A stretch of 64,000 nucleotides of DNA, taken from the NCBI RefSeq assembly GCF_040939785.1, contig NZ_CP162553.1, positions 2,542,001-2,606,000 on the forward strand, given 5' to 3'. Source of the stretch: Bradyrhizobium lupini (GTDB lineage: Bacteria; Pseudomonadota; Alphaproteobacteria; Rhizobiales; Xanthobacteraceae). Shown here piece after piece: positions 1 through 64,000 of the stretch; positions within the stretch are counted from its first letter, which is position 1, and every line of letters starts with the position of its first letter. The position numbers and the translations under genes are program-made. The notes under the pieces are model-generated. The model did not search any database and was not told where the DNA came from. It saw nothing but the letters and a program-made list of their open reading frames with translations.

Positions 1-2640
1 TTCCGCAACGATCTGAAACCGTTCAGTATCGAAAAGAGCAGCATTCACCTCTACAGATTCTCCGAAGCAGTTGACGATAAAATCATACGAAAAGTCGAAG
101 TAATCCAACGGCCGCGGACTTCCGATGCAGAGGTCTTTTGCTTGGATGTCATCAACTTTGCAGAAGAACAATTTGGCTCTGATCGCTCGAAGTGGCCTCG
201 TATCATTATTCATTGCGAGGACATGGGCGCATCACGAGGCTTGGCGAGCGATTCATCGCCCATGGGTTCGGCGGGAAATTGGTCGCAATACACGACCGCT
301 ATTCGACGAAAGGCGCCGACCATCAGTCGGCAGCATCGATCGGTGCCTCCGCCAAGGCTACCGACGCCCAAATTTGGATACATCAGTATAAATTGATGGA
401 AGGTATCGATGATCACCGATTTCGAATTTTAGCGTTCTTCGATCCGCTTGGAAATGTCAGATCGATAGTCCAGCAGGTCGGTCGCGTTATCCGCTTGACG
501 CCGGGCGAATCTGTGGAGCCGGCATTTGTCCTTGATCATTTCCAGGGACGGATAAGTCGGGCCTGGGAGCTTTTCAGCTCATACGACAAATCGATCAGCC
601 CGGAATATCTCACCAAGACGATGTCCAAATTCTACCTGGAAAAATTTGCGGCTGTTCAGCCCGAGATCGATTACATCTCGAAGAAATTCAGGGAGCGCCA
701 CGAACTCAACAAAATTGCTGCGGCAGACAATGAAATTCTGTTCGACCGACGCGTCGTGTTCAAACGCATCTCTGGCGTCCGATACGTTGAAATCACTTGC
801 GAAACAAGTCGAAGAGGAACTGGTCGTCGAGGATTGCGAATTCAAGCAATACCCCTTTGGTAAGGAAGCTGTCTTATTCGTCTACGCCAAGGTGGCGAGC
901 CCGGACTTTCTAAACACGCTGTACTTTGCCGAAGTGCGGCATGGTGCCCGGCTCTTGATCCACCTGCCGAAGTACCAGATGCTCGCCGTAGCCGGAGCGG
1001 GTTCGAGTGCCGGTTCGGAGGGGTTGGGCCATCTCGAATCGATAGGGCCGGAAAAGCTTGAATGTCTCCTCATGCCGGGGCAATTGGGTCGCATCAGCAG
1101 CGTCATCCCAGAACACCAATCTAGGAAATCGCGTGGTGCGCAGGCGCATCATCTCCGCGCCCTCAATCGCGGAAGTTCCCCCCATTTTGGATGAACACGG
1201 CCATATCGTTTCAACTGTCACCGGATACAATGGAACCGCCGCGAAAGTCGTCGACGATCTGGAGTACTGTGAATTCGTCGATGAGGAGATGAACATAGTG
1301 GACATCGCGCCTCCCGCGGCCACGAACGTGGGCACCTCGCTGCCCGCAGATTTAATCCGGCGATATATCGGGATTGGGAGCGGAAGAGTTTCTGAACAGG
1401 GCCCGCCACTCCGCCTGAACGCAGTCCGACAATGGGTCGGATCGCTTACTGACCAGATGGATACCGGCGCCCGCTACGACGCCGTTTACGATCGCTATGC
1501 GGCGCTCTCGGCGTCCGCCGTCGCCAACGGAGCGGCAAGGAATCTGCTGCTCGATATTTTCGATATCTCAGACCAATACAGGCACAAAGACACTGGCGAT
1601 CTTATGAGCAGCGACGACCTGTGCGTCGATCGCACCGGCACGTCCGCGGCTTCAGACGGAAAACTTTCCTCGTCGTTCAGAATAGCGATCAATGGTGAAA
1701 CGTATTTGGTGGACGCCATCTTCAACCCGGGCTCCCAGCGATACAAGCTCAAATCGCCCTCTCTCGACACGGCATTCGTGAGTACGGGAGCGAGAACGCG
1801 ACCACTCTGCCGCGCGTTGAATGATCTACAGTCTTTCAGCATAATCCCTGACGATATTAACGTCATTTACGTCCATGGCCGCTTCTACGCGCCAGGACTA
1901 AAGTTCGGATCACGATTTACTCCGACGGGCTTTTTTGTCGGTCACTGCCTCTACCCCTCTGAGACATTCAGGAACATCTCATCGGAGAAAGGAGCTTCCG
2001 TCTCCAATGACGAATACGACACCGCCAGTTAATTCGGCCTCATCGACAATTGGAAAAACGGGTTCGATAGCAAGAAGCTAAAGGTCTCATCTGATTGGGT
2101 GAGCCTTTACCAGCCTGAGCATGTCAAATTTGCCCCCTCCTTGTGCATCTGTGATGACATGAGCAAGGAAAGCGCAGATTTCATTTTGGTCCAATCGTCG
2201 AGTCGTCCTTGTGCATGCAAACGCGTCAGACAAGTTTCGCGAATTTTCTGCCTCTGCCGTACAGGAAGTATGCGCTCAGGCTCAGAAGAACATGGCTCTT
2301 TTTTCAACCTATTCCTTGCAAAAGCCAGGCAATATCAATTTGTGGAATCGCGCGCACAAGTTTTCAGGCGACAACAGGGTTAAGCTCACCGTTCGAAAGA
2401 GGATTCGTAAGCCGGTTTCGGAGACTGCGGCGGGTGCCTGGGCAACGCTAAATGAATCCACTGACAACGCGTGAGATCTGGCTTGTTCTGGGCAACATGC
2501 TCTCGGCTAAGACCTTGTATGATGGCCTACGCAGCGACAAGCCGGCACCAGAGACTCTCCAGTTGAACCACCTGTTACAAACGACGATAGCTGCCGCAGG
2601 GAGTGTCGGCGCCAAGACGCGGATATTCTGTGCGCCGTAG
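1..2640 (+). pseudogene. Superfamily 2 (DEAD/DEAH-type) helicase, 5'-truncated by the window and decayed
   Basis: A long helicase gene enters from the left edge and is readable only by switching frame: frame 1 to about 230, frame 3 to about 780, frame 1 to about 1100, frame 2 to the TAA at 2030-2032, then on to about 2640 with further shifts near 2205 and 2455. The part at about 360-510 reads HQYKLMEGIDDHRF followed by QQVGRVIR, which is the helicase C-terminal domain and motif VI (Q-x2-GR-x2-R). The downstream region (LGNRVVRRRIISAPSI, later EIWLVLGNMLS and DGLRSDKPAPETLQLNHLL) is a long extension of unknown fold. The Walker A and DEAD-box motifs would lie left of the window. Large helicases of this kind often belong to mobile or defence loci, but no partner gene is visible here. 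It cannot make a full protein. Confidence 0.75.
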
Positions 2641-3298
2641 TCACGGACCGGCTAAAAGAGAGGACAAGATAAGTAGCTCGCCGCCCACTTTTTTTCGGTT
2701 GCAAGCGGCCACCAGCCTCGGACAGCGATGAACGCTAAGCCCCGCTTCGTTTGCAATGGCGATGACGGCCTGGGATCCGCAGGTGCCGCGTCATGCGATG
2801 TCCGTCAGGATCATCGCCAACATGCATATAGGCGAGCGTGACCTGAAGTGAGTTGCGGCCTTCGCCATCAGCCTACGATCGCAATTGAGTCATAGCGCCC
2901 CGTCGCACCTCGCCAACCTGGCGCTGCGACTTTCGCTGCCGCTTCCAGACGCTTCACGAAAGAAATTTTCCGCTGAAATTCGGAGAACGAAAAAACCCTC
3001 GAAAAAAGCACGTTTTCAGGGGCTTGTTCTTTGGTTGCGAGGAGGCGCAACACCCTATCTCCTGCGCTTGTTGCCTGAGTGGACGCTGACCAGCCACTGA
3101 TGGAGAGTTATATGCGCGTTGAGCATTCAATGACTTGCCGGTCGCACGCACGTTTTTTCACGCCGTATTGAGCTGTGTATGGTGGGAGTGCGTGAAGCGC
3201 ATAGCCGGGTATGGGCGACCTCAGCCCGCTGGCCGGTGCAAGCTGACCGAATCGCGCAACGCCGAGCCGTCGTATTCAGTGCGGAACAGTCCTCGATG
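2641..3298. other. No recognisable gene
   Basis: I see no coding signal in this 660-bp stretch. Short open frames exist on both strands, but none matches a family I recognise and none has a convincing ribosome binding site. Confidence 0.5.
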
Positions 3299-3905
3299 TT
3301 ACAGCTCCGGCACTAGGCTGTGGACCAGCTCCTCCAAGTCGCCTGGAAGATATGGGACCTGCAACATGAAGCCGTCGCAAGGCCCCGCCTCGAACCACTC
3401 CTGCATGCGATCAGCCACCGTGCTGGGCCTGCCGGCAAAGCCGCTAATCGTCCTCCCCGCGCCGTAGCGCTGTCCTAGCTCAGCAACGCTTAAGCCTGAG
3501 CGCCGCGTCAGTTCGGCGACCTCACGGTAGTGCCCTTCGAGGCCGGGAACATCGAGATTCTCAGGCAGGACCTCGTCCTGCGGGAAGCGCGAGAGATCAA
3601 AGCCGAGATGATAGGACAAGGTCGAGAGACCGGACTGTGGATGCGAAAATTCGTGGAGCTGGTCGCGTAGCGGCTTGGCCTGCTTCTCCGTGTGCCCATG
3701 ACCGGACGATGGCGGGCAACACCTTGACTGTATCACCGTCGCGGCCGAAACGGACCGCGCGAGCGCGCAAGTCGTTGCGGAATTCTACAGCGACATCGAT
3801 GAGGCCGAGCGTCACGAAGATGACCTCGGCCCATCGCGCGGCGAAGTTACGCCCGCGATCGGAAGCCCCGGTCTGCATGAAGACCAGGCGCCCCTGCGGC
3901 GCTAG
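3299..3905 (-). pseudogene. Luciferase-like FMN-dependent monooxygenase (NtaA/SnaA/DszA type), C-terminal half
   Basis: Reading leftwards from about 3905, the translation gives VFMQTGASDRGRNFAARWAE, then a stretch through DTVKVLPAIV, then after a frameshift near 3715 GLEGHYREVAELTRRSG, RTISGFAGRPSTVADRMQEW and DGFMLQVPYLPGDLEELV, ending in a normal stop at 3299. This is the typical second half of the nitrilotriacetate-monooxygenase/alkanesulfonate-like flavin family, including the GSP-x-x-VADxMxEWxE-like region. The N-terminal half is missing; the homology stops next to the Nudix gene. A second, diverged family member lies at 4790-5460, and its QAGASDRGR segment overlaps this one in content but differs in sequence, so the two are separate paralogues and not one split gene. 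Confidence 0.8.
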
Positions 3906-3933
3906 CTTTCACACCAACATCCAGCTTGCGTTC

Positions 3934-4556
3934 TCAATCGAAAAACGCAGGCCTGTTCATGTCAGTTGCGAACGCGAAAGCCGCGTCAACGTCACTCTCG
4001 ATTGTCCTGCCTCGCGATAGGGCCGGCAACTGATCTCTTGGAAAAAAGAGCGCCTCGCTCGTCTCCAATGTCGGCTGCACCTTCTGACCCGGGAGCTGGT
4101 CGCAAAGGAAGAACATCTTGTAAAATTCACGGACATCAGGCGAATATGAGGCGTTGGCTTTGTGTCGGACACCATAGAGACGGGAAACAGACACTTTCAA
4201 TCCAGCTTCTTCGTACAATTCCTTTTCAATGTTGCGGGCCGCAGAAAGGCCAATCTCGGCAAAGCCGCCGGGCAAGGCCCAAAGGCCGTCGCTCTTCTCG
4301 CGCACCAGAAGCACCTTGTTCCCCTCTACGATCGCTCCGCGCACATCAACTTTCGGGTCGCATAGCCGCGCGCGAAATCGGAGATGAGTCCCTCTATCCT
4401 CTCGATGGGAACGTTTCCCAATTTGGCAAGCATCTCATTGGCTATGAGAGCAATTTCCTCGTATCGTTGTCGATCGAACTGATCTCGCGCAAAATGAAGC
4501 CCGCTAGAGGCAATAGCTTGCAACCTTTTGCCATACGTAAGCCACTGAGGCTCCAT
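3934..4556 (-). pseudogene. Nudix hydrolase with N-terminal Nudix-associated domain, single-base frameshift
   Basis: The ATG at 4556 has a good ribosome site (GGAG seven bases upstream). Residues 1 to about 70 (MEPQWLTYGKRLQAIASSGL, later LISDFARGYAT) are the small N-terminal domain seen in one Nudix subgroup. Near 4340 a single base is missing: the expected Y-A-T-P-K-V-D-V-R-G junction needs ACC CCG, and only ACC CG is present. The frame then continues as VRGAIVEGNKVLLVREKSDG and WALPGGFAEIGLSA. The Nudix box reads GGFAEIGLS...KELYEEAGL: the EE pair is present, but the first Glu (usually GES) is Leu and the usual Arg of REL is Lys. A restart at the in-frame GTG at 4344 would give only the catalytic domain. 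A sequencing error is possible. It lies between two broken flavin monooxygenases. Confidence 0.8.
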
Positions 4557-4619
4557 AGTGCCACTCCATTTCTATTACGATGAGATCCTAACAAACGATG
4601 GCTAAAGACGAAAGCACAT

Positions 4620-4789
4620 GCCATCTCGTGCAATACGCTTGAGGATTTGGTCGAAGTCCGCGGGGATTCCAGGACGAACAGCACTATTTCAGCCACCTCA
4701 GAGGGAAACGCGCCGTTTTTCAGCGAAGGCGCATATAGCGTGCGCACCATTGGCAACGCCAAATTGGTAGACTCAAGAGGGGGCCTCAT
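4620..4789 (-). pseudogene. Possible tail of a short-chain dehydrogenase
   Basis: Immediately after the breakpoint of the upstream monooxygenase, the minus strand reads AFPSEVAEIVLFVLESPR, which resembles the C-terminal region of SDR proteins (PxDVAEAVLFALSRP...). No cofactor or active-site motif is present, so this is a weak call. Confidence 0.25.
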
Positions 4790-5460
4790 CGGTCAGGTCC
4801 GGCGTCACGAAGATGATCTCGGCCCATCGCGCAGCGAAATCGCGGCCACGATCTGAAGCGCCGGCCTGGATGAAGACCGGACGTCCTTGCGGGGGCCGGC
4901 TGACATTGAGGGGGCCGCGCACATTGAACCACTTGCCGGAATGATCAGTCCGGTGCACCCGCGGAGGGTCGGCGAACAGCGGCCTCTGGCGATCTCGGAC
5001 CAGCGCACCATCCTCCTACGAGTTCCACAGCTTGGTCACCACCTCGAGAAATTCGTCGGCACGCTCATAGCGCTCCTCGCATGAGAGCTGCTCGGTCAGG
5101 CCGAAATTGCGGGCCTCCGCCTCCTGAAACGAGGTGACGATGTTCCAGGCGGCGCGGCCGCCGCAGAGATGACCGAGCGTTGCGAGCGCCCGCGCCAGTA
5201 CATAGGGCTGGGCGTAGGTTGTCGAAATGGTCGCGCCGAGACCGAGATGTTTCGTCGCGCCCGCGATGATCGAGAGCAACACCAGCGGATCGAGCCGCAG
5301 CGCGCGGTAGCGAAGCTGGCTGTCGAGGCTGCCGCCCAGCGTGTCCCGAATTGCAAGGATGTCGGCAATGAACAGAAGATCGAAGCGCCCTTCCTCCAGC
5401 AGCCGCCCGATCTTCTGATAATACGGGGCTGACAGCAGATCGCCGTCCGCTTCCGGTGTT
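4790..5460 (-). pseudogene. Luciferase-like FMN-dependent monooxygenase, N-terminal half
   Basis: From about 5450 leftwards the protein reads YYQKIGRLLEEGRFDLLFIA, DPLVLLSIIAGATKHLGLGA, GGRAAWNIVTSFQEAEARNF and YERADEFLEVVTKLWNS, all typical of the NtaA/SnaA flavin monooxygenase family (TIM-barrel first half with the AWNIVTS motif). A TAG at 5016-5018 replaces the conserved Trp of the LWDSWEDGA motif; the same frame continues to GRPVFIQAGASDRGRDFAAR and TPDLTD, where homology ends at about 4790. The open frame extends upstream to 5567, but that part lies antisense to an aminotransferase tail and is not homologous. So the gene is truncated at both ends and carries one nonsense mutation. Confidence 0.8.
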
Positions 5461-5664
5461 ATCGGCAAGCGCACACCGGGCGGCAAGGTGATCGAAACCG
5501 ACACGGATTTCGCCATGTACCTGCTCGACGCATTCACCGTAGCCGTCGTACTCGGAAGCGGCTTCATGGCCTCTCCCTATATCCGCATTTCCTACGCCTC
5601 CTCGCTCGAGGACCTCACCCGCGCCTGCGACCGCATCATCGCCGCCTGCGCCGCCCTGTCCTGA
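5455..5664 (+). pseudogene. Aspartate/aromatic aminotransferase (class I/II), C-terminal tail
   Basis: The plus strand reads GGKVIETDTDFAMYLLDAF, then VAVVLGSGFMASPYIRISYA and SSLEDLTRACDRIIAACAAL before TGA. This is the end of a class I/II PLP aminotransferase: FAxYLLDxxGVAVVPGSAF, then the conserved (Y/F)IRISYA with the substrate-carboxylate-binding Arg, and the final helix. Everything upstream, including the PLP lysine, is missing. The join with the antisense monooxygenase fragment is at about 5450. Confidence 0.75.
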
Positions 5665-6580
5665 AAGATCTCCGGATGAACGTGACGTCCGTCGACACGA
5701 TCATCTGCGGTTCGGCGGGCAAGGCCTGCGGCAGGACCCTCCGAGCCAGTCCATGCTCGCGCGGATGTCGAGCGTCTTCGGCGCGCTGTTCGACCGCGCG
5801 CAGAATGCCTCGATCCACCTACACGAGGCGCAGCGCTCCGGGCAGATCAAGCACTTCATTTTCGCCTATCTCGGCCAACTTGACAAAAACCGGCCGACCC
5901 CACTTTCCGACCTGGTGGACGCTCATTTGGATCCGACCGGTTTCAACGCAATGCAAAGGGAGTGGATCGACCGGCTCAGCACCCGCGGAGAACAACTGAC
6001 GTTATGTTTGGCTCGCGCTTATATCCCCCATCTGATCGACGAGCCCGCAATCCGTTGAAGTGAAGCCACGTAGGACAGATGGCTTCGCAGGCTTCTTTTC
6101 CAACTTTGCGCGTCATGCCGGCCGTGGCTTTGGCCGCTTCAGCTAGAGGACGCGATCGATCTATACTCTTGCCAGAAGACGACCTACATAGCGTCATCGA
6201 GTTCCGAAGCTCCAATCCCGTGAGCATTACGAACTCCCGCGGGATGAAACGCGTGTGCTGCTCGAGGTAAGCTAGGCTTGGTACATCTGCTCCTCGCGTT
6301 CTTCGTCGAGCAGCTGCACGAGCGGCGCTGCCTCTCCATCCAAATTCCGGCATCTCACCACTACTCGGCGTTCCACTCGCCTCGGTCGGAAGCTTTTCGT
6401 TTTCACCGTTCATGCCTCCGCCCCAAACCCGGATTCGGTTTGAGGCAATAAGATCGCAGACCTCAGCAGCAATATAGAAATCGAGGGCGCAGGTATGGCT
6501 GCTGGGTAGGTGTGGCGTACAAATAGGACGAATCGTGCCTGTTTTCGGGAGGCCTCAAGCGCCCGGCCTTTGGAGCCGAG
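5665..6580. other. Unassigned stretch with one possible small gene
   Basis: Apart from the 102-codon open frame at 5753-6058 described separately, I see nothing recognisable here. The overlapping minus-strand frame at 5976-6413 is Arg/Ser-rich and looks like chance. Confidence 0.4.
5753..6058 (+). CDS. Unrecognised 101-residue open frame
   Basis: The frame starts MLARMSSVFGALFDRAQNAS and continues through HEAQRSGQIKHFIFAYLG and PLSDLVDAHLDPTGFNAM to EPAIR. Amino-acid composition is more protein-like than in the competing frames, and the first half could be helical, but I recognise no family. Upstream the same frame is open to about 5680 without a clear start, so this may also be a fragment. 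Confidence 0.25.
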   Translation: MLARMSSVFGALFDRAQNASIHLHEAQRSGQIKHFIFAYLGQLDKNRPTPLSDLVDAHLDPTGFNAMQREWIDRLSTRGEQLTLCLARAYIPHLIDEPAIR

Positions 6581-6876
6581 ATGCCTGCCACAAAGTGGCG
6601 TCGCAAAAATCGTGGCGTGCCGCCGCCCGAGACGTTCGATATCGATGCGCTGCCGGCCAGCTCCAATTTAACGGGACTAGAGGCGGCCGCCGTTATCCGG
6701 CGCACGGCTGGAGCACTGGAGCAGTGGCGGGGTGATCCGAACCACCCGCTGAACGGCGCTACGTCTATGGCCGCCCGCTTTATCGTGTCGATGCGGCGCG
6801 CGATTATTTGGCCAAGACCACTAAGCCGCCCCAGCCGCATAATGCTCGCGGAGACGGCCGAGCAGCTCGGCCTTGA
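6581..6876 (+). pseudogene. AlpA/MerR-like helix-turn-helix regulator (excisionase-like), frameshifted
   Basis: ATG at 6581 gives MPATKWRRKNRGVPPPETFD, then LTGLEAAAVIRRTAGALEQW. Near 6750 the frame changes, after which RYVYGRPLYRVDAARDYLAK follows. This pattern (LTxxEAAxxLxxS, then RYxGRPLYRxxDVxxYL) is the small winged-helix module of AlpA-type prophage regulators and excisionases. It ends at the TGA at 6874-6876 and overlaps the end of the convergent integrase relic by 55 bp, as integrase/excisionase pairs of integrated elements often do. Confidence 0.6.
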
Positions 6877-8143
6877 TGGGGTCGAGCGGATTCGTCCGCT
6901 GCAGCCGCACCACCTTACCGACCCGTTCCGCGCCGACTAACTGCGCGATGTAGTCATGAGCCGCTTCGAACGCCATCTTGCGGATGATCCACTGTTCGTC
7001 GTGATTGTAAACTGATCGATTCCACGCGGCATTTGCCCCACACACAGCCGCTGGATTTCGTTGTCGTAGCCGCAACGAGACATGATGGTTCGCAAGCTCC
7101 GCCTTAGGTCATGCATGGTGAACTTGGCAATATCCGCCTCCTTGATCAGACGCTTGACCATCTAGGTGAAGCCCGACATCTGGCCGCCGGTCTTCGGTGA
7201 CGGGAAGACATAGTCGGACGTCGCGCACTGGAAATGTTTCGCGGCCGCGAGCACCTCGTCACGAGTGGGTGCGCGGCACATGGTGGTGCAGGCCCATCTT
7301 GGTCCATGCCGCATCGAAGGTGATGCGGTCATCCATGATGTGCTTTTGCCATTCGATGATGGTTGGCTCGCTGCGACGCGGGCCACCGAGTAGGCACATG
7401 CGCGCTAATTGCCCAAAAGCCCCGAGCTTGCCGGATGCGTGCCAGACCTTGATGATCTCCTCATCGGTCAGCGCGCGGCCCTTCGTTCGGCGCGCAACTC
7501 TCTGCGCACGGGTTTCCTTGGACGCGCGATAGCCGGCGAGTACGTTGTGCTCCACGTAACGCTCGCCGACGCCCCATTCGAGGAAGGTGTGCGTGTGCTT
7601 GCGCACGTCCTTGGCTGCGCCGCGCTTACCGGTCTTGGCGATCCTGTCCACCGCCGCCATGATTTGCCGTCGCGTCAACTCGCCGATGGCGAGATCGAAG
7701 TGATCTTTGAGACCGCATCGCGACGCCGACATTGACGGTCTCCAATTGACGACCTAGCGTCCAGTCAGGGACGTTTCGTAGGGGCCATCTTCAATGATCA
7801 GGGGCGCCAGCGTGGTGCACTGCCTGTCTGCCAGCTGTTGCCGCTTTGCCTCGCGTTTGGGCTCGTTCGGATCGACCCCAATGACTACCTCGGCGGGCGG
7901 CGACGGTAGCGGCCTTGCGCGCGTCCTTCTCATTGAACTTGGGCCATGCGTCCAGCGTCTTGCGTTGGGTGCCTCTCGTCCCAGGCTTCGTAAACAGAAA
8001 GACCCAGTCCGCCCGCCAGTCGCGCGCATCCTGATGGCAAGCCCCGGCTGCTCTGTGTCGTGCAGATAGAACTGCGACTTGACGGGTGGCAGCGTGGCTG
8101 CACGTATCGCCGCGTCAGTGAGCCTCAGGTAGTTTGTCGTCAC
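6821..8143 (-). pseudogene. Tyrosine recombinase (P4-type phage integrase), multiply broken
   Basis: From a GTG at about 8143: TNYLRLTDAAIRAATLP, then LHDTEQPGLAIRMRATG (N-terminal arm-binding DUF4102-like domain), EVVIGVDPNEPKREAKRQQL, an in-frame TAG near 7754, then the core-binding region ELTRRQIMAAVDRIAKTGKR and the catalytic part with LLGGPRRSEPTIIEW (first Arg), HDLRRSLRTIMSRCG (H-x2-R) and QSVYNHDEQ (the tyrosine). Further damage: a shift near 7275, an in-frame TAG at about 7160 and a shift near 7020. All four catalytic elements are recognisable, but no active protein can be made. With the convergent AlpA-like gene this marks a dead integrative element. No tRNA or attachment site was found beside it. 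Confidence 0.85.
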
Positions 8144-8394
8144 TTCGGCTCTGAGAAGATCGCCGACAACATCCAGACCTGGTTCGAGAACGGCGCAGCC
8201 GATGGTTTCAACGTCATGCCGCCTGGCTGCCCGGCGGGTTCGACATCTTCGCCGAGCAGGTCGTGCCCATTCTGCGCAAGCGCGGCCTGTTCCGTCACGA
8301 CTACACGGGCACAACGCTGCGCGATCATTACGGCCTGAGCCGGCCGGCCAGCATCTTCTCCAACGCCATTCAGACGATGGCAAAATTGGCCTGA
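8140..8394 (+). pseudogene. Luciferase-like FMN-dependent monooxygenase, C-terminal tail
   Basis: GSEKIADNIQTWFENGAADG, then after a one-base shift near 8225 GGFDIFAEQVVPILRKRG and RHDYTGTTLRDHYGLSRPAS, ending at TGA 8392-8394. This is the last 85 residues of the NtaA/SnaA family (GSPExVAD...GGFDxFxxxVVPxLQxRGLFRxxYxGxTLRxxLGL). The join to the antisense integrase start is at about 8140. A close relative lies at 23454-23707. Confidence 0.8.
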
Positions 8395-8476
8395 CAACAC
8401 TGATTGGACGATGACGCAACAGAAGCCTATCGGGTCGCTTTCATTGGTCGCTGGACGGCTAAGGCGTAAGCGAGGG

Positions 8477-8483
8477 GCATTTA
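8477..8483. repeat. Left copy of IS21-element target duplication (GCATTTA)
   Basis: GCATTTA directly precedes the left terminal TGT of the IS21-family element and is repeated at 10789-10795 directly after the right end. Confidence 0.9.
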
Positions 8484-8534
8484 TGTCAAACGCCATCCGG
8501 AACTGCCCCCTTTGCGTCATGAAGAACTGCCCCC
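8484..8534. repeat. IS21 element left terminal repeat
   Basis: 51 bp beginning TGTCAAACGCCAT; matches the reverse complement of 10738-10788 at 39 of 51 positions, with the two GAACTGCCCCC-like blocks that are typical of the multiple transposase-binding repeats of IS21 ends. Confidence 0.85.
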
Positions 8535-8544
8535 ACCCTCGGTT

Positions 8545-9354
8545 TCATGATGTCGTTTGATGGTTGTTTCCGCCGGTGACGGGACGGAGGGAGGCGGAGC
8601 CGACCGGAGGGCCGTCACCGGCGGGCGGCGCCTTGATGAGGCCGCTCTTCCGTTTGGCGCGGAGCCGGTAGCTGTCGCCGCGGATCGTCAGCACGTGGCT
8701 GTGGTGCAGGAGCCGGTCGAGGATCGCGGTGGCGACCACGGGATCGGCGAACACGGTGCCCCATTCGGCAACGCTGCGGTTCGACGTGATCAGCATGGCA
8801 CCGCTTTCGTAACGGCAGCTGACCAGTTGGAAGAACAGATGCGCGGCGTCCGGCTCCAGCGGCAGATAGCCGAGCTCGTCAACGATAAGCAGCTTTGGCT
8901 TCGCCAGCGCGAGCAGCTTCTCGTCCAGGCGCCGCTCGCCATGCGCCTTGGCCAGGCCCGCGACGAGCGTCGTCGCCGTGGTGAACTGCACGGTGTAACC
9001 GGCCAGGATCGCTTCTCGCCCGAGTGCGATCGACAAGTGCGTCTTACCGACGCCCGGCGGGCCGAGCAGCAGCACATTCTCGCCGTTGGCGATCCAACGT
9101 GACGCGGCCAAGTCGCGGATCTGCTTGGGATCGATCGAGGGCTGCGCCTCGAAGTCGAAGCCTGCGAGCTCCTTTACGGCCGGGAAGTGTGCAAGCTTCA
9201 GCGCCATATCGATGCGACGATGATCCTTGCGCGCGATCTCACGTTCGCACAGCAGGATCAGCGTCTCACGCGCCGACAGGTTCGCGCGCGCAGCCTCGTC
9301 GAGCAAACTATCAAGCTGATCGCGGATGCCGGAGAGCTGCAATCGCGCCAGCAT
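8545..9354 (-). CDS. istB: IstB, IS21 helper ATPase, N-terminal frameshift
   Basis: IstB is the AAA+ ATPase that loads the IstA transposase at target DNA. Walker A is VLLLGPPGVGKTHL and Walker B is LLIVDELGYLPLE, both well conserved, and the 269-residue open frame runs to the normal C terminus. The native start appears to be the ATG at 9404, overlapping the istA stop as TGATG, with MTRAKKATEAPTDP encoded there. One C is missing near 9366 (expected D-P-L-D-A-M-L), so this start runs out of frame. The ATG at 9354 (MLARLQLSGIRDQL) could still give a protein lacking only about 17 residues, so function may or may not be lost. Confidence 0.9.
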   Translation of the reverse strand: MLARLQLSGIRDQLDSLLDEAARANLSARETLILLCEREIARKDHRRIDMALKLAHFPAVKELAGFDFEAQPSIDPKQIRDLAASRWIANGENVLLLGPPGVGKTHLSIALGREAILAGYTVQFTTATTLVAGLAKAHGERRLDEKLLALAKPKLLIVDELGYLPLEPDAAHLFFQLVSCRYESGAMLITSNRSVAEWGTVFADPVVATAILDRLLHHSHVLTIRGDSYRLRAKRKSGLIKAPPAGDGPPVGSASLRPVTGGNNHQTTS

Positions 9355-9403
9355 GGCATCAAGGGATCAGTCGGTGCTTCGGTTGCCTTCTTTGCGCGCG
9401 TCA

Positions 9404-10711
9404 TCAGAAGCTTCCCCCGATCACGGCTTCGTATTCGGCAAGCGGACGCAACAATGAATGCGGGGGAGACGATTCCTGCACCGCCGCTGCGATCTCCGGG
9501 CGGCGGACCGCGCCATTGCGCCCGGCAACACCATCGAGATGGATCGGATCGACGATCCGCAGCCGGCGCCCCTTCGATTGCTCGTGAACCGCGACCTGGT
9601 GCACGCCATGGCGGATCCGCACCTCGCCGGCCGCGACGGTCACCGCGACCCGCTCACCAATAAGGCGCCACGGTACCGAGTAACTGTTGGTGTCGATCTC
9701 GATGGCACAATCATTGCCGACGATCCGGGTTAGCTCGCGCAATGATCCGAACGAGGGCCGCCCGCCGAGCGGTTTTAACCGGTGGGCCTCGTCTCGTGCG
9801 AAGCGGATGATCGGTGCTTCGCCGGTCGTGCCGTGGATACGGACGTTCGCAACCTCTCGCTCCCACCTGGCGAGATGGGCCTCAAACGCGTCCCAACTTG
9901 CAAAGGAATGACCTGCGATCGCGTTCTTCTTCACATAGCCAACGCCATTCTCCGTCTTGCCCTTTGTGCGTGCCCGATATGGTGCGCAGGCGCGAGGACG
10001 GAAGCCCAAGTGCTTCGAGAAGGCAATCAGCCTGTCGTTGAACTGAACCGACCGGCTCACCGCGTCGTGGCGCACCACAAGTGCGCGTGGGTTATCCATC
10101 AGCACTTCCTCGGGTACACCGCTGAAGGTGGTGAATGTGCTCTCGAGCCCGGCAAACCAGTGTTCTTGCTTTTCGGCCCGGAACGCTCGCACATGGAGCC
10201 GTCGCGAATGTCCGAGCGTCGCCACGAACACGAATGCCTTGACCTTCGTTCCGCCGATCTCGACCAGACGCTCCCCGAAGTCGATTTGCAGCTGGCGACC
10301 CGGAGGTGTCTCGAACCGCGTCGTCGCAAGCGCCTCCGCCTTCAGCGCCTGCCGATAAGGCTGCACCATGCGCTGCAGCGTTCGCCGGCTGACGGTCACG
10401 CCTTTCTCATTCAATAGATCCTGGCGCACCACGTCCGCATTGTCACGATGGCGAATGAACCTCTCACGCAGCCAGCCCTCAAGGCCATGGAGCCGTTGCG
10501 GCCTATCGGGCGACTTAAACGGCTTCACCCCGCCCGCCGCCACATAACCCTTCACCGTGTGATGGCTGCAGCCCAGCTCGCGCGCAATCCGCTTCAGCCC
10601 CCATCCGCACGCCCTCAGGCGCAACATCTCCGCCACGTCATCCGGCGTCTTCATTACCTGCCCCCGTGGATCACTCCACGACGAGCCTCTAGTGATTCGC
10701 TCCTCGTTCAT
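9404..10711 (-). CDS. istA: IstA, IS21 transposase
   Basis: 435 residues, full length. The start ATG at 10711 follows AAGGAGAG. An N-terminal helix-turn-helix reads MLRLRACGWGLKRIARELGC with SHHTVKGYV. The DDE catalytic core shows LQIDFGERLVEIGG (first Asp), EEVLMDNPRALV (second Asp) and KGKTENGVGYVK (Glu). A C-terminal beta-barrel-like region (DTNSYSVPWRLIGERVAV) follows, as usual in IstA. The stop overlaps the native istB start. No damage seen. Confidence 0.95.
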   Translation of the reverse strand: MNEERITRGSSWSDPRGQVMKTPDDVAEMLRLRACGWGLKRIARELGCSHHTVKGYVAAGGVKPFKSPDRPQRLHGLEGWLRERFIRHRDNADVVRQDLLNEKGVTVSRRTLQRMVQPYRQALKAEALATTRFETPPGRQLQIDFGERLVEIGGTKVKAFVFVATLGHSRRLHVRAFRAEKQEHWFAGLESTFTTFSGVPEEVLMDNPRALVVRHDAVSRSVQFNDRLIAFSKHLGFRPRACAPYRARTKGKTENGVGYVKKNAIAGHSFASWDAFEAHLARWEREVANVRIHGTTGEAPIIRFARDEAHRLKPLGGRPSFGSLRELTRIVGNDCAIEIDTNSYSVPWRLIGERVAVTVAAGEVRIRHGVHQVAVHEQSKGRRLRIVDPIHLDGVAGRNGAVRRPEIAAAVQESSPPHSLLRPLAEYEAVIGGSF

Positions 10712-10737
10712 TTGCTCTCTCCTTGGCTACCCAACGA

Positions 10738-10788
10738 GGGGGCAATTCCTCATGGCGCCGAGGGGGCAGTTTTCCATGGCGCGCGACA
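10738..10788. repeat. IS21 element right terminal repeat
   Basis: Read outward-in on the minus strand it begins TGTCGCGCGCCAT and pairs with the left end at 8484-8534. Confidence 0.85.
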
Positions 10789-10795
10789 GCATTTA
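10789..10795. repeat. Right copy of IS21-element target duplication (GCATTTA)
   Basis: Identical to 8477-8483. Confidence 0.9.
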
Positions 10796-11691
10796 TCTAT
10801 GCCTCTCATAGCAACCCAAGTTCCGAGCGAGGTTATTCCCCGTGAACCAGGTTCTCACGCATTCGGCGAATAGATCTGTCCTTCCGCGGCCGTGGCTACC
10901 AGACATCTTATGGCGAGTTGTCGCGCCGGGTTTAGCCGGCGGGTGATCAAGTCTCGACGGCAAGGAAGAATGACTCGGCGTCGGAAGGCGGGATCTGGAT
11001 GTGCCTCGTCCGATGGGGCAACCCATACGTTTTCGATCGATTCCGCTTCCACATGACCCGAGCCGATCGCGCTCCCGCCGATAGTACGGCAGGAGTTGGA
11101 TGCGGTCTTCGCTCGCTGTTCCTCGACAATTAAGGGCTGGATAGTCAGACAGCCGACGAACGAAATCCTCTAGTTCGTCGGAGGCAACAGCAGCTCGTGG
11201 GCGGCAACACACGAGATGCAACGCTGCGAGGCGCTTGAATTCGGCGTTCGGGCGTCGTTTTTGATTAATTCCACCGCATCGATTGTGCGAAGTTGCGCTT
11301 CTGTTAAGCGCGGAGCTGCCCCACTTTAGAAAGACATTCGAGCCCGTTGCCCGGATCCGAGAACGGTCTTCCCGCATTTCGGGGCAGCCTGGGCCAGAGC
11401 GTAAGTGATGTAGTCTCGCGCCGGTGTGGGACACACGAATCGAGGTTTTGTTAAACGTGCGTCTCGGCGAAACTACTATCTTTGGCGAAGCCAATAGCCA
11501 AAAGGTTGGCAAGCAGTAGCCGCCGAGATGTAGGCTTGGGGTCTCGCTGGGAGTCACATACTTCGGCCACTTCTCGGCACTCACCAATTGTCGACGGAAG
11601 TAAGCGCGTGAGGACCAACAAGTTGTCCCTTTCTTGAACTTTCTCAGCGCGAACGAGCTTTGAATAGTCCTAACATTCGGCGGCACCGCAT
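10796..11691. other. No recognisable gene
   Basis: A 297-codon minus-strand frame spans 10793-11686, but its translation is rich in Arg, Ser and Pro, contains no motif I know and overlaps other short frames that look equally plausible. I regard the stretch as decayed, unassigned DNA. Confidence 0.5.
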
Positions 11692-12228
11692 TTGGCTAAG
11701 CAAGCAACGCGAGGGGAAAATGGCTCTGCTGAGAGTCAGGATCTGGTGCGGCGATTAACGTTAGAGATCAGATCCCTCAACGTCTGTCTGGAGGATTTTC
11801 TTCAGGTCCGAGCCGAGGCACTCGGCATTAGTGGAACACAATTGGCGATCTTGATGGCCGTGATGGACTTAGACAAGGATGGCGGTGCTCCGGCCGGAGT
11901 GGTCGCAAAACTGATGAAAGTCGACCCGTCCTTCATCACGCTACATTCGAAAGCGCTGGAGAAAGTCGGATTTGTGCGGCGCAAGACCGGCATCAGGGAT
12001 GCTCGGGTCGTCCAGCTCTCGCTAACGGACAAAGCCCGTAAGCGTCTCGCGAACATCGCTGCACAACAGGAGGAACTGGATCAATTCGTTTTCGGTGAGC
12101 TTAGCATTGAGGAATCGACGAGACTGTCGAGCCGACTTGCAGCGCTCAGGAAGCGGCTGGAGAGAGCTACCCTGAAAGCCGAACTGGACACCGGCGCGGC
12201 GTCAGCCCGAGGCAGGAGCCGACGTTAG
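11692..12228 (+). CDS. MarR-family transcriptional regulator
   Basis: 178 residues. The start chosen is TTG at 11692 (MAKQATRGENGSAES); no in-frame ATG lies nearby. The winged-helix core reads ISGTQLAILMAVMDLDKDGG, then GVVAKLMKVDPSFITLHSKA (recognition helix) and LEKVGFVRRKTGIRDARVVQ, where the wing with the conserved D-x-R appears. A helical C terminus (LAALRKRLERATLKAELD) would form the dimer interface. Family members are usually repressors released by small aromatic ligands. The gene stands alone between a decayed region and a DUF3551 remnant, so its target is unknown. It is one of the few intact genes in the first 16 kb. Confidence 0.85.
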   Translation: MAKQATRGENGSAESQDLVRRLTLEIRSLNVCLEDFLQVRAEALGISGTQLAILMAVMDLDKDGGAPAGVVAKLMKVDPSFITLHSKALEKVGFVRRKTGIRDARVVQLSLTDKARKRLANIAAQQEELDQFVFGELSIEESTRLSSRLAALRKRLERATLKAELDTGAASARGRSRR

Positions 12229-12632
12229 AAGGGAGCCGCTTTGGATCATCAAGGGGTGCTTGAATGCGAGGGCCGCATGCCCTCATGTGAAGCACCGCCA
12301 TCATGAGGAGCACATCGGTTCCTCGCGCCGGTCGGCCAGGCGCAGCGGCGACAGGCTAACGTTACCATTTGAGGATCGGGAGCTAGCCGATTGGGCCGAC
12401 CAATGCGGGTTCGGTATGAGGCCAGAGTTCTCCGCGGAGCTCCAGGTTTCTGGCGTCCCCAACCTGTACACCCGGTCAGCCGCTAAGACTTTGTGGAATC
12501 ATAAAGTTCTTGCTAGATCGCGACGAAGTCCGTCGGACAAACCATCTACGAAGCGATTTGCCATTGACCAAAATCAAAACATCAATTCTAGATTTTCTAT
12601 CCTCTCACGTCTGAACGGAGGCTAAAGGTCTC
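12229..12632. other. No recognisable gene
   Basis: A 121-codon plus-strand frame at 12260-12625 has no recognisable motif and no clear ribosome site. Confidence 0.4.
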
Positions 12633-12967
12633 ATGCGCAACCTTCTCTCTATCTGTGTGCTTGCACTTCCATCCTCGTCGGCTTTGGATCGCCGTTGACC
12701 GCCGCTCCGCGGGGTCGTTCTTTCATTCCAACGGCTCGGCAGGACGTTTATTGCCTCCAGGGACGTATCTGGGGATATCCGGGCAATTGCCAGTTCTCGA
12801 CCTGTGACGAGTGCATGACCACTGCCACCGGCACCCTAGCCTATTGCGGGATGAATCCGATCTATGCATTCCGGCAACAAGGAGGGCACCTGCGCGGATG
12901 CGTGATGGCCAACTGTGGTCGAGACATCCGTCTTTGCTTATATAATTGGACCCGCCGTGCTGGTTAA
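12633..12967 (+). pseudogene. DUF3551-family small secreted protein, frameshifted
   Basis: The signal peptide starts at ATG 12633 (MRNLLSICVLAL) and continues one frame over as ILVGFGSPLTAAPRG, so one base was gained or lost near 12670. The mature part reads VYCLQGRIWGYPGNCQFSTC and AYCGMNPIYAFRQQGG, which is the cysteine-containing DUF3551 signature (YPWCxxGRxxGxPGNCxFxTxxQCxxTAxGTxxYCxxNPxYAF) abundant in Bradyrhizobium. Function of the family is unknown; proteins are short, exported and Cys-rich. Confidence 0.75.
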
Positions 12968-12998
12968 GCGTTGGGCTTCCGCCTGGTTGGACGTCCCC
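12957..12998 (+). repeat. 42-bp direct repeat, copy 1
   Basis: The segment containing GTTGGGCTTCCGCC and GGTTGGACGTCCCC recurs at 13745-13786 with three mismatches. The two copies bracket the mmsA and serine acetyltransferase fragments. Confidence 0.8.
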
Positions 12999-13029
12999 CC
13001 TCGCGCACGCTCCGGCACCGGCCTCAATC

Positions 13030-13501
13030 CCCCACCAACTCCGACGCCGATTTCGGGGCATCCGGTCGCGGCAAGTGTTGCCAGGCTCTCGCAGGCGCCA
13101 AGAACCACATGGTCGTCATGCCGCACGCCGACATGGACCACGCGGCGATGGCTCTGCTGGCGAACGCTGCATGGCGATCTCGGTGGCGGTGCCAATCGGA
13201 GATACCACGGCCGAGCGGCTGACCGAACAGCTGGCGCCTAAGGTCCGCGCCCTGAACATTGGTCCCTGACACTGGTCCCGATGACGAAATGGGGCCATTA
13301 GCAACAAAGCCAAATCTCGATAAGGTCTGAGGCGACATCGACGTGGGCGTACAAGTAGGTGCAAAGCTGATCGTCGACGGACGCGGACTTCGGCGTCAAG
13401 GCTATGAAGGTGGATCTTTCATCGGTGGAAGTCTATTTGCTCGCGTGACCACTGACATGAAGATTTGCCGCGAAGAGATCTTCGCTCCCGTCCTCGCGGT
13501 G
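13030..13501 (+). pseudogene. mmsA: Methylmalonate-semialdehyde dehydrogenase (MmsA), internal fragment
   Basis: GRGKCCQALAGAKNHMVVMP, then ADMDHAAMALL, after a shift and deletion RCMAISVAVPIGDTTAERL (the catalytic Cys is in RCMA) and LAPKVRALNIGP, then more damage, and [20 protein letters not shown] and [10 protein letters not shown]. All match MmsA, the CoA-acylating aldehyde dehydrogenase of valine and inositol breakdown. The sequence stops mid-domain at about 13501, directly where serine acetyltransferase sequence begins. Confidence 0.8.
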
Positions 13502-13735
13502 GCTCATCTATCAGGCGGTCACGCTCGAGACGCGACTTTCCGACGGATGACAAGGGCAAGGTGATCAGGGGCTGCACCGCCATCCGATCCTGGACGGCGT
13601 CGCGATCTAAGTCGGTGAGACGATCCTTGCTCGAATCGCCATCGGCCGCGGATCGACCATCGGCGGCAATGTCTGGCTGATCCGTAACGTGCCGCCGAAC
13701 AGCATGGTGAGGGCAGGCCACCGCGCGGAACGTTC
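13502..13735 (+). pseudogene. Serine O-acetyltransferase, C-terminal hexapeptide-repeat fragment
   Basis: [33 protein letters not shown], an in-frame TAA, then VGETILARIAIGRGSTIGGN and VWLIRNVPPNSMV. This is the left-handed beta-helix of CysE/EpsC-type serine acetyltransferases (cysteine synthesis). Rhizobia often carry a second copy near nif genes, but no nif gene is visible here. It is fused in sequence to the mmsA fragment. Confidence 0.8.
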
Positions 13736-13744
13736 CGAGCGGCT

Positions 13745-13786
13745 GTGCAGGTTAAGAGTTGGGCTTCCGCCCGGTTGGACGTCCCC
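13745..13786 (+). repeat. 42-bp direct repeat, copy 2
   Basis: Matches 12957-12998 at 39 of 42 positions; ends 12 bases before the start codon of the serine recombinase remnant. Confidence 0.8.
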
Positions 13787-13798
13787 GGACAAGGCAAG

Positions 13799-14097
13799 AT
13801 GAGCAAGATCGCGGCTGAGCATCCCGCCCGTCAGGCCGTCCGCGATCAGCTGATCAGGTGGCCAGCAATCTGGAAAGCGAGCGCGTCAATATGGATTTGC
13901 AGATCGGGCGCGGCAGCGCGGCTGGAGCAATGTCGCCTTCATCGATGACGGCCTTGGCCGCTCTGGCGATGGCGTCGCGTGGCCCGGCTTCGAGAAGCTG
14001 CTGCCTACCATCCCACGCCGGGCGTGGCGCCGTTGTCCATATCGCGGCGTCGCGCCGCTCTCGGCGAGGTGAGCGTGATCGACGATGGCAAGGCTTA
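13799..14097 (+). pseudogene. Serine recombinase, N-terminal resolvase-domain fragment
   Basis: ATG at 13799 gives MSKIAAEHPARQAV; the frame then shifts, giving ASNLESERV, FADRARQRGWSNVAFIDDG, LGRSGDGVAWPGFEKLL. This is the start of a large serine recombinase (...YxRQST...NxESQRxQYxLxxRAxxLGW...VIDDDLGxSGSxxxxRPGFxxLL). The catalytic Ser region itself (RQS) is lost in the damaged segment, and the recombinase DNA-binding domain is missing. Confidence 0.7.
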
Positions 14098-14586
14098 AGG
14101 ACATTCCGAGCAGGGACGGATAGCACATGGAGCGTCGGCAGACTCGACTTCCCCCAACTATGTTTTCAGGGGGCTAAAACTCAAATTCTCACAGGAGCTT
14201 GCGACCTGCGCGCGGCTATCGTTAATGGAGCCTCAGTGACTGAATCGAATTGCAGCACCGAAAAACCCAAGGAGCCAGCAGCGTGCTCGGCATCATGAAC
14301 GCTGGTTTTCCGTTGAGGGCAGACCCATTAAGAATGGGACCCAAGGCAGGAAAACCAAAATACATAGGAAGGTACGATCGCGCTATCGGGTGCAATCGAG
14401 CAAACCTGGTTCCTTGAGGACCCGGCCACAGCACGCTAGTTGGTCCTGTAAGCTGTGAAGTCGATGATTGTCACCGAACTTTCTGTCACTTGATAATTCG
14501 ATACCATCCTGAACCTACTCAGCCAATGCCCTTGTCGCCTTTGCGTTCTCTGCCCCAATTGATCGAATGTCTTGAGCCAAGTGCAG
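14098..14586. other. No recognisable gene
   Basis: Only short, overlapping chance frames. Confidence 0.4.
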
Positions 14587-14715
14587 CTAGCAAAGCCAGA
14601 TGTGATCGGCCTCCCGCCGGGCTTTCAAGCTGCCAACGCATTTCTTAGAGCAAAGTGCCGTCCGCCAATGGCGGATTAGCCCGAACTTTCCGCCGCACAT
14701 CGCGCAGCACCTTGA
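14587..14715 (-). pseudogene. Small zinc-ribbon-like protein fragment
   Basis: The minus strand ends CAMCGGKFGLIRHWRTALCS, KKCVGSLKARREADHIWLC and stop. C-x2-C followed by C-x3-C would bind one zinc, as in short hypothetical proteins common in Bradyrhizobium. The open frame extends upstream to 14979, but that part looks random. No function known. Confidence 0.35.
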
Positions 14716-15184
14716 CCGATCGCGGTGAGAGCTATGGGGAGCTGTTGCGCATTCTCGCCTCCTGTCGGAGTTCCGTTGGACACCTCGGGCATTTTCGTGG
14801 CCGCAGCACCACGCCCCGCGAAAAGTGGCGGCGCCAAGTTTCGCGATGCGTACGGGACATCTGGCGCAAGTGTGAGACTGACGTGCGCGCGGGCTCCATC
14901 TGGCTGCTTCAATGAGTCGGCGACTCGCGACACAATCCTGCGCTTTCGCTTTCTTTGTTTGATGGATTTCAGCCGGCACCGCTCAAGAGGCGCCTAACAG
15001 CACTCAAGGCTGGTAAGCGCCACCGGTGTGCGTTCGCATGGGTAACCTTGGTACCTGACCTCCTTCGCGACGTTTTGAACACGCATGATCACTGCGGGCG
15101 GTTGAGACGCACAGAGTTGTGACTGCAAGGCCAGCCTGAGGCGCGGTGCTTGGGTTTCCCAGAGAAGGCGCGGCAAGCGACACT
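14716..15184. other. No recognisable gene
   Basis: Nothing supported on either strand. Confidence 0.4.
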
Positions 15185-16467
15185 TCAGGTCAGCGCAGCG
15201 GCCGCATCCGTGATGCTGCCGTAGATTTCGTCAAGATCTGACGCTGTGACACACTACGGAGGCATCACGTAGATCGTGTTCCCGAGCGGCCGCAGCAGCA
15301 GATTTCGATGCCTAAAAGAAGGCCTGAAGCTTCGGACCGAGTTCCGCAGGATAGCCTTCATCGCTCGCTTTCAGATCGAGTGCTGCGATCGTGCCAGTCC
15401 GGCGGACGTTTTCGAAGCGCGGTTCGGCGCGGAGGACCTCAAGCGCCTCTTCTTGCATCGTGCCGACCGACGCCAAGCGCTGGTGAGTTTCCGGATCGTG
15501 CCAGAGATCCAGGTCGGCCTTTGCGGCGGCGCAGGCCACGGGGTTCGCTGTATAAGAACTCGAATGGAAGAATGTCCGTGTATGATCCGTTGAATAGTGC
15601 GCGTCGAAAATATCCGCCCGGCACAGTGTCACCGCGAGCGGAAGCGTCCCTCCCGTGAGGCCTTTGGAGTAGCAGACGATATCGGGAATGACATTGGCCT
15701 GCTCGCAGACGAATAAGCTTCCAGTGCGGCCCCCACCCGTCATGACCTCGTCCGCAATGAAGAAGACGTCAGAGGCCTCGCAGATCCGCTTCATCTGTCT
15801 TAGCACCCACGCCGGATACATCAGCATCCGACCTGCCCCCAAAATCAGAGGCTCCACAATGAACGCGGCGGGCATGTCGTTTTGACAAGCCGACTCCAGC
15901 GCATCCAGTGTCGCCTGCTCACGACCGCTCACAGGAAACGGATTGAGGTCACGTCGAACAGCAGGGGCGCGTAAGGCGCGTTGAACACGCCTCTGGCACC
16001 GACCGACATCGCACCAATTGTGTCCCCGTGGTAGGAATGTTGCATCTCGACAATGCATCGTCGCGGTTTGCCGATGTTGTGCCAGTAGCCACCGCCATTT
16101 TTAGCGCCACTTCCACGCTGGCCGAGCCACTGTCCGAGAAGAAGACATGCTCGAGGCCATCGGGTACGAGCTTTAAGAGTTGCGCAGCAAGCTCCTGCGC
16201 CGGTTCGTGAGTGTAGCCTGCGAAGATGATCTGGTTGAGCTTGCCTGCCTGTTCCTGGATGGCGCTCACGATATGTGGATGGCAATGGCCGTGGGTCACC
16301 ACCCACCAGGATGATATAGCATCGATAATTCGGCGCCCATCAGCGGTGTGGAGATTGGCGCCATCTCCCCGCACAATTTTGGTTATCTTCTCTTGGAGCG
16401 CATGCGTGTGAACGGATGCCAGATCGGCGACTTCGGCTTCGTCGTCATTGCTTGAATTGATCGGCAC
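15185..16467 (-). pseudogene. bioA: BioA, adenosylmethionine-8-amino-7-oxononanoate aminotransferase, frameshifted
   Basis: BioA converts 8-amino-7-oxononanoate to 7,8-diaminononanoate in biotin synthesis. The gene is present over its whole length but broken: frame 1 gives ISSWWVVTHGHCHPHIV and FFSDSGSASVEVALKM; after a shift near 16085 HSYHGDTIGAMSVG follows; after another near 15950 the frame gives AAFIVEPLILGAGRM, FFIADEVMTGGGRTGSLF and CYSKGLTGGTLPLAVTL (the PLP lysine is in SKGLTGG). Near 15310 a third shift leads to HRNLLLRPLGNTIYVMPP, an in-frame TAG where Tyr is usual, and SDLDEIYGSITDAAAAL ending at TGA 15185-15187. The start overlaps the end of bioD by 23 bp. A second bioA fragment occurs at 42215-42440. 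Confidence 0.9.
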
Positions 16468-17077
16468 GGAACGAGGTTTTGAAGGCGGCCTGCAGCGTGT
16501 CTGCCGCGAGGGGATTCAGCCACGGCAATCGCCCTAACCAACGCGCCCGCCCAATCTCGCGAATTGCGATCTGGGTCTCAGCATTTGGTTCCCCAATGAA
16601 GGCAATCCCAAGAATAGGGATCTGGCGCGTTCGCAGAGCCTCTATTGACAGTAGCGAATGATTAATGGTGCCCGGTGCCGTGCTCGCGCAAAGCACGATT
16701 GGAAGCCGCCATCGCTCGAACACATCAATGTAGAGTGTATCGCCCCTCAGCGGCACCATTAGGCCGCCAGCGCCCTCAATCACCAACGGTCGCTCCCCGG
16801 TGTCTGGCACATTGAGCGATTCTGGCTCTATCCGAACTCCGTCAATTTCAGCGGACTGGTGGGGCGAACGGGGGGTGCGAAGTCGGTAAAGCTCCGGAAT
16901 GATGCGATCGGGCGAGAGACTGCCCAGCCGTGCGACGAGCTCGGCATCAGTCTCTCCTTCGAGGCCGGCCTGAATCGGTTTCCAATAGTTCGCGCCGAGG
17001 AGATCGGCGAGTCCGGCGGAAAATACCGTTTTTCCGATTCCGGTGTCTGTGCCTGTCACGACAATCTGCTGACTCAT
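16445..17077 (-). CDS. bioD: BioD, dethiobiotin synthetase
   Basis: 210 residues, intact. BioD closes the ureido ring on 7,8-diaminononanoate using CO2 and ATP. The P-loop is VTGTDTGIGKTVFSAGL at residues about 7-23; KPIQAG carries the second substrate-contacting lysine; VIEGAGGLMVPL is the conserved E-G-A-G-G motif near residue 100. The ATG at 17077 follows GAGGTGAAGCTCG. It sits between a broken bioF and a broken bioA in the same orientation, with its end overlapping the bioA start, so it was part of one operon. Without working neighbours here it could only act with copies elsewhere in the genome. Confidence 0.95.
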   Translation of the reverse strand: MSQQIVVTGTDTGIGKTVFSAGLADLLGANYWKPIQAGLEGETDAELVARLGSLSPDRIIPELYRLRTPRSPHQSAEIDGVRIEPESLNVPDTGERPLVIEGAGGLMVPLRGDTLYIDVFERWRLPIVLCASTAPGTINHSLLSIEALRTRQIPILGIAFIGEPNAETQIAIREIGRARWLGRLPWLNPLAADTLQAAFKTSFRADQFKQ

Positions 17078-17406
17078 CGAGCTTCACCTCTCGTCTCAAT
17101 AAACACGTCGAGCACCGAACGCACCTGTCCTCTTGGTCGGCCGGAAGCTTTCATCTTTGCGCCCATCATCGCCGGGGCGCTCGGCCGAATTTCTCTAATG
17201 CTGGGCCGTTCGTTGTCGAATTCCGCAGCTAGTCAGGAGAATTACAAAGCTTTCATGTCACAACCGTCGAGGCCTGCGGAGAGGGGGGACGATTTCGCTA
17301 TCGGCTCCGGCCTGAACCGTTTCCACGGGCGTCAGGGAGACCGGCGAGCGCGGTGGAGAATTTTGTCTTGCTCCGGTCTGGGTCGTGCCTTTCAGGCACC
17401 GGAGGT
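17078..17406. other. bioF-bioD gap with an unassigned coding-like stretch on the minus strand
   Basis: About 17080-17248 on the minus strand is open and reads SIREIRPSAPAMMGAKMKAS and GQVRSVLDVFIETRGEAR, ending just before the bioD ribosome site. It does not match BioF or BioD. A decayed small gene of the bio operon is possible, but I cannot name it. Confidence 0.35.
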
Positions 17407-18634
17407 TCAGCGGGAATATCCTCTCGTCTCCTCAGCCAGCGCATCCAGCATTGACGTTACGTCCTTCTCGTTGACGTTCAGCGTCAGCGAAATTCGCAGA
17501 CGGGCCGTACCCGCCGGTACGATTGGCGGCCGAATCCCGCGAATATCGAAGCCTCGCTTCCGCATGGCAGAGGCCAGCCGGTTCGCATCTGCACTATCGC
17601 CCAAGACGTACGGCACGATCTGTGAGTTAGATGAGCGTGGGAGGCCACGCGCCTTCATCTCGCGATGCGTGAATGAGATCAGCTTTTCGAGACGTTCCCG
17701 GCGCTCAGGTTCTTGCTGCAGAATCAATAAAGCCTCCCGGACAGCAACAGCGATTAGCGGTGATGGTGCGGTAGCGTACATGAACGGGCGACAGCGGTTG
17801 ATGATGAAGCCGCAAACTGCGCTGGAGGCTGTAACGAGTGCCCCCGTGGCCCCGAGCGCCTTTCCGCACGTATGAATGACAACTACGTTGTCACGTCCGG
17901 CGTAGGGCGCGGCGAGCCCTCGTCCCTGCTCACCGTACACGCCTGTAGCGTGGGCCTCGCCCACCATCAGGAACGCGCCGTACAGGGCCGCCAATGCGAC
18001 GAGCTCTTCCAGCGGAGCGAAATCGCCATCCGTCCCGTAGAGGCTCTCGGCCACGATCCAGACGCGCCCCATTCCGCCTTGAGCCCGCCACTCACGGATT
18101 GTATTTTCCACCGAGTGGGGATCGTTGTGGGCGCTTATCCGAAAGTCGGCCCGCCCCGCTCGCGTCCCGTCATGGATACTCGCATGAACGAGCGAATGGA
18201 CAACAACTAGATCGCCTCGCTGCGGCAGGGTTGTCAAAACCGAGAAATTGGCCGCATAACCACCGTCGAAAAAAAGAGCCCTCTCTGCTCCAAGAACTGA
18301 GCCGCTTCCGCCTCCAGCCGCTCGTGTTCCTGGCAACTGCCCCGCAGGCGCCGCGGGCCGCCCGCCCCGATTGGGGTGCCGGCCTCTATCGCACGGGAGA
18401 CAGCCTGTCCCATGCGTGGCGCACTCGCGAGCGCCAGGTAATCGTAAGATGTGAGATCAATTCCTGCGCACGGCTCGGGGCCCCGCGGCCCGCTGTTTTC
18501 CTCCCGGGCATGCAAAACAGGCCTACAATCGGCCTTCTTGGCGGAACGCCTCGAATTCACTCGTTCGCTCACGACTGAACCAGCGATCTCAAAGCAGGCC
18601 TTATCTCTCCGTCTTGAGCAAATGGGGCTAGCAT
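17407..18634 (-). pseudogene. bioF: BioF, 8-amino-7-oxononanoate synthase, frameshifted
   Basis: BioF condenses pimeloyl thioester with alanine. The likely start ATG at 18634 overlaps the panD stop as ATGCTAG, so translation was coupled. After about 21 codons the frame breaks; the body resumes as IDLTSYDYLALASAPRMGQA, GTPIGAGGPRRLRGSCQEHE, shifts again near 18270, and continues as GAERALFFDGGYAANFSVLT, HASIHDGTRAGRADFRISAH, VGEAHATGVYGEQGRGLA and HTCGKALGATGALV, which holds the PLP lysine. The usual D-E-A-H of the aspartate motif reads G-E-A-H here, so the PLP-pyridine Asp is also lost. The C terminus is complete (ARLRISLTLNVNEKD). Confidence 0.9.
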
Positions 18635-19002
18635 TCGCAGCCCGCGTTCCAGCCTTGCACGATACGATTGTTGCGGTCGACCCGCACAACGCGGGGTCTG
18701 AAACGCCTCGCTTCTGCCTCGTCAGATGAGGCATATGCAACGATACTGATTTTGTCGCCGGGCATTGCCAATCGGGCCGTCGCACCAGTCAGGTCGATGG
18801 CGCCGGACCCTGGAGGCGCTTCAATGATGTAGGTAGAAAATCGTGCCCCATTGTCGAGATTGTAGATCTCGACGCGTTCGTTAATCAGGAAGCCTGCGGC
18901 ATCAAGCAACCCACGATCAACCGATATCGATCCTCCCCGGTTCAGATCGGTTTCAGTTACCGAAGCTCGATCGATTTTGCCCTTCATAAAGGTGATTCTC
19001 AT
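18628..19002 (-). CDS. panD: PanD, aspartate 1-decarboxylase
   Basis: 124 residues from ATG 19002 ([20 protein letters not shown]). The open frame extends to 19068, but the family starts at M-R-x-x-x-x-x-K-I. PanD is made as a proenzyme and cleaves itself between Gly and Ser to form a pyruvoyl cofactor; that site is present as GGSISVD at about residues 22-28. [20 protein letters not shown] and [17 protein letters not shown] are conserved active-site segments. The product is beta-alanine for pantothenate. It is the first gene of the panD-bioF-bioD-bioA set and appears intact. No clear promoter was found. Confidence 0.9.
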
Positions 19003-20139
19003 TTCCCGTCCAGCCCAAGGAACTTCAGCAATGCCGTCCCGGTTAGGTGTGATGCGAGGCCGAGCCAAATCGAGTCATAAAGCGGCTCGGGCGTTGATCA
19101 GCGATTGTTGACGTGCAGACAAACCAAAACACCCGTGGTCCTCGTAAGGCCACGCCGGAGAACAACCCTTTTGCACCGCATCCGTTACGTTCCAACATGA
19201 GAGCTGCTTGCGTAATCCCCGCGAAGCGCCGCCTTCGGACTGGTCATGTGATGGGCGGTGTGCGAGCCGTAGCCGCAAGTTTCCGGAAAGCCGCTAGACT
19301 TAATAAGCAGGTTTGCGAGTTGCAGACGGCTCGCATCGAAGCTCTCGCGGTGGACCGCGCTTGAAGTCAGCCCCACCAAACAGGTCATGCAAGGCACGGG
19401 CCTCGGCACGACGCCGTTTCCCGCGAAAAGGTGCGCTCTTCCGGAGGTCGTTCGCTTCCGCGCCAGTCTGCATTGGACACACCCTTGATCACATCATCTT
19501 GCAGGGCGCCGCCCGCGCCTGAAACTGTACGTCCCTCCAGGAGCAGAAAATCGCCGACTTCTGCTTGAGTGCGCACATATCAAGCGGCTATTGCTGCCTT
19601 AGCGCAGGTCTTCCTCGCAGAAGCCGATGCCGCAGTGGTTCTAAGCTCCGTGATAGCGAGTTGTCGTGCACTCGACTATAAAAACAAGCGGTGACTTACA
19701 ATGCACGTCACCGGTACGAATAGGCAGTGGGCGGCAGGCGGGACCGCGCTATTCATACGTAGTCTCAAATCCGATCGGCAACTTGCGAGCAGGCGGCGAG
19801 CTAAGATGAAACTTGTTGAAGTCGATCCTCGCACAGTTCCGTCGGTCGGGCTGACGCTTCCGATCGTCACGATCAGGACGGATTGCATCAGAACGGCCCG
19901 CGGCCACCTTAACAAGGATGCGAGCGGGTCGCTTTCCCGCAATTGATGCAGTTGTGAACTTGACCGTCTGCCGAACCGATCGAAGATGCGGCCGAGGGCC
20001 GCAACCCGACACGCAGGTATCACCCGCCGGCTGGCCCGGACAGGCGGGGCTTCAGTGGGGCCTCCGACTTGTCGGGGATTACAGAGAAGGCGTGACATCG
20101 CCGGCATAGCGGCTAGTCTAGAAAAAGCACGCCGCCGCG
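19003..20139. other. Region upstream of panD, no recognisable gene
   Basis: Several short open frames (for example 19385-19576 minus and 19701-19946 plus) have somewhat protein-like composition, but I recognise none. Any promoter of the pan-bio operon should be in the right-hand neighbourhood of 19003; I found no sigma-54 -24/-12 pair there. Confidence 0.4.
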
Positions 20140-21148
20140 ATGCTTCTCTGCTTTCCTGGAGTCGAAACCGTGTTGCTTCTCAACCATAGCATTGGGCACC
20201 GCGCGCCATTGGATGTCTCGGATGCCAATCTGCTAAGTTGCGAAGCCGCGCGCGAAGTGGAGCGGTTTCTTAGACGCCGCGATGGCTACAAGGTGACGCC
20301 GCTGGTTTCTCTGCCGTGCCTTGCTCGCGAGATCGGCGTGGGCGCGATCCAGCTGAAGGACGAGGGTCATCGATTCGGACTTGGCAGTTTCAAGGCGTTA
20401 GGCGGGTCCTATGCCGTGATCCGCCTTGTGTTAGAGGAAACAACTCGGCGTTTCGGCCGGCCTACCGACATCGCCGAGATTCACAGACCTGAGGTGAAGG
20501 CGCTAGCAGAGGCGGTCACGGTGTCCTGCGCAAGGGATGGCAACCATGGCAGGTCAGTAGCGCAGGGCGCCCACCTCGTTGGGGCGAACTGCGCCGTATT
20601 CGTTCACTCGGGCGTCAGTGACGTATTGCCGCCATCGCCCGGTTTGGCGCGCGGATACTCCGCGTCGATGGCAACTATGATGACTCCGTGGCCGAAGCTG
20701 CGCGAGTTGCCGCGAACAATGGTTGGACGACCGTATCCGATACGTCCTGGCCAGGCTACGAGCGTATCCCCGGTTTGGTGATGCAGGGGTCCACGGCTCT
20801 CGTGAGCGAAGTCTTAAGGCAGTTGCCCGAGCCTCCGACCCACGTCTTTGTCCAGGCAGGCGTTGGTGGAGTGGCCGCAGCCCTCGCCGGACACTTATCG
20901 GCTTTATTGGGGGACTATCGTCCGTTCTTCACGGTCGTCGAACCCTCACGCGCAGCGTGCCTTTTTGAAAGCGCTCGAGCCGGACATTCGGTTAAGATTG
21001 CTCATGGGCAGCCGACCGTAATGGCGATGCTCGAATGCTACGAGCCTTCGCTCATTGCTTGGCGCATCCTTTCGCGCGCGGCCGACGCGTTTATGACTGT
21101 CGATGACCAGGACGCAATCAGCGCCATGAATCTTTTAGCCATTCCTGA

Positions 21149-22079
21149 GAGCCTGACTCAAAAAGCGTAGACGTCTTCAAGGTCTGGCCAAGCGGCGAGT
21201 TAAGAGCCTCAGATGGGCAGCGAGTAGCTAGGCGAGTTCGGTGGCGGCAGAGCCTTCGAAGTCTTTGGAGTGGCGCCGACATCTTCCGAACCATGCAAAG
21301 GTGCGCTCGACGACCCAGCGCCTGGGCAGGAGCTGGAAGCGTTTGACCCCGGCCGGTCGCTCGACGATCTCGATCGTCCATTGGCCGCAGTCCGAGAGTG
21401 CGTTGAGGAGTTGTTTGCCGCGATAAATCCGATCGGCGAAGACATGTTCAAGCTTTGGGAAGCGGGCTCGCAAGCCCTCCAACAGGGGCACGGCGCCATG
21501 GACGTCCTGAATGTTGGCGGATGAACATAGGCCGCCAACAAGAGAACGTTGGTGTCGGTAACGATATGGCGCTTGCGCCCATGGAGGCGCTTGCCGGCGT
21601 CGAATCCGCGTGGCCCGCCGGCCTCCGTCGTTGATGCGGTCTGACTATCAATAACGGCAGCTGTCGGTTTGGGTTTTCGTCCGAGCCTTCGGCGCGCCTT
21701 CCGAACCAAGGCCTGGACGATCTGCTGCCATCGACCCGTATTGCGCCAGGCGTAAAAATAGCCCTGCACCGTCGAGTATGGCGGGAACTCCTTCGGCAAG
21801 GCTCGCCATTGGCAGCCGCTCGACAGAATATAGAAGATCGCCTGCATGATCTCGCGCAAATCGACCTCCCGCGGCCGGCCCAATCGCCGTCGCGGCGGCA
21901 TCTTCCGGGCGATCAACGCCCATTCTGCATCGGTCAGATCACTTGTGTAACGCAGCCCGCTGCGCTGATACTGGATACGAGCGGCCTTGGTCCACGGCAT
22001 GGTGTCCTCCCTCGAATCTTTGCAAATCCGAAGGAATCACAGGCCCGCCAAAGCCGCTCACCTTTTTTCGGTCAGGCTC
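21149..22079 (-). mobile_element. IS5-family insertion sequence (IS427/IS1031-like), 931 bp
   Basis: Terminal inverted repeats begin GAGCCTGAC at both ends (21149 and, reversed, 22071-22079). A 3-bp target duplication TGA flanks it (21146-21148 and 22080-22082). One transposase gene on the minus strand, inactivated. Target is the dpaL coding sequence. Confidence 0.9.
21177..22000 (-). pseudogene. IS5-family transposase, frameshift plus nonsense codon
   Basis: ATG 22000: MPWTKAARIQYQRSGLRY, DLTDAEWALIARKMPP, AIFYILSSGCQWRALPKEFP, AVIDSQTASTTEAGGPRGFD (first Asp of DDE). Near 21515 one base is missing from the VHPANIQDVHGAVPLLEGL coding run; the second half continues one frame over as EHVFADRIYRGKQLLNAL (second Asp) and RWVVERTFAWFGRCRR (Glu). 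A TAG replaces a Trp codon near 21233, and the original stop is at 21177. Some IS427 members use programmed frameshifting, but the base loss falls inside a conserved segment with no slippery run, so this is read as damage. Confidence 0.85.
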
Positions 22080-22285
22080 TGAGGACAGCGACCCCGCTGT
22101 CGTTGCGGGTGAAAGTGGCGGGGTGGGGGGTGCTGCGAGTTGCTGCCGACCCGAGCTTGCGCGGTCAGACTGGTCTTGGACCTGACGCACGGGTCTTCCT
22201 CATCAACACCGAGGGTGCGACTGACCCTCGTCTGTACGAGCAGCTCGTAGGAGAGTCTCCGGCGCAAGTAGCCGCGAAAAATCAT

Positions 22286-22899
22286 GGAAAATCGAGCAGT
22301 TCGTGGTCGGCGGCCCCAGGGCCGGCCCCGCGGCCGGTGGGAACCAGGCTGACAAAAAGCGGCCGCGCAAGCATTAAGCGTGGTTGAGAGCTGCTGCGCT
22401 ATTTCTGCCACGAACTAGAACTGGACGCACCTTTTCGGCACGAAAGGGCTGGCTTTGCTGCCTTGCCGCGCGCGCAAACGCTATGAGTTTGGAGTTCGCA
22501 ATTCAAACGCCTTCGTCTCATCGCATGCGACAACGTGCGCTTTTTTTTGTTGATTCGGCACAGCAGTTGTGAGCGGCTTCATAGTTGCGTTACAGCTCGC
22601 CGGGTGATCTTCGACATGCGTGGACTCCTGATCGTTCTCACGGCTTTCTTGATCATGTTGGCAGCACGTGGCCCGCACCAGACTGCTTTTATGCCGCACC
22701 CGACGGCGCCCCTACCACCCGTCAACGTACCCTAGCCAAGCTCCTGGCGCCTGGAAAAGTCACGAAGGTGGAGGATAATAGGAAAGCATCTTGATGCTCC
22801 TCTGGCTGATGTCTCCGATCTATACCGCTGCCTTGGTGACCGGCACCTCCCCCGAACACTAGAACGTCAGCCTCATATTCAACGGATCCGGGCGCGGCC
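22286..22899. other. No recognisable gene; one tiny signal-peptide-like frame
   Basis: A 39-codon plus-strand frame at 22618-22737 starts MRGLLIVLTAFLIMLAARG, which looks like a signal peptide or single membrane helix, followed by a Pro-rich tail. There is no good ribosome site and no family match. The rest appears empty. Confidence 0.3.
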
Positions 22900-23096
22900 G
22901 TCACCGCCGTGAGCACTTCCTCCCGGAGCAGTCTCCAGACCTCAAACTCAGGTGGCGAACGCACATCCTCGCTTTCGGAGCGGAGTACTTCGCGGAGGTC
23001 ATCACCGCCACGAACTGGCCGAGCACGACGGCTTCGTCGATGCCACAGGTAATGAAGAGGATCGTCTTGCCGGTCGCCTGCTAGATGCGCGGGAGT
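22900..23096 (-). pseudogene. SsuB/TauB-type ABC transporter ATPase, C-terminal fragment
   Basis: Minus strand: QATGKTILFITCGIDEAVVL and GQFVAVMTSA, after an in-frame TAG, then one frame over SPPEFEVWRLLREEVL. This is the H-loop region (TILFVTHDIDEAVxLGDRVxVM; the His is Cys here) and the final helix of nitrate/sulfonate/taurine-type ATPases. Confidence 0.6.
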
Positions 23097-23452
23097 TCGC
23101 CCTGAAGGCGGTTCGCGCGGTGTCTGAATCCCTGATCTGTCCCGCTTTGAACAGACCATCCTTGACTAGCCAATCGATCCACACCTGTATCTCCTCATCG
23201 GAGATCACCCCGGCTTTGGAGGTGACACCGGTGCTTTTCCAGTATTTGATCGACGAGGCGTCTTCGTTGTGCTTGCGATCCGCGACGATCCTCTCAAACT
23301 GCATCCGCACCTCGGCCAGGGGCGCGGTCTACGCCCATTCGACCGCGCGGGAAACGCCCTCAGCCAGCTTGCGGGCGGCATTGGGGTGGTCGTCGATGAA
23401 TTTCTCGCGCAGGACATACCTCCCCGGTAAGCTGGCCGAGGCGCGCGCGGCC
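23097..23452 (-). pseudogene. Sulfonate/nitrate-type ABC substrate-binding protein (NMT1/SsuA-like), C-terminal part
   Basis: REKFIDDHPNAARKLAEGVS, RAVEWA, an in-frame TAG where Arg or Lys is usual, VRMQFERIVADRKHNEDASS, IKYWKSTGVTSKAGVISDEE and IQVWIDWLVKDGLFKAGQI. This is the C-terminal third of an NMT1-like periplasmic binding protein. It lies head-to-head with monooxygenase sequence starting at 23454 and continues leftwards into ssuB-like sequence, so an uptake cassette has been compacted by deletion. Confidence 0.7.
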
Positions 23453-23453
23453 A

Positions 23454-23707
23454 TTGGGTGATTGCTGGCCCACCGGAAAAGATCGCCGACGATATCCAGC
23501 ACTGGTTCGAAGCTGGTACCGCCGACGGGTTCAACGTCACCACCATTCCTCCCAGGCGGGTTCGAGCTGTTTGCGGAGCAGATGGTACCGATCCTGCGGC
23601 AACGTGGACCGTTCCGACATGACTATACCGGCGCGCCGCTACGGGAACACTACGGCCTGAGACGGCCGCGCAGCTTCTTGTCCGGCACAGCTCAGGCAAT
23701 CGCGTAA
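23454..23707 (+). pseudogene. Luciferase-like FMN-dependent monooxygenase, C-terminal tail
   Basis: PPEKIADDIQHWFEAGTADG, a shift near 23555, then GFELFAEQMVPILRQRGPF, RHDYTGAPLREHYGLRRP and stop at 23705-23707. Closely similar to the tail at 8140-8394. Family members often need a partner flavin reductase; none is seen. Confidence 0.75.
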
Positions 23708-23837
23708 GGTTTCGAAATCTCTGATGGACCATCCTGCCACCCCGGTTCGCACGGACTTTGTTGCGAGGTCGCGTCGAGCTAGATTCGGGGGAGAACCTCC
23801 TCGCTGAATCAATCCGAACCCGGATCCTTTTCTCCGG

Positions 23838-24131
23838 CTATGGGCCCGAGCGAATAGTCCGGCTCGTTACAAATTGGACTCCGATTTCCGAGCCGTCCAG
23901 TCGAATCAACTCGCATCGCCGGTAGGATAATCCGGTGGTTGAAAGCAACAAGAAGAACTCGCGAGTTTTGAGAACGTCCGTTGATCCATCGATTCGAAGA
24001 CGCGCTCCGGTCTCCGAAACGTCGATGAGAATGCAATCGTGCCGCCATGTGCCATCGAAGCCCAAAAGGGTCGCCCGATACTCGTGGTCGAAGCGCACGC
24101 GTTTTGACCGCCGTTTATCCCATCCATACAT
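23838..24131 (-). CDS. PilZ-domain protein
   Basis: 97 residues, a single PilZ domain. The N-terminal cyclic-di-GMP-binding motif appears as DKRRSKRVRF (R-x3-R) at residues 5-14, and the second motif as DVSETGARL (D-x-S-x2-G) at about residues 38-46. Family members bind cyclic-di-GMP and act on motility, exopolysaccharide or other targets through protein contact. The gene appears intact and stands alone, with no partner gene suggesting its target. Start ATG 24131 chosen as the first codon of the frame that keeps the motif; a fully certain ribosome site is lacking. Confidence 0.8.
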   Translation of the reverse strand: MYGWDKRRSKRVRFDHEYRATLLGFDGTWRHDCILIDVSETGARLRIDGSTDVLKTREFFLLLSTTGLSYRRCELIRLDGSEIGVQFVTSRTIRSGP

Positions 24132-24434
24132 TCGATGGCCTTCGTGTCTTCAAAACGGACGGTTCGAAAATGTAGCGGAGCCGGAGTCAAATTGCTCCGC
24201 ATTGCGCTTCGCATCTAGAATTGGGAAGAAATGACGATTACTAAGAGGAAAATATCTGTCAGTCGGCACCAACGTAGAATAGAGACACCGCGGGCGGCGC
24301 TTGCAGCGCTTTCGGACGACCGGTTTGCGCGGCCTTAGACTGGGTATATCGGGGAAGTTACAGGACAATTCGGTCGTGAGACGCGACCATAAATGTGCGT
24401 TTCCAGAAATGGCATCAGGAGCGACGAGCTCGCT
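24132..24434. other. No recognisable gene
   Basis: Upstream region of the PilZ gene; nothing recognised. Confidence 0.4.
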
Positions 24435-24533
24435 TCACGTGAAGACGAGGGCAAGCAGACTGGAGCAGAGCAGCGCAACTCCAACTGCCGACAGGGCCAG
24501 GAAGCTGCCGGAGACAAGATCAAGAGTGCCCAT
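24435..24533 (-). CDS. Possible 32-residue membrane peptide
   Basis: ATG 24533 is preceded by GAGG at a good distance (GAGGTCATCATG). The peptide MGTLDLVSGSFLALSAVGVA continues LLCSSLLALVFT, a single hydrophobic helix ending at TGA 24435-24437. The hydrophobicity plus a good ribosome site make a real small gene possible; no family is known to me. Confidence 0.35.
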   Translation of the reverse strand: MGTLDLVSGSFLALSAVGVALLCSSLLALVFT

Positions 24534-25231
24534 GATGACCTCAATTCCGGCGAGGAGTAGAGAGCAAAGGCCGCTCCGCTCGTCGGTCAATTGCCAAAGA
24601 ATAGATCAAATGCAGTGCATAATTGCTGCTGCTGTATCGGGCGGAACGCTCGTTTTCAGCGCGAGCAGGCGGCAGTTCGCGGCGTTTCGGCGGGGACTCT
24701 CGCTTCGGCCATGCCAGCTTCTGGAGCAATTGTGCTGCATGTGTTGTCTCGTCAGATGGACTCTGCGCCAGCTGTTAATATAGCTCAGTTGGCGTTACCT
24801 CAGTTCAGAGAGATAGGAACTCTCGCCGACATCATTGTGATTAAGGGCCCCCGTTCCGCGACAGTGGTCCCGACGATGAATGAAAGCTATATTTCATCAG
24901 CGGAGGCTGGCCCTTTGTGTCGTTCGGACGCGGCCGCAACTGTCAGGCTGATATACGAGAGGCAATGACGCGCGCCTGCGCGCAGCGGTGGCACGACCCG
25001 TTGATCGGACTGCAGGCATATCCGCCGGGTAACTACACGGACGTGCTTGATACCGCTTCCGACGGTGGAAGCACCTCGATAGAGCGGTTGCAATCGCCAT
25101 CTCGCCGAACGACACGTCACGGGACGGAGTAAACGCTCATCGCTCGTGCGTGCCACCAGGAAACCGGCAAAACGACACACGCCGCCTGTGGAGATCGAGG
25201 GTGACGTTTCAGGGATGAAGGCGAGCCTTTG
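24534..25231. other. No recognisable gene
   Basis: Only short overlapping frames; none with a recognisable motif. Confidence 0.4.
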
Positions 25232-25573
25232 TCAGTTCTCTTCACTCCTTCGCACACTAGGTGCCACGGGTCGGCTGGGGGCCAGCGATTGCGTCGGCCT
25301 TGCCGTCGACTCCGCAGCGACGGAGCGTGCTTCGATAAAGTCGAGAGTGGCGCGTCCTTTTGTCGTAATGCGCCAGCCACCCTCAATCCGCTGAACGAGT
25401 TGTTGCGAAAAGACGTTTAGCTCCGGCACGCAAGCTCCCAACCTCTTGGTGCGCTCGGCCCACTCCGGTCCGCAGGTCGCTAGGATCGCCATATCCCGCT
25501 TTAGGTCGGCCATTGAGGCGAAACCGTCTGGATAGCTCGCCAGGATCTTGAGGACTGTAATCTGGGAATTCAC
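25232..25573 (-). CDS. Conserved hypothetical protein with a winged-helix-like fold
   Basis: 113 residues: MNSQITVLKILASYPDGFAS, MADLKRDMAILATCGPEW, then VFSQQLVQRIEGGWRITTKG and RATLDFIEAR. The order (helix, DLKRDMAIL helix, then GGWRITxKGRxxL) resembles the winged-helix module of Mrr-N-like or PadR-like proteins that sense whether a locus is to be repressed, but I cannot name the family. The tail after residue 85 is low-complexity. From memory, similar proteins occur in Bradyrhizobium symbiosis islands; that needs a search. It appears intact. Confidence 0.6.
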   Translation of the reverse strand: MNSQITVLKILASYPDGFASMADLKRDMAILATCGPEWAERTKRLGACVPELNVFSQQLVQRIEGGWRITTKGRATLDFIEARSVAAESTARPTQSLAPSRPVAPSVRRSEEN

Positions 25574-25604
25574 CTGACTGACAAATCACTACTTGGTCGC
25601 GGAG

Positions 25605-25805
25605 CTAGCGCCACATCGTGGGCGCCTTCGAAAGAGCTTCGCGCCCCACCTCTTCGAGGCGTTCCTTCGAACTCTCGCCGTTGCTGGCCGCCTCCAGAAT
25701 CTTTGAGGCCACATGGGCTCGGACACCGGTTGCGCATGGCGGGAGGCTTTTGCATACCTCGTCAAGCACCCTCCGCACGAGGGCGGCAGTCCTGGGATCC
25801 AACAT
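25605..25805 (-). CDS. Conserved small hypothetical protein (ends APTMWR)
   Basis: 66 residues from ATG 25805: MLDPRTAALVRRVLDEVCKS, VRAHVASKILEAASNGESSK and REALSKAPTMWR. It is helical, with the spacing of a small regulatory or toxin-antitoxin-like helix bundle, but no function is known to me. The open frame extends upstream to 26036 without support; the internal ATG is the natural start. It precedes the 25232-25573 gene in the same direction with a 31-bp gap, so the two may be co-transcribed. Confidence 0.6.
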   Translation of the reverse strand: MLDPRTAALVRRVLDEVCKSLPPCATGVRAHVASKILEAASNGESSKERLEEVGREALSKAPTMWR

Positions 25806-26712
25806 CCGAGCCCTCGCGCATCCCGCTCCTGAGAGAAGAGAATACGGATTTCTAATTCGGAAATTGAAATGTGTTAAAATTAGCGGAGAAGCGCGCTTGC
25901 GATGTCGATGGTCGCTAACGCTAAGTGCGGAGCGTTGCCCAGACGGCCCGGCTAAGGGAGCTTCGGAAACACCCGGCAAACTGCTGTGGATACGTAGTTG
26001 AACGCGCCGAATGGGGAGCAATGGGATCAGGTGCATTGTTCAACACAACCGTGCTCCCAGACTGAATAGCGTTAATAGACATTGAGACTGAACCTCCTCG
26101 ATGTCACCGCCCCATAGTGGTTTTGCATCGCTTGGCACAGCCCTCGCCTCGCCTCAAATTTATCCCCAAACGTAATGCACTATTGCTGCTATTCTCGTGA
26201 GAGCGTGCATTTTTTCGTCCGGACCAGGACCAATCTCGCCGTCTTACCGCAAGAAGAGATGATATCGATATGGAGCTTTTCCAGCCGACGACAGCAGGAT
26301 CTGTCTCAGTTCCGTCGTACTTGGCTTTGAGGGGACCCGATGTGAACTGTTCTATATTCAATGTAGTGCTTTGCGGACAATGCGCGGTATCTCACCTGTT
26401 TTTGGGGCGCCAGTTCGTATGCGGCACCGGTCAGTGCCTCGTGGCTTTGCAGGCCGCTCAACATCTTCGGTGTAAGCGGGTCTACGTGCCTCAATCGAGA
26501 CTGCCGCTGCGGTAGCGAATGTCGTACCCGATTTTTGGAAGCATTGACGTCGTTCACAGACAATGCCGTGGGGTCTTTGGGTCGTGCATCCCGGAGGAAA
26601 CTTCGGAAGATCTCTTATAAAGCGGCGATATCGATCGCTTCTTGATTGTAACAGTGCGCTCAAACGCCGGAGCGGCGACCTACCCGATCATGGCAAGATG
26701 TGGAGCAGCTTG
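25806..26712. other. No recognisable gene
   Basis: About 900 bp without a supported gene. The right part should contain the promoter of the SDR gene at 26713. Confidence 0.4.
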
Positions 26713-27466
26713 ATGGAAGGTTTCAGGGGCAAGGTCGCAGTTGTAACCGGCGGCGGCGGTGGAATCGGAGCCGCCGTCTCTAGGCGATTGGTTCGTGAAG
26801 GTGCGGCGGTGGTCGCTGCCGACATGTCCGCTCCAGCTTTGCAGTCAGTCGTTGCCGACATTGTTGCTGGTGGCGGAGCGGCGGAAGCTGCCATCCTCGA
26901 TCTTCGTGATGAGAGCGCGAGCCGCCTCATGATTGAAGGTATCCTCGCAAGACATCAGCGCATTGATGTGTTGGTAAACAACGCCGGCATTTTCCGCGGT
27001 GGCAACCTACTGTCTTTGTCGGAGGATGATTGGCGGCTGAGCTTTTCAGTCAATTCGATGCAATATTCCATCTTTGCCGAGCCGTTCTGCCGGGGATGAT
27101 CGAGCGCCGCGCGGGGGCGATCATCAATATCTCGTCCAATGGGCTCTAAGCCCCGCCCCCAACTCCATCGCCTATAATGTGACCAAAGCAGCAGTTGCAT
27201 CGTTTACCCAGAATCTTGCCAGGGACTATGCGCCTGACGGGATACGCGTCAATGCAGTCTGCCCCGGTGAGATTCATACCCCTATGCTAGAGGAGGGTCT
27301 AACGCGAGCGGGCCGAACCGTAGAACAACTAAATAAACTTGTCCCGTTTGGGCGAATTAGTACTTCGGATGAAGTGGCGGCGCTTGTGGCCTTTCTGGCC
27401 TCGAACGAAGCACCCTTTATGTGCGGGTCGTTGGTCGAGATCACTGGTGCACAGGCAGTTGCCTGA
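26713..27466 (+). pseudogene. Short-chain dehydrogenase/reductase, two frameshifts
   Basis: ATG 26713 follows GGAG at seven bases. The NAD(P)-binding motif reads GKVAVVTGGGGGIGAAVSRR (T-G-x3-G-x-G), NAG motif as VLVNNAGIF near residue 88. Near 27065 a shift moves to IFHLCRAVLPGMIERRAGA and INISSN; another shift follows, then YNVTKAAVASFTQNLARDYA with the catalytic Y-x3-K, and a complete C terminus (VNAVCPGEIHTPML, SLVEITGAQAVA). So the catalytic Ser region, Tyr and Lys are all recognisable but not in one frame. Lies 129 bp upstream of the deacetylase-like gene in the same direction. Confidence 0.85.
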
Positions 27467-27594
27467 CCAACAGCGAGTGGTAGGCGGGTGGCGATGACCA
27501 TGTCGCAGGCATGCCGCCAGCCACCGAGAGGATCTGGCGTCAGTCTCACCCCAAGCGCTCACGGGGGCCTTGTGCATATAGAAGGAGGTTGGAC

Positions 27595-28509
27595 GTGATA
27601 AAAAATCCGATTCCTTGGCCGAACGGCGCACGGTGCGCAGTGGCCTTCACATGGGACGTCGACGCAGACAGCGCCGTTCACGCTGCCCGCCCAGACAGCG
27701 CCGACAACCATGTCGCGACACTCTCCTTCATGCGGTACGACCCGGAAATTGCTGTTCCTCGGATTATCGATTTGTTCAGGCGCTATAACATCCCCTTGAC
27801 GTTCTTCGTACCTGGTTGGACGATAGAAAACTACCCGGCCGCGGTGGATCTCATGCTCAAGAATTCGCATGAGATTGCTCATCACGGCTACCTCCACCAC
27901 GACAATAACGCGATGTCGCGTCAGCAGGAAATGGAGGTACTTCGGCAGGGCATTGAGATAATCACTCGCGTGTCAGGTCGCAGACCGCTCGGCTATAGAA
28001 CACCAATGATATCTTCGAATGGTGTTTCGAGGCATACGATCGACCTTCTGATTGAGCAAGGCTTTCTATATGACACGTCGCTGTACGGCGATGATATTCC
28101 TTACGTGCTTCACAATGACAAGGGATCCATAATTGAGATACCTTGCATCCAAGGATTAGGAGATTGGTATCACTACATGAGTTGGTGCGATTTTGGCTAT
28201 AGTGCAGCCATCAAATCTCCCATGCATGCAGCTGACGTCTTCAAGGCAGAATTTGATGCCGCGTGGGAATACAAGGGAATGTGGATGTGTGTGTGGCATC
28301 CGTCGGTGAGCGGGCGACTGGCGCGATGTACAGCCATTGAGCCGTTGATCAAGTATATGATCAAAAAGGGCGATGTCTGGTTTGCGTCCATGTCTGAGAT
28401 CGCTTTGCACGTCAGAGAGGTCATATCGTCCGGCACATGGAGACCACGCATCGATCAGGTTCCCTATTACGCCAGCCCCGCCCCGGACGCCGCCGCCAAG
28501 GAACGCTAG
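27595..28509 (+). CDS. Polysaccharide deacetylase-family (NodB-fold) hydrolase
   Basis: 304 residues from GTG 27595, which has an excellent ribosome site (AAGGAGG six bases upstream). The NodB-homology motifs are in order: TWDVDAD near residue 17 (the catalytic and metal Asp pair), HEIAHHGYLHHD near 95 (H-x3-H metal ligands), and GYRTPMISSNG near 132 (R of motif 3). Length and motifs fit the PuuE/PgdA-like cytosolic branch, whose members act on small imides, allantoin-like or N-acyl substrates, rather than the secreted chitin deacetylases; no signal peptide is seen. It follows a broken SDR gene. The substrate is unknown; the setting among amidohydrolases suggests a small C-N bond. Confidence 0.85.
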   Translation: MIKNPIPWPNGARCAVAFTWDVDADSAVHAARPDSADNHVATLSFMRYDPEIAVPRIIDLFRRYNIPLTFFVPGWTIENYPAAVDLMLKNSHEIAHHGYLHHDNNAMSRQQEMEVLRQGIEIITRVSGRRPLGYRTPMISSNGVSRHTIDLLIEQGFLYDTSLYGDDIPYVLHNDKGSIIEIPCIQGLGDWYHYMSWCDFGYSAAIKSPMHAADVFKAEFDAAWEYKGMWMCVWHPSVSGRLARCTAIEPLIKYMIKKGDVWFASMSEIALHVREVISSGTWRPRIDQVPYYASPAPDAAAKER

Positions 28510-28585
28510 CGCGTGCGACAGCGCCAGCCCTGTAGCGAGCAATTCGGGCCTTCTGAGCACCGTCGCCTGTTCTGGAGAGTCAGCC

Positions 28586-29542
28586 TCAAAGCGACCGCGT
28601 GGCCCGTCTCAACGCGTAATCGGGCGCAAGTCGCGGCTTCCGAGCTTGAGCTGCTCGCCCCCTCGCTGCTTGGGGTTTTTGCGCCTTGACGCGCGTGAGG
28701 CAAGGAGGGGAACCGAGGCTGCGCGCATCGCGACCGCCCGCTGTGGAGTGATCATTGGCAGACTGCGTGAGGCGATTATCCCAGATCGCAACATCGCCGT
28801 CCCTCCACTTCCAGCGCACGCTGTTATGCGGCGCCCTGATGTACGAATGGAACAAGTCAAGCAGCTTTTGACCAGTATGTGTCTGCAGGCCAACAAAGCG
28901 GCACACGGAACTGCCAAGCATGAGCATGCGCTCGCCGGTTTGAGGATGAGTGAGAACCACCGGAAGCGTCGTTTCATAGATCGTTCCGGTGAACATCTCC
29001 TCGAATTGCGCTTCTTTCACCTCGATTGAATGCTCTTTCAAGCCGTATCGATCGGCATTGGCGTGAACTGCCCAGAGTTCGTCAGCGAGCATGCGCATCG
29101 ATAGCGGAAGATCGTCATAAGCGGCCGCCGTATTCGACCAAACCATGGCACCGCCATAAGGCGTAGCCATTACGGCGCGCAGCACAGCGATACTTCGTAC
29201 TTCGTCAGATGTGACATCGGCACGCCCTTGGGTGCTGCGACCAATGTCGTTCGAGGATGGCGCCAGAATGCAAGGTATTCGGTCGGTCGCACTGAGTTGA
29301 GGGCGCGAGATTAGCCTATCTAATCGAACAGAAAGGCGCTCCTGTTCGGCATCATCAAAATGGTGTTGATCACGGAAGAAGATCACCTTGTGCTCCAGTA
29401 TAGACCGGCCGATCGCCCGCAACACATCGTCAGACAAGTCTCCCGATAGCCTGATATTGCAAACCTCGGCGCCAAGTCGCGCTGCGCGGTTGATGACGTC
29501 TGGCCCCGGTGTGACACTATCTATGTTCGTCGTACTGCTCAT
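28586..29542 (-). CDS. TauD/TfdA-like protein without the usual iron-binding residues
   Basis: 318 residues; ATG 29542 follows GAAGGCAGCC. N terminus: LGAEVCNIRLSGDLSDDVL and LEHKVIFFRDQ match Fe(II)/2-oxoglutarate dioxygenases of the TauD family. The first iron motif should read W-H-x-D; here it is TQGRADVTSDE, with Arg where the His should be. The second His lies normally in WDNRxTQH; here it is IWDNRLTQSAND, with Ser. After this point the sequence departs from the family and may be frameshifted (the usual RVMHRVT is missing). Either a degenerate gene or a non-enzymatic relative; I favour decay. Convergent with the deacetylase-like gene. Confidence 0.7.
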   Translation of the reverse strand: MSSTTNIDSVTPGPDVINRAARLGAEVCNIRLSGDLSDDVLRAIGRSILEHKVIFFRDQHHFDDAEQERLSVRLDRLISRPQLSATDRIPCILAPSSNDIGRSTQGRADVTSDEVRSIAVLRAVMATPYGGAMVWSNTAAAYDDLPLSMRMLADELWAVHANADRYGLKEHSIEVKEAQFEEMFTGTIYETTLPVVLTHPQTGERMLMLGSSVCRFVGLQTHTGQKLLDLFHSYIRAPHNSVRWKWRDGDVAIWDNRLTQSANDHSTAGGRDARSLGSPPCLTRVKAQKPQAARGRAAQARKPRLAPDYALRRATRSL

Positions 29543-31021
29543 GGCTGCCTTCTAAAGCGCGACCTTAGAACGAAGCTCCACCATTCGCCTGCCGCAGAAG
29601 CGAGGACGGAGAATATGCACGGTCAGCAGAGTCTCGGCCGCAGATTGTTGTTGAATGACCTCGCGTTGACATCCGAAAATGTAAGCGCAAACGATGCGCG
29701 GTCAATGAAACGAAATCGGCGTTATTCTTGGCTCCGAGTAACAATTGCATTGCGTTCGAGGGAGTTGCTGGAATATGCGAACGATAGCGCTGAGCCGATC
29801 TTCACACGCGCGCAACACAGCGGGCTAGTCGACACCGCGCGAAGCGTTACGCCTGCCAAGGATGGGTGCGCATATCATTCATCGACGATCCGTCTACAGG
29901 AATTTGCTGTCGTTCCGCGCACCGCCGCCCGCTTAGGCGTTCGCTACTGAATAGAGCCTGACGCAATTTAACTGCATTCCAATGCTGTCCTCGGTGTCAA
30001 CGATTCGATTTACAGAAGCTCAGTATCGACGAACTTTTACGGCGTCATGACGAGCGCGCAAAAAGCTGTGGCGGATCACTAGAAGGTTACGTCGGAGCTA
30101 GTGAGATCTGCCGAAACGAGTTCGATACAGGCTAACAAATGCGACCCGCCTAGCAAGGAACTGCTAGAAGTGGCAGCCAGAGTGAGTATTGTTTTGTGCG
30201 CTAGCTCACGATCCACGCGCGCATGACGCATCAGACTCAAAGCCATGCGGTATCATTGAACTCGCCAACATAGCCTCAGCTGCTTGGAAGATCTTGCAGA
30301 CTTGGCATGGGCCTCGGCTCCGCTGTAGGAACGGCCGAGGATCCGGCGCGAAACGCGCAATGAGGTCGCATGGCAGCGGTATCACTAAGGAAAGTTGCCG
30401 ACGACTGATGGCGCGGCTCATGGTCGCAATTCATACTGCGATCTATCGCAGTTGATTCATGCAATCTGTCGCGCTTCAGCGCTCCGTTTACGCGCTTGAG
30501 CAATCTGATCGATGGATATCATTCTGCCGATCCGGGGGATTGAACAAGCCGAACTGCTCGAATGATCAATTTGGCGGCGGATTTCCAACGTTGCTCCGAG
30601 CAGACGGCCGCGTCTTCGCTGCCCGACTCGAAAGCTGGACTTCTCACCGTCACAACCGGCTCGGCGGCTGAAATCCGGCGACGACCGCCTCTAAATGCGG
30701 GATTTAAGCGTGAGCGAGGAAATGATTGCACTATATGGTACCGAGACATCGTTACTGTCCAGATCGACGAGGATTGCGGTTTCGCGCGCCTCGTTCAGCG
30801 GGTAAAAGGCAGGAGCGTAGGCGAGAAGCGGCAGGCGGCTAGGTCGCATGCAACACGGTTGGCCGGCGTACAGCTGGCAACGATGCGCGGCGAACCTGTC
30901 GATCCATTGAGCCCGCTTCCGGTTGAAGCTCATGCCGCTTTCCGCCCCGCCCGACAGTGTCTTATGAATGGCCGTTCGGACACGATCGGCTATGATGTCT
31001 TTGTAGAAAAGGAGCTATGTC
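29543..31021. other. 1.5-kb stretch without a recognisable gene
   Basis: A 218-codon frame at 30562-31218 overlaps the start of the M24 gene in another frame, shows no motif and is probably chance. The right end must contain the promoter for the M24 gene. Confidence 0.45.
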
Positions 31022-32209
31022 ATGAGGCCGACTGGAGACGGAACTCCATTTGCAAAGGAGGAATTTGCGCGTCGCTTGGCGTCAGTCAAGCAGGAGATGG
31101 AACGCCGAGAGATGGATACGCTGCTCATCAGCGAGCCATCAAACATCTATTATCTCACAGGATACGAGGCTTACTCCTATTACGTGTTTCAAATGCTGGT
31201 TGTCCATCGCGAGCTTGATGAACCCGTCTGGATTGGCCGGTTCATGGATGCGGTGTCCGCTCGGCGAATGACGCATCTTCCAGAGACGGCCATACACCCC
31301 TATACCGACGAATATGTGCAATCGTCAGAACGGGATCCAGTCGATTTCCTCGTCGCAAAACTCAGAGAGATTTGCCCGACCCTGAAAGCTATCGGCACTG
31401 AGACGGGCTCATTCTACTACACGGCAAGGGCACATACCAAGCTGCTTGGCTCCCTCCCGAACGTGCGCTTCGTTGATGCCGAACTCCTGATCAATTGGAT
31501 CCGCATTCGCAAAAGCCCAGCCGAGCTCGCGATCATGCGGGAGGCTGGCAAGATTTCAAGCGCGATGATTGCCGATGCTATCGAGGCGGCAAAGCCTGGC
31601 ATGCGCGAGTGCGATCTGGCGTCAGTGATCTACCAGCGCATGATCGCCGGCACGCCGGAATACGGCGGTGTTCTACCGTCGAGCCCGACCTATTTGCTGA
31701 CGGGCTCACGATCAGGCGAACCGCATGCGCCCTGGTCGGATCGTCTAATTGGCACAAACGTTCCCGTGAATGTGGAGACCTCTGGGTGCCGCCGACGCTA
31801 TCACGCCCCTATTAGTCGCACGATATTCCTTGGCTCGCCACCGGACTCGTACCTGCGGCTCTCCAACGCTGTGGTCGAAGGTATCGAAGCAGCATTGGCG
31901 GAGGTGAAACCTGGCGTCACTTGCGCGGATATAGAACGCACCTGGCAAGCGACGATTGCCCGGCACGGCTTCCACAAGGAAGCCAGACTTGGTTACTCGA
32001 TAGGAATTGGTTTCTCGCCGACTTGGGGGGAACGGACCGCCAGTCTCCGCAGTACTGATCTCACTGTTCTAGAACCAGGCATGGCGTTTCACATGATGCC
32101 AGGACTATGGCTCGGCGACAACGGGGTCACCATTACTCAATCGTTCATTGTGACTGAAACTGGCCGGGAGGACTTGACAACGTTCCCGAGACAATTGGTC
32201 ATAAAATAG
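31022..32209 (+). CDS. Creatinase/ectoine-hydrolase-like M24-family hydrolase
   Basis: 395 residues; ATG 31022 follows AAGGAG. The N-terminal creatinase domain (residues about 10-155) contains EPSNIYYLTGYEAYSYYVFQ; the pita-bread C-terminal domain follows. In metal-dependent M24 peptidases two Asp, a His and two Glu bind metal. Here the segments read VNVETSGCRRRYHAPISRTI and GYSIGIGFSPTWGERT: the second Asp and the GHGIG His are gone, as in creatinase and in the ectoine hydrolases DoeA/EutD, which hydrolyse a C-N bond without metal. FHMMPGLWLGDNG and the end also fit that branch. It may act on a cyclic or acylated amino acid. Its broken GntR neighbour at 32642-33226 could have been its regulator. 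Confidence 0.85.
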   Translation: MRPTGDGTPFAKEEFARRLASVKQEMERREMDTLLISEPSNIYYLTGYEAYSYYVFQMLVVHRELDEPVWIGRFMDAVSARRMTHLPETAIHPYTDEYVQSSERDPVDFLVAKLREICPTLKAIGTETGSFYYTARAHTKLLGSLPNVRFVDAELLINWIRIRKSPAELAIMREAGKISSAMIADAIEAAKPGMRECDLASVIYQRMIAGTPEYGGVLPSSPTYLLTGSRSGEPHAPWSDRLIGTNVPVNVETSGCRRRYHAPISRTIFLGSPPDSYLRLSNAVVEGIEAALAEVKPGVTCADIERTWQATIARHGFHKEARLGYSIGIGFSPTWGERTASLRSTDLTVLEPGMAFHMMPGLWLGDNGVTITQSFIVTETGREDLTTFPRQLVIK

Positions 32210-32641
32210 AACGCCTTCAATGAAAGCTGCACATCTAGGCGGAGGCGGTTCTCGCCGCCGCCGTGGAGCACGATTTGCTGCGAGGTCGCCGTACACTTGT
32301 CGGGCGAGGCTTTGTCCGGCATCCTTGCACTGCTCTCAGCATTCCCGTCGGCGCGTTCGCCCAAGCCATAAGGGGACCAAGTCTTAGATGGCGAGGTCCG
32401 GAGCATTCGCTGCCTACAGGCATTTGCGAGCCATCGCGAACGCCACAAGCCACGGCTGTAACGGCCCTCGCGACAGTGAGCGGATAGACGGGCCGGGACA
32501 GCGTTTGGGGCGGCGCGGCGCTTCAAGGGGCATCGCGGGCCCGCTCGACGGCGACGATCCGGACACCATTGTCGGGCGTACGGATATCCCTCTTCTTCCA
32601 CACCCTCACTCGCGAGCCTGACGAAAGCTCTCAAATGGCCT
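32210..32641. other. No recognisable gene
   Basis: A minus-strand frame runs through here as the out-of-frame end of the GntR relic. A GC-rich inverted sequence (about 32237-32263) lies just after the M24 stop and could form a hairpin, but without a T-run. Confidence 0.35.
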
Positions 32642-33226
32642 CTATTCGGCACGGCTCGTAAAGTATAAGTGAATCGGTCCGCGCGCGTCACGTTCTGCCC
32701 TGCCAAAATCGGCCGGCCGTCCGCGGCGCTAGGAAAGTAGCGCACGACTAGCAGTGGATAACCCGACACCACATCCAGGACCTGCTCCTGAGCTTCCGTC
32801 GCGGTCGTAGCCTCTATTTGATATCTCGTGTGGTCGACGATGATCCCGTATTGCGGCAGGAGGGGGATGATGAATCCGCCCTGCAAATGTTCCTTCAGCT
32901 TATCAGCCAGAACCCTCGGCACCCAAAGCGTATCGAGCCCTACCACCTTGCCGTCTGCGAGCAGTAAGCGCTCCAAGCGATAGAGTGACGCATGAGACTA
33001 AACGAGGCCCTTGAGGAACACCTCGTCCGTAGGAGGTATGACTGAGATGCCTCGATCGTAGAGGCTAGCCTTGATGCCGGAGGCACGCGTATCCTCGTCG
33101 AGGGCCGAAAGCTTGCCTCCATCTATCGCACGAACGATCCGCTTGTCGTCAGCCACAAAAACGCCGAGGCCCTGGCGGCCAGTCAACAGCCCTTCAAGCG
33201 TAAGATCGCGAATGGCCCGCCTGGAG
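32642..33226 (-). pseudogene. GntR/HutC-family regulator (UTRA domain), truncated and broken
   Basis: The recognition-helix end and wing (RRAIRDLTLEGLLTGRQGLG) begin at about 33226, where the sequence joins a plus-strand binding-protein tail. The UTRA effector domain follows: ASLYDRGISVIPPTDEVFLK, a TAG at 32998-33000, RLERLLLADGKVVGLDTLWV, TEAQEQVLDVVSGYPLLVV, RADRFTYT, then a one-base shift leading to FTSRAE and TAG at 32642. HutC-type proteins repress catabolic operons until their ligand binds. The helix-turn-helix start is deleted. Confidence 0.8.
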
Positions 33227-33307
33227 GGCTTCAAGAAGGTCGACTGGGAGAAAGTCGCGAAATCGCGCAGCCTGTGGTCCGAGGAATTCAACAAGGCGAT
33301 GCGCTGA
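33212..33307 (+). pseudogene. Polyamine-type ABC substrate-binding protein, last 30 residues
   Basis: KKVDWEKVAKSRSLWSEEFN followed by KAMR and TGA. The same ending (KKVDWEKLIANRSAWTEELN...) occurs in the complete binding protein at 40557-41612, which shows what this was. It precedes two permeases and an ATPase. Confidence 0.75.
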
Positions 33308-33340
33308 GATCGTCTAACTTGAAGCAAGGTTAGACACTTC

Positions 33341-34185
33341 ATGAGCCGGCGGGCGTCCACCTTGCTAATGGTTGTTCCGATGATTTTGGTTATCGGCCTC
33401 TTCCTGGTCATCCCCTTGATGGGACTTCTGGAGGTCAGCTTCAAGGCCACGGGCACCGCCTTTCCGTCGCTGGAGCACTATGATCGTGCCCTGCTCGACC
33501 CGTTTTATTTGCGGATCTTTGCGGAGACGATCGGCTACGGGCTACTCTGCACGGTCATCAGCATCTTTCTCGGCTTTCCTGTCGGCTATGCCATGGGCCG
33601 CATGAGCCCCAATAAGCGGCGCTGGTACGTCATCCTGGTCATATTACCACTCACACTCAGCCTCATCGTCATCGTGTTCGGCTGGCTGGTGCTGCTGGGG
33701 CGCAACGGCGTTGTCAACTCGCTGCTGCTGACGTTCGCTCTCATCGACACACCCAAGGCGCTCCTCTTCAACGGACCCGCGGTCGTCGTCGTCCTGGTCA
33801 TGCAGTTCCTGCCGTTCATGATCTTGTCCATCATGAGCGTCGTCATTCAGATCGATCCGGCACTGGAGCTCGCATCGGCCAATTTGAAGGCGACGCGATG
33901 GGTCACGCTGCGCCGGGTGGTCTTGCCGCTGTCCGTGCCGGGAATTGTCGCGGGCTCGAGTCTCGTCTTCACGGCCAGCGTGTCCGCCTTCGTGACGCCG
34001 AGATTGATCGGCGGACAGCGTATGCAGATGATCGGCAGCATCATCTACGACCAGATTCGACTTACCTGAACTGGGGCTTCGGCTCGGCCCTCGCGTTCAT
34101 TCTGCTGGCACTGACAGTCGTGGTGACGGCGGCATCAAGGATCCGGATCAAGCGGGAGCAAGACGCGAGGTCGGCCCATGCATAA
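33341..34185 (+). pseudogene. PotB-like ABC permease, frameshifted near its end
   Basis: ATG 33341: MSRRASTLLMVVPMILVIGL, six predicted membrane helices, and the cytoplasmic EAA loop LASANLKATRWVTLRRVVLP with LSVPGIVAG. After YDQI near 34058 a small indel ends the frame at TGA 34069; YLNWGFGSALAFILLALTV continues in another frame to TAA 34185. The last helix is therefore lost. Belongs to the importer whose intact counterpart is at 39591-40472. Confidence 0.85.
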
Positions 34186-34971
34186 ATCGTTGGGCGACTA
34201 GCTCCTGACGGCCGGTGGCTTCGTCGTGCGAGCCGCCGTCTATTTCGGGCTGCTGGCGCCGGTGGTCATCGTGATCGCCTCGTCCCTGACGGCCGGCCGG
34301 GTGCTTCGTTTTCCTCCGGATGGATTGTCGCTTCGCTGGTACTACGCCGCGGTGACGGATGATGTCTTTATGAACGCGTTCTGGGTAAGCACCAGGTTGG
34401 CGACGATCGCAACGATCATTTCGCTTGTCATCGGCTTGGCCGGCTCATTCGCCCTCGCCCGTCGCGACATCCCAAGGCAAGACGCTTCTCCTGGGCGTCG
34501 CACTCTCGCCGCTAGTGGCTCCGATGGTCGTGATCGGCCTCGGTCTGCTGCAGGCGCTGGTCTGGCTCCGTCTCAACCAGAGTATACTCGGGTTGGTCCT
34601 CGGTCACGTGCTGATCACGCTCGCCTACGTCGTACGAGCGCTACTTGCCGGCCTCGTTCATTTCGACCAGAACTCGAATTCGCCGCCATGAACCTCAGGC
34701 ATCACCGCTGCGCGTCCTGAGTCGGATCACGCTGCCGATCCTCGCCCCGACGGTGATGTCGGCTGCGGTCTTCGCCTTCGTAACGTCGTTCGGAAACATC
34801 AGCCTGTCGATCTTGCTCGGCAAGGGCGGACAGACAACCCTTCCGGTCCAGATCTTTACCTATGTCGAGCAGAGCTTCGAGCCCATCATCGCGGCGGTGT
34901 CCTCGCTCGTTGTGTTTGGAACCGTCGGGCTTCTCCTCGTCGTCGAGTGGTTGTTCGGCAAGACCGTATGA
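34178..34971 (+). pseudogene. PotC-like ABC permease, nonsense codon and frameshifts
   Basis: ATG 34178 overlaps the end of the upstream permease. Codon 8 is TAG (MHKSLGD-stop), then the frame continues VVRAAVYFGLLAPVVIVIAS, FPPDGLSLRWYYAAVTDDVF. It shifts near 34480 to GKTLLLGVALSPLVAPMVVI and near 34680 to FAAMNLR (EAA loop) ... RVLSRITLPILAPTV, then FAFVTSFGNISLSILLGKGG to the normal end at 34971. Confidence 0.85.
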
Positions 34972-36047
34972 CCCATATCCACGCCACGGCACGCAACGCG
35001 CAAGAGACCACCTTGACCCAGAACACGCCCTCGATCGTCGAGATCCGGAATTTGCGCAAGGAATTCGGCAACGCGGTGGCAGTCGACGACCTGACGCTCT
35101 CGGTTCGGACGGGCGAGGTCCTTTGCCTCCTCGGGCCCTCGGGCTGCGGCAAGACCACTACGCTGCGGATGATCGCCGGCTTCATGGAGCCGGAGGCGGG
35201 ATGGATCCTTATTAACGGCCGCGAAGCCACGGGCCTGCCCCCTATCGCCGCGACACCGGCATGGTCTTTCAAAGCTACGCGCTATTTCCGCATATGACCG
35301 TCGAACAGAACGTCGCTTTCGGGTTGGTCAACATCAACGTTCCGCAAGGAGCGCGACGCACGCGTGGCGGAGATGCTCGAGCTGGTCGAATTGTCCCATC
35401 TCGCAAAGCGATACCCGAGGCAATTGTCCGGCGGCCAGCAACAACGTGTCGCCCTGGCGCGCGCCCTCGCCATACGGCCCGCCGTCCTGCTTCTGGACGA
35501 ACCGTTCTCGAACCTCGATACGCAATTGCGGGTTCGTCTGCGCGACGAGTTGAAGCGCCTCATCGTCAAGATCGACGTCACGACCGTACTCGTGACCCAT
35601 GATCAGGAAGAGGCGATCGTGTTTTCCGACCGCATCGCGGTCATGAACGCGGGCCGGTTGGCCCAGTTGGGAACCCCGTCGGAGATCTTTGAAAAGCCCG
35701 CGAGCGCGTTCGTGGCGAATTTCGTCGGAGAATGCACGCTCATCGAAGGGCAGATTGAGAACGACATTTTTACGTCGAAGCGAGGGCTCTCCCTACCTGT
35801 TCCGGGCAAAAGCGGCGGAGCCACGCTGATGATCAGGCCCGAGCATGTGAGCATCGGTGACGGTGGCGGCAGCATACGGGCCCGTGTGGCGAGTGCCGTC
35901 TTTACGGGCGGTGTGACCCGGCTGGTCCTCTCAATGTTCGGGGAGGAGCTGCTCATGCAGTCGTTCTTCCGACATTCCAAGGTCCCTGTGCAGGGCGATG
36001 AGGTGAACGTGTGGATCGACACGTCCTGCCTTCACAGACTTGACTAA
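34968..36047 (+). pseudogene. PotA-like ABC transporter ATPase, two frameshifts
   Basis: Start ATG overlaps the permease stop (ATGA). Walker A LLGPSGCGKTTTLRM is intact. A shift near 35245 leads to RDTGMVFQSYALFPHMTVEQ (Q-loop), another near 35345 to LSGGQQQRVALARALA (signature), PAVLLLDEPFSNLDTQ (Walker B), THDQEEA (H-loop) and a TOBE-like C-terminal domain (ATLMIRPEHVSIGDGGG). All functional motifs are present but spread over three frames. Confidence 0.85.
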
Positions 36048-36060
36048 AGGCAAGAGCGAA

Positions 36061-37645
36061 ATGGCATCCAAGGTGAACAAAACCAAACGGCAGGCATTGC
36101 TCGCGAAAATCGAGGAGGATCGCGAGGCGATCGCCAAATTCGTGAGAGACCTCGTCAGGGCAAAATCGCCGAACCCTCCCGGCGACACGCGCTCCTCCAT
36201 GCAGTGCGTCCGTGACTTCCTCGACGCACGGGACGTCCCCTACCGCATGGAAAACCGTGACGAAACGATGCCAAATCTCGTCGGGACGACGACCTTCGGC
36301 CGGCATGACAAGCACCTCGTCCTTAATGGGCATATTGACGTGTTTCCGGTGCCCGATCCGGGGCAATGGAGCATTGATCCCTGGGCGGCGCAGGAGCGCG
36401 ACGGCGCGATTTACGCGCGGCGTGGCCGACATGAAGGTCGGAACGGTGGCATCGATCGTCACGTACACTTACGCGCGTTCGATGGCCGACGGGCAGCTCG
36501 ATGGACGCCTGACCCTGGCCGTCGTCTCCGACGAAGAAACGTTCGGGCCCAATGGCACCCGTCACCTCTTCGACGTCTGCCCGGAGGAGATCACAGGAAC
36601 CGCCGTCCTCGTCGGCGAGCCGAGCAGCCGCCATACGGTGCGCCTCGGTGAGAAGGGGATGTTGTGGCTGCGTTTCAAGGTTGAAACGCACGGCGGACAT
36701 GGCGCCTACGTACACATGGGCCCGAGTGCGGTGGATCAGGCCTCGACCGTCATTGCAGATCTACGCAAGTTTGCGGAATTCGACTTCCAGGAGCCGCCCA
36801 GCATCGTCGCGGCCTTGATCGAGGCCGGGGAAACATACGACCGCGCTTTCGGCCGGGGGGCTTCCGAGAACGCGCGACGCGTGACGATGAACGTGGGTCG
36901 GATCAATGCCGGCACCAACGTCAACATGATCGCTTCCCAATGCACGTTCGAAGTCGACTTTCGTCTCCCGATGGGCGTGGTCATCAAGGATGCGTTGGAT
37001 CACATTGAAAAGCTCCGCGAAACGCACTGCTTCAGCTACGACATCATGATGTCCAGCGAGCCAAACTGGACTGAACCCAACCATGAGTTCGTCGAAATTG
37101 TTGCAAAAAACGCCGAAACGATCGCCGGGGCACCGCCGCAGCTTATACCGGGGCTTGGCAGCACCGATGCGCGGCTGTGGCGCAACCGCGGGATCCCCGC
37201 CGTTGTCTACGGTCCGGCCCCGCGCGGAATGGGTGCAACCGATGAACATGTTCCCGTCGAGGAGATATTCGACGTCGTCCGCTGCCATCTCCTTTCAGCG
37301 TTCGACTATCTCTCAACGAACGACAAACAGAGTCGTGATCACACCCACTTGCAGTCCGACTCTCCGCGTCGCGATAGGATGGCTGCCGAGTGGCATCCAA
37401 ATCGAGGCGGACGAGCCCGTTGCTTGGCCCGAGCAAGATCGACTCGCGATTGCCGTTGGGTTCCAGACCACATCCGCGGATCGGTTAACCCCATGGTCCC
37501 GAAGGCTCACACAGCTTCTCAGGAACACGCCACACTGAAGGTCCACTTCTATCGACCTTTGGCTCGTGGAGCTCTTATGAGCACCAGCATATTTCATCAG
37601 GCCCTGGGACACCTCGTTGAGCAGTCGGAAGGAGCGCGCGCTTGA
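36061..37645 (+). pseudogene. M20-family deacetylase/peptidase (ArgE/DapE-like), frameshifted, with read-through tail
   Basis: ATG 36061, 13 bases after the ATPase stop, so part of the same operon. LVLNGHIDVFPVPDPGQWSI carries the H-x-D metal motif; a shift near 36420 leads to GVADMKVG (second Asp), VVSDEETFGPNGTRHLF (E-E), THGGHGAYVHMG and GLGSTDARLWRNRGIPAVVY. Homology ends at about 37318 (SAFDYLS), but the frame stays open to 37645, adding some 110 unrelated residues: the original stop and 3' end were replaced. M20 enzymes of this branch remove acyl groups from amino acids or similar amines. Confidence 0.85.
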
Positions 37646-37700
37646 GAGCCCTTCCCAGGCTCCTGTTCCAGAATGGGCGCGAGTCGTTCAAGCCGCCCTC

Positions 37701-38789
37701 TTATGCGTCCCCAATTAGGCGCAAGTTGTCCGTGCTGATAGCAATGTCAAGCACGTCTCCGTGCTGCGGATGACGTCCAAAGGGAAAACGCTCCTGCATT
37801 ATGAGTTGTTCTCCATTGACATCAAGTACAACGCGTGTTGCGCCTCCCAGATAGTGAGAATGGAGGACGCGCGCCTGCTGCCTTTGGCCGGCAGCGCCAT
37901 CGGCCGACAACTTAAGTTGTTCCGGCCGGATCACCACTGTAGCAGGGCCAGCACTCCACTTCCCGATGATGCGAAGGCCAGCAGTCGACGTGAAAGCGCC
38001 CGCATCGTCGACCGTCCCCTTCAGCAGCGAACACCAGCCGATGAACTTGGCGACGAATGGCGTGGCGGGCGTTTCGTAGATTTCGCCGGGCGTTCCAATC
38101 TGCTCAACCTTCCCGGCATTCATGACGACAATCCGATCCGACATTGTCAACGCCTCCTCTTGGTCGTGAGTTACGAACAAGGTGGTAACGTTGACAGATC
38201 TGACTACCTCCTGGAGTTCTTCCCGCATTCGAACTCGTAGCTGCGCGTCCAAATTCGAGAATGGTTCGTCGAGCAGGAGCACCGCCGGTTTAATTGCTAG
38301 CGCGCGAGCTAAAGCGATGCGTTGCTGTTGACCGCCCGATAACTGGCTCGGCAGGCGTTGAGCGAAATGAGGTAACTCGACAAGTTCGAGCATTTCTTCA
38401 ACACGCTTGTCGCGCTTCTCACGCGGCCACCTCAGATTCTCCAGACCAAACGCCACGTTTTCAGCAACCGTCATATGCGGAAAAAGCGCGTAACTCTGGA
38501 ACACCATGCCGGTATCGCGTCGATAAGGCGGTTGATGCGTCATATCGATGTTGTTAATGTGTATACTGCCGGAGGATGGCTCCACAAATCCCGCGACCAT
38601 GCGAAGAGTCGTCGTTTTGCCGCACCCCGATGGGCCAAGCAGGCAGAGAAGTTCCCCTCGCCGAGCCTTGAGCGAAATGTCTGCTACCGCAGCCGCATCG
38701 CCGTAGAGCTTGGAAACAGAGCGCAATTCCACGACAAAGTCGTTGCTTTCGGACACGGCGTCTTCTTTTCCTTCCGACAAGGCGAGCAT
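37701..38789 (-). CDS. ABC transporter ATPase (PotA-like)
   Basis: 362 residues, intact. ATG 38789 follows GGAGGAGAG. Walker A LLGPSGCGKTTTLRM near residue 47, Q-loop VFQSYALFPHMT near 97, signature LSGGQQQRIALARALA near 147, Walker B AVLLLDEPFSNLDAQ near 171, H-loop THDQEEAL near 205, and a C-terminal TOBE domain (TVVIRPEQLKLSADG). It energises the importer formed with the permeases at 38801-40472 and the binding protein at 40557-41612. Last gene of its operon and convergent with the broken M20 gene, with only about 55 bp between. Confidence 0.92.
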   Translation of the reverse strand: MLALSEGKEDAVSESNDFVVELRSVSKLYGDAAAVADISLKARRGELLCLLGPSGCGKTTTLRMVAGFVEPSSGSIHINNIDMTHQPPYRRDTGMVFQSYALFPHMTVAENVAFGLENLRWPREKRDKRVEEMLELVELPHFAQRLPSQLSGGQQQRIALARALAIKPAVLLLDEPFSNLDAQLRVRMREELQEVVRSVNVTTLFVTHDQEEALTMSDRIVVMNAGKVEQIGTPGEIYETPATPFVAKFIGWCSLLKGTVDDAGAFTSTAGLRIIGKWSAGPATVVIRPEQLKLSADGAAGQRQQARVLHSHYLGGATRVVLDVNGEQLIMQERFPFGRHPQHGDVLDIAISTDNLRLIGDA

Positions 38790-38800
38790 CTCTCCTCCGA

Positions 38801-39601
38801 CTACGCGACCCGGTCGGCGCCGATCAAGCGCTCGATCACCAGGATAATGACTAGTGTTATCACGATCATTAGGCTGGATACCGCGGCAACCAGCGGGTCA
38901 TAGCTGGTGTCGACGTAGGTGAATATCTGTACTGGTAAGGTGACGTGGCCACCGTAAGTCAAGAATGCGGAAACTGTAACGTTTCCGAATGATGTAACGA
39001 AGGCAAAGATCGCAGCCGACAAAAGGCCAGGCAGGATGAGAGGCAGAGTGATGCGCCGAATGACCTTCAAAGGCGAGGCGCGTAGATTCATCGCTGCCTC
39101 CTCGAGTACGCGATTATGCAAGCTTAGACTCGCAAGGATGGTGCGCATCACGTAGGGGATGGCAAGTACCAGATGGCCTAGCAGCAAGGGATATATCGTT
39201 TGGGTAAGGTTCAACTTGGCGAAGAGCTGCAACAGACCGATCCCGAGCACGACTGCCGGAACAATCAGGGGTGAGAAGGCGAGCGCTTGCAGGAACCCTT
39301 TGCCAGGAAATGCGAAACGATTAATTGCAAATGCGGCAGCAAAGCCGATCGCTAGTGCCATCGTGGAAACAAGCACGGCAATGTACGTGCTCGTCCAGAG
39401 CGCAGTCATAAACAATTCGTTCTGCCACGCCTCTCGGTACCAGCGCATGGAAAAGCCGGTCGGCGGAAAATTCAACGAGTCACCGCTGGTAAATGAACAA
39501 ACAATCACCAGAAGTGCTGGCAGCGCAAGCATCGTGTACACGATCGCGCGGACGGCCGCCCCGGACGCCGCCATTGCCCGGTCGATAAGATCAACGCGCA
39601 T
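38801..39601 (-). CDS. ABC transporter permease (PotC-like)
   Basis: 266 residues from ATG 39601 (MRVDLIDRAMAASGAAVRAI), which has AAGGAGG upstream and overlaps the stop of the preceding permease by 11 bp. Six predicted membrane helices; the EAA loop EEAAMNLRASPLKVIRRITL with PLILPGL contacts the ATPase. NFPPTGFSMRWYREAWQNEL is typical of the PotC/YdcV branch. The longer frame to 39643 lacks a ribosome site. Confidence 0.92.
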   Translation of the reverse strand: MRVDLIDRAMAASGAAVRAIVYTMLALPALLVIVCSFTSGDSLNFPPTGFSMRWYREAWQNELFMTALWTSTYIAVLVSTMALAIGFAAAFAINRFAFPGKGFLQALAFSPLIVPAVVLGIGLLQLFAKLNLTQTIYPLLLGHLVLAIPYVMRTILASLSLHNRVLEEAAMNLRASPLKVIRRITLPLILPGLLSAAIFAFVTSFGNVTVSAFLTYGGHVTLPVQIFTYVDTSYDPLVAAVSSLMIVITLVIILVIERLIGADRVA

Positions 39602-40472
39602 AGCGCCCTCCTTTCGTAACCACACGAGACGCAGCGAGGGCATTCAGCGCCGCTGTGACCCCAAGTCCGCTCACGAGCAGAATGAACGCCATTGCCGCGC
39701 CGGAGGGCCAATTCAGTTCTGCCATGATGCGCTCATAGATGAGGCTACCGAGCATCGCGACGCGGTTTCCGCCGATAAGCCGGGGAGTAATGAACGCCGA
39801 GATCGAGAGCACGAAAACGAGGTTAAAGCCGGCAAATATGCCCGGAAGCGCGAGCGGAATGACAACTTTGCGGAAGGTCGCCAATCGGTTGGCGCGTAGA
39901 TTGGCGGCGGCGTGCTCAAGCACTGGATCTATTTGAGTGACCACACTCATGACGGACAAGATCATGAATGGAAGGAATTGTTGCACCAGGACAGTTATCA
40001 CCGCTGGCCGGCTAAACAGAAGCTGCTTCGGCGAAGAAGCAATGCCGGAACTTAAGAGGAGTGCGTTGATCACTCCATTACGTCCAAGAATGATCAACCA
40101 CCCAAATACAATGACCACAAGGCTAAGCGTTAGCGGCATGATGACGATAATGATGCGCCACCGCCTTGCCAGAGGCGAAAGCCGCGCAAGCGAGTACCCG
40201 GTGGGGAATCCAATTGCCAAGCAAACCAGGCTGACGATAATCCCGTCGACAAACGTTTCGAATAGCACCGAAGAGTAATAGGAGTCGGAAAAGAAGCGGA
40301 TATATTGCTTCAGACTAAAGCCGCTTCCATCGAGAAGGTGACTCTCAGACAGAAAACTGGCCCTCAGCAATCCGAACGTGGGCACGATCAAGAATATCAC
40401 GAGCAGCAAGATCATTGGGGCTAGCAGGAGCGCAGGGGTGAGGACCCGGCGACTGGCAAGAGGCTCCTCCAT
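39591..40472 (-). CDS. ABC transporter permease (PotB-like)
   Basis: 293 residues; ATG 40472, AGGG at eight bases upstream. First helix TPALLLAPMILLLVIFLIVP, six helices in all, EAA loop EHAAANLRANRLATFRKVV with IPLALPGIFAG. The ending (YERIMAELNWPSGAAMAFIL) matches the segment that is frameshifted in the plus-strand paralogue at 34058. Confidence 0.92.
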   Translation of the reverse strand: MEEPLASRRVLTPALLLAPMILLLVIFLIVPTFGLLRASFLSESHLLDGSGFSLKQYIRFFSDSYYSSVLFETFVDGIIVSLVCLAIGFPTGYSLARLSPLARRWRIIIVIMPLTLSLVVIVFGWLIILGRNGVINALLLSSGIASSPKQLLFSRPAVITVLVQQFLPFMILSVMSVVTQIDPVLEHAAANLRANRLATFRKVVIPLALPGIFAGFNLVFVLSISAFITPRLIGGNRVAMLGSLIYERIMAELNWPSGAAMAFILLVSGLGVTAALNALAASRVVTKGGRYAR

Positions 40473-40556
40473 ATCAAACCCTTCGGGATTGGTAACAACT
40501 ATTCATGACGCCGCGGTATCGACGAACCCCGGAAACATCACAGCGATACCGGCCAG

Positions 40557-41612
40557 CTACCTTCGGATGATCTTGTTCAGCTCCTCGGTCCAAGCACTGC
40601 GGTTCGCTATAAGTTTCTCCCAATCAACTTTCTTTTTCAAAGCAATGCGTGCCTGCGAATTGAACAACAGGTCCTGGCGAAGCTCTTCTGGCAGAGCAAC
40701 GTCGGTTGTTACTCCGTACCGGAGCGCCCGAGGTACACCGAGGACGCCCTCATCGGACAACAACTGCTCGGCATAGGCGTATGCGGCTTCAGGGTATTTA
40801 ATACCCTTGACCACGTTGATGTAGGTGGTGACCGAGTAAACTCCCTTAGGCGGCACAACAGTGACAATGGGAAGGCCCTTGGTCCTCAGTTCGTGAGCGC
40901 GACCATCCCAGAATATGCCAGCATACACCTCTTCGTTTTGAAACATCTGGATCTCGGCGACATTTGTCTGCGCGAGTGCGACGATATTTGTCTTCGCGGC
41001 GCTCATCACTTTGAACGCAGGCTCTACGTTTTCGATCGAGCCGCCATTTTCGTCGGCCAAGCCCAGAAGGGTCAGAAGGCTGCCGTATGTGGCGGAAGCC
41101 ATAACAACCGCGCGCCCCAGCAGATCAGGTCGCGCAATATCCGAGTAGGAAGCAATCGGCTGCTTGATGTACTTTGAATTGTAGACTGGAATAACCGAAG
41201 CGACGCTGAATGGCACTCCGAATTGCCCGAATTCGCGAAAGTCCGGGAGAATCCGTTTGACGTTCGGGACCTCCGACGCTCTGATCTCCTCGATCATGCC
41301 CGCCTTGGTGAGTTCGACCATGTTCGGGCTATCACCCATAAACAGGTCATAAGGCGGATTGTCTCTATTGGCGATCAGTTTGACAAAGTCGGCTGATGTC
41401 GTGCCGGCAATGAATTGAACCTTGAGCCCGTATCTCTCCTCAAGGGGCGCGGTCACGCTCTTTTTGAGGGCTTCGTCGTAAAGCCCGCCATATCCGTTTA
41501 CGCGCAACGTGATGCCGGAAAATTTCTTCGACTCAGCGTGGACGTAGGGCGCAGCTAGCGCCCCGGCTGTGGCCGTAGCTGCCACTTGCAGGAATGTTCG
41601 CCTCTTTATCAT
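40557..41612 (-). CDS. ABC transporter substrate-binding protein (PotD-like), Tat-type signal
   Basis: 351 residues from ATG 41612, chosen because GAGG lies eight bases upstream; the longer open frame to 41948 has no support. MIKRRTFLQVAATATAGALA carries a twin-arginine motif (RRTFL), with cleavage likely after AHA-like VHA at residue 26. The mature protein (LRVNGYGGLYDEALKKSVTA, DLFMGDSPNMVELTKAG) belongs to the spermidine/putrescine-like binding family that also includes opine and Fe(III) relatives. Its residue set for polyamines cannot be judged by eye, so the substrate stays open. First gene of the intact importer operon. Confidence 0.92.
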   Translation of the reverse strand: MIKRRTFLQVAATATAGALAAPYVHAESKKFSGITLRVNGYGGLYDEALKKSVTAPLEERYGLKVQFIAGTTSADFVKLIANRDNPPYDLFMGDSPNMVELTKAGMIEEIRASEVPNVKRILPDFREFGQFGVPFSVASVIPVYNSKYIKQPIASYSDIARPDLLGRAVVMASATYGSLLTLLGLADENGGSIENVEPAFKVMSAAKTNIVALAQTNVAEIQMFQNEEVYAGIFWDGRAHELRTKGLPIVTVVPPKGVYSVTTYINVVKGIKYPEAAYAYAEQLLSDEGVLGVPRALRYGVTTDVALPEELRQDLLFNSQARIALKKKVDWEKLIANRSAWTEELNKIIRR

Positions 41613-42214
41613 GTCCAACCTCATCCGTTTCAGCTCAAGCGAAATCGACTGTTCTGCTTGCTCGTCCAAGGAGCGACACGTTCGGGGAGCCGCGGACGGC
41701 CCTGAGTAGGTTGCAATTCCGGGGCGCGTACGGCTGCCCAACGATCGCGCCGAACCTGGTCCCGCTCGTTCGCCGACCAGCACGTCTCCTCGCCACGACC
41801 GGCAAAGCAACGTCGAATTTCCTGGGCAGCTCGACCGAAAACACCCTGGTCGGATGATCGGCGGCGACCCTCTGGGCACCGTTTCGGCGACTGTGCAACC
41901 TTCCGCCCTTCGCCAATCCTCAAAACGCACGCAATTCCCGCTCGTCACGGAATACTACGGACTTCCCGGACGAGTATTCAGCAATGACGAGCTTGTGGCG
42001 GCTGAAATCCTGCGTCCAACGGCCAGATACAGCGTCTTTACGTTATTGTAGGGGGCAACCGAGCCGTGATCCCATTCCGTACATCGTGCGATGGTCCTTT
42101 CGACCGTCATCCGAAGCTCGATTTCGAAGAAGGTTGGGGTGTTCGTTCGATATCTGCCAAGTAGCCAGTATCGCTCTGTTTCAGATCGAGCGCCCTGGTC
42201 GTTCTCGCCCTGCG
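41613..42214. other. Upstream region of the importer operon; no recognisable gene
   Basis: Contains the promoter region of the binding-protein gene. Short frames on both strands are Arg-rich and unconvincing. Confidence 0.4.
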
Positions 42215-42440
42215 AAGGCCTTCAACGCGGCGCAGGTTGCTGCGGAACGGCCCCAATTGCGTGCTCTTGGACAGCAGCAATTGAGGGCTACCGTCGGCGG
42301 GTTTCCGCGATCACGCCAAATGTCCTGGCTCGCTTTCCCAGGCCAGTCGGGTAGTGACAATAGAAGGGTCCGGCCCAGCAAAGCGTCACCGCGAGCGGAA
42401 GCGAAACGGTCGCGACTTCCGCAGAGTGATCGGCGAAGTC
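42215..42440 (-). pseudogene. bioA: Second bioA remnant
   Basis: Minus strand at about 42430-42350 reads VSLPLAVTLCWAGPFYCHYP, matching the LPLAVTLCRADIFDAHYST segment of the bioA at 15.6 kb (a 19-bp stretch, GTCACCGCGAGCGGAAGCG, is identical at about 15629-15647 and 42385-42403). Further down, TRALDLKQSDTGYLAD at about 42235-42190 matches IAALDLKASDEGYPAE. The order is correct, with a deletion between the two parts. Confidence 0.6.
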
Positions 42441-42706
42441 GGCGTAGGCAGACCGTAATGCTCGGGTACGATCAGATCAGCCGAGCGTTCACCAAGACAA
42501 CGCACTCAGCGCCAATTTCCGTTTCGAGGCCCGACTGTGTTGGTCGACTAGTTCGTGCCGAGACGTCCGACACACGCCTCGGCGGGAAAAGGCAGTTTTC
42601 ATACGGATATCCGTTTGGGCACCACGATCTGCTGGCTCATGATTGCGTTTTGCCCTGCAGTTCTTCGATGACCTATCAAGCTCGTCCGTTCCAAAGGACA
42701 ACGTGA
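42441..42706. other. No recognisable gene
   Basis: Nothing supported between the bioA remnant and the glutamate dehydrogenase relic. Confidence 0.35.
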
Positions 42707-43982
42707 TCAGGGAAAGAGACCTCTGGTTCGCTTTGCTCCTTGCACCACGTCAATTCCGATGGCGGTTGCTGCCATTCGATTCGAGATCCGATCGCGTTTC
42801 GCGCGCGCTATGGTTTGCTGGAACGAGCGTTCGAGGATCCGGTACAGACGATCGAATACCTCCGCCTGCTCCCAGAACAGTCGCTGGAGGTCCTGCACCC
42901 ATTCGAAATAGCTGACGATGACTCCCCCCGAATTGCAAAGGATATCGGGCAAAACGAAAATCTCGTCGCCTCGTGTGTGCAGGATTGCATCGGCCTCAGG
43001 CGTGGTTGGACCATTTGCTCCTTCGGCTAGAACTCGGCACTTGAGCTGTCCGGCATTCCGGCCCGTAATGACCTGCTCGATTGCAGCCGGTATGAGGACA
43101 TCGCACTTCTGAATGAGCAACTCCGAGGGGCAATGAGGCTCTGAGAGGAAAAGCCGGCCAGGTGGCCATGCTCGGAAGTATGGCTGTGTAGGGCGGCAAG
43201 GTCGAGACCGCCGGGATCAAAGTATGCCGCCGTGTGATCGCTAACGCCGATGATCTTTAGACCTCTTTCAGCCAGGGCATAGGCTGCTATGGCCCCAACG
43301 TTGCCAAACCCTTGCACAATGGCCGTTGCCCCATCGGCGCGAATGCCGAGAATTTCAAGCACGCGACCGACCAGATAGGCTACGCCGCGTCCTGTTGCCT
43401 CGCGGCGACCGAGTGTACCTCCAGCCGATACGGGCTTTCCGGTGACGATCTCGTTGACGGTCTGCCCCTGATACATCGAATAGGTATCCATAAACCACGC
43501 CATGACTTGCTCGATAGTGCCCATATCAGGGGCCATGACATCGGTATGCGGACCGACGAAAGGGATCATCTCCTGCATATACCGTCGCGATAGAGCTTCC
43601 AATTCGCGCGGCGACAACGCATAAGGATCAACGGTAATCCCCCCTTTTGCTCCGCCATAGGGAAGGCCCGCTAACGCGCATTTCCAGCTCATCCAAACGG
43701 CTAGAGCGGCGACCTCGCCGATGTCCACGGAGGGCGCGAATCGCGTTCCACCCTTGGTCGGCCCGAGCGTCAGGTGATGTTGGACCCGGTAGCCCTGAAA
43801 GACCTCTGTACGGCCATCGTCCCTGTGAATGGGCACGATACGGCGATTGCGCGCTTCGGGTAGAGTAGTCGATCTCTGTCCATTTCCGGTATTTGCAGGT
43901 GATCGGCAACATGCACGAATTGCTGCTTGGCCATTTCGAATACGGGGCCGGCATAGATCGAGCTGTTCATGGGCACTCTCAA
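42707..43982 (-). pseudogene. Glutamate dehydrogenase (Glu/Leu/Phe/Val family), two frameshifts
   Basis: ATG 43982: MNSSIYAGPVFEMAKQQFVH, LQIPEMDRDRLLYPKRAI; a shift near 43845 leads to IVPIHRDDGRTEVFQGYRVQ, HHLTLGPTKGGTRFAPSVDI, AGLPYGGAKGGITVDPYALS (catalytic Lys), DVMAPDMGTIEQVM (catalytic Asp), IVQGFGNVGAIAAYALAERG (Rossmann G-x-G-x2-G). A second shift near 43140 leads to LIQKCDVLIPAAIEQVITGR, CRVLAEGANGPTTPEADAIL and YFEWVQDLQRLFWEQAEV. Length and motifs fit a hexameric NAD(P)-dependent enzyme linking glutamate and 2-oxoglutarate. Both shifts would abolish activity. Confidence 0.9.
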
Positions 43983-44391
43983 AGAGGATCCGGCATGACG
44001 CCGATGGATATCTCAGGTGGCGATAGGAAAAGCGGCCGCCCCATAAAGGGGAGGCCAGTACCTCCGCCGCGAGGACGACAACGAACGTGTTCGGAAGGTG
44101 TAAGGTCGTGTCGCCTCGCGCAGGGCCGAGTTGCGGCCACGAAGCAGCTTCAGACGTCATTCCAGAGCTTGAGCGCCCTCACAAGGCTGAAGCCGTAAGC
44201 ACCTCAACTTCATTTCGTGTTGGTAGGCCAGCAGACTTCGATGAAGACGAGGACGGAGCCGCTCCTCCATGCACCGGTGAGTCGGGCGATAAGTCGGCAG
44301 ATCAGGCATGGGGTGCCCTCGCATGCGGCATGGGTAAATCGGCGCTCTTCAACCGGAAGACGTCTTGCCTCGGCATTCGTTGCGACCGATC
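43983..44391. other. No recognisable gene
   Basis: Short gap between the end of the M20 gene and the glutamate dehydrogenase relic; nothing recognised. Confidence 0.4.
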
Positions 44392-45573
44392 TCAGGTATT
44401 CAGCAAATCAAGAATGTATTTGACGGCAAGTTCCGTCGCCGGAATGATGAGCTCATCCGAGGCTCCGAAAGTCGGCGTATGTACGGGCGATCCGTTGACC
44501 GCCGAGCGGCTACCGAACCAAAAATAGATCGAAGGTACGCACGCCGAGTAGAACCCGAAATCGTCGCTACCTGTGACCTCCTTGCTGGCATTGAAGCCAT
44601 CAGGGCCGGCCGTGTCATGAACGATTTGGCGGAAGCGCCTCACCATCTCCGCATCGTTGACGACAGGGGGTTCACCCGAGCGGATGACGCACTCCGCTTG
44701 GCCACGGTGCATCGCCGCGGCGCCTTCGGCCACTTCCCGCACGCGCTGGCACAGCTGCCCCCTACGTTCTGGGCTGCGAGTTCTGATCGTCCCTTCCATA
44801 ACGACGGAAGGGCAGATGATATTGGTCGCCTCGCCGCCGTGAATGGTACCGATTGTGACCACCGCCCCGTCATCGGGTGGCATTTCGCGCGAGACTACTT
44901 TTTGTACCTCGTTCACGAAGGCAGCGGCGATTGCGATCGCGTCGACGCCCTTATGGGGCGCCGCGCCATGGGCCATCTTACCCGTAATGATAAGTCTGAA
45001 CTGATCGGCCGACTTGGTTACAGCACCCTCGCGCGCGCCAAACTTGCCAGCGGGAATCTCGGGAGCGACGTGAAAGCCGACGGCGTGGTCGAAGCCTTCC
45101 AGCAGGTTCTCATCCTGCACAGTGCGTCCACCCAGCGGCTCGGCCTCCTCGGCCGGCTGGAAGAAGACGCGCACTTTACCTGCGAAGTTGTCGCGCATTC
45201 GATGGAATGCGAGTGCAGCCCCGAGCGCGATCGAGCCGTGCATGTCATGGCCGCAGGCATGCATAACATCCTTGACCTGTGATTGATAAGGGAGGTCATC
45301 GCGCGTCTCCTGGATCGGCAGTGCGTCGATATCGCCGCGTACCGCGATCGAGCGCTTTGGGCCGGAGGCCGTGCCTTCAATATCGATGTAGAGGCCGGTC
45401 GTGTGGAAAGTATTGGTCTGGTTGAGACCAAATTGCTGGAGCACGCTCCGAATCCGCTCCTGTGTTTTCCATTCGGCATTTGAGAGTTCAGGCTCACGAT
45501 GCATCGCATGCCTTAACTCGATCACTGCATCACGCTCGGACTCCGATAGAAAGCTGTTGGTGCGCGCTCTCAT
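44392..45573 (-). CDS. M20D-family amidohydrolase (hippurate/IAA-amino-acid hydrolase-like)
   Basis: 393 residues, intact. SIAVRGDIDALPIQE near residue 74 holds the H/R-x-D region, DVMHACGHDMHGSIALGAAL near 103 the C-G-H-D metal motif, FFQPAEEAEPLGG near 138 the catalytic E-E, HVAPEIPAGKFG near 171, GKMAHGAAPHKGVDAI the dimerisation-lid segment, and PVHTPTFGASDELI near 366 the last metal His. Family members split N-acyl-amino acids, hippurate, or auxin-amino-acid conjugates. No signal peptide, so cytosolic. The ATG at 45573 is preceded by GAGAG. It shares direction with the racemase-like and second M20 genes upstream. Confidence 0.9.
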   Translation of the reverse strand: MRARTNSFLSESERDAVIELRHAMHREPELSNAEWKTQERIRSVLQQFGLNQTNTFHTTGLYIDIEGTASGPKRSIAVRGDIDALPIQETRDDLPYQSQVKDVMHACGHDMHGSIALGAALAFHRMRDNFAGKVRVFFQPAEEAEPLGGRTVQDENLLEGFDHAVGFHVAPEIPAGKFGAREGAVTKSADQFRLIITGKMAHGAAPHKGVDAIAIAAAFVNEVQKVVSREMPPDDGAVVTIGTIHGGEATNIICPSVVMEGTIRTRSPERRGQLCQRVREVAEGAAAMHRGQAECVIRSGEPPVVNDAEMVRRFRQIVHDTAGPDGFNASKEVTGSDDFGFYSACVPSIYFWFGSRSAVNGSPVHTPTFGASDELIIPATELAVKYILDLLNT

Positions 45574-46027
45574 CCGTCTACTCTCTTATTCGCACTTTCG
45601 GGCCCGTAAGTTCTCAGAAGAAAAATCTAGCGCGTTGCAACGAAGGAAATCGACCAGTTTTAGCTCGGTCGCGCATGTTTCGGCCGATCTCGCCAGGTTT
45701 CACGTTGAATTTCGCTAGGCAAGCTGCCGAACCGGCTATGCAACCCCGCCGAGCAATCCGGACAGATCATCTCTGGGCGCATACTGGCGAAAACTCTTTT
45801 GAGCGCAGCGCTTCTTTGGGGTTGAGGTCGCATCGGTTGCAAGGCAAAGATGTATACGAGTGGCAGTCTCGCAATATGCAAAGCTTAGCGCTCCCGCAAG
45901 GACCGCAGGTATATCAAAGGGCGTGTTTTTCCACGGAGACCGCGAGAGACTATGACGTGCGATCTGTATGGCTTATTCCGAATAGCATCAAGGGCGACCG
46001 TAGAGACTGTTCAAGGCAGCTACGGCC
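45574..46027. other. No recognisable gene
   Basis: 450-bp gap; nothing supported. Confidence 0.45.
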
Positions 46028-46735
46028 TCAAGGAACGGACGCCATCATCTGCCGGCAGAGACCAACGACGTCGTAGACGGGCAGCCTCGCAACACGACGA
46101 ATTGCCGGAGCAACGATCGGGAATGCAGCACATTCGAATAGAATGACCGCGATCTGCGGGTGCGCGTCGCGAAGTCGGGCGACGCAACTGGCCACATCCG
46201 CCTCAATGGCAGCCACATCGGTTGCCGGCGCCGGACGCTTTAGCTCGTCGTGCCAAAACTTGCCGCCTTCAATGCCACCAATCACGACTCTTGCCCGCTC
46301 GTTCGGGTCGTCAAGTCCAAGCAGGTCTTCGCTGCAACACTTGGAGTCGTAGGTTAGAACAGCAAGCTTGGCCAGCGGCGGCAACTGCCGAAGCAAAGCT
46401 GGCAGCAACAGCAGGCTAGACATCCCCACAGGAACATTTACCGAGGCCGCGACCGCGGCCTGGTGACGGATAGAGAAGCCGCAAGTCGAACTGATCGCGA
46501 CGGCACCCCGCTCCACCAGACGCCGCGCGGCCGCGATGAAAGCCGGCTCGAGCAAAGGATCCCCGCGTACGACGTTCTCAACCCATGCCCCCTCGACCGT
46601 TTCGTAGACCACGGGAAAGTCGAAGCTGGCTGGATTCAGCATCGAGCCACACGGCGGAGTCGGTGGCGTCGCGCCGGGTGGCACCCCGCGCTCGAGCTTG
46701 AGAATTCCCAATGCATGTGGAGTGTCTGCTGTCAT
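46028..46735 (-). CDS. Aspartate/glutamate/hydantoin racemase-family protein
   Basis: 235 residues, intact. Cofactor-independent racemases of this family use two cysteines: here ISSTCGFSIRHQAAVAA near residue 84 and VILFECAAFPIVAPAIRR near 200. The N terminus LGILKLERGVPPGATPPTPP and the segment YETVEGAWVENVVRGDPLLE are typical of a subgroup annotated only as Asp/Glu/hydantoin racemases, whose real substrates are mostly unknown (maleate isomerase is another relative). Between two M20 amidohydrolases, so conversion of a D- to an L-acyl amino acid, or the reverse, before or after deacylation is a reasonable inference. Confidence 0.85.
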   Translation of the reverse strand: MTADTPHALGILKLERGVPPGATPPTPPCGSMLNPASFDFPVVYETVEGAWVENVVRGDPLLEPAFIAAARRLVERGAVAISSTCGFSIRHQAAVAASVNVPVGMSSLLLLPALLRQLPPLAKLAVLTYDSKCCSEDLLGLDDPNERARVVIGGIEGGKFWHDELKRPAPATDVAAIEADVASCVARLRDAHPQIAVILFECAAFPIVAPAIRRVARLPVYDVVGLCRQMMASVP

Positions 46736-47395
46736 GGCTTAAGCTTAACCCGGTTCCGCCGCAAATTCCCACCTCAGAGTCCGGCCTTGCAGCCGAAATT
46801 CTGCGAAAACGCGTCCAGCGCGAACCGTCCCTGCGAGTAGGGGCACTCCGTCTCAATCGAGCGGCCGTTGAAACGCTTGGCTTGTGGATCGGATCAAATT
46901 GATCAGGCTATCGGCGCAAGCGTGAGAACCAGCCCACCCCTCCTCATCATGAGCCGAAATGGCCACAGCTCTTCGGGCGATTAGGTCGCATCCAGATCGT
47001 GCCATTTTTTAGGTGGGGACGCGCTTTTTCGCCCGGACTTTCTTTCGCTCAGACTCTACTATTTCACATACCTCCGAGATGTTTACACCCGGCGGATCGA
47101 TTGGTAGTAGCCACCAGCAGAGAGCATCAGCATCAAATTGCGCTTTTCGAGCGAGCCGAATTCTGCCGCGTACTGTCCTTGCAAGACGGCGGATGTCGAT
47201 CCAAATCGACATAAGACAACGAGCCTCCCGTTCCGAGTACCTGTCTCACCATACTGACGCTTGGCTGTGGCCAGATTCATGTGATCGATGCGGCGCGAAA
47301 TACGAGTCCAAGCGAGCTATTTTCGTGGAAAGGCGCTGCCTCTCTCTTTCTGTGCCGTAGCATCAATCGCGGTGCGACAACGTCCGCATTGACCA
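46736..47395. other. No recognisable gene
   Basis: A 67-codon minus-strand frame at 47009-47212 (MSIWIDIRRLARTVRGRIRL...) has a basic tail and could be a small protein, but there is no ribosome site or family to support it. Confidence 0.35.
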
Positions 47396-48592
47396 CTAGG
47401 CTGTTCGCGCTCCTAACCACCGCCGCGACAATTCTACCCAGTATGTCGATCCCAACGAGAGTATCTCGTCATTGAAATCGTAACTGGTATTGTGAAGAGC
47501 GCAGGGACCCGGCCCGTGGCCCTCCTCACGGTGCTCCCCGTCCCCGGCCCCCACAAATGCGAAGGCACCAGGGCGCGCCTGTAGCATGTATGCGAAATCC
47601 TCGGAGCCCATTGTCGGTACAACGTCCGTGTCCACTCTCGCCTCGTCAACAATCGATTTCATTACTTCCCCCGCAAAGTGTGTTTCAGCCGACGTGTTCA
47701 CCGTGGGCGGATAGCGTTTAATTGTGAGTTCCGCCCTACATTCATATGCCGCGGAAACATTTTGGACGATCGTCTGCATCCTGGACTCGATGAGATCCAA
47801 TGTCTTCTCGTCGAAAGCTCTTATGGTGCCGGCAAGTTTGGCTGTATCTGGGACGATGTTTCTCGCCTCGCCCCCATTGAACTGAGTGACAGATAATACT
47901 GCTGCATCCATTGGATTCTTGTTGCGGGTGATGATGCCCTGGAGCGCCGTGACGATTTGTGAACCCGTCAAGATGGGATCCTTTCCATCATGCGGAAACG
48001 CAGCGTGCGCGCCAACCCCGATGATCCGAATGTCAAAATTGGTGCATCCCGCCAAAATCGGACCAGACCTAATGCCGAAGCTGTTTACAGGCAGGCCTGG
48101 CCAATTATGCAAACCGAAGACTGCGTCGACCGGAAACTGTCTGAAGATACCCTCATCCACCATCACCTTCGCGCCCGAGCCATTTTCCTCCGCCGGGGAG
48201 AAGATGAATACGATTGTGCCATCGAGATCTCGAGTACGTGCCAAATGGCGAGCAGCGCCCAACAACATCGCCATGTGCCCGTCATGACCGCAGGCATGCA
48301 TCTTTCCGGGATACTGCGACCGATGCGCGAACCCGTTGAGTTCCTGCATCGGCAGGGCATCCATGTCCGCGCGCAATCCAATCGAGCGCTTCCCGTCACC
48401 AACGCGCAGCACGCCGACCACACCCGTGCGACCGAGGCCACGGTGCACCTCGATGCCATATTCTTTCAACGTCGTGGCAATGAGATCCGACGTTTCGGTC
48501 TCCTCGAAAGCCAACTCCGGATGAGCATGGAACCAGCGTCGCAATGCCCTCGTCTCTCCTTCGGCGGCCTTTATCTCTGGGATGGTTCGCAT
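47396..48592 (-). CDS. M20D-family amidohydrolase
   Basis: 398 residues, intact; ATG 48592 has GGAG at seven bases. RSIGLRADMDALPMQELNGF near residue 69, KMHACGHDGHMAMLLGAARH near 97, FIFSPAEENGSGAKVMVDEG near 130, GVGAHAAFPHDGKDPILTGS near 188, TMGSEDFAYMLQARPGAFAF near 331, and LHNTSYDFNDEIL near 365 give all metal and catalytic positions. Distinct from the M20 enzyme at 44392 (only the motifs are alike by eye), so the two likely take different acyl or amino parts. Confidence 0.9.
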   Translation of the reverse strand: MRTIPEIKAAEGETRALRRWFHAHPELAFEETETSDLIATTLKEYGIEVHRGLGRTGVVGVLRVGDGKRSIGLRADMDALPMQELNGFAHRSQYPGKMHACGHDGHMAMLLGAARHLARTRDLDGTIVFIFSPAEENGSGAKVMVDEGIFRQFPVDAVFGLHNWPGLPVNSFGIRSGPILAGCTNFDIRIIGVGAHAAFPHDGKDPILTGSQIVTALQGIITRNKNPMDAAVLSVTQFNGGEARNIVPDTAKLAGTIRAFDEKTLDLIESRMQTIVQNVSAAYECRAELTIKRYPPTVNTSAETHFAGEVMKSIVDEARVDTDVVPTMGSEDFAYMLQARPGAFAFVGAGDGEHREEGHGPGPCALHNTSYDFNDEILSLGSTYWVELSRRWLGARTA

Positions 48593-49135
48593 TGTGAGGC
48601 TCCGGTGGAAGTATCTGCGCTAGTCGCCTGACAGGCATTGTTTTCATTTACGACGTTCAACTTCGAGCAGCGGTCGGGGCGCGCGCTGAATTCGGCTGAG
48701 AAACAGCTCTGTTGACGTGGACCAGTAGCGAAGTCATGGCTAAATGTAGCGAACGCCGAAAGACTGATTTGTGCGATAAATCGCATGCCGGCGCTCTAAT
48801 CCAGCCTCAAGGCGCACCTCTTGGGCGGATTTCTGCCAAGCATGGCTGACCAGGCGATCGGATGATCGCTGCACAGTAGTCATGGGCGAAGTGAAGCCGC
48901 AGGACCGAGACTGTGCGCGTCCTATCTTCAATTCCTCATGCTCTCGGGCTTTGCCTTACTGCGGCGATCATTACACTTCCGCTGAGAACAGCGAATGCAG
49001 CCATGTTTCGTTATGGGCAGCGGCAACTCGAGATCCTGTCCGCAGCTATTCTTCGATTCCAGACCGCAACGCCACGACCAGACCGACGACTGTCGCTGCG
49101 GTCGAACGAGTGCCCGGCTCGACGAGACAGGAGGT
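48593..49135. other. No recognisable gene
   Basis: Nothing supported. Base composition is visibly lower in GC than the neighbouring oxidase gene. Confidence 0.4.
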
Positions 49136-50563
49136 TCACAGCACTTTTCCCGGGTTCATGATTCCGAGCGGATCGAGCATCGCCTTGAGCTGTCGCATCA
49201 GCTCGATCGCGGTCTTGTCCTTCACGTCGGGCAGCTTGTCGCGCTTGAGTACGCCAATGCCGTGCTCGGCCGAGATCGCGCCGCCCACGCGCAGCACGAT
49301 CTCGAACACAACCGCGTTCATCTCGTGCCAGCGCGCCAGATAGTCCGCGGTGTTGGCGCCGATCGGCTGGCTGACATTGTAGTGCAGATTGCCGTCGCCG
49401 AGATGGCCGAACGGCACCGGCCGCGCGCCGGGGATCAGCTTGACCACGGCTTCATTGGCCTCGGCGATGAAGGTGGGCACGGTGGCCACCGGCACCGAGA
49501 TGTCGTGCTTGATCGAACCGCCCGCCGGCTTCTGCGCCGACGACATCTCGTCGCGCGGTCTCCAGAAGCCGGCGCGCTGGGTGAGGTTGGCCGCGATCAC
49601 CGCGTCGTCGACGATCTCGTCCTCCATGGCGCGGCCGAGGATGGTTTCCAGCGGCGTGCGGGCGTCATCGCCGGGCGAAGACAATTCCATCAGCACGTAC
49701 CAGTCATGCTTTTGCGCGAGCGGATCGCGCACGTCGATGCCGTGGCGGATCGAGAAATCGACCGCCATCTCCGAGAGCAGCTCGAAGCTCGTCAGCGCAT
49801 TGGCGGCCTCGCTTTGCGCGATCGCCAGCAGCTTCAGCGCGGCGTCCGGCGACTTCAGCCCGACGAAGGCGGTCTCGATCGACCGCGGCTTCGGAAACAG
49901 CTTCAGCGTCGCCGCCGTGATGATGCCGAGCGTGCCTTCGGCGCCGATGAACAGGTTGTGCAGATTGTAGCCGGTGTTGTCCTTCTTCAGCTTCGACAGC
50001 ACGTTGAGCACGCGACCGTCCGCCAGCACCACCTCGAGCCCCAGCGCCATCTCGCGCGCGACGCCATAGGCCAGCGCGGCCGTGCCGCCGGCATTGGTCG
50101 AGAGATTGCCGCCGATGGTGCAGCTGCCTTCTGCGCCGAGGGAGAGCGGAAACAGCCGGTCCACGTCCGCGGCCTTCTGTTGCGCGATCTGCAGCACCAC
50201 GCCGGCCTCGCAGGTCATAGTGTTGGAGGCGGTGTCGATCTCGCGGATCTTGTCGAGCCGGCGCAGCGACACCACCACCTCGCCATTGTGCGGGGTCTGG
50301 CCGCCGACGAGCCCGGTGTTGCCGCCCTGTGGCACCAGCGCGATCTTGTGCTCGGAGGCGAGCTTGCAGATTGCGGCGACTTCCGCGGTCGAGCCCGGGC
50401 GCAGCACCAGCGGCGAGCGGCCGTGGAATAGATTGCGCTCTTCGGTGACGTAGGCCTCGATGTCGGCTACATCGGTGATGGCGTGCCTCTCGCCGACGAT
50501 CTTGCGGAATTTCCCGATCAACTCTGGCAGAAGCGGCGCTGCTGGAGTCCTGCTGATAGTCAC
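49136..50563 (-). CDS. FAD-linked oxidase (GlcD / D-2-hydroxyglutarate dehydrogenase-like)
   Basis: 475 residues from GTG 50563 (VTISRTPAAPLLPELIGKFR), which has GAAGG at a fair distance; the open frame to 50800 is out of family. The FAD-binding PCMH domain shows LVPQGGNTGLVGGQTPHNGE near residue 73, GAEGSCTIGGNLSTNAGG near 137 and LFIGAEGTLGIITAATLKLF near 195. The C-terminal domain has RPVPFGHLGDGNLHYN near 381, with the metal-binding His, and GAISAEHGIGVLKRD near 436. Such enzymes oxidise D-2-hydroxy acids (lactate, glycolate, 2-hydroxyglutarate). Codon third positions are clearly richer in G/C than those of adjacent genes, hinting at a different origin or age. Same direction as the 2-hydroxyacid dehydrogenase upstream. 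Confidence 0.9.
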   Translation of the reverse strand: MTISRTPAAPLLPELIGKFRKIVGERHAITDVADIEAYVTEERNLFHGRSPLVLRPGSTAEVAAICKLASEHKIALVPQGGNTGLVGGQTPHNGEVVVSLRRLDKIREIDTASNTMTCEAGVVLQIAQQKAADVDRLFPLSLGAEGSCTIGGNLSTNAGGTAALAYGVAREMALGLEVVLADGRVLNVLSKLKKDNTGYNLHNLFIGAEGTLGIITAATLKLFPKPRSIETAFVGLKSPDAALKLLAIAQSEAANALTSFELLSEMAVDFSIRHGIDVRDPLAQKHDWYVLMELSSPGDDARTPLETILGRAMEDEIVDDAVIAANLTQRAGFWRPRDEMSSAQKPAGGSIKHDISVPVATVPTFIAEANEAVVKLIPGARPVPFGHLGDGNLHYNVSQPIGANTADYLARWHEMNAVVFEIVLRVGGAISAEHGIGVLKRDKLPDVKDKTAIELMRQLKAMLDPLGIMNPGKVL

Positions 50564-50859
50564 GACCGTTACCTTCGAAGCGGCGCCGACATTACAGCTG
50601 TCGGCAATGCAAATTGCGGAAAATGCAGCGCTCAAAAACAATGATTCAGCCGGCAAGTCGATCGCCTGCGCCACTGCACCGATAAAATAAGCACTGGGAT
50701 ATTCTGGCCTGACTGTCTGCTCAGGCAACTCCGACGGCCCGCTCAATGCTGGCGGACGAGCCTGACTGGCAGCATCAGCATACGGGGTTCGCACATACAA
50801 TCACTGAAATCGGGCGGCTCAACAGTCGGACTGCACCGCTTCTCCTCATCCAGCGGCCC

Positions 50860-51822
50860 TTAATAGCCGCGACTCATGTCCACGGCGTTCCTCATCGCCT
50901 CGTTCTTCAGGAAGTGGCCAATGTTGTCGCCAAAGATGGAGAACACCCGCTCTGTATAATTCGTTGGACTTCCCGCCACATGAGGCGTCGCAATGACGTT
51001 TGGCATATGCCATAGCGGGCTGTCCTGGGACAGCGGTTCGTGCTCGAAGACGTCGAGCATCGCTCCGGCGATTTCTCGCGTCTGAAGAGCCTTGATCAAA
51101 TCTGCCTCCACCACGACATTACCTCGGGCGATGTTAACGAGAAAGGCATCACCTCGCATGCGCGCGAACTCCGCTGCGCCGATGAGCCCGATTGTGTCTG
51201 CGGTCGCGGGCACAGCCAGAACCACAAAGTCGCACAGCGGAAGCAACTCTGCGAGCCTGTCGGAGGCAAACAGGTGGTCAACACCCTCGACTGCTATGGA
51301 AATATCCCGTTTCGAGCCTACGACTGTCATTCCAGCGCTCTTGGCGCGGCGCGCGATGGTCGCTCCGATGGAGCCCAGTCCGACTACTCCGAGCGTCTTC
51401 TCAGCTAGGGGCGCCACATAACGCGGGTTCCACTTTCGTTCGGCCTGCTCTTGCAAGAACCTCCGGAAATCCCAGTGCAGCATCGTTACGCCGGCCATCA
51501 CAAAGTCCGTGATGATGTCGCCGTGAATTCCGCGTGCATTGGTGACGGTGATGTGACCCGCTCGGTCGCGAATGGGCAAGATGGAATCAACACCGGCGTT
51601 AGTGCATTGAAACCAGCGCAATTTCTTCGCCTTATTGAACAGCTCTACAGGGAAGCGAGACGCGAGCAGTGCATCTGCCTCACCTATGTAACGCTCTAGC
51701 CGTTCGGGATCGGGCGCGCTGATTGCGCGAACCTGCGGAAAACGCTCACCGATGAGTCCTGCGTATGTTTCGGCAGCAGGATGGTTGAGGAGCACAGTAA
51801 GTGCTGGAACTTTATCGGCCAT
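50860..51822 (-). CDS. D-isomer-specific 2-hydroxyacid dehydrogenase
   Basis: 320 residues, intact; ATG 51822 follows GGAGATCAAT. NAD-binding Rossmann motif LGVVGLGSIGATIARRAKSA at residues 144-163; catalytic Arg in LVNIARGNVVVEADLIKA near 228; Glu in AMLDVFEHEPL near 257; catalytic His in NVIATPHVAGSPTNY near 278. Interconverts 2-keto acids and D-2-hydroxy acids with NAD(P)H. Downstream of the third importer and 296 bp before the FAD oxidase. Two enzymes for D-2-hydroxy acids beside one importer suggest that the transported compound yields a 2-keto or 2-hydroxy acid (inference). Confidence 0.9.
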   Translation of the reverse strand: MADKVPALTVLLNHPAAETYAGLIGERFPQVRAISAPDPERLERYIGEADALLASRFPVELFNKAKKLRWFQCTNAGVDSILPIRDRAGHITVTNARGIHGDIITDFVMAGVTMLHWDFRRFLQEQAERKWNPRYVAPLAEKTLGVVGLGSIGATIARRAKSAGMTVVGSKRDISIAVEGVDHLFASDRLAELLPLCDFVVLAVPATADTIGLIGAAEFARMRGDAFLVNIARGNVVVEADLIKALQTREIAGAMLDVFEHEPLSQDSPLWHMPNVIATPHVAGSPTNYTERVFSIFGDNIGHFLKNEAMRNAVDMSRGY

Positions 51823-51951
51823 ATTGATCTCCGAAACGTGACGATTTTAGCCGGCTGCCGCACGTTTGTTGTCGCTTGTCACGCAGTGTTCAGGGTACTC
51901 GGGGGGCGACGCCACGCATTCTAGTCGACCTCGCAAAGCGACGTCGACAAG

Positions 51952-53040
51952 CTACTCCTTCAGAACGCTTGCGTCGTTCGCGACCCAAGAGGCGACACAC
52001 GCATCGCCGATCCCGGGCAGTGCTTCAGCTGAGACGTTGAGCACCTTCGACGTCAACTGCAATCCATACTCCGTGCGAAATTCGACGATGGTCGCATCAC
52101 CAATGAATGTCATGTCGACAATACGCCCCTGAACTCCACGCGCATTTCCGACGGCTTTGTCGAGGCGCAAATGTTCGGGTCGCACACAAAGCGTCGCATC
52201 CATATCCGCCTCAGGCCGATGCGCGGCAGCCAAGTCCTCACCGCCAGGCCCCTGAAGGACGCCGGACCTGAGCTTGACGGGGATGAGATTTACCTCACCC
52301 ACAAAACTGGCAACAAACAAATCGGCGGGCCTGCGATAGATGTCCTGCGGTGCGGAAACCTGCCGTATCCGGCCCTCATGCATCACCGCTATCCGATCGG
52401 ACATGGCAAGAGCCTCATCCTGATCATGGGTGACATAGATCATCGTCTTGCCGACTTCCTTATGCAGGGTCTTGATCTCGTTCCTGAGATGCTGGCGCAA
52501 CTTTCTATCCAGCGCACCGAGAGGTTCATCGAGAAGCAGGACAGGTGGTTCGAAAACCATTGCTCTGGCAATCGCCACTCTCTGCTGTTGACCGCCGGAC
52601 ATTTGGTGAGGGTATCGTGAGGCCAGGGCAGTTAGGTGCACCTGGTCAAGGACGCGATGCACGCGGGTTTCGATCTCCGCTTTAGGCATACGTCGCATCC
52701 GAAGCGGATATGCGACATTCTCGGCGACCGTCATATGCGGGAATAGGGCATAGTTCTGGAAGATCACGCCGAGTTCGCGACGGTGGGGCGGCAGTCGCGT
52801 GATATCCTTGTCATCCAACAAGATCTGACCGCTGTCCGGCAACTCGAAACCAGCGATCATCATCAGAGTTGTCGTCTTTCCCGATCCGCTCGGGCCCAGC
52901 AATGAGACGAACTCTCCGGGCGATATCGTAAGGCTGACACTATCAACGGCTGTTGCGCGACCGTACCGTTTGTGCAGGTTATTCAGCACAATCCCGCCGG
53001 TCTTCACATCAGCGCTGGTCAACCCGGCTTTCATCAGCAT
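51952..53040 (-). CDS. ABC transporter ATPase (PotA/FbpC-like)
   Basis: 362 residues, intact. Walker A LLGPSGSGKTTTLMMIAGFE near residue 49, Q-loop VIFQNYALFPHMT near 94, signature MSGGQQQRVAIARAMV near 145, Walker B PVLLLDEPLGALDRKL near 168, H-loop THDQDEALAMSDR near 202, and a TOBE domain with LCVRPEHLRLDKAVG. Third importer of the window; more distant from the two at 35 and 38 kb, which resemble each other. 48 bp downstream of the fused permease. Confidence 0.92.
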   Translation of the reverse strand: MLMKAGLTSADVKTGGIVLNNLHKRYGRATAVDSVSLTISPGEFVSLLGPSGSGKTTTLMMIAGFELPDSGQILLDDKDITRLPPHRRELGVIFQNYALFPHMTVAENVAYPLRMRRMPKAEIETRVHRVLDQVHLTALASRYPHQMSGGQQQRVAIARAMVFEPPVLLLDEPLGALDRKLRQHLRNEIKTLHKEVGKTMIYVTHDQDEALAMSDRIAVMHEGRIRQVSAPQDIYRRPADLFVASFVGEVNLIPVKLRSGVLQGPGGEDLAAAHRPEADMDATLCVRPEHLRLDKAVGNARGVQGRIVDMTFIGDATIVEFRTEYGLQLTSKVLNVSAEALPGIGDACVASWVANDASVLKE

Positions 53041-53088
53041 TTGGGCTCCATTTGGTGCTCTGTTCGTCTGTTAACGTGCTCTCGTACC

Positions 53089-54852
53089 TCAGACACTTTT
53101 TCTGCGCCGAAGCCAGGCACTCACGATGATGACAGCCGCGGCCAGCACCACCTGCAGAGTGGCCACCGCCGAAATGGTGGGATCGACGCCTTGCGAGATG
53201 CTTTGCCACATAAGCATAGGCAGAGTGGTGATCACTCCGATGCCCAGGAACAGCACGTACACGACATCATCGAAGGAGTGCAGAAAAGCAAAAAACGCGG
53301 CCACGATAAAGGCCGGCGTAATCAGTGGAATAGTGATCGTGCGGAATGTGGCCCCGGGCCCTGCGCCAAGGCTGCGAGCCGCCCGCTCATAGGCCGGGTT
53401 GAGGTCACGAAGATTAGCGACAATAAGGACCACTACGTAGGGGATCGAGTAGACGGCTTCGCCAAGCGCGAGCCCGAACTCGGTGCCCTGAAGGCCTACC
53501 CGAGCCAACACGAAATAGGTGGCAATCGCCACCACGATGGTCGGCAGGATGATAGGGGAAAGCACGAGAGCAACCACTGCTCCGCGACCAGGTATGCGGC
53601 CGCGCGCAAGACCGAAAGCAAGTGTCGCCCCGAGCGCCATTGCCATGGAGGTTGCCATCAGTGCGACGCGTATGCTTGTAAATGTCGCATTTATCCAACC
53701 AGCATCGGAGACGTACGCTTGATAGTTGCGAAGCGAATAACCAGGCGCGGGGAACTCGAAAAAGGCGGACGAACTGAACGAGAGATATGCCACGACCAGT
53801 ATCGGTAGGAGAAGAAGCGTTCCTAGAAGGGACGAAACGATGGATACACCATAGCCGCCCAGAGAGGGCAGCCAGCGGTCGAGAACGTTAGCCGCAGACC
53901 CAAGATGCATCAGCCACTGCTTTCGCGTGTGGGGACTGGCAACGGCATCTTGACCGTCGGACAATCCCAAAAGCTGATTGATTGGAAAGAAGCGGGATCC
54001 AATCCACAGCGTCGCCAGCACCGAGACCAGAAGTACGATGGACAGCGCGGATCCGGAGCCCCAGTTAAGATGATCAACCACCTCGCTATAGATCTGCATC
54101 GTGATCGTGAAATCGGACAAGCTGCCGAGCAGTGCCGGGGTGATGTAAAAGCCAAGGCAGTTGACAAACACGAGCAGCACTGCGGCCATGACGCCCGGCA
54201 AGCTGAGCGGCAGGAACACCGTCACAAACGCCGCAATCGGGCTCGCACCGTTGGCTCTGGCGGCACGCAGCAGCTTTTCATCAATGCTCGACATGACGGT
54301 GTACATAGGAAGGATCATGAGTGGCAAGACTATCTGGGTCATGCCAATGATCACGCTTGCGCGGTTGTAGAGCATTGAAATTGGCTGGGAGATGAGGCCT
54401 AATTTGAGCAGGAGATCATTGATAATCCCGCCGCGCCCCAGAAGAACAATCCACGCGAAAGTGCGCACCAATACGCTGGTGAAGTACGGCAACACAACCG
54501 CAATGAGAAGGAATGTGCGCAGGCTCGATGATTTGCTCGTCGTCAACGAGTAGGCCATGGGATAGCCAAGCATCAAGGCGAGCGCGGTGACCGATATGCT
54601 TATCTGCAACGTGGTGCGCAATACGGCCAGGTAGACCGGATCCCTACCGATTCCTACAAAGCGCGCGAACGTCCAATTGGGCATTCCGAGCGAAAGCATC
54701 AGGAGCCCAGCGAGCGGCACGAGAAAGAGCAGCGCAAGGAAGATACCGCCCGGCAGCAGGAGCCAAGCCCATGGCGTGGGCCCGGCCGAGTGCGCGACCG
54801 CCGACGACTCTGACGGGACGTTGCCTGTCGGCAGGATCACTGTACGCGCCAT
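53089..54852 (-). CDS. Fused double ABC permease (PotB-PotC-like)
   Basis: 587 residues from ATG 54852, whose first 16 bases overlap the end of the binding-protein gene. Two full permease domains lie in one chain: domain 1 with EAA loop LLRAARANGASPIAAFVTVF and LPLSLPGVMAA, domain 2 with YERAARSLGAGPGATFRTIT and IPLITPAFIVA, about twelve membrane helices in all. The linker near residues 320-360 is hydrophilic (LSDGQDAVASPHTRKQWLMH). Fused permeases are familiar from the Fe(III)/thiamine and some putrescine-type importers, and differ from the two-gene arrangement of the other two systems here. Confidence 0.92.
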   Translation of the reverse strand: MARTVILPTGNVPSESSAVAHSAGPTPWAWLLLPGGIFLALLFLVPLAGLLMLSLGMPNWTFARFVGIGRDPVYLAVLRTTLQISISVTALALMLGYPMAYSLTTSKSSSLRTFLLIAVVLPYFTSVLVRTFAWIVLLGRGGIINDLLLKLGLISQPISMLYNRASVIIGMTQIVLPLMILPMYTVMSSIDEKLLRAARANGASPIAAFVTVFLPLSLPGVMAAVLLVFVNCLGFYITPALLGSLSDFTITMQIYSEVVDHLNWGSGSALSIVLLVSVLATLWIGSRFFPINQLLGLSDGQDAVASPHTRKQWLMHLGSAANVLDRWLPSLGGYGVSIVSSLLGTLLLLPILVVAYLSFSSSAFFEFPAPGYSLRNYQAYVSDAGWINATFTSIRVALMATSMAMALGATLAFGLARGRIPGRGAVVALVLSPIILPTIVVAIATYFVLARVGLQGTEFGLALGEAVYSIPYVVVLIVANLRDLNPAYERAARSLGAGPGATFRTITIPLITPAFIVAAFFAFLHSFDDVVYVLFLGIGVITTLPMLMWQSISQGVDPTISAVATLQVVLAAAVIIVSAWLRRRKSV

Positions 54853-55976
54853 GCCAGCCACCGGTCTCCGATGTGCTCGAGATTGGTTTTGCCGTCGGGA
54901 CGCTTGGCCGCAAGCCAAGCAGAATTCTCGTGGATCACCTTGGAGGAATTTTCAGGATTGATGCTGAGCAACGGGACCTGATCAGAAGGCAGATGGTCGA
55001 GCTGATTTATGTTCGGGCCGGGATACCCCGTTCCTATGGTGAACTCGGCAGCAACTGCCGCTCGATTTACGAATGCAATCAGCTTCTGCGCGTTTTCGCT
55101 GTTCGGGCCGCCCTTCAGAACCGTCCAATAGGTGTAGTTCACGTATGCCCCGTCCCAAATCATCTGAATAGGGGCACCCTGACGAATTGCGCTGATCGCG
55201 CGGCCGTCGAAGCAACTCGACATTGCGATCTCCCTATTGAGAAGCAATTGAGGCGCCTCGCTTCCCGCACTCCACCATTTGCTGATGTGCGGCCTGATTT
55301 CGTCGAACTTCTTAAGGGCCCTGTCGATCTTGTCGTCGCTGAGCGGCCAGATGTCAGATTTCGGCACCCCATCGGCCAGCAACGCGAACACGATGTTGTT
55401 TTTTGCATTTGCCGGCAACTGAGTGAGACCGCGGGGGCCAGGAAACGCCTTGACGTTCCAGAAATCGCCCCAGCTTTTTGGACCATTGTTTCCAAGCGCG
55501 CGCTTATCATAGGCTAACGTCATGGCCGATGCGATCACTGGGACTGCGCTTTTGAGACGAACCGATTGCTCAGTCCCCTTTATGGATTCAGCGTCCCAAA
55601 GGCTATAATTGATCGGGACGAACATGCCCGCTTCGTCCATCGATGGAAGGGTCGACGCCTGTATGAAGGCCGTATCCCAATCAACACGGCCGGCTTGGTT
55701 CATCGCCTTAACCTGAGGCTCGGCAACATCGGCAACGACGTCGACCACCTTGATGCCGGTTGCTTCGGTAAAAGGCTCGTAGACGTATTTCCGAATGCCT
55801 TTAGTGAACAGACCGCCCCAGGAGAACGCGATGACTTGACCACTACCGGCAAGCTTGTCCTGCGCAAAGGCAACTGTCGATCGCGCGAGTGCGGGAATAG
55901 CCATTGCGGCGGCGGCAGCACGAAGCATGCTCCGGCGGCTAAAGCCGGACGGTTGATGTTTAAATAAGTCGCTCAT
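54837..55976 (-). CDS. ABC transporter substrate-binding protein (PotD-like), Tat-type signal
   Basis: 379 residues; ATG 55976 follows AAGGGGAAGCT. Twin-arginine signal FSRRSMLRAAAAAMAIPALA, with cleavage likely after AFA at residue 38. The mature part (VIAFSWGGLFTKGIRKYVYE, DWDTAFIQASTLPSMDEAG, IWDGAYVNYTYWTVLKGGP) belongs to the polyamine/opine/iron-like extracellular binding family. The recurrent Trp and Tyr residues could form an aromatic cage for a cationic ligand, as in PotD, but the exact ligand is open. First gene of the third importer. Confidence 0.9.
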   Translation of the reverse strand: MSDLFKHQPSGFSRRSMLRAAAAAMAIPALARSTVAFAQDKLAGSGQVIAFSWGGLFTKGIRKYVYEPFTEATGIKVVDVVADVAEPQVKAMNQAGRVDWDTAFIQASTLPSMDEAGMFVPINYSLWDAESIKGTEQSVRLKSAVPVIASAMTLAYDKRALGNNGPKSWGDFWNVKAFPGPRGLTQLPANAKNNIVFALLADGVPKSDIWPLSDDKIDRALKKFDEIRPHISKWWSAGSEAPQLLLNREIAMSSCFDGRAISAIRQGAPIQMIWDGAYVNYTYWTVLKGGPNSENAQKLIAFVNRAAVAAEFTIGTGYPGPNINQLDHLPSDQVPLLSINPENSSKVIHENSAWLAAKRPDGKTNLEHIGDRWLAWRVQ

Positions 55977-56491
55977 AGCTTCCCCTTCTTGATCTCGTTC
56001 CGCGAACGCCGCGACAAGGCAACAGTCCGAGCGCGGAGTGAACCTAACCTCGGTCGAAGCGGGCTCCGAAAGCGCTTGCCTAGCCTATCAGGGCGGCTAA
56101 GTTCGGAAACACACGCTGTAATTGAAGAAACTGTAGGGTCGCGGTGGACTTGCGGAAGGATGCCCATTGCCTACGTCCACCGATGGATGCAGCATATGCC
56201 AAAGTTCTGCTCAGAATAGGGGAAGGTTGGCACGAAAACCTGCGATGAGACCGTCCTAGAAGCCTAAATACTGCACGAACAAACCTGGCCGCGATGTATT
56301 CATGCGGATTTCGTGCCGCGTGAAGCAATCAAAGGCGTCCACATCGCCAGGGAGCAGCGAAGTGGAAAAGGGCTGCCACGCGACTGAAAGGGATGCGGAA
56401 AGCGGATCACGTTGCGAACTAACGAGCTCTGTGATTCGCTGCGCGCCTTCGCGCTGGTCCTCTATCGGGGCCTGTCGGTACGCTTGCCCAA
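55977..56491. other. No recognisable gene; promoter region of the third importer
   Basis: 515 bp with only short chance frames. Confidence 0.4.
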
Positions 56492-57421
56492 TTAGTGACC
56501 AAGAGCGTGTGAACTGATCTGCGGCAGATCGTTTGGTTGTGCTGGCAGAGCTGCACTCAACGCGAGCTTCTGGTTTAACCAACCGAAGATGCAATCATCG
56601 GAAGTTACGAAGTTTTCGATGCATCCACCTGCGCTTTTGACCATCCGGGGCATGGTCAGATCCAGATCAATGCGCTCCTCAATGCATTCGGTCTGTAGTT
56701 TCATCGCTTCCGAGACGCTAACGGCGCCCCGCCCTCCCGTGACTACGAGAACTGGGCATCCCAATCGTCGGATCAATTGCGTGCGTTGTGCCGTGACGCT
56801 CCCCTCCTCCCGCGCCTCTGCGGCTCTAGTCATCCAGACGACAGACGCCTGCATGCGTGCCCAATTCCAAAGGCCGCCATCGCAAACCGCCGCAACTAGG
56901 CGGCGGTCAGAGGCCGCGAAGTCAGTAGCCAAAGCAGCCGAAAGTCCTTCTCCATAGACGCCGATCCGAGCGGCGTCGATGTCGGGGCGCCCAGAGAGGT
57001 AGTCCAAACAGGATGACAACAAGGTTTGCGAAAGGCCTCGCGCGGGATGGGAGACATCGCGGTGAGATAGGACCAGGAGCGACATGCATCGATCGGTCAC
57101 CGCGGGTAGAAGTCTTGCAAGCAACGTGGCTTCTGATTCATCTTCCATGCTGATGCAAATGACGGCGGGTGCAGGTAGGGCACGACTACCAGCAGGAACA
57201 TAATAGGCCAGAAGTTCGGTACAGCCCCAGCTTTCGATTGTTACTCGCTCGACTTTCGCCAGGCCCACTTCAAGGCATTGAATTCCAGCCTCAATCCTCG
57301 CTGTCACTTCCCCGCATTGAGGATCGTTCTCATGAAGCAGTCGTCTGGCCACTTCAAATGCTGTTAGCGCACAAAGCCGCGCCTCGGCCGCTTCGTTGCT
57401 GTCGCCTTGGCTTGCCTTCAA
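56492..57421 (-). CDS. Alpha/beta-hydrolase-like protein with an altered nucleophile elbow
   Basis: 309 residues; the start chosen is TTG 57421 (MKASQGDSNEAAEARLCALT), with GGAG close by, so the start is uncertain. The core shows PAPAVICISMEDESEATLLA, then DAARIGVYGEGLSAALATDF, where the usual G-x-S-x-G elbow reads G-E-G-L-S: the nucleophilic Ser is a Gly. LVAAVCDGGLWNWARMQASV and RLGCPVLVVTGGRGAVSVSE follow, as in the FrsA/dipeptidyl-peptidase-like branch; an acidic residue and a His are hard to place. It may be a non-catalytic relative or an early pseudogene that kept its frame. It lies upstream of the third importer in the same direction, 515 bp away. Confidence 0.65.
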   Translation of the reverse strand: MKASQGDSNEAAEARLCALTAFEVARRLLHENDPQCGEVTARIEAGIQCLEVGLAKVERVTIESWGCTELLAYYVPAGSRALPAPAVICISMEDESEATLLARLLPAVTDRCMSLLVLSHRDVSHPARGLSQTLLSSCLDYLSGRPDIDAARIGVYGEGLSAALATDFAASDRRLVAAVCDGGLWNWARMQASVVWMTRAAEAREEGSVTAQRTQLIRRLGCPVLVVTGGRGAVSVSEAMKLQTECIEERIDLDLTMPRMVKSAGGCIENFVTSDDCIFGWLNQKLALSAALPAQPNDLPQISSHALGH

Positions 57422-58045
57422 ATCTCCGATGATACATTGTTCATCGCCGAGTGTTGTCCACTTGGTAATCCAGCTCTGGCGACTTGTACATCCCTGGTCT
57501 TGCGCTCCAGTTACGTTGTCTAGAAAGGCTGCGGCACGTCGCCTTACTGATGCAAGACCCCCCCTTTATCACAGCGAGTAATATACTCCATGCAATCGGT
57601 CCCCCTCGAGCTGGGCCCCACTCGCGCGAGGTTCATCAGCTATTCATTCCACGTGGAGAGGACAGGAGCCGCAGCAACTGCATTGGCAAAGAAGTCGACT
57701 TTGGCTTCTGCTCATCCTAATTTTAATGAAAATATTACGGGACGACTAAAGTCGAAGTTCCTCGATCTAGCCCTTTGCAGACGCGAAATTCTGCGCATGA
57801 TAGCGACAACCTGCATGTTTTCGCAGGGCGCATTCGCCGCGTGGCGCCGGCTGAGTTTAAGAGCCTACCAAAATGCGGTAGAGAGAGGGACAGGCTTCGT
57901 CTTAAACGAGAACCGCGCGACTGCATCAGCGAGGACAACACTGATGCCCTTCCGCGGATCACGGTGACGCGGTCTGACCTGCCTGTCCAAGAACGAACAG
58001 AAAGGGAGGCGTCACATAGGAGCACATCTTCTATCGCGAGCCGGC
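57422..58045. other. No recognisable gene
   Basis: A 125-codon plus frame at 57590-57967 has no motif or ribosome site. An AT-rich patch at about 57720-57760 is noticeable. Confidence 0.4.
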
Positions 58046-59431
58046 TTACTTCGCGAGCTCATCCATCACTTGCTTGGTCGCTTTGTAAGCCAGATCAACG
58101 ATCTCATCGATTTCAGCTTCGGATACGACGAGGGGAGGGGCAAATCCAAGGATGTCTCCGTGCGGCATAGCTCGTGCAATGAGCCCCCGATCGCGAGCAG
58201 CCTTGGAGATCCGCGCCCCCACCTTGAGTTCTGGATCAAATCGGCGCTTCGTCTGACGGTCAGCAACAAACTCCACAGCGCCGAGCAAGCCCACACCTCG
58301 AACTTCGCCTACGATCTCCAGCTGTGCAAATTTTTCCTTGAGCCGCTTTTGGAAATGCGCGCCGACGGTCTTGGCGCGGTCGCTGAGACGTTCCCGCTCG
58401 ACAATATCAAGCACCGCATTGGCAGCAGCTGCCGCAATCGGATGGCCGGAATAGGTGTAACCATGCGAAAATGCACCAACTCGATCCGCCGCCTCCTCCA
58501 TGACGGCATATACCTTCTCGCCAATAATGGCGGCGGAGAGCGGGACATAGCCGGACGTCAGGCCTTTTGCGACCGTGACCAGATCCGGTTCCATGTCGTA
58601 AAGCGTGCTGCCGAAATCAGCGCCGGTTCGACCGAAACCGCAAATAACCTCATCTGCGATCAGAAGAACATCATAGCGCCTAAGCACGGACTGAACCTCG
58701 CGCCAGTACCCGGCGGGCGGGGGCGTGATCCCGCCCGTGCCAAGCACCGGCTCGGCAATAAATGCGCCGATCGTTTCTGGACCTTCCCTAACGATTAGCT
58801 CTTCAAGCTCCGCCGCCCGCCGACGAGAAAACGACTCTTCCGTCTCGCCCGGCTCGGCTCCCCAGTAGTGGTGAGGCGCGCCCGTGTGCACAATACCCGG
58901 AAAGGGAAGATCCATATGATCGTGGTAAAACGACATGCCGGTCATTGAGCCAGAGATCACTGAGCAACCGTGATAGCCCCGCTCGCGTGAGATGATCTTT
59001 TTCTTCTTAGGCTGGCCACGAAGGTTGTTGTAATACCAGACAAGCTTCGCCTGGGTTTCGTTCGCATCCGATCCCGACAGACCGTAGAATACCTTGCTGG
59101 GCTTACCAGGAGCCATTTGCACGAGACGGTGCGACAAAGTGGCGAGCTCCTCGGTCGTGTGCGCCGCATACGTGTGGTAGTAGGCGAGTTGGTAAGCCTG
59201 TCGCGCAATGGCTTCAGCCACTTCGGTCCGGCCGTATCCGATGTTTACGCAGTAGAGTCCCGCAAACCCGTCGATATAACTGTGTCCCTGCGCATCTTCG
59301 ATGCGGATACCTTTTCCTCCAGTGATGATCGTCGGATCACCAATCTTACCGGTGGCGAAGTCTTTGAGCTGAGTGAAAGGATGGAGAACAGTCGAGCGAT
59401 CTTGTTCAGCGATAGTCTTAATCTTGTTCAT
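58046..59431 (-). CDS. Class III omega-aminotransferase
   Basis: 461 residues, intact; ATG 59431 follows GGAGGAA. GIRIEDAQGHSYIDGFAGLY, FYGLSGSDANETQAKLVWYY (phosphate-binding G-S-D-A-N), RGYHGCSVISGSMTGMSF, IADEVICGFGRTGADFGS (the PLP-pyridine Asp in ADEV), TVAKGLTSGYVPLSAAII with the PLP lysine near residue 289, and FSHGYTYSGHPIAAAAANA. It belongs to the branch with omega-amino acid:pyruvate, GABA and putrescine aminotransferases. Ten bases behind the aldehyde dehydrogenase stop, so co-translated: amine to semialdehyde, then semialdehyde to acid. Confidence 0.93.
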   Translation of the reverse strand: MNKIKTIAEQDRSTVLHPFTQLKDFATGKIGDPTIITGGKGIRIEDAQGHSYIDGFAGLYCVNIGYGRTEVAEAIARQAYQLAYYHTYAAHTTEELATLSHRLVQMAPGKPSKVFYGLSGSDANETQAKLVWYYNNLRGQPKKKKIISRERGYHGCSVISGSMTGMSFYHDHMDLPFPGIVHTGAPHHYWGAEPGETEESFSRRRAAELEELIVREGPETIGAFIAEPVLGTGGITPPPAGYWREVQSVLRRYDVLLIADEVICGFGRTGADFGSTLYDMEPDLVTVAKGLTSGYVPLSAAIIGEKVYAVMEEAADRVGAFSHGYTYSGHPIAAAAANAVLDIVERERLSDRAKTVGAHFQKRLKEKFAQLEIVGEVRGVGLLGAVEFVADRQTKRRFDPELKVGARISKAARDRGLIARAMPHGDILGFAPPLVVSEAEIDEIVDLAYKATKQVMDELAK

Positions 59432-59441
59432 TCATTTCCTC

Positions 59442-60995
59442 CTAAGCCGCCAAGTCGCCGAAGCACACGTACTTCAGTTCCATGTATTCCGATAGACCGT
59501 GCCGAGAGCCTTCGCGTCCCAGTCCTGACTGCTTCCATCCACCGAACGGAATGGGCGGACCTGTAAAGGAAGCGGTGTTGACACCGAGCATGCCGCACTC
59601 GATTCTCTCAGAGAGCCGGAGCGCTCGACGCAGGTTGCCGGTGTACACGTACCCGGCCAAGCCCATTTCGCTCGAATTAGCTCGATTGATGACCTCTTCT
59701 TCCGAGTCGAAAGGTAGTACGGCAGCTACTGGCCCAAAAGTTTCTTCACGCGCGATGAGCATGTCGTCGGTGACTTGAGTGAGCAGAGTCGGAAGAACGA
59801 AGTTCGGGCCCAAATTGTCATCTTTCTTCGCGGTGATGACTTGCGCGCCCTTTACGACCGCATCGACGATTTGCGCCCGGCACTTCTCGGCCACCGAAAG
59901 CTTCGTCATTGGCCCGATATCGCTAGCAGGATTCAAGCCGTGACCGACCTTGAGCTGAGCCATTGCCGCGCTAAGCGCTTCAACGAACGTATCGTGAATG
60001 CCCCTTTGTACGTAAATGCGATTCGCCGCGAGACAGTCCTGACCCGATGTCGCAAACTTGGCAGCCATCACACCTTTGACGGCTTTCTCAAGGTCGACGT
60101 CATCAAAGATCAGGAAGGGAGCATGCCCTCCGAGTTCGAGCGAGACTTTTTTAATGGTCTGGGCCGACCCCTCCAGAAACAAGCGGCCGACCTGGGTAGA
60201 TCCCGTAAACGAGAGGGCTCGCACTCTGGTGTCGCGCAACAGAGGCGTTGATAGCTCGATGGGCTCACCCACTAGAGTCTGAAACACGCCGGCGGGAAGA
60301 CCTGCCTCCTCTGCCAATCTGGCCAGGGCGAGAGCCGACAATGGCGTCTCCGGCGCTGGCTTCACGATGATCGGGCAGCCCGCTGCAAGAGCTGCACCCG
60401 CCTTCCGTGTGATCATCGCGATGGGGAAGTTCCACGGAGTTACCGCCGCCGCGACCCCGATCGGATGCATTCGCACCTGAAGCAGACTGTCAACCTTATG
60501 ACTCGGAATCGTCTCTCCGTATGCGCGCTCCCCTTCTGCGGCGAACCACTCGAGAAAAGCAGCCCCGTACTCAACCTCGTACCGCGCTTCCGCCAGCGGC
60601 TTGCCTTGCTCGCTTGTCACCAACGTGGCAAGGTCTTCCGAATGGTCGCGCATCAATGACGCCCAAGCTCGGAGAATAGCTCCACGCCTTGCCGGCAAAA
60701 AGGCTCGCCAAGCCGGAAACGCTCGCTCAGCCGCCTCTATTGCGAGCGTCATGTCCGCGGCACTGCAGCGCGCAACGTCCGCAATGATTTCGCCCGTAGC
60801 GGGATCCATCACGACGTCTCTTTGGCTGCCCGCAATCCAGCGACCGGCAATGAGCGCAGCCCCCGCGACAAAGTCGCGGCGACGCAGCGTCCGAAGGCAT
60901 GTTGCAGCGACCCCGGCCATCTCCGGATGAATGGTTCGGGCAGCTTGAAAGGCCATCTGTAAAGTCCCGCGCGGTCGCTTGTTGAAATCCATCAA
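59442..60995 (-). CDS. gabD: NAD(P)-dependent aldehyde dehydrogenase (succinate-semialdehyde dehydrogenase-like)
   Basis: 517 residues from ATG 60995; family members are about 480-490, so ATG 60956 (MAFQAARTIHPE) or ATG 60920 (MAGVAATCLRTLRR) may be the true start. VTPWNFPIAMITRKAGAALA and GCPIIVKPAPETPLSAL bind NAD(P); LSFTGSTQVGRLFLEGS holds the G-S-T turn; VSLELGGHAPFLIFDDVDLE has the catalytic Glu near residue 288; ATSGQDCLAANRIYVQRG has the catalytic Cys near 322; FGGWKQSGLGREGSRHGL is the conserved end. Sequence details fit GabD/SSADH best; the symbol is by family resemblance. Confidence 0.9.
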   Translation of the reverse strand: MMDFNKRPRGTLQMAFQAARTIHPEMAGVAATCLRTLRRRDFVAGAALIAGRWIAGSQRDVVMDPATGEIIADVARCSAADMTLAIEAAERAFPAWRAFLPARRGAILRAWASLMRDHSEDLATLVTSEQGKPLAEARYEVEYGAAFLEWFAAEGERAYGETIPSHKVDSLLQVRMHPIGVAAAVTPWNFPIAMITRKAGAALAAGCPIIVKPAPETPLSALALARLAEEAGLPAGVFQTLVGEPIELSTPLLRDTRVRALSFTGSTQVGRLFLEGSAQTIKKVSLELGGHAPFLIFDDVDLEKAVKGVMAAKFATSGQDCLAANRIYVQRGIHDTFVEALSAAMAQLKVGHGLNPASDIGPMTKLSVAEKCRAQIVDAVVKGAQVITAKKDDNLGPNFVLPTLLTQVTDDMLIAREETFGPVAAVLPFDSEEEVINRANSSEMGLAGYVYTGNLRRALRLSERIECGMLGVNTASFTGPPIPFGGWKQSGLGREGSRHGLSEYMELKYVCFGDLAA

Positions 60996-61107
60996 GCATT
61001 CAGGATACTAATGTTGCCAACCGATTTGCGTCGCATTTTGCCGGGAGTCGTTGTGTTTTCTGCACCACCGCGGCATTCTGCGACGAAATTCACTCGGAGC
61101 CTTGATA

Positions 61108-61584
61108 ATGCAATACGACCGGACGGACGCCCGCATCCTTGAGATCGTCCAAAAGAACAATCGCCTGACCTCCGAGGTGATCGGCGAAATGGCCGGCCTT
61201 TCTGCTACCGCGTGTCAACGACGGCTGAAGAGACTTCGTTCGGAAGGCATCATCGAGGCCGATGTGTCGATTGTTTCGGCGAAAGCGGTGGGAAGGCCCA
61301 TCCAAATGCTGGTAATGGTGACTCTGGAACGCGAGCGTTCGGACATCATCGATAAGTTCAAGAAGGCTATCAAAGGTTCAGCTGAAGTCGTCAATGGATT
61401 TTACATCACCGGCGATGCTGACTTTGTTCTGTACGTCACCGCGCGCACGATGGAAGATTACGAGCAGTTCACCCGCCGTTTTTTTTATGAGAACTCGGAT
61501 ATCAAAGGGTTTAAGACAATGGTGGTGATAGACCGCGTGAAGTCGGGTTTTGCGATTCCTGTGGAAATTCCCGACGAGGAGTGA
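61108..61584 (+). CDS. Lrp/AsnC-family transcriptional regulator
   Basis: 158 residues from ATG 61108 (GGAG at eight bases upstream); the open frame to 61051 is unsupported. Helix-turn-helix: YDRTDARILEIVQKNNRLTS, EVIGEMAGLSATACQRRLKR, LRSEGIIEADVSIVSAKAV. The RAM ligand-binding domain follows (LVMVTLERERSDIIDKFKKA, VVNGFYITGDADFVLYVTAR, where the GDADFVL loop binds amino acids). Divergent from the aldehyde dehydrogenase-aminotransferase pair across a 112-bp gap, so it most likely controls that pair in response to an amino acid or the amine substrate. Confidence 0.93.
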   Translation: MQYDRTDARILEIVQKNNRLTSEVIGEMAGLSATACQRRLKRLRSEGIIEADVSIVSAKAVGRPIQMLVMVTLERERSDIIDKFKKAIKGSAEVVNGFYITGDADFVLYVTARTMEDYEQFTRRFFYENSDIKGFKTMVVIDRVKSGFAIPVEIPDEE

Positions 61585-62304
61585 CCGGACAAGCTCTGGT
61601 GCCTCTCCACGATCACCACATTTGTGCTCGTTCTCTTCGTTGGCTTGAATAGACGGCGACAACGTCGCATTCTCACTCCACTACTTTTTATTGACTATCA
61701 TTGCTTGGAGTTCGAACAAAAACTCAAAGCCGCGAGCCGCTTCGCTGACGTTCGGCTGACGACCTTGCTGGCCGCTCTGTGATCGACGCGCTATGGTTCA
61801 TCGATGGATCAATCCATGGCGCAAGCTTTCGGACTTGCATTGAGACGGTTCTTCTGCGGCGCTTCAACCTGGGATATCGTGGTCATGGACACTCTGGGGC
61901 GGCGAAGAGCAAGCCTGGGCGCCAGCTCAGGCGATCCGCCGAAGCCAAACTGTTCTTCCTTTGCCAAACTACTCGCCCGACTTGACCGATTGAACGGGGC
62001 TTCCCAAGCGCAAACAGCTGCTCCGAGGGCGCCGCCCGAACTGTCGATGCGGTCTGCGCCGCCGTCGACGAAGCCATGACAGCATCCCCCCGAAAAATGC
62101 GCGAACTAGCTCGAAAATACAGGCTATCGAACTAATGCCGTCACGCTTTAGTCGGAGCCGGGCTGAAACCACGCTCCCAACTGTCAGAGATCAAGCTTCG
62201 AGAATCGCGACGATTCGTCCGGCCGGAGAATTCGGCGTCAATGGTATCATCGCGCCGCTCGGCTATTGCACGTTCCGCGCATGGACCTGGCAAGCGTTTT
62301 CGTT
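61585..62304. other. No recognisable gene
   Basis: Short frames only. Confidence 0.4.
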
Positions 62305-62600
62305 GGCATTTCGATTCCAGCGCCGACTGCGCCAGCACCTGCTTGCGCTCGACGACCTCCTTGAAATGCGGCGTCTCCGCGAGTTTCAGACGCACGATGA
62401 AGCCGACGCCGACGAGCAGGATGCTGATCAGAAACGGCACGCGCCAGCCCCAGCTCAGGAAGTCCGCTTCGGGCAGCTGCGTCATGAGACCAAAATGCCG
62501 GTGGACGCGGCGACGCGGACAGGGAAACCGATCTGCACCAGGCTGCGTAGAAGCTGCGGCGATTGCCGGCGTGCTCTCGAAGGTGTAATGTCACTTGCGC
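62305..62600 (-). pseudogene. MHS-type metabolite:proton symporter (MFS), internal fragment
   Basis: Three frames in turn give HAGNRRSFYA, LVQIGFPVRVAASTGILV, then MTQLPEADFLSWGWRVPFLI, SILLVGVGFIVRLKLAETP, HFKEVVERKQVLAQSA. This is the middle of a metabolite:H+ symporter (KgtP/ShiA/ProP group): helices 5-6 with SWGWRVPFL and the cytoplasmic RLxLxETPxF segment. Confidence 0.75.
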
Positions 62601-63608
62601 TATGATGAAGATCCCGGTGCATTGCAAATATGTATGACCGCCGTATCGTGCCGTAGGATGCTCGCCCGGTCTCCTTTTGCGACGCGGTAGCTTGACTCGA
62701 TCGAACTAGCTGAACACCGGCCTCGGTGGCGCTCAATGCTTTCGTTGACAATCTCACCCGGACTTTTTTGCTCGGGATAAGAAGCAAAGTGCAATTGGTG
62801 TTCGTAGACCGCTCTGCTCATTCTAGTGGCACGGCTGACACCTCGGGGTCCTCCACTCCAGTACGACCGATGCTGCCGGCGTGAAGAGGATGACCGTAAT
62901 GGACTGCTTCAAGATCGTCCCAATGAGTGCCGCGAGCCGAACAGTGATCGCATCCTCGCTCCCCGAGTCTGCGTTCGCGCGCTTTTTCATCGCTTACTTG
63001 CACATAACGCGCAAAATCGCCGCTTTCATCTGTTTAGTATCCTTTGCAGTCGATGCTTGAGGCGAGAAAGTGTTTGTGCGACCATTCGTCGAAACAGGAC
63101 CGAAACAACGAACATTCTATCGTTCGGTCGCGCGAATTCTTGCTCTCTGACGAGACGAGCCGATGTGCGGTGACTCAGGATGTTCGTCTGAGGGTTGGCT
63201 TATGAAATCGCACCTCGTCTGACTATCATTCAATATTGACGCGGTAGGTGACGGGTAGCAGTTGCTGAATCATCGCCGGTGAGCGAGTTATGTCAGACAT
63301 CACAACGGCGGATTCTATTCAGGCGATTCGAGCCGCCGCCTCCGATCGACTGAGTGACGCTTCTACTTCCATCAAGTGGCTAAGGCGCGGCAGATCGCCG
63401 CCTTTTGGCCCGCTGGTCCGAGAGGCGGCGCTTCGCCGCACGCGTTAGGAATGAGTCAATTTCCGGTACATCCCGAAAATCCAGCATCGACGATTTAGAT
63501 TGCCGCGGGGCAGACGCGTTTGAAAACGCTCTTGGTCACCACAGGCGGCCGACGCTAGGTGACAGAGTCAATTTGGTCTAGACGTCTGGGAGGTAAGCTA
63601 AAACGATA
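62601..63608. other. No recognisable gene
   Basis: A 52-codon plus frame at 63291-63449 (MSDITTADSIQAIRAAASDR...) is helical at its start, but unsupported. The promoter of the MFS gene should lie near the right end. Confidence 0.4.
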
Positions 63609-64000
63609 TGACGGACATCCCCAAGCCCCGGACGTTCAACGCCGACGGTATCACCGCGCCTTTCCTACATGCCACCTTCCGCCGTATCTGGCTCGCAAGT
63701 CTGCTGTCCAATCTTGGCGCTTTGATCCGGGGAGTCGGCGCAGCTTGGGCGATGACGCAGATGACATCGTCAGCGGACATGGTGGCACTTGTACAGACCG
63801 CGCTGATGCTGCCGGTTATGCTAATCTCGATGCCGGCCGGAGCGATCGCCGACATGTATGACCGGCGCAGGATTATCCTGTATTCGCTTGGGATCGCGTT
63901 GACGGGCGCGAGTGCGTTGACAACGCTCGCCTGGCTTGATCTCGTGACGCCAACTCTCTTGCTGGCACTGTGCTTTCTGGTAGGTTGCGCTGTGGCGCTA
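63609..64000 (+). CDS. MFS transporter (MFS_3 / EntS-like exporter), cut by the window edge
   Basis: ATG 63609 (MTDIPKPRTFNADGITAPFL); GGAGG lies 13 bases upstream, a long spacing. The first 130 residues are visible: helix 1 FRRIWLASLLSNLGALIRGV, then GAAWAMTQMTSSADMVALVQ, helix 2 ALMLPVMLISMPAGAIADMY with the following DRRRIILYSLGIAL (the A-motif loop G-x3-D-x2-D-R-R-R), and two more helices. The asparagine-glycine first helix and SxxMVALVQ are typical of the MFS_3 group that exports small compounds, such as enterobactin. The frame is clean to the window edge. Confidence 0.85.

Follow-up and report, generated by a model that had tools for sequence, protein, structure and literature searches.

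The question raised by this locus is whether the genes found in a 24-kb part of the window (the whole 64,000-nucleotide stretch of Bradyrhizobium lupini DNA analysed here) form a single connected route for one imported acylated or amide-linked amino compound, as the first-pass annotation had proposed, or a set of separable units. The intact genes named in that annotation were confirmed by NCBIfam and Pfam profile searches, and their families support the catabolic character claimed for the region. Two importers of the PotABCD type (POPT) were found on the complementary strand, each with its binding protein, its ATPase and a pair of permease domains encoded side by side. Importer 1 (37701-41612) consists of a PotA-like ATPase (37701..38789, dN/dS 0.15), a PotC-like permease (38801..39643, 0.15), a PotB-like permease (39591..40472, 0.20) and the binding protein SBP1 (40557..41612, 0.17), whose start we set at an internal ATG preceding a signal-like sequence. 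The copy of the PotC-like permease in Bradyrhizobium sp. CSS354 has one in-frame stop. Importer 2 (51952-55976) consists of a PotA-like ATPase (51952..53040, 0.10), a fused PotB-PotC permease whose start we trimmed (53089..54840, 0.16) and the binding protein SBP2 (54837..55976, 0.14). The best importer models are of the PotA/PhnT2 type, and against the PotD model (cut-off 582) the binding proteins reach just 39 and 49 bits; relatives of these proteins bind unlike ligands.

Also on the complementary strand are two M20D amidohydrolases (44392..45573, profile match, dN/dS 0.20; 47396..48592, 0.16), the second having as its best solved relative an IAA-amino acid hydrolase homologue (1xmb). Both carry HACGHD and GSDDF/GSEDF motifs, which we take to have a metal role. 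A protein of a symbiosis-linked subfamily of the Asp/Glu-racemase family (46028..46735, complementary, 0.15) is of the PRK07475 type at 166 bits, under the model cut-off of 231, and its C85 and C202, presumably catalytic, are invariant in 28 aligned family sequences. Among the matches listed, its relatives are mostly labelled hypothetical protein. The redox enzymes, on the same strand, are an FAD-dependent oxidoreductase resembling D-2-hydroxyglutarate dehydrogenase (49136..50800, homology beginning near 50554, 0.09), for which the best solved relative is 3pm9 (781 bits) and the next a D-2-hydroxyglutarate dehydrogenase (292), and an NAD(P)-dependent D-2-hydroxyacid dehydrogenase (D2HDH; 50860..51822, profile match, 0.11). 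A class III omega-aminotransferase (AT; 58046..59431, complementary, 0.02) matches PRK07482 over its cut-off; a succinate-semialdehyde-type dehydrogenase (SSADH; 59442..60995, complementary, 0.17) lies 10 bp upstream of it, and an Lrp/AsnC regulator (61051..61584, forward, homology from 61108, 0.04) is divergent from SSADH. On the left side, the profile searches bore out a DoeA-like M24 hydrolase (31022..32209, forward) and a hydrolase of the polysaccharide-deacetylase (NodB-type) fold (27511-28509).

Fifteen of the intact genes are under purifying selection, with dN/dS of 0.02-0.20 against a close Bradyrhizobium, and look functional. A contig of Bradyrhizobium sp. CSS354 is collinear with the window at 93-95% across 44744-48847 and 48940-62206, so the gene grouping exceeds chance, and G535:C30 (L099), a near-copy of the window that we take to be this same CSS354 record, keeps the order unchanged from importer 1 to SBP2. 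Decayed genes are also present. Profile matches confirmed the third M20 relic (36212..37645, forward), which lacks its N-terminus because the matches begin at about profile position 100, and the glutamate dehydrogenase (GDH) relic (42707..44160, complementary), which is spread over two frames (43027-44160 and 42707-43216) and shows 24 gap positions and a dN/dS of 0.36 against CSS354. The diaminopropionate-lyase relic also claimed did not show up among the frames covered by the general profile scan. To this gene list we add a decayed third importer (33344..36032, forward), related to importer 1, with potB at 55%, potA at 50% and a potC broken into two parts.

On surveying 195 Bradyrhizobium genomes, 106 of them nodC-positive, the racemase-family gene was found in 45; nodC is present in 43 of these and in 63 of the 150 that lack the gene (p=1e-11). 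SBP2 was present in 15 genomes, all nodC-positive and racemase-positive, D2HDH in 22 (22 nodC-positive) and AT in 66 (62 nodC-positive). Among the genomes without nodC over the cut-off are two that carry the racemase gene (G409, G569), four that carry AT (G340, G553, G571, G577) and G136. Since the racemase gene is missing from 63 of the 106 nodC-positive genomes, it is dispensable for nodulation. Within these 106 genomes SBP2 accompanies racemase (p=2e-7) and D2HDH (p=3e-4), and racemase is likewise accompanied by D2HDH (p=1e-6) and AT (p=1e-5), in tests which, like the neighbourhood tests below, ignore kinship of strains and islands and use thresholds set by us. Several of the genes therefore co-occur elsewhere, tied to nodC, and the grouping proposed earlier survived this check. 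The racemase-family gene lies 180 kb away from nodC. In all 6 genomes compared for distances, a table that leaves out G542 (nodC and racemase gene on one contig), some SBP2 copy is no farther than 22 kb from a racemase gene and some copy no farther than 20 kb from AT; in 4 of them one and the same copy is near both. SBP2 and racemase genes are multi-copy; a search of genome contigs with SBP2 gave one near-copy (CSS354) and one weak match. Close relatives of the gene sets are found mainly in nodulating bacteria, five further genera of rhizobia carrying relatives on plasmids, and a near-DNA search of plasmids gave no record covering more than 6% of the region.

For the neighbourhood test, 38 racemase loci of 20 kb from 31 genomes, chosen by us from the matches, mainly best first, were compared with 20 same-island controls for 11 families. 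A Mesorhizobium locus (L098) and the near-copy of the window were left out, and six racemase loci are clipped by contig ends (L083, L087, L089, L091, L095, L097). Near the racemase gene we found M24 in 22 loci against 2 controls, SBP in 15 against 0, ATPase in 11 against 0 and M20D in 11 against 0, of which M24 and SBP alone stay below 0.05 after Bonferroni correction for the 11 families. The differences were not significant for D2HDH (5 against 0), AT (3 against 1), Lrp (5 against 1), SSADH (5 against 1), EutB/C (3 against 0), FAD oxidase (2 against 1) and GDH (0 against 1). As the own-genome control (L160) was off the midpoint, the test was redone with L121, nearer to it, which gave 15 against 1 for SBP, and with all own-island segments; two of these (L121 and L123), outside the original control set, hold SBP2-type genes. 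None of the 11 families is present in 7 of the 38 racemase loci, and 4 of the 20 controls hold at least one. The genes fall into modules, namely importer 1; importer 2 with D2HDH; racemase with a DoeA-like M24 or M20; and AT-SSADH-Lrp, and these re-assort. Among the stretches compared, importer 1 occurs with M20, M24 and racemase without importer 2 (L082, L084), the AT-SSADH pair adjoins importer 2 (L102, L107) and it also occurs without any importer match (L132, L147). We give about an even chance to the reading that the region consists of an array of catabolic modules that are linked to symbiosis and can be separated from one another, rather than of a single operon.

The closest known system is the ectoine/hydroxyectoine set on pSymB of S. 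meliloti (L119; ehuABCD, eutBC, doeAB, aldehyde dehydrogenase, aminotransferase, Lrp). The statement that no known operon has the present set stood, as far as seen, for the exact set but not for its slots, which match the ectoine pathway: M24, a deacetylase slot, Lrp, aldehyde dehydrogenase and class III aminotransferase are common to both, whereas the window has PotABCD-type importers in place of Ehu and M20D in place of DoeB. We rejected genuine ectoine or hydroxyectoine degradation, which has hardly any chance of being correct. The best model of the M24 hydrolase is DoeA and its best solved relative is DoeA itself (6twk, with E252 aligned to DoeA E255), the M20D enzymes match DoeB2, and Lrp-SSADH-AT resemble the genes by S. 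meliloti ehu-eut; but the scores are only 386.7 bits against a cut-off of 613 for DoeA and 231 and 345 against 550 for DoeB2, and there is no best match of the Ehu type. Identities to the S. meliloti proteins are 42% for M24, 53-55% for SSADH, 50% for AT and 29% for Lrp, the last three being putative counterparts of DoeC, DoeD and DoeX. The EutA profile gave no match, only PRK07475 and PRK10481 being reported at E<=10 with a EutA model that had no positive control, and tblastn of the window found no EutB/EutC. We take the S. meliloti locus to have a racemase-superfamily gene, eutA, before eutB, unannotated and apparently frameshifted in the record; the window racemase has no match in that locus at 1e-5. 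In R. tropici (pRtrCIAT899b), EutB and EutC over the cut-off adjoin racemase, M24, M20 and Lrp.

Under the modular reading, a small amino compound would be taken up by the PotABCD-type importer of each importer module, its ring opened or its amide cleaved by the DoeA/EutD-like M24 hydrolase and/or the DoeB2-like M20D amidohydrolase, and its stereocentre adjusted by the two-cysteine racemase-family protein. The AT-SSADH pair, probably under the divergent Lrp, would convert an omega-amino acid (GABA- or diaminobutyrate-like) to a semialdehyde and then to an acid that enters central metabolism, and D2HDH, often travelling with importer 2, may handle a 2-oxo or 2-hydroxy acid. If these steps hold, the region would therefore work like ectoine catabolism with swapped importers, its modules filling the slots as diverged paralogues. 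Amide-linked amino compounds would be a reasonable substrate class because of the DoeA-like M24, the DoeB2-like M20D and the Lrp-AT-SSADH set.

A plainer use of GABA, putrescine or omega-amino acids, with importer 2 for GABA or polyamine uptake, AT-SSADH as a symbiotic GABA shunt and the other genes as unrelated neighbours, is in our view rather unlikely. SBP2 belongs to the same family as the GABA and the mannopine/agropine opine binding proteins (the opine proteins matching at E-values between 2e-35 and 2e-23), its relatives include the GABA-sensor proteins 6dgv and 9d57, and the best PDB relatives of AT are named 4-aminobutyrate transaminase; yet the closest SBP2 match (3rpw) is labelled merely ABC transporter, SSADH scores 588 bits under a cut-off of 646, and the enrichment of M24 and SBP near the racemase gene is at odds with unrelated neighbours. 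Profile scans of the ORFs examined named no opine-specific enzyme. Chance gathering of unrelated cargo at a permissive spot of the island, the genes sharing no function, we consider unlikely. It would account for the relics, the strain-to-strain differences in gene sets and the genes, read as carnitine-type, that adjoin the racemase gene in S. numidicum, but not for the low dN/dS or the way in which a small number of families keeps recurring, with SBP2 and racemase in several copies. The single linear route dedicated to one acylated amino compound did not hold up well and appears quite improbable: although the intact genes are packed into 24 kb, are collinear in CSS354 and are joined in part elsewhere (SBP2, D2HDH, AT-SSADH and racemase together in G542, G513 and G512, the G512 stretch being without ATPase or permease match), the modules occur apart in L082, L084, L132 and L147, FAD oxidase and GDH are not linked to the racemase gene, and a region with two importers and two M20D enzymes seems to serve more than one substrate.

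Returning to the array of separable modules, its gene set is statistically tied to nodC, lies outside known nodulation and nitrogenase functions and recurs in several nodulating genera. A related region reaching from fixABCX-nifAB is found on pRlvC of R. leguminosarum UPM791, with AT 77% and Lrp 71% identical to the window and separated by some 30 kb from fix-nif, a PotABCD-type importer, a glutamate dehydrogenase and a racemase gene in two pieces; its aldehyde dehydrogenase differs (32%), and its DoeB-type deacetylase, KamA and ATP-grasp genes have no match in the window. KamA and ATP-grasp as synthesis genes of a rhizopine-like partner are no more than speculation, the ATP-grasp gene matching just two (L013, L120) among the window and loci compared and KamA giving no match in the B. 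lupini genome at 1e-60. The rhizopine mos/moc genes are likewise rhizobial catabolism genes tied to symbiosis; they differ in their inositol-type chemistry, and no synthesis gene is identified in our region. Part of one published account deals with the moc genes of the rhizopine system (PMC3538637). Among papers judged by titles and the starts of abstracts, none was found to describe the module set. It is a decidedly speculative idea, and quite unlikely, that a nutrient economy specific to nodules is encoded on symbiosis islands and plasmids, in the form of amplified, re-assorting importer-hydrolase-racemase modules with which the strain and its kin would consume amino conjugates that plant or bacteroids produce inside nodules or near them, in a rhizopine-like manner with ectoine-type chemistry. 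Were the ligands found, it could be asked directly which nutrients rhizobia use in the nodule and its surroundings, and whether such a reward is private to island-carrying strains. Matches to the -24/-12 and NifA site patterns were at chance level, and a nod-box-like pattern with an assumed spacing gave 9 matches against 2.6 expected, a number reached in none of 100 shuffles.

The catabolic modules found in the window are real, functional-looking and symbiosis-linked, with recognisable chemistry and a predicted substrate class; a single pathway for one imported acylated or amide-linked amino compound, as proposed in the first-pass annotation, is unsupported. The new part of the analysis is the distribution result, i.e. 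the modules across genomes and their link to nodC. Profile searches found the earlier list of intact genes to be correct, and we add to it a decayed third importer (33344-36032) related to importer 1 (37701-41612). An M20 relic (36212-37645) comes after this decayed importer, and the DoeA-like M24 hydrolase gene (31022-32209) and a UTRA-type regulator frame lie nearby. The permease (potBC2) of importer 2 (51952-55976) is a PotB-PotC fusion. The racemase-family protein (46028-46735) scored 166 bits, below the PRK07475 cut-off of 231, and hence its name is a superfamily label only. Bradyrhizobium sp. CSS354 has a near-identical contig, and in the comparison with it 15 intact genes, from importer 1 to the regulator Lrp (37701-61584), gave dN/dS values of 0.02-0.20, suggesting that these genes are probably in use now, or were until recently. 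The glutamate dehydrogenase (GDH) relic gave 0.36 with 24 gap positions, and potC1 of CSS354 contains a single in-frame stop. A minus-strand TauD-family dioxygenase frame (28586-29542) lies beside the NodB-fold gene (27511-28509).

The window corresponds to G000:C1:2542001-2606000 of a single-contig host genome of 7.8 Mb, which has two nodC above cut-off (G000:C1:2392869-2394050 and 2408114-2409295). Since some 180 kb separate the nearer of these from the racemase-family gene, we infer that the window is part of a symbiosis island. Further copies of the importer 2 binding protein (SBP2) with potBC2 (2.486-2.489 Mb) and of the D-2-hydroxyacid dehydrogenase (D2HDH, 2.5315 Mb) are present in the same island. 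Nod-box-like motifs with one mismatch each occur at 9710-9746 and 59399-59435 of the window, and with up to two mismatches there are 9 matches vs 2.6 expected, for an assumed motif spacing. Beyond the divergent regulator Lrp is an alanine dehydrogenase (L124:1570-2679, i.e. G000:C1:2607570-2608679) with 89% identity to the alanine dehydrogenase of Bradyrhizobium sp. 62B, a placement also seen on plasmids p187_1 and 62B p1.

For the distribution survey, the racemase-family gene served best as a tag. A homologue (E ≤ 1e-15) is present in 113 of 397 genomes sampled from the order, with a score above 200 bits in only 5; nodC above cut-off is present in 8 of the 397, including 4 of these 5. In Bradyrhizobium the gene (E ≤ 1e-40) was found in 45 of 195 genomes, 43 of them with nodC (exceptions G409 and G569), against 63 nodC carriers among the 150 genomes without it; it is absent from 63 of the 106 nodC-positive genomes. 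Where both lie on one contig (20 genomes compared), they are 23-383 kb apart (median 149 kb). SBP2 (E ≤ 1e-80) is carried by 15 of the 195 genomes, every one of which also has nodC and the racemase-family gene; D2HDH (E ≤ 1e-80) by 22, with nodC in 22 and the racemase-family gene in 19; and the class III aminotransferase (AT, E ≤ 1e-200) by 66, with nodC in 62 and the racemase-family gene in 36. Within the 106 nodC-positive genomes the pairwise associations gave p=2e-7 (SBP2-racemase), 1e-6 (D2HDH-racemase), 3e-4 (SBP2-D2HDH) and 1e-5 (AT-racemase), by statistics that ignore the kinship of strains and islands. On plasmids, a racemase homologue (1e-20) was found in 52 of 72,556, of which 46 are of conjugative type and 50 belong to Rhizobium, Sinorhizobium, Mesorhizobium, Bradyrhizobium, Microvirga or Phyllobacterium (Paraburkholderia and Agrobacterium one each). 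Not all 52 are nodulation plasmids; pMLa of M. japonicum, for example, is not known to be one. Named organisms among the 120 listed of 546 racemase protein clusters (1e-20) are Bradyrhizobium, Rhizobium, Mesorhizobium or Microvirga only, and among the 120 listed of 327 SBP2 relatives Bradyrhizobium, Phyllobacterium, Microvirga, Neorhizobium, Mesorhizobium or Rhizobium. One contig, G136:C1, carries seven racemase-family matches, five of them in long open frames (57-70% identity), with no nodC above cut-off, and G429:C64:52254-86401 carries five SBP2-like matches, one with several stops.

For the neighbourhood, 38 racemase loci from 31 Bradyrhizobium genomes, each spanning at most 20 kb, were compared with 20 control segments. 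Of these controls, 19 were taken from the same genomes near the midpoint between nodC and a racemase gene, and the twentieth (L160, own genome) lay off the midpoint. M24 hydrolases were found in 22 racemase loci vs 2 controls (p=0.0004), PotABCD-type binding proteins in 15 vs 0 (p=0.0005), and ATPases and M20D amidohydrolases in 11 vs 0 each (p=0.005 each); after Bonferroni correction over eleven families, M24 and the binding proteins alone keep p <0.05. The differences for D2HDH (5 vs 0), AT (3 vs 1), Lrp (5 vs 1), the succinate-semialdehyde-type dehydrogenase (SSADH, 5 vs 1), EutB/C (3 vs 0), the FAD oxidase (2 vs 1) and GDH (0 vs 1) were not significant in these 38 loci and 20 controls. None of the eleven families was present in 7 of the 38 loci and 16 of the 20 controls. 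With L121 replacing L160 as own-genome control the binding proteins stand at 15 vs 1 (p=0.004). Adding every own-island segment to the controls changes this to 15/38 vs 2/23 (ATPases 11/38 vs 1/23). Over longer distances, 11 of the 17 genomes compared have an AT no more than 30 kb from a racemase gene (median distance 20 kb), the near copy in G486 having stops, and D2HDH lies 4-116 kb from the racemase gene (7 genomes). An SBP2 copy is within 22 kb of the racemase gene and one within 20 kb of AT in 6 of 6 genomes compared, G533 and G543 meeting the two distances by different copies. Importer 2, D2HDH, AT, SSADH and the racemase gene recur together in G542 (L102) and G513 (L107), and G512 (L112) has the same set with SBP2 and no ATPase or permease match in the stretch. 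G515 (L082) and G505 (L084) have importer 1, M20, M24 and the racemase gene, with no importer 2 in the same stretch. AT-SSADH-Lrp accompanies D2HDH in G509 (L132) and stands by itself in a G486 control segment (L147). In G414 (L085) and G445 (L087), EutB/EutC lie close to M20D genes and the racemase gene.

The M24 protein has the DoeA ectoine hydrolase as its best model (below cut-off) and best solved relative, and its E252 is aligned with E255 of 6twk; in EutD, this Glu forms the substrate adduct. M20D_2 (47396-48592) is similar to bacterial aminoacylases and to 1xmb, an IAA-amino acid hydrolase homologue. Two cysteines of the racemase-family protein are invariant across the 28 sequences aligned. 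Judged from sequence, the gene set would work like ectoine catabolism, because the slots of the latter are filled here by M24, M20D, the racemase-family protein, Lrp, AT and SSADH; yet it is no member of it, since the ectoine set of S. meliloti has 29-55% identity to the window proteins and the importer type here differs. A mixed form of ectoine-type and window-type genes is seen on pRtrCIAT899b of R. tropici CIAT 899, where EutB and EutC above cut-off occur with racemase, M24, M20, Lrp, AT, aldehyde dehydrogenase and GDH.

On pRlvC of R. leguminosarum UPM791, GDH adjoins fix-nif genes; next come an importer and a racemase gene that is split in two, and AT (77%) and Lrp (71%) related to those of the window lie about 30 kb away. 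According to excerpts of PMC10228743, the symbiotic plasmid of this strain carries doeD- and doeB-like genes, and diaminobutyrate aminotransferase mutants perform poorer with pea and not with lentil; from gene order, the doeD-like gene appears to be the pRlvC AT. Pea bacteroid proteins given in part of PMC7950203 include the pRlvC glutamate dehydrogenase, lysine 2,3-aminomutase (RLV_1884, among the 50 most abundant listed) and RLV_1815A, a putative amino-acid racemase by the naming of that paper and not necessarily of the family seen in the window. Excerpts from PMC3333776, PMC6321122 and PMC3538637 contain nothing decisive for the window genes. In B. japonicum SEMIA 5079, a succinate-semialdehyde dehydrogenase encoded in the symbiosis island is described as genistein-induced in an excerpt of PMC9069715. 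It may be added that on pRlvC (L161) the stretch separating the fix-nif genes from the AT-Lrp pair includes KamA-family radical SAM and ATP-grasp genes.
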